NCBI GenBank assembly: GCA_037893245.1
Contig: JBAIAA010000320.1
Span: forward strand, 62,001 to 126,000
Length of the DNA: 64,000 bases
Direction: 5' to 3'
From: Crossaster papposus
Taxonomy: Eukaryota > Echinodermata > Asteroidea > Velatida > Solasteridae
Shown here: positions 1 through 64,000 of the stretch, one piece after another
Position numbering within the stretch: the first letter of the stretch is position 1
Layout: each line of letters begins with the position of its first letter
The notes under the pieces: model-generated
Database searches by the model: none
What the model saw: the letters and a program-made list of their open reading frames with translations, nothing else
What the model was told of the DNA's origin: nothing
Translations under genes and position numbers: made by a program

Positions 1-4
1 AAAA

Positions 5-90
5 CACTTTTCGGTTTTTTTCACCGTCAGAACGCGAAATGAACTTCCAACACTCCCAAATGGTCTATAGCGCCCTTTGAGCCTGACAAA
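5..90. repeat. Representative T-class monomer, 86 bp
   Basis: This type example carries CACTTTTC, then GG and a T7 tract, CACCGTCAG, AACGCG, AAATGAAC, the short form TTCCAACACTCCC, and TATAGCGCCCTTTGAGCC. The short form lacks one base relative to TTACAAACAATCCC of the P class, which makes the monomer 86 bp instead of 87 and shifts any reading frame. T-class subtypes differ after CACCGT: CAGAACGCG, AAGAAAGCG, AAGACCGCG, AATAAAGCC or CAGATCACG. They also differ before the T-run: CGG, CTG, CGGG, CGGA or CG. Confidence 0.9.
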
Positions 91-692
91 CACTTTTCAG
101 CACTATTCACCGTCAGATCACGAAATGAACTCACAAACAATCCCAAATGTGCTATAGCGCCCATTGAGCCTATACAAAAACTTTTCGTTTTTTTCAACGT
201 CAGAACGCGAAGTGAACTTCCAACACTCCTAAATGGTCTATAGCGCACATTAAGCCCAACAAACACTTTTCAGCACTATTCACCGTCAGATCACGAAATG
301 AACTTACAAACAATCCCAAATGTGCTATATAGCCCATTAAGCCTAACAAACACTTTTCAGCACTATTCACCGTCAGATCACGAAATGGACTTACAAACAC
401 TCCCAAATGGTCTATAGCGCCCATTGAGCCTAAAAAAATACTTTTCAGCACTATTCACCGTCAGATCACGAAATGAACTTACAAACAATCCCAAATGGTC
501 TATAGCGTCCATTGAGCCTAACAAACACTTTTCGGCACTATTCACCCTCAGATCACGAAATGGACTTACAAACACTCCCAAATGGTCTATAGCGCCCATT
601 GAGCCTAAAAAACACTTTTCGGGTTTTTTCACCGTAAGACCGCGAAATGAACGTCCAACACTCCCAAATGGTCTACAGCGCCCATTGAGCCT

Positions 693-702
693 AAAAAAAA
701 AA
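693..702. repeat. Expanded A-run replacing the AAAAAACACTTTTC joint (type site)
   Basis: Here the usual A6-CAC-TTTT joint between monomers has collapsed to A10 followed by TTCGGA. The same altered joint recurs at about 11,366, 12,926, 15,704, 28,279, 34,095, 40,601, 49,980, 53,190, 55,531, 57,091 and 60,564, always beside the same monomer type. The A count varies between copies (9, 10 or 11), so the site serves as a lineage marker within the array. Confidence 0.85.
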
Positions 703-3038
703 TTCGGATTTTTTCACCGTCAGAACGCGAAATGAACTTCGAACACTCCTAAATGGTCTATAGCGCCCATTAAGCCCAACAAACACTTTTCAGCACTATT
801 CACCGTCAGATCACGAAATCAACTTACAAACAATCCCAAATGGTCTATAGCGCCCATTGAGCCTAAACAAAAACTTTTCGTTTTTTTCAACGTCAGAACG
901 CGAAGTGAACTTCTAACACTCCCAAATGGTCTATAAGCGCCCATTAAGCCTGACAAACACTTTTCAGCACTATTCACCCTCAGATCACGAAATTGACTTA
1001 CAAACACTCCCAAATTGTCTATAGCGCCCATTGAGCCTAACAAACACTTTTCGGCACTATTCACCCTTAGATCACGAAATGGACTTACAAACACTCCAAA
1101 ATGGTCTATAGCGCCCTTTGAGCCTAAAAAACACTTTTCGGGTTTTTTCACCGTCAGAACGCGAAATGAACTTCTAACACTCCCAAATGGTCTATAAGCG
1201 CCCATTAAGCCTAACAAACACTTTTCAGCACTATTCATCGTCAGATCACGAAATGAACTCACAAACAATCCCAAATGTGCCATAGAGCCCATTAAGCCTA
1301 AAAAACACTTTTCAGCACTATTCAACGTCAGATCACGAAATGGACTTACAAACACTTCCAAATGGTCTATAGCGCCCATTGAGCCTAAAAAACACTTTTC
1401 GGGTTTTTTCACCGTAAGACCGCGAAATGAACGTCCAACACTCCCAAATTGGCTACAGCGCCCATTGAGCCTAAAAAACACTTTTCGGATTTTTTCACCG
1501 TCAGAACGCGAAATGAACTTCCAACACTCCTAAATGGTCTATAGCGCCCATTAAGCCCAACAAACACTTTTCAGCACTATTCACCGTCAGATCACGAAAT
1601 GAACTTACAAACAATACCAAATGTGCTATAGAGCCCATTAAGCCTAACAAACACTTTTCAGCACTATTCACCGTCAGATTACGAAATGAACTCACAAACA
1701 ATCCCAAATGTGCTATAGCGCCCATTAAGCCTAACAAATACTTTTCGGCACTATTCACCGTCAGATCACGAAATGGACTTACAAACACTCCCAAATGGTC
1801 TACAGCGCCCATTGAGGCTAAAAAACACTTTTCGGTTTTTTTCACCGTAAGAAAGCAAAATGAACGTCCAACACTCCCAAATGGTCTATAGCGCCCTTTG
1901 AGCCTAAAAAACACTTTTCGGATTTTTTCACCGTCAGATCACGAAACGAACTCACAAACAATCCCAAATGTGCTATAGCGCCCATTAAGCCTAACAAACA
2001 CTTTTCGGCACTATTCACCGTCAGGTCACGAAATGGACTTACAAACACTCCCAAATGGTCTATAGCGCCCTTTGAGCCTAAAAAACACTTTTCGTTTTTT
2101 TCACCGTATGAAAGCGAAATGAACGTCCAACACTCCCAAATGGTCTTTAGCGCCCTTTGAGCCTAAAAAACACTTTTCTGTTTTTTTCACCGTCAGATCA
2201 CGAAACGAACTCACAAACAATCCCAAATGTGCTATAGCGCCCATTAAGCCTAACAAATACTTTTCAGCACTATTCACCGTCAGATCACGAAATGAACTTA
2301 CAAACAATCCCAAATGGTCTATAGCGTCCATTGAGCCTAACAAACACTTTTCGGCACTATTCACCGTCAGATCACGAAATGAACTCACAAACAATCCCAA
2401 ATGTGCCATAGAGCCCATTAAGCCTAAAAAACACTTTTCAGCACTATTCAACGTCAGATCACGAAATGAACTTACAAACAATCCCAAATGGTCTATAGCG
2501 CCCATTGAGCCTAACAAACACTTTTCGGCACTATTCACCGTCAGATCACGAAATGGACTTACAAACACTCCCAAATGGTCTATAGCGCCCATTGAGCCTA
2601 AAAAACACTTTTCGGGTTTTTTCACCGTAAGACCGCGAAATGAACGTCCAACACTCCCAAATTGGCTACAGCGCCCATTGAGCCTAAAAAACACTTTTCG
2701 GATTTTTTCACCGTCAGAACGCGAAATGAACTTCCAACACTCCTAAATGGTCTATAGCGCCCATTAAGCCCAACAAACACTTTTCAGCACTATTCACCGT
2801 CAGATCACGAAATGAACTTACAAACAATACCAAATGTGCTATAGAGCCCATTAAGCCTAACAAACACTTTTCAGCACTATTCACCGTCAGATTACGAAAT
2901 GAACTCACAAACAATCCCAAATGTGCTATAGCGCCCATTAAGCCTAACAAATACTTTTCGGCACTATTCACCGTCAGATCACGAAATGGACTTACAAACA
3001 CTCCCAAATGGTCTACAGCGCCCATTGAGGCTAAAAAA

Positions 3039-3900
3039 CACTTTTCGGTTTTTTTCACCGTAAGAAAGCGAAATGAACGTCCAACACTCCCAAATGGTCT
3101 ATAGCGCCCTTTGAGCCTAAAAAACACTTTTCTGTTTTTTTCACCGTCAGATCACGAAACGAACTCACAAACAATCCCAAATGTGCTATAGCGCCCATTA
3201 AGCCTAACAAACACTTTTCGGCACTATTCACCGTCAGGTCACGAAATGGACTTACAAACACTCCCAAATGGTCTATAGCGCCCTTTGAGCCTAAAAAACA
3301 CTTTTCGTTTTTTTCACCGTATGAAAGCGAAATGAACGTCCAACACTCCCAAATGGTCTTTAGCGCCCTTTGAGCCTAAAAAACACTTTTCTGTTTTTTT
3401 CACCGTCAGATCACGAAACGAACTCACAAACAATCCCAAATGTGCTATAGCGCCCATTAAGCCTAACAAACACTTTTCGGCACTATTCACCGTCAGATCA
3501 CGAAATGGACTTACAAACACTCCCAAATGGTCTATTAGCGCCCTTTGAGCCTAAAAAAACACTTTTCGGTTTTTTTCACCGTAAGAAAGCGAAATGAACG
3601 TCCAACACTCCCAAATGGTCTATAGCGCCCTTTGAGCCTAAAAAACACTTTTCTGTTTTTTTCACCGTCAGATCACGAAACGAACTCACAAACAATCCCA
3701 AATGTGCTATAGCGCCCATTAAGCCTAACAAACACTTTTCGGCACTATTCACCGTCAGGTCACGAAATGGACTTACAAACACTCCCAAATGGTCTATAGC
3801 GCCCTTTGAGCCTAAAAAACACTTTTCGTTTTTTTCACCGTAAGAAAGCGAAATGAACGTCCAACACTCCCAAATGGTCTTTAGCGCCCTTTGAGCATAA
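3039..3900. repeat. Three-monomer (259-262 bp) sub-repeat array
   Basis: A trimer is repeated about three times. It consists of a T-class monomer with AAGAAAGCG or ATGAAAGCG, then a CTGTTTTTTT monomer with CGAAACGAACTCAC, then a P-class monomer usually carrying CAGGTCACG. The trimer period is 259-262 bp depending on one G and one A in homopolymer-adjacent positions. A near-identical array is at about 18,137-19,000 in block H1 copy B. Confidence 0.85.
3299..3383. repeat. Representative short T-class monomer, 85 bp
   Basis: This subtype has CTTTTCG directly followed by the T-run (one G fewer than usual) and the short GTCCAACACTCCC form, giving 85 bp. It carries the CACCGTATGAAAGCG variant and GGTCTTTAGCG, which destroys the CTATAG palindrome. 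It is one leg of the 3-monomer sub-repeat that recurs across the window. Confidence 0.85.
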
Positions 3901-4946
3901 AAAACACTTTTCGGTTTTTTTCACCGTCAGAACGCGAAATGAACTTCCAACACTCCCAAATGGTCTATAGCGCCCTTTGAGCCTAAAAAACACTTTTCTG
4001 TTTTTTTCACCGTCAGATCACGAAATGAACTTACAAACAATCCCAAATGTGCTATAGAGCCCATTAAGCCTAAAAAACACTTTTCAGCACTATTCACCGT
4101 CAGATCACGAAATGAACTTACAAACAATCCCAAATGGTCTATAGCGCCCATTGAGCCTAAACAAAAACTTTTCGTTTTTTTCAACGTCAGAACGCGAAGT
4201 GAACTTCTAACACTCCCAAATGGTCTATAAGCGCCCATTAAGCCTGACAAACACTTTTCAGCACTATTCACCCTCAGATCACGAAATTGACTTACAAACA
4301 CTCCCAAATTGTCTATAGCGCCCATTGAGCCTAACAAACACTTTTCGGCACTATTCACCGTCAGATCACGAAATGGACTTACAAACACTCCCAAATGGTC
4401 TATAGCGCCCTTTGAGCCTAAAAAACACTTTTCGGTTTTTTTCACCGTCAGAACGCGAAATGAACTTCTAACACTCCCAAATGGTCTATAAGCGCCCATT
4501 AAGCCTAACAAACACTTTTCAGCACTATTCACCGTCAGATCACGAAATGAACTCACAAACAATCCCAAATGTGCCATAGAGCCCATTAAGCCTAAAAAAC
4601 ACTTTTCAGCACTATTCACCGTCAGATTACGAAATGAACTCACAAACAATCCCAAATGTGCCATAGAGCCCATTAAGCCTAAAAAACACTTTTCAGCACT
4701 ATTCAACGTCAGATCACGAAATGGACTTACAAACACTCCCAAATGGTCTACAGCGCCCATTGAGGCTAAAAAACACTTTTCGGTTTTTTTCACCGTAAGA
4801 AAGCGAAATGAACGTCCAACACTCCCAAATGGTCTTTAGCGCCCTTTGAGCCTAAAAAAAAAATTTCTGTTTTGTTCACCGTCAGATCACGAAACGAACT
4901 CACAAACAATCCCAAATGTGCTATAGCGCCCATTAAGCCTAACAAA

Positions 4947-5033
4947 CACTTTTCGGCACTATTCACCGTCAGATCACGAAATGAACTCACAAACAATCCC
5001 AAATGTGCTATAGCGCCCATTAAGCCTAACAAA
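4947..5033. repeat. Representative P-class monomer, 87 bp
   Basis: This is a clean example of the commonest 87-bp type. CACTTTTC is followed by GGCACTATTCACCGTCAG, ATCACG, AAATGAAC, the long form TCACAAACAATCCC, and GTGCTATAGCGCCCATTAAG with TAACAAA at the end. The neighbouring copy begins exactly 87 bp later at 5,034. Subtypes have CAG instead of CGG before CACTATT, GGACTTAC instead of GAACTCAC, GGTC instead of GTGC, and TTTGAG or ATTGAG instead of ATTAAG. The monomer has four CpG sites and the 8-bp palindrome GCTATAGC. Confidence 0.9.
5007..5014. other. GCTATAGC palindrome in P-class monomer (type site)
   Basis: This 8-bp perfect palindrome lies in the GTGCTATAGCGCCC block and is present in many P-class monomers. 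GGTCTATAGCG monomers keep the inner 6-bp CTATAG. It is broken in subtypes with GTGCCATAGAG, GGTCTTTAG, GGTCTACAG and TATAAGCG. In GGTC monomers with CCATT it lies between the short inverted arms AATGG and CCATT. Confidence 0.6.
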
Positions 5034-5201
5034 CACTTTTCGGCACTATTCACCGTCAGATCACGAAATGAACTCACAAACAATCCCAAATGTGCTATAG
5101 CGCCCATTAAGCCTAACACACACTTTTCGGCACTATTCACCGTCAGATCACGAAATGGACTTACAAACACTCCCAAATGGTCTATAGCGCCCTTTGAGCC
5201 T

Positions 5202-5223
5202 AAAAAACACTTTTCGGTTTTTT
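5202..5223. other. A6C / GT6 inverted repeat at the monomer joint (type site)
   Basis: AAAAAAC (5,202-5,208) and GTTTTTT (5,217-5,223) are perfect 7-bp arms around the 8-nt loop ACTTTTCG. The arrangement recurs at most joints leading into T-class monomers. It could extrude as a small hairpin and would also give intrinsically bent or stiff DNA about once per T-class monomer. P-class monomers replace the right arm with GCACTATT and lack it. Any function is inference. Confidence 0.6.
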
Positions 5224-5294
5224 TCACCGTCAGAACGCGAAATGAACTTCTAACACTCCCAAATGGTCTATAAGCGCCCATTAAGCCTAACAAA
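5208..5294. repeat. Representative length-compensated T-class monomer, 87 bp
   Basis: This T-class monomer has the one-base-shorter form CTTCTAACACTCCC but also an extra A in TATAAGCG about 20 bp downstream, so it is restored to 87 bp. The same TTCTAAC plus TATAAGCG pair occurs together in dozens of copies, for example near 912-933, 1,171-1,196, 9,500-9,523 and 51,151-51,178. On the minus strand the pair produces a short local frame change, after which the long 29-codon frame resumes. Confidence 0.85.
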
Positions 5295-5860
5295 CACTTT
5301 GCAGCACTATTCACCGTCAGATCACAAAATGAACTCACAAACAATCCCAAATGTGCTATAGCGCCCATTAAGCCTAACAAACACTTTTCGGCACTATTCA
5401 CCGTCAGATCACGAAATGGACTTACAAACACTCCCAAATGGTCTATAGCGCCCTTTGAGCCTAAAAAACACTTTTCGGTTTTTTTCACGGTCAGAACGCG
5501 AAATGAACTTACAAACAATCCCAAATGTGCTATAGAGCCCATTAAGCCTAAAAAACACTTTTCAGCACTATTCACCGTCAGATCACGAAATGAACTTACA
5601 AACAATCCCAAATGGTCTATAGCGCCCATTGAGCCTAAACAAAAACTTTTCGTTTTTTTTCAACGTCAGAACGCGAAGTGAACTTCTAACGCTCCCAAAT
5701 GGTCTATAAGCGCCCATTAAGCCTGACAAACACTTTTCAGCACTATTCACCCTCAGATCACGAAATTGACTTACAAACACTCCCAAATTGTCTATAGCGC
5801 CCTTTGAGCCTGACAAACACTTTTCAGCACTATTCACCGTCAGATCACGAAATGGACTTA

Positions 5861-6766
5861 CAAACAATCCCAAATGTGCTATAGCGCCCATTAAGCCTAA
5901 CAAACACTTTTCGGCACTATTCACCGTCAGATCACGAAATGAACTCACAAACAATCCCAAATGTGCTATAGCGCCCATTAAGCCTAACAAACACTTTTCG
6001 GCACTATTCACCGTCAGATCACGAAATGAACTCACAAACAATCCCAAATGTGCTATAGCGCCCATTAAGCCTAACACACACTTTTCGGCACTATTCACCG
6101 TCAGATCACGAAATGGACTTACAAACACTCCCAAATGGTCTATAGCGCCCTTTGAGCCTAAAAAACACTTTTCGGTTTTTTTCACCGTCAGAACGCGAAA
6201 TGAACTTCTAACACTCCCAAATGGTCTATAAGCGCCCATTAAGCCTAACAAACACTTTGCAGCACTATTCACCGTCAGATCACAAAATGAACTCACAAAC
6301 AATCCCAAATGTGCTATAGCGCCCATTAAGCCTAACAAACACTTTTCGGCACTATTCACCGTCAGATCACGAAATGGACTTACAAACACTCCCAAATGGT
6401 CTATAGCGCCCTTTGAGCCTAAAAAACACTTTTCGGTTTTTTTCACGGTCAGAACGCGAAATGAACTTACAAACAATCCCAAATGTGCTATAGAGCCCAT
6501 TAAGCCTAAAAAACACTTTTCAGCACTATTCACCGTCAGATCACGAAATGAACTTACAAACAATCCCAAATGGTCTATAGCGCCCATTGAGCCTAAACAA
6601 AAACTTTTCGTTTTTTTTCAACGTCAGAACGCGAAGTGAACTTCTAACGCTCCCAAATGGTCTATAAGCGCCCATTAAGCCTGACAAACACTTTTCAGCA
6701 CTATTCACCCTCAGATCACGAAATTGACTTACAAACACTCCCAAATTGTCTATAGCGCCCTTTGAG
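5861..6766. repeat. Local tandem duplication of 958-bp period, unit 2
   Basis: This is the downstream partner of 4,903-5,808 and shares its private variants. The junction monomer between the units (about 5,809-5,860) is a mosaic of TGACAAA and CAGCACTATT variants and matches neither flank exactly, which suggests the exchange joined different monomer types. After 6,766 the sequence enters a CGGGTTTTTTCACC monomer, with one monomer fewer than copy B of H1. Confidence 0.8.
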
Positions 6767-7469
6767 CCTAAAAAACACTTTTCGGGTTTTTTCACCGTCA
6801 GAACGCGAAATGAACTTCTAACACTCCCAAATGGTCTATAAGCGCCCATTAAGCCTAACAAACACTTTTCAGCACTATTCATCGTCAGATCACGAAATGA
6901 ACTCACAAACAATCCCAAATGTGCCATAGAGCCCATTAAGCCTAAAAAACACTTTTCAGCACTATTCAACGTCAGATCACGAAATGAACTTACAAACAAT
7001 CCCAAATGGTCTATAGCGCCCATTGAGCCTAACAAACACTTTTCGGCACTATTCACCGTCAGATCACGAAATGGACTTACAAACACTTCCAAATGGTCTA
7101 TAGCGCCCATTGAGCCTAAAAAACACTTTTCGGGTTTTTTCACCGTAAGACCGCGAAATGAACGTCCAACACTCCCAAATTGGCTACAGCGCCCATTGAG
7201 CCTAAAAAACACTTTTCGGATTTTTTCACCGTCAGAACGCGAAATGAACTTCCAACACTCCTAAATGGTCTATAGCGCCCATTAAGCCCAACAAACACTT
7301 TTCAGCACTATTCACCGTCAGATCACGAAATGAACTTACAAACAATACCAAATGTGCTATAGAGCCCATTAAGCCTAACAAACACTTTTCGGCACTATTC
7401 ACCGTCAGATCACGAAATGGACTTACAAACACTCCCAAATGGTCTACAGCGCCCATTGAGGCTAAAAAA

Positions 7470-9198
7470 CACTTTTCGGTTTTTTTCACCGTAAGAAAGC
7501 GAAATGAACGTCCAACACTCCCAAATGGTCTATAGCGCCCTTTGAGCCTAAAAAACACTTTTCTGTTTTTTTCACCGTCAGATCACGAAACGAACTCACA
7601 AACAATCCCAAATGTGCTATAGCGCCCATTAAGCCTAACAAACACTTTTCGGCACTATTCACCGTCAGGTCACGAAATGGACTTACAAACACTCCCAAAT
7701 GGTCTATAGCGCCCTTTGAGCCTAAAAAACACTTTTCGTTTTTTTCACCGTATGAAAGCGAAATGAACGTCCAACACTCCCAAATGGTCTTTAGCGCCCT
7801 TTGAGCCTAAAAAACACTTTTCTGTTTTTTTCACCGTCAGATCACGAAACGAACTCACAAACAATCCCAAATGTGCTATAGCGCCCATTAAGCCTAACAA
7901 ACACTTTTGGCACTATTCACCGTCAGGTCACGAAATGGACTTACAAACACTCCCAAATGGTCTATAGCGCCCTTTGAGCCTAAAAAACACTTTTCGTTTT
8001 TTTCACCGTATGAAAGCGAAATGAACGTCCAACACTCCCAAATGGTCTTTAGCGCTCTTTGAGCCTAAAAAACACTTTTCTGTTTTTTTCACCGTCAGAT
8101 CACGAAACGAACTCACAAACAATCCCAAATGTGCTATAGCGCCCATTAAGCCTAACAAACACTTTTCGGCACTATTCACCGTCAGATCACGAAATGGACT
8201 TACAAACACTCCCAAATGGTCTATAGCGCCCTTTGAGCCTAAAAAAACACTTTTCGGTTTTTTTCACCGTAAGAAAGCGAAATGAACGTCCAACACTCCC
8301 AAATGGTCTATAGCGCCCTTTGAGCCTAAAAAACACTTTTCTGTTTTTTTCACCGTCAGATCACGAAACGAACTCACAAACAATCCCAAATGTGCTATAG
8401 CGCCCATTAAGCCTAACAAACACTTTTCGGCACTATTCACCGTCAGGTCACGAAATGGACTTACAAACACTCCCAAATGGTCTATAGCGCCCTTTGAGCC
8501 TAAAAAACACTTTTCGTTTTTTTCACCGTAAGAAAGCGAAATGAACGTCCAACACTCCCAAATGGTCTTTAGCGCTCTTTGAGCCTAAAAAACACTTTTC
8601 GGTTTTTTTCACCGTATGAAAGCGAAATGAACGTCCAACACTCCCAAATGGTCTTTAGCGCCCTTTGAGCCTAAAAAACACTTTTCTGTTTTTTTCACCG
8701 TCAGATCACGAAACGAACTCACAAACAATCCCAAATGTGCTATAGCGCCCATTAAGCCTAACAAACACTTTTCGGCACTATTCACCGTCAGATCACGAAA
8801 TGGACTTACAAACACTCCCAAATGGTCTATAGCGCCCTTTGAGCCTAAAAAAACACTTTTCGGTTTTTTTCACCGTAAGAAAGCGAAATGAACGTCCAAC
8901 ACTCCCAAATGGTCTATAGCGCCCTTTGAGCCTAAAAAACACTTTTCTGTTTTTTTCACCGTCAGATCACGAAACGAACTCACAAACAATCCCAAATGTG
9001 CTATAGCGCCCATTAAGCCTAACAAACACTTTTCGGCACTATTCACCGTCAGGTCACGAAATGGACTTACAAACACTCCCAAATGGTCTATAGCGCCCTT
9101 TGAGCCTAAAAAACACTTTTCGTTTTTTTCACCGTAAGAAAGCGAAATGAACGTCCAACACTCCCAAATGGTCTTTAGCGCCCTTTGAGCCTAAAAAA
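7470..9198. repeat. Three-monomer sub-repeat array, longest example (~6 trimers)
   Basis: The same trimer as at 3.0-3.9 kb runs here for about six units, with one extra single T-class monomer near 8,508-8,594, where the spacing becomes 345 bp instead of about 260 bp. One copy has lost a C (CTTTTGGCACTATT at about 7,906), also present in the partner array at about 22,217. The partner array at about 21,783-23,510 has the same order, including the extra monomer. Shorter trimer runs recur at about 33.5-34.0, 39.3-40.2, 48.7-49.5, 52.1-52.8, 54.4-55.1, 56.3-56.7 and 59.4-60.1 kb. Confidence 0.85.
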
Positions 9199-12100
9199 CA
9201 CTTTTCGGTTTTTTTCACCGTCAGAACGCGAAATGAACTTCCAACACTCCCAAATGGTCTAATAGCGCCCTTTGAGCCTAAAAAACACTTTTCTGTTTTT
9301 TTCACCGTCAGATCACGAAATGAACTTACAAACAATCCCAAATGTGCTATAGAGCCCATTAAGCCTAAAAAACACTTTTCAGCACTATTCACCGTCAGAT
9401 CACGAAATGAACTTACAAACAATCCCAAATGGTCTATAGCGCCCATTGAGCCTAAACAAAAACTTTTCGTTTTTTTCAACGTCAGAACGCGAAGTGAACT
9501 TCTAACACTCCCAAATGGTCTATAAGCGCCCATTAAGCCTGACAAACACTTTTCAGCACTATTCACCCTCAGATCACGAAATTGACTTACAAACACTCCC
9601 AAATTGTCTATAGCGCCCATTGAGCCTAACAAACACTTTTCGGCACTATTCACCGTCAGATCACGAAATGGACTTACAAACACTCCCAAATGGTCTATAG
9701 CGCCCTTTGAGCCTAAAAAACACTTTTCGGTTTTTTTCACCGTCAGAACGCGAAATGAACTTCTAACACTCCCAAATGGTCTATAAGCGCCCATTAAGCC
9801 TAACAAACACTTTTCAGCACTACTCACCGTCAGATCACGAAATGAACTCACAAACAATCCCAAATGTGCCATAGAGCCCATTAAGCCTAAAAAACACTTT
9901 TCAGCACTATTCAACGTCAGATCACGAAATGAACTTACAAACAATCCCAAATGGTCTATAGCGCCCATTGAGCCTAAAAAAATACTTTTCAGCACTATTC
10001 ACCGTCAGATCACGAAATGAACTTACAAACAATCCCAAATGGTCTATAGCGTCCATTGAGCCTAACAAACACTTTTCGGCACTATTCACCGTCAGATCAC
10101 GAAATGGACTTACAAACACTCCCAAATGGTCTACAGCGCCCATTGAGCCTAAAAAACACTTTTCGGATTTTTTCACCGTCAGAACGCGAAATGAACTTCC
10201 AACACTCCTAAATGGTCTATAGCGCCCATTAAGCCCAACAAACACTTTTCAGCGCTATTCACCGTCAGATCACGAAATCAACTTACAAACAATCCCAAAT
10301 GTGCTATAGAGCCCATTAAGCCTAACAAACACTTTTCAGCACTATTCACCGTCAGATTACGAAATGAACTCACAAACAATCCCAAATGTGCTATAGCGCC
10401 CATTAAGCCTAACAAATACTTTTCGGCACTATTCACCGTCAGATCACGAAATGGACTTACAAACACTCCCAAATGGTCTACAGCGCCCATTGAGGCTAAA
10501 AAACACTTTTCGGTTTTTTTTCACCGTAAGAAAGCGAAATGAACGTCCAACACTCCCAAATGGTCTTTAGCGCCCTTTGAGCCTAAAAAACACTTTTCGG
10601 TTTTTTTCACCTTCAGATCACGAAACGAACTCACAAACAATCCCAAATGTGCTATAGCGCCCTTTGAGCCTAAAAAACACTTTTCGGTTTTTTTCACCGT
10701 CAGAACGCGAAATGAACTTCCAACACTCCCAAATGGTCTATAGCGCCCTTTGATCCTGACAAACACTTTTCAGCACTATTCACCGTCAGATCACGAAATG
10801 AACTCACAAACAATCCCAAATGTGCTATAGCGCCCATTGAGCCTATACAAAAACTTTTCGTTTTTTTCAACGTCAGAACGCGAAGTGAACTTCCAACACT
10901 CCTAAATGGTCTATAGCGCACATTAAGCCCAACAAACACTTTTCAGCACTATTCACCGTCAGATCACGAAATGAACTTACAAACAATCCCAAATGTGCTA
11001 TATAGCCCATTAAGCCTAACAAACACTTTTCAGCACTATTCACCGTCAGATCACGAAATGGACTTACAAACACTCCCAAATGGTCTATAGCGCCCATTGA
11101 GCCTAAAAAAATACTTTTCAGCACTATTCACCGTCAGATCACGAAATGAACTTACAAACAATCCCAAATGGTCTATAGCGTCCATTGAGCCTAACAAACA
11201 CTTTTCGGCACTATTCACCCTCAGATCACGAAATGGACTTACAAACACTCCCAAATGGTCTATAGCGCCCATTGAGCCTAAAAAACACTTTTCGGGTTTT
11301 TTCACCGTAAGACCGCGAAATGAACGTCCAACACTCCCAAATGGTCTACAGCGCCCATTGAGCCTAAAAAAAAATTTCGGATTTTTTCACCGTCAGAACG
11401 CGAAATGAACTTCGAACACTCCTAAATGGTCTATAGCGCCCATTAAGCCCAACAAACACTTTTCAGCACTATTCACCGTCAGATCACGAAATCAACTTAC
11501 AAACAATCCCAAATGTGCTATAGAGCCCATTAAGCCTAACAAACACTTTTCAGCACTATTCACCGTCAGATTACGAAATGAACTCACAAACAATCCCAAA
11601 TGTGCTATAGCGCCCATTAAGCCTAACAAATACTTTTCGGCACTATTCACCGTCAGATCACGAAATGGACTTACAAACACTCCCAAATGGTCTACAGCGC
11701 CCATTGAGGCTAAAAAACACTTTTCGGTTTTTTTCACCGTAAGAAAGCGAAATGAACGTCCAACACTCCCAAATGGTCTTTAGCGCCCTTTGAGCCTAAA
11801 AAACACTTTTCTGTTTTGTTCACCGTCAGATCACGAAACGAACTCACAAACAATCCCAAATGTGCTATAGCGCCCATTAAGCCTAACAAACACTTTTCGG
11901 CACTATTCACCGTCAGATCACGAAATGGACTTACAAACACTCCCAAATGGTCTATAGCGCCCTTTAAGCCTAAAAAACACTTTTCGGTTTTTTTCACCGT
12001 CAGAACGCGAAATGAACTTCCAACACTCCCAAATGGTCTACAGCGCCCATTGAGGCAAAAAAACACTTTTCGGTTTTTTTCACCGTAATAAAGCCAAATG

Positions 12101-12398
12101 AACGTCCAACACTCCCAAATGGTCTATAGCGCCCTTTGAGCCTAAAAAACACTTTTCTGTTTTTTTCATCGTCAGATCACGAAACGAACTTACAAACAAT
12201 CCCAAATGTGCTATAGAGCCCATTAAGCCTAACAAACACTTTTCAGCACTATTCACCGTCAGATCACGAAATGAACTCACAAACAATGCCAAATGTGCTA
12301 TAGCGCCCATTAAGCCTAACAAACACTTTTCGGCACTATTCACCGTCAGATCACGAAATGAACTCACAAACAATCCCAAATGTGCTATAGCGCCCATT
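9130..12398. repeat. Duplicated segment H2, copy A (~3.27 kb)
   Basis: This segment matches about 26,048-29,316 at a constant offset of 16,918. Shared rare variants include GGTCTAATAGCG (about 9,258 and 26,176), CAGCACTACTCACC (about 9,830 and 26,748) and CAGCGCTATTC (about 10,250 and 27,168). A variant seen here but not in the partner is TTTGATCCTGAC at about 10,750. Homology stops at about 12,398, where this copy has CATTGAGCCTATAC and the partner has CATTAAGCCTAACACAC. Confidence 0.85.
10778..12338. repeat. Tandem duplication of 1,560/1,561-bp period, unit 1 (18 monomers)
   Basis: Positions match those 1,560 bp downstream, switching to 1,561 bp after an A-run that has 9 A here (at 11,366) and 10 A in the second unit (at 12,926). 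Both units contain CTATACAAAAAC, GCTATATAGCCC, the TCAACTTAC monomer, CTGTTTTGTTCACC and CACCGTAATAAAGCC. The period equals 18 monomers. The corresponding stretch in copy B of H2 (about 27.7-29.3 kb) is single. Confidence 0.85.
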
Positions 12399-13899
12399 GA
12401 GCCTATACAAAAACTTTTCGTTTTTTTCAACGTCAGAACGCGAAGTGAACTTCCAACACTCCTAAATGGTCTATAGCGCACATTAAGCCCAACAAACACT
12501 TTTCAGCACTATTCACCGTCAGATCACGAAATGAACTTACAAACAATCCCAAATGTGCTATATAGCCCATTAAGCCTAACAAACACTTTTCAGCACTATT
12601 CACCGTCAGATCACGAAATGGACTTACAAACACTCCCAAATGGTCTATAGCGCCCATTGAGCCTAAAAAAATACTTTTCAGCACTATTCACCGTCAGATC
12701 ACGAAATGAACTTACAAACAATCCCAAATGGTCTATAGCGTCCATTGAGCCTAACAAACACTTTTCGGCACTATTCACCCTCAGATCACGAAATGGACTT
12801 ACAAACACTCCCAAATGGTCTATAGCGCCCATTGAGCCTAAAAAACACTTTTCGGGTTTTTTCACCGTAAGACCGCGAAATGAACGTCCAACACTCCCAA
12901 ATGGTCTACAGCGCCCATTGAGCCTAAAAAAAAAATTTCGGATTTTTTCACCGTCAGAACGCGAAATGAACTTCGAACACTCCTAAATGGTCTATAGCGC
13001 CCATTAAGCCCAACAAACACTTTTCAGCACTATTCACCGTCAGATCACGAAATCAACTTACAAACAATCCCAAATGTGCTATAGAGCCCATTAAGCCTAA
13101 CAAACACTTTTCAGCACTATTCACCGTCAGATTACGAAATGAACTCACAAACAATCCCAAATGTGCTATAGCGCCCATTAAGCCTAACAAATACTTTTCG
13201 GCACTATTCACCGTCAGATCACGAAATGGACTTACAAACACTCCCAAATGGTCTACAGCGCCCATTGAGGCTAAAAAACACTTTTCGGTTTTTTTCACCG
13301 TAAGAAAGCGAAATGAACGTCCAACACTCCCAAATGGTCTTTAGCGCCCTTTGAGCCTAAAAAACACTTTTCTGTTTTGTTCACCGTCAGATCACGAAAC
13401 GAACTCACAAACAATCCCAAATGTGCTATAGCGCCCATTAAGCCTAACAAACACTTTTCGGCACTATTCACCGTCAGATCACGAAATGGACTTACAAACA
13501 CTCCCAAATGGTCTATAGCGCCCTTTAAGCCTAAAAAACACTTTTCGGTTTTTTTCACCGTCAGAACGCGAAATGAACTTCCAACACTCCCAAATGGTCT
13601 ACAGCGCCCATTGAGGCAAAAAAACACTTTTCGGTTTTTTTCACCGTAATAAAGCCAAATGAACGTCCAACACTCCCAAATGGTCTATAGCGCCCTTTGA
13701 GCCTAAAAAACACTTTTCTGTTTTTTTCATCGTCAGATCACGAAACGAACTTACAAACAATCCCAAATGTGCTATAGAGCCCATTAAGCCTAACAAACAC
13801 TTTTCAGCACTATTCACCGTCAGATCACGAAATGAACTCACAAACAATGCCAAATGTGCTATAGCGCCCATTAAGCCTAACAAACACTTTTCGGCACTA
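12339..13899. repeat. Tandem duplication of 1,560/1,561-bp period, unit 2
   Basis: This is the downstream unit of the pair starting at about 10,778. Beyond about 13,960 the array follows a different path, and about 13,215-14,662 matches 24,926-26,373 (offset 11,711), including GGTCTATACCGCCC. So the right part of this unit overlaps two different duplications, as expected if exchanges have repeatedly cut across older ones. Confidence 0.8.
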
Positions 13900-14662
13900 T
13901 TCACCGTCAGATCACGAAATGAACTCACAAACAATCCCAAATGTGCTATAGCGCCCATTAAGCCTAACACACACTTTTCGGCACTATTCACCGTCAGATC
14001 ACGAAATGGACTTACAAACACTCCCAAATGGTCTATAGCGCCCTTTGAGCCTAAAAAACACTTTTCGGTTTTTTTCACCGTCAGAACGCGAAATGAACTT
14101 CTAACACTCCCAAATGGTCTATAAGCGCCCATTAAGCCTAACAAACACTTTGCAGCACTATTCACCGTCAGATCACGAAATGAACTCACAAACAATCCCA
14201 AATGTGCTATAGCGCCCATTAAGCCTAACAAACACTTTTCGGCACTATTCACCGTCAGATCACGAAATGGACTTACAAACACTCCCAAATGGTCTATACC
14301 GCCCTTTGAGCCTAAAAAACACTTTTCTGTTTTTTTCACAGTAAGAAAGCGAAATGAACGTCCAACACTCCCAAATGGTCTTTAGCGCCCTTTGAGCCTA
14401 AAAAACACTTTTCGGTTTTTTTCACCGTCAGAACGCGAAATGAACTTCCAACACTCCCAAATGGTCTAATAGCGCCCTTTGAGCCTAAAAAACACTTTTC
14501 TGTTTTTTTCACCGTCAGATCACGAAATGAACTTACAAACAATCCCAAATGTGCTATAGAGCCCATTAAGCCTAAAAAACACTTTTCAGCACTATTCACC
14601 GTCAGATCACGAAATGAACTTACAAACAATCCCAAATGGTCTATAGCGCCCATTGAGCCTAA
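13215..14662. repeat. Duplicated segment H3, copy A (~1.45 kb)
   Basis: This matches about 24,926-26,373 at offset 11,711. Shared variants include AATAAAGCC, CAATGCCAAATG, CTAACACACAC, CACTTTGCAG, GGTCTATACCG and GGTCTAATAGCG. A difference is CACAGTAAG here (about 14,337) against CACCGTAAG in the partner. Just downstream, 14.66-15.85 kb resembles 9.97-11.51 kb but lacks 347 bp, about four monomers. Confidence 0.8.
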
Positions 14663-15011
14663 AAAAATACTTTTCAGCACTATTCACCGTCAGATCACGA
14701 AATGAACTTACAAACAATCCCAAATGGTCTATAGCGTCCATTGAGCCTAACAAACACTTTTCGGCACTATTCACCGTCAGATCACGAAATGGACTTACAA
14801 ACACTCCCAAATGGTCTACAGCGCCCATTGAGCCTAAAAAACACTTTTCGGTTTTTTTTCACCGTAAGAAAGCGAAATGAACGTCCAACACTCCCAAATG
14901 GTCTTTAGCGCCCTTTGAGCCTAAAAAACACTTTTCGGTTTTTTTCACCTTCAGATCACGAAACGAACTCACAAACAATCCCAAATGTGCTATAGCGCCC
15001 TTTGAGCCTAA

Positions 15012-18000
15012 AAAACACTTTTCGGTTTTTTTCACCGTCAGAACGCGAAATGAACTTCCAACACTCCCAAATGGTCTATAGCGCCCTTTGAGCCTGACAA
15101 ACACTTTTCAGCACTATTCACCGTCAGATCACGAAATGAACTCACAAACAATCCCAAATGTGCTATAGCGCCCATTGAGCCTATACAAAAACTTTTCGTT
15201 TTTTTCAACGTCAGAACGCGAAGTGAACTTCCAACACTCCTAAATGGTCTATAGCGCACATTAAGCCCAACAAACACTTTTCAGCACTATTCACCGTCAG
15301 ATCACGAAATGAACTTACAAACAATCCCAAATGTGCTATATAGCCCATTAAGCCTAACAAACACTTTTCAGCACTATTCACCGTCAGATCACGAAATGGA
15401 CTTACAAACACTCCCAAATGGTCTATAGCGCCCATTGAGCCTAAAAAAATACTTTTCAGCACTATTCACCGTCAGATCACGAAATGAACTTACAAACAAT
15501 CCCAAATGGTCTATAGCGTCCATTGAGCCTAACAAACACTTTTCGGCACTATTCACCCTCAGATCACGAAATGGACTTACAAACACTCCCAAATGGTCTA
15601 TAGCGCCCATTGAGCCTAAAAAACACTTTTCGGGTTTTTTCACCGTAAGACCGCGAAATGAACGTCCAACACTCCCAAATGGTCTACAGCGCCCATTGAG
15701 CCTAAAAAAAAATTTCGGATTTTTTCACCGTCAGAACGCGAAATGAACTTCGAACACTCCTAAATGGTCTATAGCGCCCATTAAGCCCAACAAACACTTT
15801 TCAGCACTATTCACCGTCAGATCACGAAATCAACTTACAAACAATCCCAAATGGTCTATAGCGCCCATTGAGCCTAAACAAAAACTTTTCGTTTTTTTCA
15901 ACGTCAGAACGCGAAGTGAACTTCTAACACTCCCAAATGGTCTATAAGCGCCCATTAAGCCTGACAAACACTTTTCAGCACTATTCACCCTCAGATCACG
16001 AAATTGACTTACAAACACTCCCAAATTGTCTATAGCGCCCATTGAGCCTAACAAACACTTTTCGGCACTATTCACCGTCAGATCACGAAATGGACTTACA
16101 AACACTCCAAAATGGTCTATAGCGCCCTTTGAGCCTAAAAAACACTTTTCGGGTTTTTTCACCGTCAGAACGCGAAATGAACTTCTAACACTCCCAAATG
16201 GTCTATAAGCGCCCATTAAGCCTAACAAACACTTTTCAGCACTATTCATCGTCAGATCACAAAATGAACTCACAAACAATCCCAAATGTGCCATAGAGCC
16301 CATTAAGCCTAAAAAACACTTTTCAGCACTATTCAACGTCAGATCACGAAATGAACTTACAAACAATCCCAAATGGTCTATAGCGCCCATTGAGCCTAAC
16401 AAACACTTTTCGGCACTATTCACCGTCAGATCACGAAATGGACTTACAAACACTTCCAAATGGTCTATAGCGCCCATTGAGCCTAAAAAACACTTTTCGG
16501 GTTTTTTCACCGTAAGACCGCGAAATGAACGTCCAACACTCCCAAATTGGCTACAGCGCCCATTGAGCCTAAAAAACACTTTTCGGATTTTTTCACCGTC
16601 AGAACGCGAAATGAACTTCCAACACTCCTAAATGGTCTATAGCGCCCATTAAGCTAAACAAACACTTTTCAGCACTATTCACCGTCAGATCACGAAATGA
16701 ACTTACAAACAATACCAAATGTGCTATAGAGCCCATTAAGCCTAACAAACACTTTTCAGAACTATTCACCGTCAGATTACGAAATGAACTCACAAACAAT
16801 CCCAAATGTGCTATAGCGCCCATTAAGCCTAACAAATACTTTTCGGCACTATTCACCGTCAGATCACGAAATGGACTTACAAACACTCCCAAATGGTCTA
16901 CAGCGCCCATTGAGGCTAAAAAACACTTTTCGGTTTTTTTCACCGTAAGAAAGCGAAATGAACGTCCAACACTCCCAAATGGTCTATAGCGCCCTTTGAG
17001 CCTAAAAAACACTTTTCTGTTTTTTTCACCGTCAGATCACGAAACGAGCTCACAAACAATCCCAAATGTGCTATAGCGCCCATTAAGCCTAACAAACACT
17101 TTTCGGCACTATTCACCGTCAGGTCACGAAATGGACTTACAAACACTCCCAAATGGTCTATAGCGCCCTTTGAGCCTAAAAAACACTTTTCGTTTTTTTC
17201 ACCGTATGAAAGCGAAATGAACGTCCAACACTCCCAAATGGTCTTTAGCGCCCTTTGAGCCTAAAAAACACTTTTCTGTTTTTTTCACCGTCAGATCACG
17301 AAACGAACTCACAAACAATCCCAAATGTGCTATAGCGCCCATTAAGCCTAACAAATACTTTTCAGCACTATTCACCGTCAGATCACGAAATGAACTTACA
17401 AACAATCCCAAATGGTCTATAGCGTCCATTGAGCCTAACAAACACTTTTCGGCACTATTCACCGTCAGATCACGAAATGAACTCACAAACAATCCCAAAT
17501 GTGCCATAGAGCCCATTAAGCCTAAAAAACACTTTTCAGCACTATTCAACGTCAGATCACGAAATGAACTTACAAACAATCCCAAATGGTCTATAGCGCC
17601 CATTGAGCCTAACAAACACTTTTCGGCACTATTCACCGTCAGATCACGAAATGGACTTACAAACACTCCCAAATGGTCTATAGCGCCCATTGAGCCTAAA
17701 AAACACTTTTCGGGTTTTTTCACCGTAAGACCGCGAAATGAACGTCCAACACTCCCAAATTGGCTACAGCGCCCATTGAGCCTAAAAAACACTTTTCGGA
17801 TTTTTTCACCGTCAGAACGCGAAATGAACTTCCAACACTCCTAAATGGTCTATAGCGCCCATTAAGCCCAACAAACACTTTTCAGCACTATTCACCGTCA
17901 GATCACGAAATGAACTTACAAACAATACCAAATGTGCTATAGAGCCCATTAAGCCTAACAAACACTTTTCAGCACTATTCACCGTCAGATTACGAAATGA

Positions 18001-21000
18001 ACTCACAAACAATCCCAAATGTGCTATAGCGCCCATTAAGCCTAACAAATACTTTTCGGCACTATTCACCGTCAGATCACGAAATGGACTTACAAACACT
18101 CCCAAATGGTCTACAGCGCCCATTGAGGCTAAAAAACACTTTTCGGTTTTTTTCACCGTAAGAAAGCGAAATGAACGTCCAACACTCCCAAATGGTCTAT
18201 AGCGCCCTTTGAGCCTAAAAAACACTTTTCTGTTTTTTTCACCGTCAGATCACGAAACGAACTCACAAACAATCCCAAATGTGCTATAGCGCCCATTAAG
18301 CCTAACAAACACTTTTCGGCACTATTCACCGTCAGGTCACGAAATGGACTTACAAACACTCCCAAATGGTCTATAGCGCCCTTTGAGCCTAAAAAACACT
18401 TTTCGTTTTTTTCACCGTATGAAAGCGAAATGAACGTCCAACACTCCCAAATGGTCTTTAGCGCCCTTTGAGCCTAAAAAACACTTTTCTGTTTTTTTCA
18501 CCGTCAGATCACGAAACGAACTCACAAACAATCCCAAATGTGCTATAGCGCCCATTAAGCCTAACAAACACTTTTCGGCACTATTCACCGTCAGATCACG
18601 AAATGGACTTACAAACACTCCCAAATGGTCTATTAGCGCCCTTTGAGCCTAAAAAAACACTTTTCGGTTTTTTTCACCGTAAGAAAGCGAAATGAACGTC
18701 CAACACTCCCAAATGGTCTATAGCGCCCTTTGAGCCTAAAAAACACTTTTCTGTTTTTTTCACCGTCAGATCACGAAACGAACTCACAAACAATCCCAAA
18801 TGTGCTATAGCGCCCATTAAGCCTAACAAACACTTTTCGGCACTATTCACCGTCAGGTCACGAAATGGACTTACAAACACTCCCAAATGGTCTATAGCGC
18901 CCTTTGAGCCTAAAAAACACTTTTCGTTTTTTTCACCGTAAGAAAGCGAAATGAACGTCCAACACTCCCAAATGGTCTTTAGCGCCCTTTGAGCCTAAAA
19001 AACACTTTTCGGTTTTTTTCACCGTCAGAACGCGAAATGAACTTCCAACACTCCCAAATGGTCTATAGCGCCCTTTGAGCCTAAAAAACACTTTTCTGTT
19101 TTTTTCACCGTCAGATCACGAAATGAACTTACAAACAATCCCAAATGTGCTATAGAGCCCATTAAGCCTAAAAAACACTTTTCAGCACTATTCACCGTCA
19201 GATCACGAAATGAACTTACAAACAATCCCAAATGGTCTATAGCGCCCATTGAGCCTAAACAAAAACTTTTCGTTTTTTTCAACGTCAGAACGCGAAGTGA
19301 ACTTCTAACACTCCCAAATGGTCTATAAGCGCCCATTAAGCCTGACAAACACTTTTCAGCACTATTCACCCTCAGATCACGAAATTGACTTACAAACACT
19401 CCCAAATTGTCTATAGCGCCCATTGAGCCTAACAAACACTTTTCGGCACTATTCACCGTCAGATCACGAAATGGACTTACAAACACTCCCAAATGGTCTA
19501 TAGCGCCCTTTGAGCCTAAAAAACACTTTTCGGTTTTTTTCACCGTCAGAACGCGAAATGAACTTCTAACACTCCCAAATGGTCTATAAGCGCCCATTAA
19601 GCCTAACAAACACTTTTCAGCACTATTCACCGTCAGATCACGAAATGAACTCACAAACAATCCCAAATGTGCCATAGAGCCCATTAAGCCTAAAAAACAC
19701 TTTTCAGCACTATTCACCGTCAGATTACGAAATGAACTCACAAACAATCCCAAATGTGCCATAGAGCCCATTAAGCCTAAAAAACACTTTTCAGCACTAT
19801 TCAACGTCAGATCACGAAATGGACTTACAAACACTCCCAAATGGTCTACAGCGCCCATTGAGGCTAAAAAACACTTTTCGGTTTTTTTCACCGTAAGAAA
19901 GCGAAATGAACGTCCAACACTCCCAAATGGTCTTTAGCGCCCTTTGAGCCTAAAAAAAAAATTTCTGTTTTGTTCACCGTCAGATCACGAAACGAACTCA
20001 CAAACAATCCCAAATGTGCTATAGCGCCCATTAAGCCTAACAAACACTTTTCGGCACTATTCACCGTCAGATCACGAAATGAACTCACAAACAATCCCAA
20101 ATGTGCTATAGCGCCCATTAAGCCTAACAAACACTTTTCGGCACTATTCACCGTCAGATCACGAAATGAACTCACAAACAATCCCAAATGTGCTATAGCG
20201 CCCATTAAGCCTAACACACACTTTTCGGCACTATTCACCGTCAGATCACGAAATGGACTTACAAACACTCCCAAATGGTCTATAGCGCCCTTTGAGCCTA
20301 AAAAACACTTTTCGGTTTTTTTCACCGTCAGAACGCGAAATGAACTTCTAACACTCCCAAATGGTCTATAAGCGCCCATTAAGCCTAACAAACACTTTGC
20401 AGCACTATTCACCGTCAGATCACGAAATGAACTCACAAACAATCCCAAATGTGCTATAGCGCCCATTAAGCCTAACAAACACTTTTCGGCACTATTCACC
20501 GTCAGATCACGAAATGGACTTACAAACACTCCCAAATGGTCTATAGCGCCCTTTGAGCCTAAAAAACACTTTTCGGTTTTTTTCACGGTCAGAACGCGAA
20601 ATGAACTTACAAACAATCCCAAATGTGCTATAGAGCCCATTAAGCCTAAAAAACACTTTTCAGCACTATTCACCGTCAGATCACGAAATGAACTTACAAA
20701 CAATCCCAAATGGTCTATAGCGCCCATTGAGCCTAAACAAAAACTTTTCGTTTTTTTCAACGTCAGAACGCGAAGTGAACTTCTAACGCTCCCAAATGGT
20801 CTATAAGCGCCCATTAAGCCTGACAAACACTTTTCAGCACTATTCACCCTCAGATCACGAAATTGACTTACAAACACTCCCAAATTGTCTATAGCGCCCA
20901 TTGAGCCTAACAAACACTTTTCGGCACTATTCACCGTCAGATCACGAAATGGACTTACAAACACTCCAAAATGGTCTATAGCGCCCTTTGAGCCTAAAAA

Positions 21001-23717
21001 ACACTTTTCGGGTTTTTTCACCGTCAGAACGCGAAATGAACTTCTAACACTCCCAAATGGTCTATAAGCGCCCATTAAGCCTAACAAACACTTTTCAGCA
21101 CTATTCATCGTCAGATCACGAAATGAACTCACAAACAATCCCAAATGTGCCATAGAGCCCATTAAGCCTAAAAAACACTTTTCAGCACTATTCAACGTCA
21201 GATCACGAAATGAACTTACAAACAATCCCAAATGGTCTATAGCGCCCATTGAGCCTAACAAACACTTTTCGGCACTATTCACCGTCAGATCACGAAATGG
21301 ACTTACAAACACTTCCAAATGGTCTATAGCGCCCATTGAGCCTAAAAAACACTTTTCGGTTTTTTTCACCGTAAGACCGCGAAATGAACGTCCAACACTC
21401 CCAAATTGGCTACAGCGCCCATTGAGCCTAAAAAACACTTTTCGGATTTTTTCACCGTCAGAACGCGAAATGAACTTCCAACACTCCTAAATGGTCTATA
21501 GCGCCCATTAAGCCCAACAAACACTTTTCAGCACTATTCACCGTCAGATCACGAAATGAACTTACAAACAATACCAAATGTGCTATAGAGCCCATTAAGC
21601 CTAACAAACACTTTTCAGCACTATTCACCGTCAGATTACGAAATGAACTCACAAACAATCCCAAATGTGCTATAGCGCCCATTAAGCCTAACAAATACTT
21701 TTCGGCACTATTCACCGTCAGATCACGAAATGGACTTACAAACACTCCCAAATGGTCTACAGCGCCCATTGAGGCTAAAAAACACTTTTCGGTTTTTTTC
21801 ACCGTAAGAAAGCGAAATGAACGTCCAACACTCCCAAATGGTCTATAGCGCCCTTTGAGCCTAAAAAACACTTTTCTGTTTTTTTCACCGTCAGATCACG
21901 AAACGAACTCACAAACAATCCCAAATGTGCTATAGCGCCCATTAAGCCTAACAAACACTTTTCGGCACTATTCACCGTCAGGTCACGAAATGGACTTACA
22001 AACACTCCCAAATGGTCTATAGCGCCCTTTGAGCCTAAAAAACACTTTTCGTTTTTTTCACCGTATGAAAGCGAAATGAACGTCCAACACTCCCAAATGG
22101 TCTTTAGCGCCCTTTGAGCCTAAAAAACACTTTTCTGTTTTTTTCACTGTCAGATCACGAAACGAACTCACAAACAATCCCAAATGTGCTATAGCGCCCA
22201 TTAAGCCTAACAAACACTTTTGGCACTATTCACCGTCAGGTCACGAAATGGACTTACAAACACTCCCAAATGGTCTATAGCGCCCTTTGAGCCTAAAAAA
22301 CACTTTTCGTTTTTTTCACCGTATGAAAGCGAAATGAACGTCCAACACTCCCAAATGGTCTTTAGCGCTCTTTGAGCCTAAAAAACACTTTTCTGTTTTT
22401 TTCACCGTCAGATCACGAAACGAACTCACAAACAATCCCAAATGTGCTATAGCGCCCATTAAGCCTAACAAACACTTTTCGGCACTATTCACCGTCAGAT
22501 CACGAAATGGACTTACAAACACTCCCAAATGGTCTATAGCGCCCTTTGAGCCTAAAAAAACACTTTTCGGTTTTTTCACCGTAAGAAAGCGAAATGAACG
22601 TCCAACACTCCCAAATGGTCTATAGCGCCCTTTGAGCCTAAAAAACACTTTTCTGTTTTTTTCACCGTCAGATCACGAAACGAACTCACAAACAATCCCA
22701 AATGTGCTATAGCGCCCATTAAGCCTAACAAACACTTTTCGGCACTATTCACCGTCAGGTCACGAAATGGACTTACAAACACTCCCAAATGGTCTATAGC
22801 GCCCTTTGAGCCTAAAAAACACTTTTCGTTTTTTTCACCGTAAGAAAGCGAAATGAACGTCCAACACTCCCAAATGGTCTTTAGCGCCCTTTGAGCCTAA
22901 AAAACACTTTTCGGTTTTTTTCACCGTATGAAAGCGAAATGAACGTCCAACACTCCCAAATGGTCTTTAGCGCCCTTTGAGCCTAAAAAACACTTTTCTG
23001 TTTTTTTCACCGTCAGATCACGAAACGAACTCACAAACAATCCCAAATGTGCTATAGCGCCCATTAAGCCTAACAAACACTTTTCGGCACTATTCACCGT
23101 CAGATCACGAAATGGACTTACAAACACTCCCAAATGGTCTATAGCGCCCTTTGAGCCTAAAAAAACACTTTTCGGTTTTTTTCACCGTAAGAAAGCGAAA
23201 TGAACGTCCAACACTCCCAAATGGTCTATAGCGCCCTTTGAGCCTAAAAAACACTTTTCTGTTTTTTTCACCGTCAGATCACGAAACGAACTCACAAACA
23301 ATCCCAAATGTGCTATAGCGCCCATTAAGCCTAACAAACACTTTTCGGCACTATTCACCGTCAGGTCACGAAATGGACTTACAAACACTCCCAAATGGTC
23401 TATAGCGCCCTTTGAGCCTAAAAAACACTTTTCGTTTTTTTCACCGTAAGAAAGCGAAATGAACGTCCAACACTCCCAAATGGTCTTTAGCGCCCTTTGA
23501 GCCTAAAAAACACTTTTCGGTTTTTTTCACCGTCAGAACGCGAAATGAACTTCCAACACTCCCAAATGGTCTAATAGCGCCCTTTGAGCCTAAAAAACAC
23601 TTTTCTGTTTTTTTCACCGTCAGATCACGAAATGAACTTACAAACAATCCCAAATGTGCTATAGAGCCCATTAAGCCTAAAAAACACTTTTCAGCACTAT
23701 TCACCGTCAGATCACGA
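15012..23717. repeat. Higher-order repeat block H1, copy B (~8.7 kb)
   Basis: This is the second copy of the block at 1-9,405. It keeps the 87-bp monomer at about 16,340-16,430 that copy A lacks, and has a single version of the segment that is doubled at 4.9-6.8 kb in copy A. Most length differences between the copies equal whole monomers or multiples of them; only occasional 1-bp homopolymer changes do not. That is what unequal exchange in register produces. The block ends where the next monomers switch to the CGAAACGAACTTAC type at about 23,717. Confidence 0.85.
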
Positions 23718-24925
23718 AACGAACTTACAAACAATCCCAAATGTGCTATAGAGCCCATTAAGCCTAACAAACACTTTTCAGCACTATTCACCGTCAGATC
23801 ACGAAATGAACTCACAAACAATGCCAAATGTGCTATAGCGCCCATTAAGCCTAACAAACACTTTTCGGCACTATTCACCGTCAGATCACGAAATGAACTC
23901 ACAAACAATCCCAAATGTGCTATAGCGCCCATTAAGCCTAACACACACTTTTCGGCACTATTCACCGTCAGATCACGAAATGGACTTACAAACACTCCCA
24001 AATGGTCTATAGCGCCCTTTGAGCCTAAAAAACACTTTTCGGTTTTTTTCACCGTCAGAACGCGAAATGAACTTCTAACACTCCCAAATGGTCTATAAGC
24101 GCCCATTAAGCCTAACAAACACTTTGCAGCACTATTCACCGTCAGATCACGAAATGAACTCACAAACAATCCCAAATGTGCTATAGCGCCCATTAAGCCT
24201 AACAAACACTTTTCGGCACTATTCACCGTCAGATCACGAAATGGACTTACAAACACTCCCAAATGGTCTATACCGCCCTTTGAGCCTAAAAAACACTTTT
24301 CTGTTTTTTTCACCGTCAGATCACGAAATGAACTTACAAACAATCCCAAATGTGCTATAGAGCCCATTAAGCCTAAAAAACACTTTTCAGCACTATTCAC
24401 CGTCAGATCACGAAATGAACTTACAAACAATCCCAAATGGTCTATAGCGCCCATTGAGCCTAAACAAAAACTTTTCGTTTTTTTCAACGTCAGAACGCGA
24501 AGTGAACTTCTAACACTCCCAAATGGTCTATAAGCGCCCATTAAGCCTGACAAACACTTTTCAGCACTATTCACCCTCAGATCACGAAATTGACTTACAA
24601 ACACTCCCAAATTGTCTATAGCGCCCATTGAGCCTAACAAACACTTTTCGGCACTATTCACCGTCAGATCACGAAATGGACTTACAAACACTCCCAAATG
24701 GTCTATAGCGCCCTTTGAGCCTAAAAAACACTTTTCGGGTTTTTTCACCGTCAGAACGCGAAATGAACTTCTAACACTCCCAAATGGTCTATAAGCGCCC
24801 ATTAAGCCTAACAAACACTTTTCAGCACTATTCATCGTCAGATCACGAAATGAACTCACAAACAATCCCAAATGTGCCATAGAGCCCATTAAGCCTAAAA
24901 AACACTTTTCAGCACTATTCAACGT

Positions 24926-26373
24926 CAGATCACGAAATGGACTTACAAACACTCCCAAATGGTCTACAGCGCCCATTGAGGCTAAAAAACACTTTTCGGT
25001 TTTTTTCACCGTAAGAAAGCGAAATGAACGTCCAACACTCCCAAATGGTCTTTAGCGCCCTTTGAGCCTAAAAAACACTTTTCTGTTTTGTTCACCGTCA
25101 GATCACGAAACGAACTCACAAACAATCCCAAATGTGCTATAGCGCCCATTAAGCCTAACAAACACTTTTCGGCACTATTCACCGTCAGATCACGAAATGG
25201 ACTTACAAACACTCCCAAATGGTCTATAGCGCCCTTTAAGCCTAAAAAACACTTTTCGGTTTTTTTCACCGTCAGAACGCGAAATGAACTTCCAACACTC
25301 CCAAATGGTCTACAGCGCCCATTGAGGCAAAAAAACACTTTTCGGTTTTTTTCACCGTAATAAAGCCAAATGAACGTCCAACACTCCCAAATGGTCTATA
25401 GCGCCCTTTGAGCCTAAAAAACACTTTTCTGTTTTTTTCACCGTCAGATCACGAAACGAACTTACAAACAATCCCAAATGTGCTATAGAGCCCATTAAGC
25501 CTAACAAACACTTTTCAGCACTATTCACCGTCAGATCACGAAATGAACTCACAAACAATGCCAAATGTGCTATAGCGCCCATTAAGCCTAACAAACACTT
25601 TTCGGCACTATTCACCGTCAGATCACGAAATGAACTCACAAACAATCCCAAATGTGCTATAGCGCCCATTAAGCCTAACACACACTTTTCGGCACTATTC
25701 ACCGTCAGATCACGAAATGGACTTACAAACACTCCCAAATGGTCTATAGCGCCCTTTGAGCCTAAAAAACACTTTTCGGTTTTTTTCACCGTCAGAACGC
25801 GAAATGAACTTCTAACACTCCCAAATGGTCTATAAGCGCCCATTAAGCCTAACAAACACTTTGCAGCACTATTCACCGTCAGATCACGAAATGAACTCAC
25901 AAACAATCCCAAATGTGCTATAGCGCCCATTAAGCCTAACAAACACTTTTCGGCACTATTCACCGTCAGATCACGAAATGGACTTACAAACACTCCCAAA
26001 TGGTCTATACCGCCCTTTGAGCCTAAAAAACACTTTTCTGTTTTTTTCACCGTAAGAAAGCGAAATGAACGTCCAACACTCCCAAATGGTCTTTAGCGCC
26101 CTTTGAGCCTAAAAAACACTTTTCGGTTTTTTTCACCGTCAGAACGCGAAATGAACTTCCAACACTCCCAAATGGTCTAATAGCGCCCTTTGAGCCTAAA
26201 AAACACTTTTCTGTTTTTTTCACCGTCAGATCACGAAATGAACTTACAAACAATCCCAAATGTGCTATAGAGCCCATTAAGCCTAAAAAACACTTTTCAG
26301 CACTATTCACCGTCAGATCACGAAATGAACTTACAAACAATCCCAAATGGTCTATAGCGCCCATTGAGCCTAA
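24926..26373. repeat. Duplicated segment H3, copy B
   Basis: This is the partner of 13,215-14,662. It leads directly into copy B of H2. The stretch before it (about 23,717-24,925) is related to the 28-monomer units at 28-39 kb and carries GGTCTATACCG at about 24,270. Confidence 0.8.
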
Positions 26374-29316
26374 ACAAAAACTTTTCGTTTTTTTCAACGT
26401 CAGAACGCGAAGTGAACTTCTAACACTCCCAAATGGTCTATAAGCGCCCATTAAGCCTGACAAACACTTTTCAGCACTATTCACCCTCAGATCACGAAAT
26501 TGACTTACAAACACTCCCAAATTGTCTATAGCGCCCATTGAGCCTAACAAACACTTTTCGGCACTATTCACCGTCAGATCACGAAATGGACTTACAAACA
26601 CTCCCAAATGGTCTATAGCGCCCTTTGAGCCTAAAAAACACTTTTCGGTTTTTTTCACCGTCAGAACGCGAAATGAACTTCTAACACTCCCAAATGGTCT
26701 ATAAGCGCCCATTAAGCCTAACAAACACTTTTCAGCACTACTCACCGTCAGATCACGAAATGAACTCACAAACAATCCCAAATGTGCCATAGAGCCCATT
26801 AAGCCTAAAAAACACTTTTCAGCACTATTCAACGTCAGATCACGAAATGAACTTACAAACAATCCCAAATGGTCTATAGCGCCCATTGAGCCTAAAAAAA
26901 TACTTTTCAGCACTATTCACCGTCAGATCACGAAATGAACTTACAAACAATCCCAAATGGTCTATAGCGTCCATTGAGCCTAACAAACACTTTTCGGCAC
27001 TATTCACCGTCAGATCACGAAATGGACTTACAAACACTCCCAAATGGTCTACAGCGCCCATTGAGCCTAAAAAACACTTTTCGGATTTTTTCACCGTCAG
27101 AACGCGAAATGAACTTCCAACACTCCTAAATGGTCTATAGCGCCCATTAAGCCCAACAAACACTTTTCAGCGCTATTCACCGTCAGATCACGAAATCAAC
27201 TTACAAACAATCCCAAATGTGCTATAGAGCCCATTAAGCCTAACAAACACTTTTCAGCACTATTCACCGTCAGATTACGAAATGAACTCACAAACAATCC
27301 CAAATGTGCTATAGCGCCCATTAAGCCTAACAAATACTTTTCGGCACTATTCACCGTCAGATCACGAAATGGACTTACAAACACTCCCAAATGGTCTACA
27401 GCGCCCATTGAGGCTAAAAAACACTTTTCGGTTTTTTTTCACCGTAAGAAAGCGAAATGAACGTCCAACACTCCCAAATGGTCTTTAGCGCCCTTTGAGC
27501 CTAAAAAACACTTTTCGGTTTTTTTCACCTTCAGATCACGAAACGAACTCACAAACAATCCCAAATGTGCTATAGCGCCCTTTGAGCCTAAAAAACACTT
27601 TTCGGTTTTTTTCACCGTCAGAACGCGAAATGAACTTCCAACACTCCCAAATGGTCTATAGCGCCCTTTGAGCCTGACAAACACTTTTCAGCACTATTCA
27701 CCGTCAGATCACGAAATGAACTCACAAACAATCCCAAATGTGCTATAGCGCCCATTGAGCCTATACAAAAACTTTTCGTTTTTTTCAACGTCAGAACGCG
27801 AAGTGAACTTCCAACACTCCTAAATGGTCTATAGCGCACATTAAGCCCAACAAACACTTTTCAGCACTATTCACCGTCAGATCACGAAATGAACTTACAA
27901 ACAATCCCAAATGTGCTATATAGCCCATTAAGCCTAACAAACACTTTTCAGCACTATTCACCGTCAGATCACGAAATGGACTTACAAACACTCCCAAATG
28001 GTCTATAGCGCCCATTGAGCCTAAAAAAATACTTTTCAGCACTATTCACCGTCAGATCACGAAATGAACTTACAAACAATCCCAAATGGTCTATAGCGTC
28101 CATTGAGCCTAACAAACACTTTTCGGCACTATTCACCCTCAGATCACGAAATGGACTTACAAACACTCCCAAATGGTCTATAGCGCCCATTGAGCCTAAA
28201 AAACACTTTTCGGGTTTTTTCACCGTAAGACCGCGAAATGAACGTCCAACACTCCCAAATGGTCTACAGCGCCCATTGAGCCTAAAAAAAAATTTCGGAT
28301 TTTTTCACCGTCAGAACGCGAAATGAACTTCGAACACTCCTAAATGGTCTATAGCGCCCATTAAGCCCAACAAACACTTTTCAGCACTATTCACCGTCAG
28401 ATCACGAAATCAACTTACAAACAATCCCAAATGTGCTATAGAGCCCATTAAGCCTAACAAACACTTTTCAGCACTATTCACCGTCAGATTACGAAATGAA
28501 CTCACAAACAATCCCAAATGTGCTATAGCGCCCATTAAGCCTAACAAATACTTTTCGGCACTATTCACCGTCAGATCACGAAATGGACTTACAAACACTC
28601 CCAAATGGTCTACAGCGCCCATTGAGGCTAAAAAACACTTTTCGGTTTTTTTCACCGTAAGAAAGCGAAATGAACGTCCAACACTCCCAAATGGTCTTTA
28701 GCGCCCTTTGAGCCTAAAAAACACTTTTCTGTTTTGTTCACCGTCAGATCACGAAACGAACTCACAAACAATCCCAAATGTGCTATAGCGCCCATTAAGC
28801 CTAACAAACACTTTTCGGCACTATTCACCGTCAGATCACGAAATGGACTTACAAACACTCCCAAATGGTCTATAGCGCCCTTTAAGCCTAAAAAACACTT
28901 TTCGGTTTTTTTAACCGTCAGAACGCGAAATGAACTTCCAACACTCCCAAATGGTCTACAGCGCCCATTGAGGCAAAAAAACACTTTTCGGTTTTTTTCA
29001 CCGTAATAAAGCCAAATGAACGTCCAACACTCCCAAATGGTCTATAGCGCCCTTTGAGCCTAAAAAACACTTTTCTGTTTTTTTCATCGTCAGATCACGA
29101 AACGAACTTACAAACAATCCCAAATGTGCTATAGAGCCCATTAAGCCTAACAAACACTTTTCAGCACTATTCACCGTCAGATCACGAAATGAACTCACAA
29201 ACAATGCCAAATGTGCTATAGCGCCCATTAAGCCTAACAAACACTTTTCGGCACTATTCACCGTCAGATCACGAAATGAACTCACAAACAATCCCAAATG
29301 TGCTATAGCGCCCATT
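26048..29316. repeat. Duplicated segment H2, copy B (~3.27 kb)
   Basis: This is the partner of 9,130-12,398 at offset 16,918. Its right part also starts the large 5,811-bp tandem pair. It carries TTTTTAACCGTC at about 28,911 where copy A has TTTTTCACCGTC; this variant is shared with 34,722, showing that it arose here before the 5,811-bp duplication. Confidence 0.85.
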
Positions 29317-31081
29317 AAGCCTAACACACACTTTTCGGCACTATTCACCGTCAGATCACGAAATGGACTTACAAACACTCCCAAATGGTCTATAGCGCCC
29401 TTTGAGCCTAAAAAACACTTTTCGGTTTTTTTCACCGTCAGAACGCGAAATGAACTTCTAACACTCCCAAATGGTCTATAAGCGCCCATTAAGCCTAACA
29501 AACACTTTGCAGCACTATTCACCGTCAGATCACGAAATGAACTCACAAACAATCCCAAATGTGCTATAGCGCCCATTAAGCCTAACAAACACTTTTCGGC
29601 ACTATTCACCGTCAGATCACAAAATGGACTTACAAACACTCCCAAATGGTCTATACCGCCCTTTGAGCCTAAAAAACACTTTTCTGTTTTTTTCACCGTC
29701 AGATCACGAAATGAACTTACAAACAATCCCAAATGTGCTATAGAGCCCATTAAGCCTAAAAAACACTTTTCAGCACTATTCACCGTCAGATCACGAAATG
29801 AACTTACAAACAATCCCAAATGGTCTATAGCGCCCATTGAGCCTAAACAAAAACTTTTCGTTTTTTTCAACGTCAGAACGCGAAGTGAACTTCTAACACT
29901 CCCAAATGGTCTATAAGCGCCCATTAAGCCTGACAAACACTTTTCAGCACTATTCACCCTCAGATCACGAAATTGACTTACAAACACTCCCAAATTGTCT
30001 ATAGCGCCCATTGAGCCTAACAAACACTTTTCGGCACTATTCACCGTCAGATCACGAAATGGACTTACAAACACTCCCAAATGGTCTATAGCGCCCTTTG
30101 AGCCTAAAAAACACTTTTCGGGTTTTTTCACCGTCAGAACGCGAAATGAACTTCTAACACTCCCAAATGGTCTATAAGCGCCCATTAAGCCTAACAAACA
30201 CTTTTCAGCACTATTCATCGTCAGATCACGAAATGAACTCACAAACAATCCCAAATGTGCCATAGAGCCCATTAAGCCTAAAAAACACTTTTCAGCACTA
30301 TTCAACGTCAGATCACGAAATGGACTTACAAACACTCCCAAATGGTCTACAGCGCCCATTGAGGCTAAAAAACACTTTTCGGTTTTTTTCACCGTAAGAA
30401 AGCGAAATGAACGTCCAACACTCCCAAATGGTCTTTAGCGCCCTTTGAGCCTAAAAAACACTTTTCTGTTTTGTTCACCGTCAGATCACGAAACGAACTC
30501 ACAAACAATCCCAAATGTGCTATAGCGCCCATTAAGCCTAACAAACACTTTTCGGCACTATTCACCGTCAGATCACGAAATGGACTTACAAACACTCCCA
30601 AATGGTCTATAGCGCCCTTTAAGCCTAAAAAACACTTTTCGGTTTTTTTCACCGTCAGAACGCGAAATGAACTTCCAACACTCCCAAATGGTCTACAGCG
30701 CCCATTGAGGCAAAAAAACACTTTTCGGTTTTTTTCACCGTAATAAAGCCAAATGAACGTCCAACACTCCCAAATGGTCTATAGCGCCCTTTGAGCCTAA
30801 AAAACACTTTTCTGTTTTTTTCACCGTCAGATCACGAAACGAACTTACAAACAATCCCAAATGTGCTATAGAGCCCATTAAGCCTAACAAACACTTTTCA
30901 GCACTATTCACCGTCAGATCACGAAATGAACTCACAAACAATCCCAAATGTGCTATAGCGCCCATTAAGCCTAACAAACACTTTTCGGCACTATTCACCG
31001 TCAGATCACGAAATAGACTTACAAACACTCCCAAATGGTCTACAGCGCCCATTGAGGCTAAAAAACACTTTTCGGTTTTTT
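28652..31081. repeat. 2,430-bp (28-monomer) HOR unit, copy 1 of 4
   Basis: The unit runs from a CACCGTAAG monomer through CTGTTTTGTTCACC, AATAAAGCC and a long series of 87-bp monomers, then repeats at 31,082, 34,463 and 36,893. It is itself composite: the segment at 28,652 recurs at 30,389 (1,737 bp, 20 monomers) and again 693 bp later (8 monomers). Copy 1 has TTTTTTTCATCGTCAG and GATCACAAAATGG, which copy 2 at 31,082 lacks. So the 2,430-bp pair formed before the 5,811-bp pair. Confidence 0.88.
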
Positions 31082-33511
31082 TCACCGTAAGAATGCGAAA
31101 TGAACGTCCAACACTCCCAAATGGTCTTTAGCGCCCTTTGAGCCTAAAAAACACTTTTCTGTTTTGTTCACCGTCAGATCACGAAACGAACTCACAAACA
31201 ATCCCAAATGTGCTATAGCGCCCATTAAGCCTAACAAACACTTTTCGGCACTATTCACCGTCAGATCACGAAATGGACTTACAAACACTCCCAAATGGTC
31301 TATAGCGCCCTTTAAGCCTAAAAAACACTTTTCGGTTTTTTTCACCGTCAGAACGCGAAATGAACTTCCAACACTCCCAAATGGTCTACAGCGCCCATTG
31401 AGGCAAAAAAACACTTTTCGGTTTTTTTCACCGTAATAAAGCCAAATGAACGTCCAACACTCCCAAATGGTCTATAGCGCCCTTTGAGCCTAAAAAACAC
31501 TTTTCTGTTTTTTTCACCGTCAGATCACGAAACGAACTTACAAACAATCCCAAATGTGCTATAGAGCCCATTAAGCCTAGCAAACACTTTTCAGCACTAT
31601 TCACCGTCAGATCACGAAATGAACTCACAAACAATGCCAAATGTGCTATAGCGCCCATTAAGCCTAACAAACACTTTTCGGCACTATTCACCGTCAGATC
31701 ACGAAATGAACTCACAAACAATCCCAAATGTGCTATAGCGCCCATTAAGCCTAACACACACTTTTCGGCACTATTCACCGTCAGATCACGAAATGGACTT
31801 ACAAACACTCCCAAATGGTCTATAGCGCCCTTTGAGCCTAAAAAACACTTTTCGGTTTTTTTCACCGTCAGAACGCGAAATGAACTTCTAACACTCCCAA
31901 ATGGTCTATAAGCGCCCATTAAGCCTAACAAACACTTTGCAGCACTATTCACCGTCAGATCACGAAATGAACTCACAAACAATCCCAAATGTGCTATAGC
32001 GCCCATTAAGCCTAACAAACACTTTTCGGCACTATTCACCGTCAGATCACGAAATGGACTTACAAACACTCCCAAATGGTCTATACCGCCCTTTGAGCCT
32101 AAAAAACACTTTTCTGTTTTTTTCACCGTCAGATCACGAAATGAACTTACAAACAATCCCAAATGTGCTATAGAGCCCATTAAGCCTAAAAAACACTTTT
32201 CAGCACTATTCACCGTCAGATCACGAAATGAACTTACAAACAATCCCAAATGGTCTATAGCGGCCATTGAGCCTAAACAAAAACTTTTCGTTTTTTTCAA
32301 CGTCAGAACGCGAAGTGAACTTCTAACACTCCCAAATGTTCTATAAGCGCCCATTAAGCCTGACAAACACTTTTCAGCACTATTCACCCTCAGATCACGA
32401 AATTGACTTACAAACACTCCCAAATTGTCTATAGCGCCCATTGAGCCTAACAAACACTTTTCGGCACTATTCACCGTCAGATCACGAAATGGACTTACAA
32501 ACACTCCCAAATGGTCTATAGCGCCCTTTGAGCCTAAAAAACACTTTTCGGGTTTTTTCACTGTCAGAACGCGAAATGAACTTCTAACACTCCCAAATGG
32601 TCTATAAGCGCCCATTAAGCCTAACAAACACTTTTCAGCACTATTCATCGTCAGATCACGAAATGAACTCACAAACAATCCCAAATGTGCCATAGAGCCC
32701 ATTAAGCCTAAAAAACACTTTTCAGCACTATTCAACGTCAGATCACGAAATGGACTTACAAACACTCCCAAATGGTCTACAGCGCCCATTGAGGCTAAAA
32801 AACACTTTTCGGTTTTTTTCACCGTAAGAAAGCGAAATGAACGTCCAACACTCCCAAATGGTCTTTAGCGCCCTTTGAGCCTAAAAAACACTTTTCTGTT
32901 TTGTTCACCGTCAGATCACGAAACGAACTCACAAACAATCCCAAATGTGCTATAGCGCCCATTAAGCCTAACAAACACTTTTCGGCACTATTCACCGTCA
33001 GATCACGAAATGGACTTACAAACACTCCCAAATGGTCTATAGCGCCCTTTAAGCCTAAAAAACACTTTTCGGTTTTTTTCACCGTCAGAACGCGAAATGA
33101 ACTTCCAACACTCCCAAATGGTCTACAGCGCCCATTGAGGCAAAAAAACACTTTTCGGTTTTTTTTACCGTAATAAAGCCAAATGAACGTCCAACACTCC
33201 CAAATGGTCTATAGCGCCCTTTGAGCCTAAAAAACACTTTTCTGTTTTTTTCACCGTCAGATCACGAAACGAACTTACAAACAATCCCAAATGTGCTATA
33301 GAGCCCATTAAGCCTAACAAACACTTTTCAGCACTATTCACCGTCAGATCACGAAATGAACTCACAAACAATCCCAAATGTGCTATAGCGCCCATTAAGC
33401 CTAACAAACACTTTTCGGCACTATTCACCGTCAGATCACGAAATGGACTTACAAACACTCCCAAATGGTCTACAGCGCCCATTGAGGCTAAAAAACACTT
33501 TTCGGTTTTTT
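31082..33511. repeat. 2,430-bp (28-monomer) HOR unit, copy 2 of 4
   Basis: This is the second copy within the first 5,811-bp unit. Variants that distinguish it from copy 1 are GAATGCG, CCTAGCAAAC, GCGGCCATTG, AAATGTTCTATAAG and CACTGTCAG. It ends where GGTCTATAGCGCCC replaces GGTCTTTAGCGCCC and a trimer run begins (about 33,512). Confidence 0.87.
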
Positions 33512-34462
33512 TCACCGTAAGAAAGCGAAATGAACGTCCAACACTCCCAAATGGTCTATAGCGCCCTTTGAGCCTAAAAAACACTTTTCTGTTTTTTTCA
33601 CCGTCAGATCACGAAACGAACTCACAAACAATCCCAAATGTGCTATAGCGCCCATTAAGCCTAACAAACACTTTTCGGCACTATTCACCGTCAGGTCACG
33701 AAATGGACTTACAAACACTCCCAAATGGTCTATAGCGCCCTTTGAGCCTAAAAAACACTTTTCGTTTTTTTCACCGTATGAAAGCGAAATGAACGTCCAA
33801 CACTCCCAAATGGTCTTTAGCGCCCTTTGAGCCTAAAAAACACTTTTCTGTTTTTTTCACCGTCAGATCACGAAACGAACTCACAAACAATCCCAAATGT
33901 GCTATAGCGCCCATTAAGCCTAACAAACACTTTTCGGCACTATTCACCGTCAGATCACGAAATGGACTTACAAACACTCCCAAATGGTCTATAGCGCCCA
34001 TTGAGCCTAAAAAACACTTTTCGGGTTTTTTCACCGTAAGACCGCGAAATGAACGTCCAACACTCCCAAATGGTCTACAGCGCCCATTGAGCCTAAAAAA
34101 AAATTTCGGATTTTTTCACCGTCAGAACGCGAAATGAACTTCGAACACTCCTAAATGGTCTATAGCGCCCATTAAGCCCAACAAACACTTTTCAGCACTA
34201 TTCACCGTCAGATCACGAAATCAACTTACAAACAATCCCAAATGTGCTATAGAGCCCATTAAGCCTAACAAACACTTTTCAGCACTATTCACCGTCAGAT
34301 TACGAAATGAACTCACAAACAATCCCAAATGTGCTATAGCGCCCATTAAGCCTAACAAATACTTTTCGGCACTATTCACCGTCAGATCACGAAATGGACT
34401 TACAAACACTCCCAAATGGTCTACAGCGCCCATTGAGGCTAAAAAACACTTTTCGGTTTTTT

Positions 34463-36892
34463 TCACCGTAAGAAAGCGAAATGAACGTCCAACACTCCCA
34501 AATGGTCTTTAGCGCCCTTTGAGCCTAAAAAACACTTTTCTGTTTTGTTCACCGTCAGATCACGAAACGAACTCACAAACAATCCCAAATGTGCTATAGC
34601 GCCCATTAAGCCTAACAAACACTTTTCGGCACTATTCACCGTCAGATCACGAAATGGACTTACAAACACTCCCAAATGGTCTATAGCGCCCTTTAAGCCT
34701 AAAAAACACTTTTCGGTTTTTTTAACCGTCAGAACGCGAAATGAACTTCCAACACTCCCAAATGGTCTACAGCGCCCATTGAGGCAAAAAAACACTTTTC
34801 GGTTTTTTTCACCGTAATAAAGCCAAATGAACGTCCAACACTCCCAAATGGTCTATAGCGCCCTTTGAGCCTAAAAAACACTTTTCTGTTTTTTTCATCG
34901 TCAGATCACGAAACGAACTTACAAACAATCCCAAATGTGCTATAGAGCCCATTAAGCCTAACAAACACTTTTCAGCACTATTCACCGTCAGATCACGAAA
35001 TGAACTCACAAACAATGCCAAATGTGCTATAGCGCCCATTAAGCCTAACAAACACTTTTCGGCACTATTCACCGTCAGATCACGAAATGAACTCACAAAC
35101 AATCCCAAATGTGCTATAGCGCCCATTAAGCCTAACACACACTTTTCGGCACTATTCACCGTCAGATCACGAAATGGACTTACAAACACTCCCAAATGGT
35201 CTATAGCGCCCTTTGAGCCTAAAAAACACTTTTCGGTTTTTTTCACCGTCAGAACGCGAAATGAACTTCTAACACTCCCAAATGGTCTATAAGCGCCCAT
35301 TAAGCCTAACAAACACTTTGCAGCACTATTCACCGTCAGATCACGAAATGAACTCACAAACAATCCCAAATGTGCTATAGCGCCCATTAAGCCTAACAAA
35401 CACTTTTCGGCACTATTCACCGTCAGATCACAAAATGGACTTACAAACACTCCCAAATGGTCTATACCGCCCTTTGAGCCTAAAAAACACTTTTCTGTTT
35501 TTTTCACCGTCAGATCACGAAATGAACTTACAAACAATCCCAAATGTGCTATAGAGCCCATTAAGCCTAAAAAACACTTTTCAGCACTATTCACCGTCAG
35601 ATCACGAAATGAACTTACAAACAATCCCAAATGGTCTATAGCGCCCATTGAGCCTAAACAAAAACTTTTCGTTTTTTTCAACGTCAGAACGCGAAGTGAA
35701 CTTCTAACACTCCCAAATGGTCTATAAGCGCCCATTAAGCCTGACAAACACTTTTCAGCACTATTCACCCTCAGATCACGAAATTGACTTACAAACACTC
35801 CCAAATTGTCTATAGCGCCCATTGAGCCTAACAAACACTTTTCGGCACTATTCACCGTCAGATCACGAAATGGACTTACAAACACTCCCAAATGGTCTAT
35901 AGCGCCCTTTGAGCCTAAAAAACACTTTTCGGGTTTTTTCACCGTCAGAACGCGAAATGAACTTCTAACACTCCCAAATGGTCTATAAGCGCCCATTAAG
36001 CCTAACAAACACTTTTCAGCACTATTCATCGTCAGATCACGAAATGAACTCACAAACAATCCCAAATGTGCCATAGAGCCCATTAAGCCTAAAAAACACT
36101 TTTCAGCACTATTCAACGTCAGATCACGAAATGGACTTACAAACACTCCCAAATGGTCTACAGCGCCCATTGAGGCTAAAAAACACTTTTCGGTTTTTTT
36201 CACCGTAAGAAAGCGAAATGAACGTCCAACACTCCCAAATGGTCTTTAGCGCCCTTTGAGCCTAAAAAACACTTTTCTGTTTTGTTCACCGTCAGATCAC
36301 GAAACGAACTCACAAACAATCCCAAATGTGCTATAGCGCCCATTAAGCCTAACAAACACTTTTCGGCACTATTCACCGTCAGATCACGAAATGGACTTAC
36401 AAACACTCCCAAATGGTCTATAGCGCCCTTTAAGCCTAAAAAACACTTTTCGGTTTTTTTCACCGTCAGAACGCGAAATGAACTTCCAACACTCCCAAAT
36501 GGTCTACAGCGCCCATTGAGGCAAAAAAACACTTTTCGGTTTTTTTCACCGTAATAAAGCCAAATGAACGTCCAACACTCCCAAATGGTCTATAGCGCCC
36601 TTTGAGCCTAAAAAACACTTTTCTGTTTTTTTCACCGTCAGATCACGAAACGAACTTACAAACAATCCCAAATGTGCTATAGAGCCCATTAAGCCTAACA
36701 AACACTTTTCAGCACTATTCACCGTCAGATCACGAAATGAACTCACAAACAATCCCAAATGTGCTATAGCGCCCATTAAGCCTAACAAACACTTTTCGGC
36801 ACTATTCACCGTCAGATCACGAAATAGACTTACAAACACTCCCAAATGGTCTACAGCGCCCATTGAGGCTAAAAAACACTTTTCGGTTTTTT
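34463..36892. repeat. 2,430-bp (28-monomer) HOR unit, copy 3 of 4
   Basis: This is the +5,811 counterpart of the unit at 28,652 and shares its TTTTTAACCGTC, CATCGTCAG and GATCACAAAATGG variants. It therefore belongs with copy 1, not with its adjacent copy 4. Confidence 0.87.
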
Positions 36893-39322
36893 TCACCGTA
36901 AGAATGCGAAATGAACGTCCAACACTCCCAAATGGTCTTTAGCGCCCTTTGAGCCTAAAAAACACTTTTCTGTTTTGTTCACCGTCAGATCACGAAACGA
37001 ACTCACAAACAATCCCAAATGTGCTATAGCGCCCATTAAGCCTAACAAACACTTTTCGGCACTATTCACCGTCAGATCACGAAATGGACTTACAAACACT
37101 CCCAAATGGTCTATAGCGCCCTTTAAGCCTAAAAAACACTTTTCGGTTTTTTTCACCGTCAGAACGCGAAATGAACTTCCAACACTCCCAAATGGTCTAC
37201 AGCGCCCATTGAGGCAAAAAAACACTTTTCGGTTTTTTTCACCGTAATAAAGCCAAATGAACGTCCAACACTCCCAAATGGTCTATAGCGCCCTTTGAGC
37301 CTAAAAAACACTTTTCTGTTTTTTTCACCGTCAGATCACGAAACGAACTTACAAACAATCCCAAATGTGCTATAGAGCCCATTAAGCCTAGCAAACACTT
37401 TTCAGCACTATTCACCGTCAGATCACGAAATGAACTCACAAACAATGCCAAATGTGCTATAGCGCCCATTAAGCCTAACAAACACTTTTCGGCACTATTC
37501 ACCGTCAGATCACGAAATGAACTCACAAACAATCCCAAATGTGCTATAGCGCCCATTAAGCCTAACACACACTTTTCGGCACTATTCACCGTCAGATCAC
37601 GAAATGGACTTACAAACACTCCCAAATGGTCTATAGCGCCCTTTGAGCCTAAAAAACACTTTTCGGTTTTTTTCACCGTCAGAACGCGAAATGAACTTCT
37701 AACACTCCCAAATGGTCTATAAGCGCCCATTAAGCCTAACAAACACTTTGCAGCACTATTCACCGTCAGATCACGAAATGAACTCACAAACAATCCCAAA
37801 TGTGCTATAGCGCCCATTAAGCCTAACAAACACTTTTCGGCACTATTCACCGTCAGATCACGAAATGGACTTACAAACACTCCCAAATGGTCTATACCGC
37901 CCTTTGAGCCTAAAAAACACTTTTCTGTTTTTTTCACCGTCAGATCACGAAATGAACTTACAAACAATCCCAAATGTGCTATAGAGCCCATTAAGCCTAA
38001 AAAACACTTTTCAGCACTATTCACCGTCAGATCACGAAATGAACTTACAAACAATCCCAAATGGTCTATAGCGGCCATTGAGCCTAAACAAAAACTTTTC
38101 GTTTTTTTCAACGTCAGAACGCGAAGTGAACTTCTAACACTCCCAAATGTTCTATAAGCGCCCATTAAGCCTGACAAACACTTTTCAGCACTATTCACCC
38201 TCAGATCACGAAATTGACTTACAAACACTCCCAAATTGTCTATAGCGCCCATTGAGCCTAACAAACACTTTTCGGCACTATTCACCGTCAGATCACGAAA
38301 TGGACTTACAAACACTCCCAAATGGTCTATAGCGCCCTTTGAGCCTAAAAAACACTTTTCGGGTTTTTTCACTGTCAGAACGCGAAATGAACTTCTAACA
38401 CTCCCAAATGGTCTATAAGCGCCCATTAAGCCTAACAAACACTTTTCAGCACTATTCATCGTCAGATCACGAAATGAACTCACAAACAATCCCAAATGTG
38501 CCATAGAGCCCATTAAGCCTAAAAAACACTTTTCAGCACTATTCAACGTCAGATCACGAAATGGACTTACAAACACTCCCAAATGGTCTACAGCGCCCAT
38601 TGAGGCTAAAAAACACTTTTCGGTTTTTTTCACCGTAAGAAAGCGAAATGAACGTCCAACACTCCCAAATGGTCTTTAGCGCCCTTTGAGCCTAAAAAAC
38701 ACTTTTCTGTTTTGTTCACCGTCAGATCACGAAACGAACTCACAAACAATCCCAAATGTGCTATAGCGCCCATTAAGCCTAACAAACACTTTTCGGCACT
38801 ATTCACCGTCAGATCACGAAATGGACTTACAAACACTCCCAAATGGTCTATAGCGCCCTTTAAGCCTAAAAAACACTTTTCGGTTTTTTTCACCGTCAGA
38901 ACGCGAAATGAACTTCCAACACTCCCAAATGGTCTACAGCGCCCATTGAGGCAAAAAAACACTTTTCGGTTTTTTTTACCGTAATAAAGCCAAATGAACG
39001 TCCAACACTCCCAAATGGTCTATAGCGCCCTTTGAGCCTAAAAAACACTTTTCTGTTTTTTTCACCGTCAGATCACGAAACGAACTTACAAACAATCCCA
39101 AATGTGCTATAGAGCCCATTAAGCCTAACAAACACTTTTCAGCACTATTCACCGTCAGATCACGAAATGAACTCACAAACAATCCCAAATGTGCTATAGC
39201 GCCCATTAAGCCTAACAAACACTTTTCGGCACTATTCACCGTCAGATCACGAAATGGACTTACAAACACTCCCAAATGGTCTACAGCGCCCATTGAGGCT
39301 AAAAAACACTTTTCGGTTTTTT
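36893..39322. repeat. 2,430-bp (28-monomer) HOR unit, copy 4 of 4
   Basis: This is the +5,811 counterpart of the unit at 31,082, sharing GAATGCG (about 36,903), CCTAGCAAAC, GCGGCCATTG and CACTGTCAG. The 1-3 and 2-4 pairing gives the order of events: the 2,430-bp doubling first, then the 5,811-bp doubling. Confidence 0.87.
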
Positions 39323-41361
39323 TCACCGTAAGAAAGCGAAATGAACGTCCAACACTCCCAAATGGTCTATAGCGCCCTTTGAGCCTAAAAAACACTTTTC
39401 TGTTTTTTTCACCGTCAGATCACGAAACGAACTCACAAACAATCCCAAATGTGCTATAGCGCCCATTAAGCCTAACAAACACTTTTCGGCACTATTCACC
39501 GTCAGGTCACGAAATGGACTTACAAACACTCCCAAATGGTCTATAGCGCCCTTTGAGCCTAAAAAACACTTTTCGTTTTTTTCACCGTATGAAAGCGAAA
39601 TGAACGTCCAACACTCCCAAATGGTCTTTAGCGCCCTTTGAGCCTAAAAAACACTTTTCTGTTTTTTTCACCGTCAGATCACGAAACGAACTCACAAACA
39701 ATCCCAAATGTGCTATAGCGCCCATTAAGCCTAACAAACACTTTTCGGCACTATTCACCGTCAGATCACGAAATGGACTTACAAACACTCCCAAATGGTC
39801 TATAGCGCCCTTTGAGCCTAAAAAAACACTTTTCGGTTTTTTTCACCGTAAGAAAGCGAAATGAACGTCCAACACTCCCAAATGGTCTATAGCGCCCTTT
39901 GAGCCTAAAAAACACTTTTCTGTTTTTTTCACCGTCAGATCACGAAACGAACTCACAAACAATCCCAAATGTGCTATAGCGCCCATTAAGCCTAACAAAC
40001 ACTTTTCGGCACTATTCACCGTCAGGTCACGAAATGGACTTACAAACACTCCCAAATGGTCTATAGCGCCCTTTGAGCCTAAAAAACACTTTTCGTTTTT
40101 TTCACCGTAAGAAAGCGAAATGAACGTCCAACACTCCCAAATGGTCTTTAGCGCCCTTTGAGCCTAAAAAACACTTTTCAGCACTATTCACCGTCAGATC
40201 ACGAAATGAACTCACAAACAATCCCAAATGTGCCATAGAGCCCATTAAGCCTAAAAAACACTTTTCAGCACTATTCAACGTCAGATCACAAAATGAACTT
40301 ACAAACAATCCCAAATGGTTTATAGCGCCCATTGAGCCTAAAAAAATACTTTTCAGCACTATTCACCGTCAGATCACGAAATCAACTTACAAACAATCCC
40401 AAATGGTCTATAGCGTCCATTGAGCCTAACAAACACTTTTCGGCACTATTCACCCTCAGATCACGAAATGGACTTACAAACACTCCCAAATGGTCTATAG
40501 CGCCCATTGAGCCTAAAAAACACTTTTCGGGTTTTTTCACCGTAAGACCGCGAAATGAACGTCCAACACTCCCAAATGGTCTACAGCGCCCATTGAGCCT
40601 AAAAAAAAAAATTCGGATTTGTTCACCGTCAGAACGCGAAATGAACTTCGAACACTCCTAAATGGTCTATAGCGCCCATTAAGCCCAACAAACACTTTTC
40701 AGCACTATTCACCGTCAGATCACGAAATCAACTTACAAACAATCCCAAATGTGCTATAGAGCCCATTAAGCCTAACAAACACTTTTCAGCACTATTCACC
40801 GTCAGATTACGAAATGAACTCACAAACAATCCCAAATGTGCTATAGCGCCCATTAAGCCTAACAAACACTTTTCAGCACTATTCACCGTCAGATCACGAA
40901 ATGGACTTACAAACACTCCCAAATGGTCTATAGCGCCCTTTGAGCCTAAAAAACACTTTTCGGTTTTTTTCACCGTCAGAACGCGAAATGAACTTCCAAC
41001 ACTCCCAAATGGTCTACAGCGCCCATTGAGGCTAAAAAACACTTTTCGGTTTTTTTCACCGTAAGAAAGCCAAATGAACGTCCAACACTCCAAAATGGTC
41101 TATAGCGCCCTTTGAGCCTAAAAAACACTTTTCAGTTTTTTTCACCGTCAGAACGTGAAATGAACTTACAAACAATCCCAAATGGTCTATAGCGCCCATT
41201 GAGCCTAAACAAAAACTTTTCGGCACTATTCACCGTCAGATCACGAAATGGACTTACAAACACTCATAAATGGTCTATAGCGCCCTTTGAGCCTAAAAAA
41301 CACTTTTCAGTTTTTTTCACCGTCAGAACGCGAAATGAACTTCCAACACTCCCAAATGGTC
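39222..41361. repeat. Dispersed duplicated segment H4, copy A (~2.14 kb)
   Basis: This matches about 48,601-50,740 at offset 9,379. Shared variants are GGTTTATAGCG, an 11-A run followed by TTCGGATTTGTTC (at about 40,601 and 49,980), GAACGTGAAATG and ACTCATAAATGG. Differences include GATCACAAAATG at about 40,287 in copy A only, and AAGAAGGCG (about 49,490) and AAGACTGCG (about 49,925) in copy B only. The segment includes a trimer run at its left end. Confidence 0.85.
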
Positions 41362-41439
41362 TACAGCGCCCATTGAGGCAAAAAAACACTTTTCGGTTTT
41401 TTTCACCGTAATAAAGCCAAATGAACGTCCAACACTCCC

Positions 41440-44400
41440 AAATGGTCTATAGCGCCCTTTGAGCCTAAAAAACACTTTTCTGTTTTTTTCACCGTCAGAT
41501 CACGAAACGAACTTACAAACAATCCCAAATGTGCTATAGAGCCCATTAAGCCTAACAAACACTTTTCAGCACTATTCACCGTCAGATCACGAAATGAACT
41601 CACAAACAATCCCAAATGTGCTATAGCGCCCATTAAGCCTAACAAACACTTTTCGGCACTATTCACCGTCAGATCACGAAATGGACTTACAAACACTCCC
41701 AAATGGTCTATAGCGCCCTTTGAGCCTAAAAAACACTTTTCGGTTTTTTTCACCGTCAGAACGCGAAATGAACTTCTAACACTCCCAAATGGTCTATAAG
41801 CGCCCATTAAGCCTAACAAACACTTTGCAGCACTATTCACCGTCAGATCACGAAATGAACTCACAAACAATCCCAAATGTGCTATAGCGCCCATTAAGCC
41901 TAACAAACACTTTTCGGCACTATTCACCGTCAGATCACGAAATGGACTTACAAACACTCCCAAATGGTCTATAGCGCCCTTTGAGCCTAAAAAACACTTT
42001 TCTGTTTTTTTCACCGTCAGATCACGAAATGAACTTACAAACAATCCCAAATGTGCTATAGAGCCCATTAAGCCTAAAAAACACTTTTCAGCACTATTCA
42101 CCGTCAGATCACGAAATGAACTTACAAACAATCCCAAATGGTCTATAGCGCCCATTGAGCCTAAACAAAAACTTTTCGTTTTTTTCAACGTCAGAACGCG
42201 AAGTGAACTTCTAACACTCCCAAATGGTCTATAAGCGCCCATTAAGCCTGACAAACACTTTTCAGCACTATTCACCCTCAGATCACGAAATTGACTTACA
42301 AACACTCCCAAATTGTCTATAGCGCCCATTGAGCCTAACAAACACTTTTCGGCACTATTCACCGTCAGATCACGAAATGGACTTACAAACACTCCCAAAT
42401 GGTCTATAGCGCCCTTTGAGCCTAAAAAACACTTTTCGGGTTTTTTCACCGTCAGAACGCGAAATGAACTTCTAACACTCCCAAATGGTCTATAAGCGCC
42501 CATTAAGCCTAACAAACACTTTTCAGCACTATTCATCGTCAGATCACGAAATGAACTCACAAACAATCCCAAATGTGCCATAGAGCCCATTAAGCCTAAA
42601 AAACACTTTCCAGCACTATTCAACGTCAGATCACGAAATGGACTTACAAACTCTCCCAAATGGTCTACAGCGCCCATTGAGGCTAAAAAAAACACTTTTC
42701 GGTTTTTTTCACCGTAAGAAAGCGAAATGAACGTCCAACACTCCCAAATGGTCTTTAGCGCCCTTTGAGCCTAAAAAACACTTTTCTGTTTTGTTCACCG
42801 TCAGATCACGAAACGAACTCACAAACAATCCCAAATGTGCTATAGCGCCCATTAAGCCTAACAAACACTTTTCGGCACTATTCACCGTCAGATCACGAAA
42901 TGGACTTACAAACACTCCCAAATGGTCTATAACGCCCTTTAAGCCTAAAAAACACTTTTCGGTTTTTTTCACCGTCAGAACGCGAAATGAACTTCCAACA
43001 CTCCCAAATGGTCTACAGCGCCCATTGAGGCAAAAAAACACTTTTCGGTTTTTTTCACCGTAATAAAGCCAAATGAACGTCCAACACTCCCAAATGGTCT
43101 ATAGCGCCCTTTGAGCCTAAAAAAAAATTTTCTGTTTTTTTCACCGTCAGATCACGAAACGAACTTACAAACAATCCCAAATGTGCTATAGAGCCCATTA
43201 AGCCTAACAAACACTTTTCAGCACTATTCACCGTCAGATCACGAAATGAACTCACAAACAATCCCAAATGTGCTATAGCGCCCATTAAGCCTAACAAACA
43301 CTTTTCGGCACTATTCACCGTCAGATCACGAAATGAACTCACAAACAATCCCAAATGTGCTATAGCGCCCATTAAGCCTAACACACACTTTTCGGCACTA
43401 TTCACCGTCAGATCACGAAATGGACTTACAAACACTCCCAAATGGTCTATAGCGCCCTTTGAGCCTAAAAAACACTTTTCGGTTTTTTTCACCGTCAGAA
43501 CGCGAAATGAACTTCTAACACTCCCAAATGGTCTATAAGCGCCCATTAAGCCTAACAAACACTTTGCAGCACTATTCACCGTCAGATCACGAAATGAACT
43601 CACAAACAATCCCAAATGTGCTATAGCGCCCATTAAGCCTAACAAACACTTTTCGGCACTATTCACCGTCAGATCACGAAATGGACTTACAAACACTCCC
43701 AAATGGTCTATAGCGCCCTTTGAGCCTAAAAAACACTTTTCGGTTTTTTTCACGGTCAGAACGCGAAATGAACTTACAAACAATCCCAAATGTGCTATAG
43801 AGCCCATTAAGCCTAAAAAACACTTTTCAGCACTATTCACCGTCAGATCACGAAATGAACTTACAAACAATCCCAAATGGTCTATAGCGCCCATTGAGCC
43901 TAAACAAAAACTTTCCGTTTTTTTCAACGTCAGAACGCGAAGTGAACTTCTAACACTCCCAAATGGTCTATAAGCGCCCATTAAGCCTGACAAACACTTT
44001 TCAGCACTATTCACCCTCAGATCACGAAATTGACTTACAAACACTCCCAAATTGTCTATAGCGCCCATTGAGCCTAACAAACACTTTTCGGCACTATTCA
44101 CCGTCAGATCACGAAATGGACTTACAAACACTCCAAAATGGTCTATAGCGCCCTTTGAGCCTAAAAAACACTTTTCGGGTTTTTTCACCGTCAGAACGCG
44201 AAATGAACTTCTAACACTCCCAAATGGTCTATAAGCGCCCATTAAGCCTAACAAACACTTTTCAGCACTATTCATCGTCAGATCACGAAATGAACTCACA
44301 AACAATCCCAAATGTGCCATAGAGCCCATTAAGCCTAAAAAACACTTTTCAGCACTATTCAACGTCAGATCACGAAATGAACTTACAAACAATCCCAAAT

Positions 44401-45176
44401 GGTCTATAGCGCCCATTGAGCCTAACAAACACTTTTCGGCACTATTCACCGTCAGATCACGAAATGGACTTACAAACACTCCCAAATGGTCTATAGCGCC
44501 CATTGAGCCTAAAAAACACTTTTCGGTTTTTTTCACCGTAAGACCGCGAAATGAACGTCCAACACTCCCAAATTGGCTACAGCGCCCATTGAGCCTAAAA
44601 AACACTTTTCGGATTTTTTCACCGTCAGAACGCGAAATGAACTTCCAACACTCCTAAATGGTCTATAGCGCCCATTAAGCCCAACAAACACTTTTCAGCA
44701 CTATTCACCGTCAGATCACGAAATGAACTTACAAACAATACCAAATGTGCTATAGAGCCCATTAAGCCTAACAAACACTTTTCAGCACTATTCACCGTCA
44801 GATTACGAAATGAACTCACAAACAATCCCAAATGTGCTATAGCGCCCATTAAGCCTAACAAATACTTTTCGGCACTATTCACCGTCAGATCACGAAATGG
44901 ACTTACAAACACTCCCAAATGGTCTACAGCGCCCATTGAGGCTAAAAAACACTTTTCGGTTTTTTTCACCGTAAGAAAGCGAAATGAACGTCCAACACTC
45001 CCAAATGGTCTATAGCGCCCTTTGAGCCTAAAAAACACTTTTCTGTTTTTTTCACCGTCAGATCACGAAACGAACTCACAAACAATCCCAAATGTGCTAT
45101 AGCGCCCATTAAGCCTAACAAACACTTTTCGGCACTATTCACCGTCAGGTCACGAAATGGACTTACAAACACTCCC
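41440..45176. repeat. 3,736-bp tandem duplication (43 monomers), unit 1
   Basis: Positions match 3,736-3,737 bp downstream. Shared variants include GGTCTATAACGCCC (about 42,926 and 46,662), GGCAAAAAAAC, AATAAAGCC and the TTCTAAC/TATAAGCG monomers. Differences: this unit has an 8-A run next to CACTTTTC at about 42,685 where the partner has 7 A, and an A-run fused to TTTTCTG at about 43,120. The left junction lies in CTCCCAAATGGTCTATAGCG shared by both sides. Confidence 0.85.
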
Positions 45177-48100
45177 AAATGGTCTATAGCGCCCTTTGAG
45201 CCTAAAAAACACTTTTCTGTTTTTTTCACCGTCAGATCACGAAACGAACTTACAAACAATCCCAAATGTGCTATAGAGCCCATTAAGCCTAACAAACACT
45301 TTTCAGCACTATTCACCGTCAGATCACGAAATGAACTCACAAACAATCCCAAATGTGCTATAGCGCCCATTAAGCCTAACAAACACTTTTCGGCACTATT
45401 CACCGTCAGATCACGAAATGGACTTACAAACACTCCCAAATGGTCTATAGCGCCCTTTGAGCCTAAAAAACACTTTTCGGTTTTTTTCACCGTCAGAACG
45501 CGAAATGAACTTCTAACACTCCCAAATGGTCTATAAGCGCCCATTAAGCCTAACAAACACTTTGCAGCACTATTCACCGTCAGATCACGAAATGAACTCA
45601 CAAACAATCCCAAATGTGCTATAGCGCCCATTAAGCCTAACAAACACTTTTCGGCACTATTCACCGTCAGATCACGAAATGGACTTACAAACACTCCCAA
45701 ATGGTCTATAGCGCCCTTTGAGCCTAAAAAACACTTTTCTGTTTTTTTCACCGTCAGATCACGAAATGAACTTACAAACAATCCCAAATGTGCTATAGAG
45801 CCCATTAAGCCTAAAAAACACTTTTCAGCACTATTCACCGTCAGATCACGAAATGAACTTACAAACAATCCCAAATGGTCTATAGCGCCCATTGAGCCTA
45901 AACAAAAACTTTTCGTTTTTTTCAACGTCAGAACGCGAAGTGAACTTCTAACACTCCCAAATGGTCTATAAGCGCCCATTAAGCCTGACAAACACTTTTC
46001 AGCACTATTCACCCTCAGATCACGAAATTGACTTACAAACACTCCCAAATTGTCTATAGCGCCCATTGAGCCTAACAAACACTTTTCGGCACTATTCACC
46101 GTCAGATCACGAAATGGACTTACAAACACTCCCAAATGGTCTATAGCGCCCTTTGAGCCTAAAAAACACTTTTCGGGTTTTTTCACCGTCAGAACGCGAA
46201 ATGAACTTCTAACACTCCCAAATGGTCTATAAGCGCCCATTAAGCCTAACAAACACTTTTCAGCACTATTCATCGTCAGATCACGAAATGAACTCACAAA
46301 CAATCCCAAATGTGCCATAGAGCCCATTAAGCCTAAAAAACACTTTTCAGCACTATTCAACGTCAGATCACGAAATGGACTTACAAACACTCCCAAATGG
46401 TCTACAGCGCCCATTGAGGCTAAAAAAACACTTTTCGGTTTTTTTCACAGTAAGAAAGCGAAATGAACGTCCAACACTCCCAAATGGTCTTTAGCGCCCT
46501 TTGAGCCTAAAAAACACTTTTCTGTTTTGTTCACCGTCAGATCACGAAACGAACTCACAAACAATCCCAAATGTGCTATAGCGCCCATTAAGCCTAACAA
46601 ACACTTTTCGGCACTATTCACCGTCAGATCACGAAATGGACTTACAAACACTCCCAAATGGTCTATAACGCCCTTTAAGCCTAAAAAACACTTTTCGGTT
46701 TTTTTCACCGTCAGAACGCGAAATGAACTTCCAACACTCCCAAATGGTCTACAGCGCCCATTGAGGCAAAAAAACACTTTTCGGTTTTTTTCACCGTAAT
46801 AAAGCCAAATGAACGTCCAACACTCCCAAATGGTCTATATCGCCCTTTGAGCCTAAAAAACACTTTTCTGTTTTTTTCACCGTCAGATCACGAAACGAAC
46901 TTACAAACAATCCCAAATGTGCTATAGAGCCCATTAAGCCTAACAAACACTTTTCAGCACTATTCACCGTCAGATCACGAAATGAACTCACAAACAATCC
47001 CAAATGTGCTATAGCGCCCATTAAGCCTAACAAACACTTTTCGGCACTATTCACCGTCAGATCACGAAATGAACTCACAAACAATCCCAAATGTGCTATA
47101 GCGCCCATTAAGCCTAACACACACTTTTCGGCACTATTCACCGTCAGATCACGAAATGGACTTACAAACACTCCCAAATGGTCTATAGCGCCCTTTGAGC
47201 CTAAAAAACACTTTTCGGTTTTTTTCACCGTCAGATCACGAAACGAACTTACAAACAATCCCAAATGTGCTATAGAGCCCATTAAGCCTAACAAACACTT
47301 TTCAGCACTATTCACCGTCAGATCACGAAATGAACTCACAAACAATCCCAAATGTGCTATAGCGCCCATTAAGCCTAACAAACACTTTTCGGCACTATTC
47401 ACCGTCAGATCACGAAATGAACTCACAAACAATCCCAAATGTGCTATAGCGCCCATTAAGCCTAACACACACTTTTCGGCACTATTCACCGTCAGATCAC
47501 GAAATGGACTTACAAACACTCCCAAATGGTCTATAGCGCCCTTTGAGCCTAAAAAACACTTTTCTGTTTTTTTCACCGTCAGATCACGAAACGAACTTAC
47601 AAACAATCCCAAATGTGCTATAGAGCCCATTAAGCCTAACAAACACTTTTCAGCACTATTCACCGTCAGATCACGAAATGAACTCACAAACAATCCCAAA
47701 TGTGCTATAGCGCCCATTAAGCCTAACAAACACTTTTCGGCACTATTCACCGTCAGATCACGAAATGAACTCACAAACAATCCCAAATTGTCTATAGCGC
47801 CCATTGAGCCTAACAAACACTTTTCGGCACTATTCACCGTCAGATCACGAAATGGACTTACAAACACTCCAAAATGGTCTATAGCGCCCTTTGAGCCTAA
47901 AAAACACTTTTCGGGTTTTTTCACCGTCAGAACGCGAAATGAACTTCTAACACTCCCAAATGGTCTATAAGCGCCCATTAAGCCTAACAAACACTTTTCA
48001 GCACTATTCATCGTCAGATCACGAAATGAACTCACAAACAATCCCAAATGTGCCATAGAGCCCATTAAGCCTAAAAAACACTTTTCAGCACTATTCAACG

Positions 48101-48912
48101 TCAGATCACGAAATGAACTTACAAACAATCCCAAATGGTCTATAGCGCCCATTGAGCCTAACAAACACTTTTCGGCACTATTCACCGTCAGATCACGAAA
48201 TGGACTTACAAACACTCCCAAATGGTCTATAGCGCCCATTGAGCCTAAAAAACACTTTTCGGGTTTTTTCACCGTAAGACCGCGAAATGAACGTCCAACA
48301 CTCCCAAATTGGCTACAGCGCCCATTGAGCCTAAAAAACACTTTTCGGATTTTTTCACCGTCAGAACGCGAAATGAACTTCCAACACTCCTAAATGGTCT
48401 ATAGCACCCATTAAGCCCAACAAACACTTTTCAGCACTATTCACCGTCAGATCACGAAATGAACTTACAAACAATACCAAATGTGCTATAGAGCCCATTA
48501 AGCCTAACAAACACTTTTCAGCACTATTCACCGTCAGATTACGAAATGAACTCACAAACAATCCCAAATGTGCTATAGCGCTCATTAAGCCTAACAAATA
48601 CTTTTCGGCACTATTCACCGTCAGATCACGAAATGGACTTACAAACACTCCCAAATGGTCTACAGCGCCCATTGAGGCTAAAAAACACTTTTCGGTTTTT
48701 TTCACCGTAAGAAAGCGAAATGAACGTTCAACACTCCCAAATGGTCTATAGCGCCCTTTGAGCCTAAAAAACACTTTTCTGTTTTTTTCACCGTCAGATC
48801 ACGAAACGAACTCACAAACAATCCCAAATGTGCTATAGCGCCCATTAAGCCTAACAAACACTTTTCGGCACTATTCACCGTCAGGTCACGAAATGGACTT
48901 ACAAACACTCCC
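45177..48912. repeat. 3,736-bp tandem duplication (43 monomers), unit 2
   Basis: This is the second unit of the pair starting at about 41,440. Flanking parts align at offset 3,736, but the centre (about 47,209-47,790) has different monomers from unit 1: the TTCTAAC/TATAAGCG and TAAACAAAAAC monomers are replaced by a 348-bp repeat, with no change in overall length. Private variants are GGTCTATATCGCC (about 46,838), GCACCCATTAAG (about 48,404) and GCGCTCATTAAG (about 48,580). Confidence 0.83.
46861..47790. repeat. Four-monomer (348-bp) HOR, ~2.7 units
   Basis: A block of exactly four 87-bp monomers begins at 46,861, 47,209 and 47,557. Each starts with CTG or CGG before the T7 tract and CGAAACGAACTTAC, followed by CAGCACTATT, CGGCACTATT and (after CTAACACAC) CGGCACTATT monomers. 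The third unit is truncated after about 230 bp, where it switches into AAATTGTC-type sequence. The 348-bp step also equals the size of other indels in the window, such as the deletion between the 55.0 and 56.6 kb copies. Confidence 0.88.
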
Positions 48913-50740
48913 AAATGGTCTATAGCGCCCTTTGAGCCTAAAAAACACTTTTCGTTTTTTTCACCGTATGAAAGCGAAATGAACGTCCAACACTCCCAAA
49001 TGGTCTTTAGCGCCCTTTGAGCCTAAAAAACACTTTTCTGTTTTTTTCACCGTCAGATCACGAAACGAACTCACAAACAATCCCAAATGTGCTATAGCGC
49101 CCATTAAGCCTAACAAACACTTTTCGGCACTATTCACCGTCAGATCACGAAATGGACTTACAAACACTCCCAAATGGTCTATAGCGCCCTTTGAGCCTAA
49201 AAAAACACTTTTCGGTTTTTTTCACCGTAAGAAAGCGAAATGAACGTCCAACACTCCCAAATGGTCTATAGCGCCCTTTGAGCCTAAAAAACACTTTTCT
49301 GTTTTTTTCACCGTCAGATCACGAAACGAACTCACAAACAATCCCAAATGTGCTATAGCGCCCATTAAGCCTAACAAACACTTTTCGGCACTATTCACCG
49401 TCAGGTCACGAAATGGACTTACAAACACTCCCAAATGGTCTATAGCGCCCTTTGAGCCTAAAAAACACTTTTCGTTTTTTTCACCGTAAGAAGGCGAAAT
49501 GAACGTCCAACACTCCCAAATGGTCTTTAGCGCCCTTTGAGCCTAAAAAACACTTTTCAGCACTATTCACCGTCAGATCACGAAATGAACTCACAAACAA
49601 TCCCAAATGTGCCATAGAGCCCATTAAGCCTAAAAAACACTTTTCAGCACTATTCAACGTCAGATCACGAAATGAACTTACAAACAATCCCAAATGGTTT
49701 ATAGCGCCCATTGAGCCTAAAAAAATACTTTTCAGCACTATTCACCGTCAGATCACGAAATCAACTTACAAACAATCCCAAATGGTCTATAGCGTCCATT
49801 GAGCCTAACAAACACTTTTCGGCACTATTCACCCTCAGATCACGAAATGGACTTACAAACACTCCCAAATGGTCTATAGCGCCCTTTGAGCCTAAAAAAC
49901 ACTTTTCGGGTTTTTTCACCGTAAGACTGCGAAATGAACGTCCAACACTCCCAAATGGTCTACAGCGCCCATTGAGCCTAAAAAAAAAAATTCGGATTTG
50001 TTCACCGTCAGAACGCGAAATGAACTTCGAACACTCCTAAATGGTCTATAGCGCCCATTAAGCCCAACAAACACTTTTCAGCACTATTCACCGTCAGATC
50101 ACGAAATCAACTTACAAACAATCCCAAATGTGCTATAGAGCCCATTAAGCCTAACAAACACTTTTCAGCACTATTCACCGTCAGATTACGAAATGAACTC
50201 ACAAACAATCCCAAATGTGCTATAGCGCCCATTAAGCCTAACAAACACTTTTCAGCACTATTCACCGTCAGATCACGAAATGGACTTACAAACACTCCCA
50301 AATGGTCTATAGCGCCCTTTGAGCCTAAAAAACACTTTTCGGTTTTTTTCACCGTCAGAACGCGAAATGAACTTCCAACACTCCCAAATGGTCTACAGCG
50401 CCCATTGAGGCTAAAAAACACTTTTCGGTTTTTTTCACCGTAATAAAGCCAAATGAACGTCCAACACTCCCAAATGGTCTATAGCGCCCTTTGAGCCTAA
50501 AAAACACTTTTCGGTTTTTTTCACCGTCAGAACGTGAAATGAACTTACAAACAATCCCAAATGGTCTATAGCGCCCATTGAGCCTAAACAAAAACTTTTC
50601 GGCACTATTCACCGTCAGATCACGAAATGGACTTACAAACACTCATAAATGGTCTATAGCGCCCTTTGAGCCTAAAAAACACTTTTCAGTTTTTTTCACC
50701 GTCAGAACGCGAAATGAACTTCCAACACTCCCAAATGGTC
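48601..50740. repeat. Dispersed duplicated segment H4, copy B (~2.14 kb)
   Basis: This is the partner of 39,222-41,361. After about 50,740 it continues into a TATAGCGCCCTTTGAGCCTGAC monomer, whereas copy A continues into TACAGCGCCCATTGAGGC. Its right part (from about 50,107) recurs at +7,111 (about 57,218) and again 3,473 bp further (about 60,691). Confidence 0.85.
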
Positions 50741-51394
50741 TATAGCGCCCTTTGAGCCTGACAAACACTTTTCAGCACTATTCACCGTCAGATCACGAAA
50801 TGAACTCACAAACAATCCCAAATGTGCTATAGCGCCCATTAAGCCTAACAAACACTTTTCGGCACTATTCACCGTCAGATCACGAAATGGACTTACAAAC
50901 ACTCCCAAATGGTCTATAGCGCCCTTTGAGCCTAAAAAACACTTTTCGGGTTTTTTTACCGTCAGAACGCGAAATGAACTTCTAACACTCCCAAATGGTC
51001 TATAAGCGCCCATTAAGCCTAACAAACACTTTTCAGCACTATTCACCGTCAGATCACGAAATTGACTTACAAACACTCCCAAATTGTCTATAGCGCCCAT
51101 TGAGCCTAAACAAAAACTTTTCGTTTTTTTCAACGTCAGAACGCGAAGTGAACTTCTAACACTCCCAAATGGTCTATAAGCGCCCATTAAGCCTGACAAA
51201 CACTTTTCAGCACTATTCACCGTCACATCACGAAATTGACTTACAAACACTCCCAAATTGTCTATAGCGCCCATTGAGCCTAACAAACACTTTTCGGCAC
51301 TATTCACCGTCAGAACGCGAAATGAACTTCCAACACTCCCAAATGGTCTATAGCGCCCTTTGAGCCTAAAAAACACTTTTCTGTTTTTTTCACC

Positions 51395-53735
51395 GTCAGA
51401 TCACGAAATGAACTTACAAACAATCCCAAATGTGCTATAGAGCCCATTAAGCCTAAAAAACACTTTTCAGCACTATTCACCGTCAGATCACGAAATGAAC
51501 TTACAAACAATCCCAAATGGTCTATAGCGTCCATTGAGCCTAACAAACACTTTTCGGCACTATTCACGGTCAGATCACGAAATGGACTTACAAACACTCC
51601 CAAATGGTCTATAGCGCCCATTGAGCCTAAAAAACACTTTTCGGTTTTTTTCACCGTAAGACCGCGAAATGAACGTCCAACACTCCCAAATTGGCTACAG
51701 CGCCCATTGAGCCTAAAAAACACTTTTCGGATTTTTTCACCGTCAGAACGCGAAATGAACTTCCAACACTCCTAAATGGTCTATAGCGCCCATTAAGCCC
51801 AACAAACACTTTTCAGCACTATTCACCGTCAGATCACGAAATGAACTTACAAACAATACCAAATGTGCTATAGAGCCCATTAAGCCTAACAAACACTTTT
51901 CAGCACTATTCACCGTCAGATTACGAAATGAACTCACAAACAATCCCAAATGTGCTATAGCGCCCATTAAGCCTAACAAATACTTTTCGGCACTATTCAC
52001 CGTCAGATCACGAAATGGACTTACAAACACTCCCAAATGGTCTACAGCGCCCATTGAGGCTAAAAAACACTTTTCGGTTTTTTTCACCGTAAGAAAGCGA
52101 AATGAACGTCCAACACTCCCAAATGGTCTATAGCGCCCTTTGAGCCTAAAAAACACTTTTCTGTTTTTTTCACCGTCAGATCACGAAACGAACTCACAAA
52201 CAATCCCAAATGTGCTATAGCGCCCATTAAGCCTAACAAACACTTTTCGGCACTATTCACCGTCAGGTCACGAAATGGACTTACAAACACTCCCAAATGG
52301 TCTATAGCGCCCTTTGAGCCTAAAAAACACTTTTCGTTTTTTTCACCGTAAGAAAGCGAAATGAACGTCCAACACTCCCAAATGGTCTTTAGCGCCCTTT
52401 GAGCCTAAAAAACACTTTTCTGTTTTTTTCACCGTCAGATCACAAAACGAACTCACAAACAATCCCAAATGTGCTATAGCGCCCATTAAGCCTAACAAAC
52501 ACTTTTCGGCACTATTCACCGTCAGATCACGAAATGGACTTACAAACACTCCCAAATGGTCTATAGCGCCCTTTGAGCCTAAAAAAAACACTTTTCGGTT
52601 TTTTTCACCGTAAGAAAGCGAAATGAACGTCCAACACTCCCAAATGGTCTATAGCGCCCTTTGAGCCTAAAAAAACACTTTTCGTTTTTTTCACCGTAAG
52701 AAAGCGAAATGAACGTCCAACACTCCCAAATGGTCTTTAGCGCCCTTTGAGCCTAAAAAACACTTTTCAGCACTATTCACCGTCAGATCACGAAATGAAC
52801 TCACAAACAATCCCAAATGTGCCATAGAGCCCATTAAGCCTAAAAAACACTTTTCAGCACTATTCAACGTCAGATCACGAAATGAACTTACAAACAATCC
52901 CAAATGGTTTATAGCGCCCATTGAGCCTAAAAAAATACTTTTCAGCACTATTCACCGTCAGATCACGAAATCAACTTACAAACAATCCCAAATGGTCTAT
53001 AGCGTCCATTGAGCCTAACAAACACTTTTCGGCACTATTCACCCTCAGATCACGAAATGGACTTACAAACACTCCCAAATGGTCTATAGCGCCCATTGAG
53101 CCTAAAAAACACTTTTCGGGTTTTTTCACCGTAAGACCGCGAAATGAACGTCCAACACTCCCAAATGGTCTACAGCGCCCATTGAGCCTAAAAAAAAAAA
53201 TTCGGATTTTTTCACCGTCAGAACGCGAAATGAACTTCGAACACTCCTAAATGGTCTATAGCGCCCATTAAGCCCAACAAACACTTTTCAGGACTATTCA
53301 CCGTCAGATCACGAAATCAACTTACAAACAATCCCAAATGTGCTATAGAGCCCATTAAGCCTAACAAACACTTTTCAGCACTATTCACCGTCAGATTACG
53401 AAATGAACTCACAAACAATCCCAAATGTGCTATAGCGCCCATTAAGCCTAACAAACACTTTTCAGCACTATTCACCGTCAGATCACGAAATGGACTTACA
53501 AACACTCCCAAATGGTCTGTAGCGCCCATTGAGCCTAAAAAACACTTTTCGGGTTTTTTCACCGTAAGACCGCGAAATGAACGTCCAACACTCCCAAATT
53601 GGCTACAGCGCCCATTGAGCCTAAAAAACACTTTTCGGATTTTTTCACCGTCAGAACGCGAAATGAACTTCCAACACTCCTAAATGGTCTATAGCGCCCA
53701 TTAAGCCCAACAAACACTTTTCAGCGCTATTCACC
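51395..53735. repeat. 2,341-bp (27-monomer) HOR unit, copy 1
   Basis: This unit matches the next 2,341 bp, sharing CACGGTCAGATCACG (about 51,566 and 53,907), the 52.1 and 54.4 kb trimer runs, the 11-A run and GGTCTGTAGCG (about 53,516 and 55,857). Differences are GATCACAAAACG here (about 52,440) and an AAAAAACCAC insertion in the next copy (about 54,925). Confidence 0.83.
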
Positions 53736-56076
53736 GTCAGATCACGAAATGAACTTACAAACAATCCCAAATGTGCTATAGAGCCCATTAAGCCTAAAAA
53801 ACACTTTTCAGCACTATTCACCGTCAGATCACGAAATGAACTTACAAACAATCCCAAATGGTCTATAGCGTCCATTGAGCCTAACAAACACTTTTCGGCA
53901 CTATTCACGGTCAGATCACGAAATGGACTTACAAACACTCCCAAATGGTCTATAGCGCCCATTGAGCCTAAAAAACACTTTTCGGTTTTTTTCACCGTAA
54001 GACCGCGAAATGAACGTCCAACACTCCCAAATTGGCTACAGCGCCCATTGAGCCTAAAAAACACTTTTCGGATTTTTTCACCGTCAGAACGCGAAATGAA
54101 CTTCCAACACTCCTAAATGGTCTATAGCGCCCATTAAGCCCAACAAACACTTTTCAGCACTATTCACCGTCAGATCACGAAATGAACTTACAAACAATAC
54201 CAAATGTGCTATAGAGCCCATTAAGCCTAACAAACACTTTTCAGCACTATTCACCGTCAGATTACGAAATGAACTCACAAACAATCCCAAATGTGCTATA
54301 GCGCCCATTAAGCCTAACAAATACTTTTCGGCACTATTCACCGTCAGATCACGAAATGGACTTACAAACACTCCCAAATGGTCTACAGCGCCCATTGAGG
54401 CTAAAAAACACTTTTCGGTTTTTTTCACCGTAAGAAAGCGAAATGAACGTCCAACACTCCCAAATGGTCTATAGCGCCCTTTGAGCCTAAAAAACACTTT
54501 TCTGTTTTTTTCACCGTCAGATCACGAAACGAACTCACAAACAATCCCAAATGTGCTATAGCGCCCATTAAGCCTAACAAACACTTTTCGGCACTATTCA
54601 CCGTCAGGTCACGAAATGGACTTACAAACACTCCCAAATGGTCTATAGCGCCCTTTGAGCCTAAAAAACACTTTTCGTTTTTTTCACCGTAAGAAAGCGA
54701 AATGAACGTCCAACACTCCCAAATGGTCTTTAGCGCCCTTTGAGCCTAAAAAACACTTTTCTGTTTTTTTCACCGTCAGATCACGAAACGAACTCACAAA
54801 CAATCCCAAATGTGCTATAGCGCCCATTAAGCCTAACAAACACTTTTCGGCACTATTCACCGTCAGATCACGAAATGGACTTACAAACACTCCCAAATGG
54901 TCTATAGCGCCCTTTGAGCCTAAAAAAACCACTTTTCGGTTTTTTTCACCGTAAGAAAGCGAAATGAACGTCCAACACTCCCAAATGGTCTATAGCGCCC
55001 TTTGAGCCTAAAAAAACACTTTTCGTTTTTTTCACCGTAAGAAAGCGAAATGAACGTCCAACACTCCCAAATGGTCTTTAGCGCCCTTTGAGCCTAAAAA
55101 ACACTTTTCAGCACTATTCACCGTCAGATCACGAAATGAACTCACAAACAATCCCAAATGTGCCATAGAGCCCATTAAGCCTAAAAAACACTTTTCAGCA
55201 CTATTCAACGTCAGATCACGAAATGAACTTACAAACAATCCCAAATGGTTTATAGCGCCCATTGAGCCTAAAAAAATACTTTTCAGCACTATTCACCGTC
55301 AGATCACGAAATCAACTTACAAACAATCCCAAATGGTCTATAGCGTCCATTGAGCCTAACAAACACTTTTCGGCACTATTCACCCTCAGATCACGAAATG
55401 GACTTACAAACACTCCCAAATGGTCTATAGCGCCCATTGAGCCTAAAAAACACTTTTCGGGTTTTTTCACCGTAAGACCGCGAAATGAACTTCCAACACT
55501 CCCAAATGGTCTACAGCGCCCATTGAGCCTAAAAAAAAAAATTCGGATTTTTTCACCGTCAGAACGCGAAATGAACTTCGAACACTCCTAAATGGTCTAT
55601 AGCGCCCATTAAGCCCAACAAACACTTTTCAGGACTATTCACCGTCAGATCACGAAATCAACTTACAAACAATCCCAAATGTGCTATAGAGCCCATTAAG
55701 CCTAACAAACACTTTTCAGCACTATTCACCGTCAGATTACGAAATGAACTCACAAACAATCCCAAATGTGCTATAGCGCCCATTAAGCCTAACAAACACT
55801 TTTCAGCACTATTCACCGTCAGATCACGAAATGGACTTACAAACACTCCCAAATGGTCTGTAGCGCCCATTGAGCCTAAAAAACACTTTTCGGGTTTTTT
55901 CACCGTAAGACCGCGAAATGAACGTCCAACACTCCCAAATTGGCTACAGCGCCCATTGAGCCTAAAAAACACTTTTCGGATTTTTTCACCGTCAGAACGC
56001 GAAATGAACTTCCAACACTCCTAAATGGTCTATAGCGCCCATTAAGCCCAACAAACACTTTTCAGCACTATTCACC
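53736..56076. repeat. 2,341-bp (27-monomer) HOR unit, copy 2
   Basis: This is the second unit of the 27-monomer pair. It has the extra C in AAAAAACCAC at about 54,925-54,932 and GAACTTCCAAC at about 55,487 in place of GAACGTCCAAC. At its right end the array begins a third, shortened version (from about 55,992), which lacks four monomers (348 bp). Confidence 0.82.
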
Positions 56077-57629
56077 GTCAGATCACGAAATGAACTTACA
56101 AACAATACCAAATGTGCTATAGAGCCCATTAAGCCTAACAAACACTTTTCAGCACTATTCACCGTCAGATTACGAAATGAACTCACAAACAATCCCAAAT
56201 GTGCTATAGCGCCCATTAAGCCTAACAAATACTTTTCGGCACTATTCACCGTCAGATCACGAAATGGACTTACAAACACTCCCAAATGGTCTACAGCGCC
56301 CATTGAGGCTAAAAAACACTTTTCGGTTTTTTTCACCGTAAGAAAGCGAAATGAACGTCCAACACTCCCAAATGGTCTATAGCGCCCTTTGAGCCTAAAA
56401 AACACTTTTCTGTTTTTTTCACCGTCAGATCACGAAACGAACTCACAAACAATCCCAAATGTGCTATAGCGCCCATTAAGCCTAACAAACACTTTTCGGC
56501 ACTATTCACCGTCAGGTCACGAAATGGACTTACAAACACTCCCAAATGGTCTATAGCGCCCTTTGAGCCTAAAAAACACTTTTCGTTTTTTTCACCGTAA
56601 GAAAGCGAAATGAACGTCCAACACTCCCAAATGGTCTTTAGCGCCCTTTGAGCCTAAAAAACACTTTTCAGCACTATTCACCGTCAGATCACGAAATGAA
56701 CTCACAAACAATCCCAAATGTGCCATAGAGCCCATTAAGCCTAAAAAACACTTTTCAGCACTATTCAACGTCAGATCACGAAATGAACTTACAAACAATC
56801 CCAAATGGTTTATAGCGCCCATTGAGCCTAAAAAAATACTTTTCAGCACTATTCACCGTCAGATCACGAAATCAACTTACAAACAATCCCAAATGGTCTA
56901 TAGCGTCCATTGAGCCTAACAAACACTTTTCGGCACTATTCACCCTCAGATCACGAAATGGACTTACAAACACTCCCAAATGGTCTATAGCGCCCATTGA
57001 GCCTAAAAAACACTTTTCGGGTTTTTTCACCGTAAGACCGCGAAATGAACGTCCAACACTCCCAAATGGTCTACAGCGCCCATTGAGCCTAAAAAAAAAA
57101 ATTCGGATTTTTTCACCGTCAGAACGCGAAATGAACTTCGAACACTCCTAAATGGTCTATAGCGCCCATTAAGCCCAGCAAACACTTTTCAGCACTATTC
57201 ACCGTCAGATCACGAAATCAACTTACAAACAATCCCAAATGTGCTATAGAGCCCATTAAGCCTAACAAACACTTTTCAGCACTATTCACCGTCAGATTAC
57301 GAAATGAACTCACAAACAATCCCAAATGTGCTATAGCGCCCATTAAGCCTAACAAACATTTTTCAGCACTATTCACCGTCAGATCACGAAATGGACTTAC
57401 AAACACTCCCAAATGGTCTATAGCGCCCTTTGAGCCTAAAAAACACTTTTCGGTTTTTTTCACCGTCAGAACGCGAAATGAACTTCCAACACTCCCAAAT
57501 GGTCTACAGCGCCCATTGAGGCTAAAAAACACTTTTCGGTTTTTTTCACCGTAATAAAGCCAAATGAACGTCCAACACTCCCAAATGGTCTATAGCGCCC
57601 TTTGAGCCTAAAAAACACTTTTCGGTTTT

Positions 57630-57979
57630 TTTCACCGTCAGAACGTGAAATGAACTTACAAACAATCCCAAATGGTCTATAGCGCCCATTGAGCCTAAAC
57701 AAAAACTTTTCGGCACTATTCACCGTCAGATCACGAAATGGACTTACAAACACTCATAAATGGTCTATAGCGCCCTTTGAGCCTAAAAAACACTTTTCAG
57801 TTTTTTTCACCGTCAGAACGTGAAATGAACTTACAAACAATCCCAAATGGTCTATAGCGCCCATTGAGCCTAAACAAAAACTTTTCGGCACTATTCACCG
57901 TCAGATCACGAAATGGACTTACAAACACTCATAAATGGTCTATAGCGCCCTTTGAGCCTAAAAAACACTTTTCAGTTTT
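57630..57979. repeat. Two-monomer (175-bp) tandem duplication
   Basis: An 88-bp monomer (GAACGTGAAATG, with TAAACAAAAAC) plus an 87-bp monomer (ACTCATAAATGG) is doubled: GAACGTG occurs at 57,641 and 57,816, 175 bp apart. The homologous sites at about 50,533 and 61,116 have a single copy. This fully explains the offset change from 7,111 to 7,286 between this region and 50.1-50.7 kb. Confidence 0.9.
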
Positions 57980-60900
57980 TTTCACCGTCAGAACGCGAAA
58001 TGAACTTCCAACACTCCCAAATGGTCTATAGCGCCCTTTGAGCCTGACAAACACTTTTCAGCACTATTCACCGTCAGATCACGAAATGAACTCACAAACA
58101 ATCCCAAATGTGCTATAGCGCCCATTAAGCCTAACAAACACTTTTCGGCACTATTCACCGTCAGATCACGAAATGGACTTACAAACACTCCCAAATGGTC
58201 TATAGCGCCCTTTGAGCCTAAAAAACACTTTTCGGTTTTTTTTTACAGTCAGAACGCGAAATGAACTTCTAACACTCCCAAATGGTCTATAAGCGCCCAT
58301 TAAGCCTAACAAACACTTTTCAGCACTATTCATCGTCAGATCACGAAATGAACTCACAAACAATCCCAAATGTGCCATAGAGCCCATTAAGCCTAAAAAA
58401 CACTTTTCAGCACTATTCAACGTCAGATCACGAAATTGACTTACAAACACTCCCAAATTGTCTATAGCGCCCATTGAGCCTAAACAAAAACTTTTCGTTT
58501 TTTTCAACGTCAGAACGCGAAGTGAACTTCTAACACTCCCAAATGGTCTATAAGCGCCCATTAAGCCTGACAAACACTTTTCAGCACTATTCACCGTCAC
58601 ATCACGAAATTGACTTACAAACACTCCCAAATTGTCTATAGCGCCCATTGAGCCTAACAAACACTTTTCGGCACTATTCACCGTCAGAACGCGAAATGAA
58701 CTTCCAACACTCCCAAATGGTCTATAGCGCCCTTTGAGCCTAAAAAACACTTTTCTGTTTTTTTCACCGTCAGATCACGAAATGAACTTACAAACAATCC
58801 CAAATGTGCTATAGAGCCCATTAAGCCTAAAAAACACTTTTCAGCACTATTCACCGTCAGATCACGAAATGAACTTACAAACAATCCCAAATGGTCTATA
58901 GCGTCCATTGAGCCTAACAAACACTTTTCGGCACTATTCACCGTCAGATCACGAAATGGACTTACAAACACTCCCAAATGGTCTATAGCGCCCATTGAGC
59001 CTAAAAAACACTTTTCGGGTTTTTTCACCGTAAGACCGCGAAATGAACGTCCAACACTCCCAAATTGGCTACAGCGCCCATTGAGCCTAAAAAACACTTT
59101 TCGAATTTTTTCACCGTCAGAACGCGAAATGAACTTCCAACACTCCTAAATGGTCTATAGCGCCCATTAAGCCCAACAAACACTTTTCAGCACTATTCAC
59201 CGTCAGATCACGAAATGAACTTACAAACAATACCAAATGTGCTATAGAGCCCATTAAGCCTAACAAACACTTTTCAGCACTATTCACCGTCAGATTACGA
59301 AATGAACTCACAAACAATCCCAAATGTGCTATAGCGCCCATTAAGCCTAACAAATACTTTTCGGCACTATTCACCGTCAGATCACGAAATGGACTTACAA
59401 ACACTCCCAAATGGTCTACAGCGCCCATTGAGGCTAAAAAACACTTTTCGGTTTTTTTCACCGTAAGAAAGCGAAATGAACGTCCAACACTCCCAAATGG
59501 TCTATAGTGCCCTTTGAGCCTAAAAAACACTTTTCTGTTTTTTTCACCGTCAGATCACGAAACGAACTCACAAACAATCCCAAATGTGCTATAGCGCCCA
59601 TTAAGCCTAACAAACACTTTTCGGCACTATTCACCGTCAGGTCACGAAATGGACTTACAAACACTCCCAAATGGTCTATAGCGCCCTTTGAGCCTAAAAA
59701 ACACTTTTCGTTTTTTTCCCCGTAAGAAAGCGAAATGAACGTCCAACACTCCCAAATGGTCTTTAGCGCCCTTTGAGCCTAAAAAACACTTTTCTGTTTT
59801 TTTCACCGTCAGATCACGAAACGAACTCACAAACAATCCCAAATGTGCTATAGCGCCCATTAAGCCTAACAAACACTTTTCGGCACTATTCACCGTCAGA
59901 TCACGAAATGGACTTACAAACACTCCCAAATGGTCTATAGCGCCCTTTGAGCCTAAAAAAAACACTTTTCGGTTTTTTTCACCGTAAGAAAGCGAAATGA
60001 ACGTCCAACACTCCCAAATGGTCTATAGCGCCCTTTGAGCCTAAAAAAACACTTTTCGTTTTTTTCACCGTAAGAAAGCGAAATGAACGTCCAACACTCC
60101 CAAATGGTCTTTAGCGCCCTTTGAGCCTAAAAAACACTTTTCAGCACTATTCACCGTCAGATCACGAAATGAACTCACAAACAATCCCAAATGTGCCATA
60201 GAGCCCATTAAGCCTAAAAAACACTTTTCAGCACTATTCAACGTCAGATCACGAAATGAACTTACAAACAATCCCAAATGGTTTATAGCGCCCATTGAGC
60301 CTAAAAAAATACTTTTCAGCACTATTCACCGTCAGATCACGAAATCAACTTACAAACAATCCCAAATGGTCTATAGCGTCCATTGAGCCTAACAAACACT
60401 TTTCGGCACTATTCACCCTCAGATCACGAAATGGACTTACAAACACTCCCAAATGGTCTATAGCGCCCATTGAGCCTAAAAAACACTTTTCGGGTTTTTT
60501 CACCGTAAGACCGCGAAATGAACGTCCAACACTCCCAAATGGTCTACAGCGCCCATTGAGCCTAAAAAAAAAAATTCGGATTTTTTCACCGTCAGAACGC
60601 GAAATGAACTTCGAACACTCCTAAATGGTCTATAGCGCCCATTAAGCCCAACAAACACTTTTCAGGACTATTCACCGTCAGATCACGAAATCAACTTACA
60701 AACAATCCCAAATGTGCTATAGAGCCCATTAAGCCTAACAAACACTTTTCAGCACTATTCACCGTCAGATTACGAAATGAACTCACAAACAATCCCAAAT
60801 GTGCTATAGCGCCCATTAAGCCTAACAAACACTTTTCAGCACTATTCACCGTCAGATCACGAAATGGACTTACAAACACTCCCAAATGGTCTATAGCGCC

Positions 60901-62939
60901 CTTTGAGCCTAAAAAACACTTTTCGGTTTTTTTCACCGTCAGAACGCGAAATGAACTTCCAACACTCCCAAATGGTCTACAGCGCCCATTGAGGCTAAAA
61001 AACACTTTTCGGTTTTTTTCACCGTAATAAAGCCAAATGAACGTCCAACACTCCCAAATGGTCTATAGCGCCCTTTGAGCCTAAAAAACACTTTTCGGTT
61101 TTTTTCACCGTCAGAACGTGAAATGAACTTACAAACAATCCCAAATGGTCTATAGCGCCCATTGAGCCTAAACAAAAACTTTTCGGCACTATTCACCGTC
61201 AGATCACGAAATGGACTTACAAACACTCATAAATGGTCTATAGCGCCCTTTGAGCCTAAAAAACACTTTTCAGTTTTTTTCACCGTCAGAACGCGAAATG
61301 AACTTCCAACACTCCCAAATGGTCTATAGCGCCCTTTGAGCCTGACAAACACTTTTCAGCACTATTCACCGTCAGATCACGAAATGAACTCACAAACAAT
61401 CCCAAATGTGCTATAGCGCCCATTAAGCCTAACAAACACTTTTCGGCACTATTCACCGTCAGATCACGAAATGGACTTACAAACACTCCCAAATGGTCTA
61501 TAGCGCCCTTTGAGCCTAAAAAACACTTTTCGGTTTTTTTTACCGTCAGAACGCGAAATGAACTTCTAACACTCCCAAATGGTCTATAAGCGCCCATTAA
61601 GCCTAACAAACACTTTTCAGCACTATTCACCGTCAGATCACGAAATTGACTTACAAACACTCCCAAATTGTCTATAGCGCCCATTGAGCCTAAACAAAAA
61701 CTTTTCGTTTTTTTTCAACGTCAGAACGCGAAGTGAACTTCTAACACTCCCAAATGGTCTATAAGCGCCCATTAAGCCTGACAAACACTTTTCAGCACTA
61801 TTCACCGTCACATCACGAAATTGACTTACAAACACTCCCAAATTGTCTATAGCGCCCATTGAGCCTAACAAACACTTTTCGGCACTATTCACCGTCAGAT
61901 CACGAAATGAACTTACAAACACTCCCAAATGGTCTATAGCGCCCTTTGAGCCTAAAAAACACTTTTCGGTTTTTTTCACCGTCAGAACGCGAAATGAACT
62001 TCTAACACTCCCCAATGGTCTATAAGCGCCCATTAAGCCTAACAAACACTTTTCAGCACTATTCACAGTCAGATCACGAAATGAACTCACAAACAATCCC
62101 AAATGTGCTATAGCGCCCATTAAGCCTAACAAACACTTTTCGGCACTATTCACCGTCAGATCACGAAATGGACTTACAAACACTCCCAAATGGTCTATAG
62201 CGCCCTTTGAGCCTAAAAAACACTTTTCGGTTTTTTTCACCGTCAGAACGCGAAATGAACTTCCAACACTCCCAAATGGTCTATAGCGCCCTTTGAGCCT
62301 AAAAAACACTTTTCTGTTTTTTTCACCGTCAGATCACGAAATGAACTTACAAACAATCCCAAATGTGCTATAGAGCCCATTAAGCCTAAAAAACACTTTT
62401 CAGCACTATTCACCGTCAGATCACGAAATGAACTTACAAACAATCCCAAATGGTCTATAGCGCCCATTGAGCCTAAACAAAAACTTTTCGTTTTTTTCAA
62501 CGTCAGAACGCGAAGTGAACTTCTAACACTCCCAAATGGTCTATAAGCGCCCATTAAGCCTGACAAACACTTTTCAGCACTATTCACCCTCACATCACGA
62601 AATTGACTTACAAACACTCCCAAATTGTCTATAGCGCCCATTGAGCCTAACAAACACTTTTCGGCACTATTCACCGTCAGATCACGAAATGGACTTTCAA
62701 ACACTCCCAAATGGTCTATAGCGCCCTTTGAGCCTAAAAAACACTTTTCGGTTTTTTTCACCGTCAGATCACGAAATGAACTTACAAACAATCCCAAATG
62801 TGCTATAGAGCCCATTAAGCCTAAAAAACACTTTTCAGCACTATTCACCGTCAGATCACGAAATGAACTTACAAACAATCCCAAATGGTCTATAGCACCC
62901 ATTGAGCCTAAACAAAAACTTTTCGTTTTTTTTCAACGT

Positions 62940-64000
62940 CAGAACGCGAAATGAACTTCTAACACTCCCAAATGGTCTATAAGCGCCCATTAAGCCTAAC
63001 AAACACTTTTCAGCACTATTCACCGTCAGATCACGAAATGAACTCACAAACAATCCCAAATGTGCCATAGAGCCCATTAAGCCTAAAAAACACTTTTCAG
63101 CACTATTCAACGTCAGATCACGAAATGAACTTACAAACAATCCCAAATGGTCTATAGCGCCCATTGAGCCTAAAAAAATACTTTTCAGCACTATTCACCG
63201 TCAGATCACGAAATGAACTTACAAACAATCCCAAATGGTCTATAGCGTCCATTGAGCCTAACAAACACTTTTCGGCACTATTCACCGTCAGATCACGAAA
63301 TGGACTTACAAACACTCCCAAATGGTCTACAGCGCCCATTGAGCCTAAAAAACACTTTTCGGATTTTTTCACCGTCAGAACGCGAAATGAACTTCCAACA
63401 CTCCTAAATGGTCTATAGCGCCCATTAAGCCCAACAAACACTTTTCAGCGCTATTCACCGTCAGATCACGAAATCAACTTACAAACAATCCCAAATGTGC
63501 TATAGAGCCCATTAAGCCTAACAAACACTTTTCAGCACTATTCACCGTCAGATTACGAAATGAACTCACAAACAATCCCAAATGTGCTATAGCGCCCATT
63601 AAGCCTAACAAATACTTTTCGGCACTATTCACCGTCAGATCACGAAATGGACTTACAAACACTCCCAAATGGTCTACAGCGCCCATTGAGGCTAAAAAAC
63701 ACTTTTCGGTTTTTTTCACCGTAAGAAAGCGAAATGAACGTCCAACACTCCCAAATGGTCTTTAGCGCCCTTTGAGCCTAAAAAACACTTTTCGGTTTTT
63801 TTCACCTTCAGATCACGAAACGAACTCACAAACAATCCCAAATGTGCTATAGCGCCCTTTGAGCCTAAAAAACACTTTTCGTTTTTTTTCACCGTCAGAA
63901 CGCGAAATGAACTTCCAACACTCCCAAATGGTCTATAGCGCCCTTTGAGCCTGACAAACACTTTTCAGCACTATTCACCGTCAGATCACGAAATGAACTC
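62940..64000. repeat. Right-edge segment of the 9.7-10.8 kb type
   Basis: This matches about 9,744-10,805 (offset 53,196, then 53,195) and also 26.7-27.7 kb, sharing CAGCGCTATTC (about 63,446), TCAACTTAC and CACCTTCAG. It shows the array does not end here. The final 128 bp (from 63,873) match positions 5-132 except for one base beside the T-run. Confidence 0.85.

What the first reader, a model, noticed from the sequence alone, without database searches (positions are those of the whole stretch)
1..64000. Uncatalogued-looking ~87-bp satellite filling 64 kb without interruption
Some 735-740 same-strand monomers run across the whole window, with no unique DNA, transposon or inversion seen by eye. 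I do not recognise the monomer as any satellite I know. An array this pure and this long is typical of an actively homogenised core (centromere or large heterochromatic block), because old satellite edges usually collect transposon insertions. The location claim is inference.
Basis: partly seen in the sequence, partly recalled or inferred. Interest (0 to 1): 0.7.

Follow-up and report, generated by a model that had tools for sequence, protein, structure and literature searches.

The report
87-bp satellite with higher-order blocks
The window is a slice of a very large block of repeated DNA in an animal-like genome, built from an 87-letter unit that has been copied again and again in multi-kilobase blocks; this looks like centromere-type heterochromatin, but no chromatin data exist here to prove it.

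Summary
Observation confirmed. The window is one same-strand array: 737 full monomers of 85-89 bp, no insertion, inversion or unique DNA. Neighbouring monomers are only 85.5% alike, but runs of 12-68 monomers recur nearly unchanged, and 666 of 737 monomers lie in such copies (one shuffled order: none). The longest exact repeat is 5,861 bp. It is an irregular higher-order-repeat (HOR) satellite.

The window lies in a 1.02-Gb assembly. The satellite was seen on 32 contigs, 6 of them read and 26 by exact 28-mer hits; roughly 9-19 Mb. Of monomers sampled from C375, C820 and the rest of C320, 87-92% equal a window monomer; from C49, C44 and C2, 1 of 86. So variant pools are array-specific. A second satellite (64/75 bp) adjoins it directly at two junctions and across 301 bp at a third.

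Best reading: centromeric or pericentromeric heterochromatin, homogenised by in-register recombination. The centromere claim is untested, and the order of satellites against other DNA differs between contigs. No listed paper held the monomer; Dfam and Repbase were not available. New member of a known kind.

The parts
1..64000 (+). Satellite A array: 737 full head-to-tail monomers plus a 46-bp partial at the end; consensus AAAACACTTTTCGGCACTATTCACCGTCAGATCACGAAATGAACTTACAAACACTCCCAAATGGTCTATAGCGCCCATTGAGCCTAA
28113..34010 (+). 68-monomer block; duplicated in tandem at 33924-39822 (the two overlap by one monomer; shift 5,811 bp; 2 mismatches, 1 gap; contains the 5,861-bp longest exact repeat)
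33924..39822 (+). second copy of the 68-monomer block; 34269-37132 and 36699-39562 inside it are a 33-monomer near-repeat at a shift of 28 monomers, 99.37% identical
1995..5813 (+). 44-monomer block copied at 17093-20910, 99.87% identical
17093..20910 (+). copy of block 1995-5813
9023..12407 (+). 39-monomer block copied at 25940-29324, 99.79% identical
25940..29324 (+). copy of block 9023-12407
51457..53797 (+). 27-monomer unit, tandem with 53798-56138, 99.79% identical
53798..56138 (+). tandem copy of unit 51457-53797
12408..12492 (+). example of a T-type monomer (TTTTT at consensus columns 15-19; one of the most divergent full monomers, 80% to consensus)

Best explanation
The window is the inside of a large array of an 87-bp satellite, here called A, organised as irregular, cascading higher-order repeats. 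Its monomers differ by 13% on average and fall into 44 clusters; their order is copied in runs of 12-68 monomers (about 1-6 kb) and re-copied. Shown: block copying, strict monomer register, array-specific variant pools in the arrays sampled, spread over many contigs, and junctions with a second satellite B. Inferred: copying is by homologous in-register exchange within an array (unequal sister exchange, gene conversion or break-induced replication), because no truncated monomer occurs anywhere in the window; and C320, C375 and C820 are pieces of one array of about 1.18 Mb (230 + 169 + 786 kb) or allelic copies of it. Inferred from spread, array size, lack of insertions and the neighbouring satellite: it serves as centromeric or pericentromeric heterochromatin, acting through chromatin and not by coding for anything.
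For: One uninterrupted array. Adjacent monomers 85.5% identical vs 86.6% for all pairs, so there is no simple neighbour duplication; but 666 of 737 monomers lie in copies of runs of 12 or more monomers at 2 mismatches or fewer per monomer (74 runs), with 0 such runs and a longest run of 5 in one shuffled order. Longest exact repeat 5,861 bp; seven block pairs 99.37-99.95% identical. 165 distinct sequences among 737 monomers. Monomers equal to a window monomer in the 87 aligned columns (inserted bases not compared): 91.8% of 585 (rest of C320), 87.3% of 482 (C375), 86.9% of 994 (C820), against 1 of 18 (C49), 0 of 25 (C44), 0 of 43 (C2). At 174 bp the C49, C44 and C2 samples share nothing with the window, while the two halves of the window share 0.47. 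Two one-substitution core probes hit 13 and 21 contigs, 5 shared; with the sampled contigs 32 in all. 71,613 exact 14-mer core hits, 1 control hit. Hits of one probe on C266 are 47 monomers apart three times running and 43 apart four times, so long units occur in another array.
Against: No CENP-A, methylation, FISH or Hi-C data: the centromere step is untested. Satellite B has more copies (141,690 exact 34-mer hits; about 31 Mb at the mean density of nine samples, though single samples run from 2 to 8.5 hits per kb) and is an equal or better centromere candidate. On C49 A is not shown to be flanked by B on both sides, whereas on C375 B lies between A and other DNA. CENP-B box core not met. A Chapman estimate of about 50 contigs may exceed the number of chromosomes; C2 holds only an island of less than 80 kb. 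10 of the 32 contigs rest on a single exact 28-mer hit. The rare 31-mer with 54 of 55 hits on C320/C375/C820 was picked because samples of C375 and C820 held it, so that count leans towards the result. Joining C320, C375 and C820 is inference. C49, C44 and C2 were judged on 18, 25 and 43 monomers only.
Confidence: 0.6

Rival explanations
1. A is a non-centromeric heterochromatic satellite (pericentromeric, subtelomeric or a knob); the kinetochore sits on satellite B or on other DNA.
For: B has more copies and abuts A at sequenced junctions on C375 and C49 and across 301 bp on C820. On C49 A, not B, lies nearer to non-satellite DNA in the stretches read.
Against: A has long recent block duplications and array-specific pools, which in human alpha satellite mark the live core (PMC9549924, passages read); this is analogy only. 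B was not examined for the same features.
Confidence: 0.35
2. C320, C375 and C820 share variants because they are alternative haplotypes (unpurged haplotigs) or redundantly assembled copies of one shorter array, so the 1.18-Mb total is inflated.
For: 87-92% of sampled monomers equal a window monomer; C320 is a 169-kb contig that is satellite wherever read.
Against: C820 alone holds A from base 1 to about 786 kb in every stretch read, so the array is large anyway. Sharing of exact 696-bp words with the window is 0-0.48, so the stretches read are not copies of the window.
Confidence: 0.3
3. The block duplications are assembly artefacts (collapsed or mis-stitched repeats).
For: A 5.86-kb exact repeat in tandem is where assemblers err (general knowledge); no reads were available.
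Against: 74 block runs at many different shifts with small scattered differences; similar long spacings recur on C266, 47 and 43 monomers.
Confidence: 0.07
4. The repeat is coding or a transposon-internal tandem.
For: 87 = 3 x 29, so a minus-strand frame stays open for up to 522 aa.
Against: 139 monomers of 86 bp and others shift the frame; 27 scattered ORFs of at least 150 aa, all on the minus strand, none running through the window; no transposon flank in the 115 kb of C320 read.
Confidence: 0.02

Closest known systems
Primate alpha satellite HOR arrays, including cascading HORs (PMC11050224, abstract and section list seen; PMC9549924, passages read)
   Same: Diverged monomer types arranged in multi-monomer units copied nearly unchanged; irregular cascading units; array-specific variant pools; recent duplications; two monomer classes with a short distinguishing box
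   Different: 87-bp monomer in place of 171; no CENP-B box; no sequence comparison made; the box is 5 bp (CACTA/TTTTT) rather than 17 bp; organism not identified; centromere function not shown
HOR centromere satellites of animals and plants at large (Melters et al. 2013, PMC4053949, passages read: clear HOR in 76 of 171 species with Sanger data)
   Same: HOR built on a species-limited monomer; such structure is widespread
   Different: Those Sanger data rarely showed units of three or more monomers; here block copies of 27-68 monomers are read directly
Legume 91-92-bp centromere repeats such as soybean CentGm (recalled, no call)
   Same: Similar short monomer length
   Different: No sequence comparison made; plant, whereas this assembly has a contig whose COX1 reads 13 TGA through, which by general knowledge fits an animal mitochondrion

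Membership tests
Higher-order-repeat satellite (class) | Multi-monomer units far more alike than the monomers inside them | tested here: met
   Neighbours 85.5%; block copies 99.37-99.95%; 666 of 737 monomers in blocks, one shuffled order 0
Higher-order-repeat satellite (class) | Regular single canonical unit repeated through the array (Willard type) | tested here: not met
   Among lags 1-499 the best (67 monomers) matches only 15.4% of monomers at 1 mismatch or fewer vs 3.9% for random pairs; units of different length. Irregular/cascading type instead
Array- or chromosome-specific satellite subfamilies | Variant pools private to an array | tested here: met
   Sharing 87-92% within C320/C375/C820 vs 1 of 86 for C49+C44+C2; 54 of 55 hits of a rare 31-mer on the three contigs, but that probe was picked from samples of them. 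That each array is a chromosome is not tested
Primate alpha satellite | 171-bp monomer | tested here: not met
   87 bp
Primate alpha satellite / CENP-B-dependent satellites | CENP-B box core TTCGNNNNANNCGGG (core recalled) | tested here: not met
   0 matches at 0-1 mismatch; 30 at 2 mismatches vs 131.65 expected by chance
Functional centromere DNA | CENP-A/CENH3 occupancy | not testable with these tools
   no chromatin data
Functional centromere DNA | Present at every chromosome, once each | tested here: inconclusive
   At least 32 contigs, 26 of them by exact 28-mer hits only; contigs are not assigned to chromosomes
Catalogued satellite (Dfam/Repbase) | Match to a library entry | not testable with these tools
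   Libraries not on hand; word searches of the paper library listed only papers on other subjects, or none (not all hits were listed)

The most novel reading that the evidence does not exclude
Satellite A carries its own equivalent of the alpha-satellite A/B box. Two monomer classes, CACTA and TTTTT at columns 15-19, are kept interspersed in one array (window 54:46; T runs of 4 or fewer and C runs of 5 or fewer over the 2,798 monomers of C320/C375/C820, 43 of them unclear and breaking runs). The box would be a binding site for a kinetochore or heterochromatin protein that needs both states within about a nucleosome repeat. That would be an independently evolved two-state centromere code in an animal far from primates.
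Probability: 0.1. Interest if true: 0.65.

Novelty: new member of a known kind. Interest (0 to 1): 0.35.

Why it matters
It gives a long, directly readable HOR array on a short 87-bp monomer in an animal-type genome, with three junctions to a second satellite and several arrays for comparison. That makes models of satellite homogenisation (unequal exchange, break-induced replication) testable outside primates and model plants. If CENP-A maps to it, it adds a centromere in which the two-class box and the array-specific pools can be compared with alpha satellite. As it stands it is an ordinary kind of object with unusually clear anatomy.

Tried and rejected
Rfam and tRNA: nothing. Plasmid and phage records: no blastn match to a 1-kb query. 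A 17-mer scan gave 1 stretch in viral contigs and 10 in bacterial contigs, each with a single match; 0 of these 11 loci gave a blastn hit to 1.5 kb of the array, so they look like chance. Papers: words of A gave 23 papers, all listed, and 52, of which 40 were listed; by titles and abstract starts the listed ones are on other subjects. Shorter words, two required, gave 11 (10 listed); all 10 hold only one word and its own reverse complement. Phrases such as '87-bp satellite' gave 0; words of satellite B gave 0. Topic searches (95, 129 and 9 papers; 20, 20 and 9 listed) served to pick the three papers opened; one listed paper with '87 bp' in its text (PMC8099727, human chromosome 8) was not opened.

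CENP-B box: rejected. DNA hairpin: one dimer folded, z -0.31, rejected. Coding repeat: rejected. Simple core (A) with flanks (B): weakened by C49. The 'live core' argument from purity alone is analogy and was not counted as a test.

Limits of the counts: the block-run control is one shuffle of monomer order, and the lag scan covers lags 1-499. The two classes are defined by columns 16 and 17, so their full separation there is by construction; columns 15 and 19 were not needed for it and separate almost completely too. Interspersion of T and C is not independent evidence, because blocks are copied: among 205 distinct 4-monomer contexts there are 0 T runs vs 9.2 expected and 6 C runs vs 17.4. 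Run lengths over other contigs join separate samples end to end. 165 distinct monomers are counted from raw letters; 155 when inserted bases are dropped. One search left out monomers with fewer than 80 aligned bases, and did not use all A loci held: L012-L019, L087-L091, L098 and L099 were not in it. The 14-mer is found 242 times in the window's raw letters.
Full report
OBSERVATION. The window is one tandem array. TRF reports a single row, 1-63999, period 87, 737.5 copies, 85% matches. My wrap-around alignment cuts it into 737 full monomers and one partial of 46 bp; 515 are 87 bp, 139 are 86, 40 are 88, 38 are 85 and 5 are 89. The least typical full monomer is still 80% identical to the consensus; no monomer has more than 2 inserted or 2 deleted bases, and two core words occur 427 and 391 times on the + strand and 0 times on the - strand. 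Base composition is flat.

Neighbouring monomers are 85.5% identical, no more than any two monomers (86.6%). Yet only 165 distinct sequences occur among the 737, 65 of them once, falling into 44 clusters at single linkage of 1 mismatch or less. Runs of 12 or more consecutive monomers that recur with at most 2 mismatches per monomer number 74 and cover 666 of 737 monomers; in one shuffled order there were 0, and the longest run was 5. The largest is a 68-monomer block at 28113-34010 repeated at 33924-39822 with 2 mismatches and 1 gap; it contains the longest exact repeat, 5,861 bp. Six other pairs are 99.37-99.87% identical. Many lags contribute (67, 418, 174, 247, 28, 20, 39 monomers and more); among lags 1-499 none matches more than 15.4% of monomers at 1 mismatch or less, against 3.9% for random pairs. 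This is an irregular, cascading HOR, not a single canonical unit.

TWO MONOMER CLASSES. I defined classes by columns 16-17: AC in 394 window monomers, TT in 339, 4 unclear. Columns 15 and 19 then separate almost completely as well (CACTA vs TTTTT); columns 1, 13, 32, 34, 42, 47 and 49 follow partly. A third combination, T-type head with C-type tail, is common (91 monomers), which suggests exchange inside monomers. In the C320/C375/C820 samples and the window, T runs do not exceed 4 and C runs do not exceed 5; 1,000 shuffles of the window labels give longest runs of at least 5 and 6 (means 7.9 and 9.7). Because blocks are copied, this is weak evidence. C44 is all C-type by these columns (25 of 25) and C49 mostly T-type (15 of 18).

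WHERE IT LIES. The window is C320:62001-126000 of a 1,023,315,904-bp assembly of 1,841 contigs. C320 is 169,146 bp, and all 5 longer stretches read outside the window, plus the 2 kb just before it, are satellite (one covered to base 9,996 of 10,000). On C375 (3.69 Mb) A was met in every stretch read from base 1 to about 230.5 kb, then satellite B in every stretch to 1.3 Mb, then other DNA at 1.4 Mb. On C820 (1.36 Mb) A, on the other strand, was met in every stretch from base 1 to about 785.9 kb; 301 bp of other DNA follow, then B; a 373-bp satellite was met at 900 kb, and B at 1.0, 1.05 and 1.2 Mb and at the contig end. The A-B junction on C375 is a clean switch inside the word ACGTG (230,515-230,519, counted), which is present in a local A variant (CAGAACGTGAAATG) and in B (GACACGTGGATAT): a 5-bp microhomology, by eye. 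On C49 the B-A switch is at about 276,077; A was met in all 7 further stretches read up to 800 kb, and non-satellite DNA at 1.0 Mb; 800 kb to 1.0 Mb was not read. So the order of A, B and other DNA differs between C375 and C49 unless unread B lies there.

ARRAY-SPECIFIC POOLS. Of the monomers sampled outside the window, 91.8% of 585 (rest of C320), 87.3% of 482 (C375) and 86.9% of 994 (C820) equal a window monomer in the 87 aligned columns, inserted bases not compared; of C49, C44 and C2 it is 1 of 18, 0 of 25 and 0 of 43. The window's own monomers find an equal elsewhere in the window in 91.6%. For exact 174-bp words the shares are 0.36-0.94 in the first group and 0 in the second; the second half of the window shares 0.47 with the first. 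A rare 31-mer has 55 hits genome-wide, 54 of them on C320/C375/C820; it had been picked because samples of C375 and C820 held it, so it confirms rather than tests. The simplest reading is that these three contigs are parts of one array of about 1.18 Mb, or alleles of it; this is inference.

HOW MUCH AND HOW WIDE. A 27-mer has 7,097 exact hits in the genome, 237 of them in the window. A 14-mer core has 71,613 exact hits with 1 control hit: 6.2 Mb at one hit per monomer, 8.6-19.0 Mb at the densities of four sampled array groups, that is 0.6-1.9% of the assembly. Two probes, each with one rare substitution in the core, gave 35 hits on 13 contigs and 95 hits on 21, with 5 contigs shared; with the contigs already sampled the total is 32. 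Six of the 32 were read (C2, C44, C49, C320, C375, C820); 26 rest on exact 28-mer hits, 10 of them on a single hit. Hits of the second probe on C266 fall 47 monomers apart three times in a row and 43 apart four times, so long units exist in another array. Satellite B has 141,690 exact 34-mer hits: 9.1 Mb at one hit per 64 bp, about 31 Mb at the mean density of the nine stretches sampled, whose single densities run from 2 to 8.5 per kb. It has more copies than A and is probably the larger satellite.

HOW IT MOST LIKELY WORKS. Shown: blocks of about 1-6 kb are duplicated, in tandem and at a distance, in strict monomer register, within an array-limited pool. Inferred: the process is homologous exchange between misaligned copies of the same array (sister exchange, conversion or break-induced replication). 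End-joining would leave truncated monomers at block edges; none of the 737 full monomers is shorter than 85 bp. Purity, size, spread over many contigs and the neighbouring megabase satellite suggest centromeric or pericentromeric heterochromatin. The published model for human alpha satellite (PMC9549924, passages) places homogeneous, chromosome-specific HORs in the live core; the resemblance is analogy. The CENP-B box core is absent.

COMPARISON. It works like an alpha-satellite HOR array but is not a member: the monomer is 87 bp and the CENP-B box test fails; sequences were not compared. HOR satellites are common: Melters et al. report clear cases in 76 of 171 species with Sanger data (PMC4053949, passages), and cascading HORs are described in human chromosome 15 (PMC11050224, abstract). 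None of the papers listed by the word searches (23 of 23, 40 of 52, 0 of 0 and 10 of 11) is, by title and abstract start, about such a satellite. Dfam and Repbase were not available, so 'uncatalogued' stays open. The organism was not identified: a COX1 on contig C1841 has 13 TGA read through, which by general knowledge fits an animal mitochondrial code.

VERDICT. Observation confirmed; homogenisation supported and now documented; centromere role plausible but untested, with B as a rival. New member of a known kind; interest 0.35.

Noticed in passing
L039-L043, L053, L055-L057, L098, L099, L108, L109, L113 (C375, C820, C49); C30:554 onward: Satellite B: 64-bp monomer with an about 11-bp-longer 75-bp form (extra GTGTAGATCA-like tail); most copies hold a CACGTG palindrome, by eye; 141,690 exact 34-mer hits; it changes strand along C375 and along C820.
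   Followed up: partly
L054 (C820:900001-902000): Third satellite, 373-bp period, 98% matches, filling the 2 kb read; B was met at 800 kb and 1.0 Mb on either side.
   Followed up: no
C375:230515-230519 (L098): A-to-B switch inside the 5-bp word ACGTG shared by both satellites, with no other DNA between; on C820 a 301-bp stretch of other DNA with a GCTT microsatellite lies between A and B (by eye).
   Followed up: partly
G000:C8:5208663-5210009 and C8:2872001-2873343: COX1 matches with no stop inside on a contig longer than 5.2 Mb: probably the chromosome of a bacterial associate or contaminant in the assembly (the label is inference).
   Followed up: no
G000:C1841:6351-7688: COX1 with 13 TGA codons, probably mitochondrial; could identify the species, but letters could not be read.
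   Followed up: no
C2:421960 to at least 480 kb (L120-L127, L076, L097): An island of diverged A monomers; hits of one probe are 1,383 bp (16 monomers) apart twice; non-A DNA at 420 and 500 kb.
   Followed up: partly
L118 (C2:410001-410200): Reads all N (gap or withheld stretch).
   Followed up: no
window, - strand, e.g. 23441-25009: Open frames up to 522 aa because 87 is 29 codons; broken by monomers of other lengths, no sign of coding.
   Followed up: yes
L104-L107 (C2, 600 kb, 700 kb, end and start): Other short tandem repeats, with a CCATTCCTAGGAATGG palindrome in those at 600 kb, 700 kb and the contig end, by eye.
   Followed up: no
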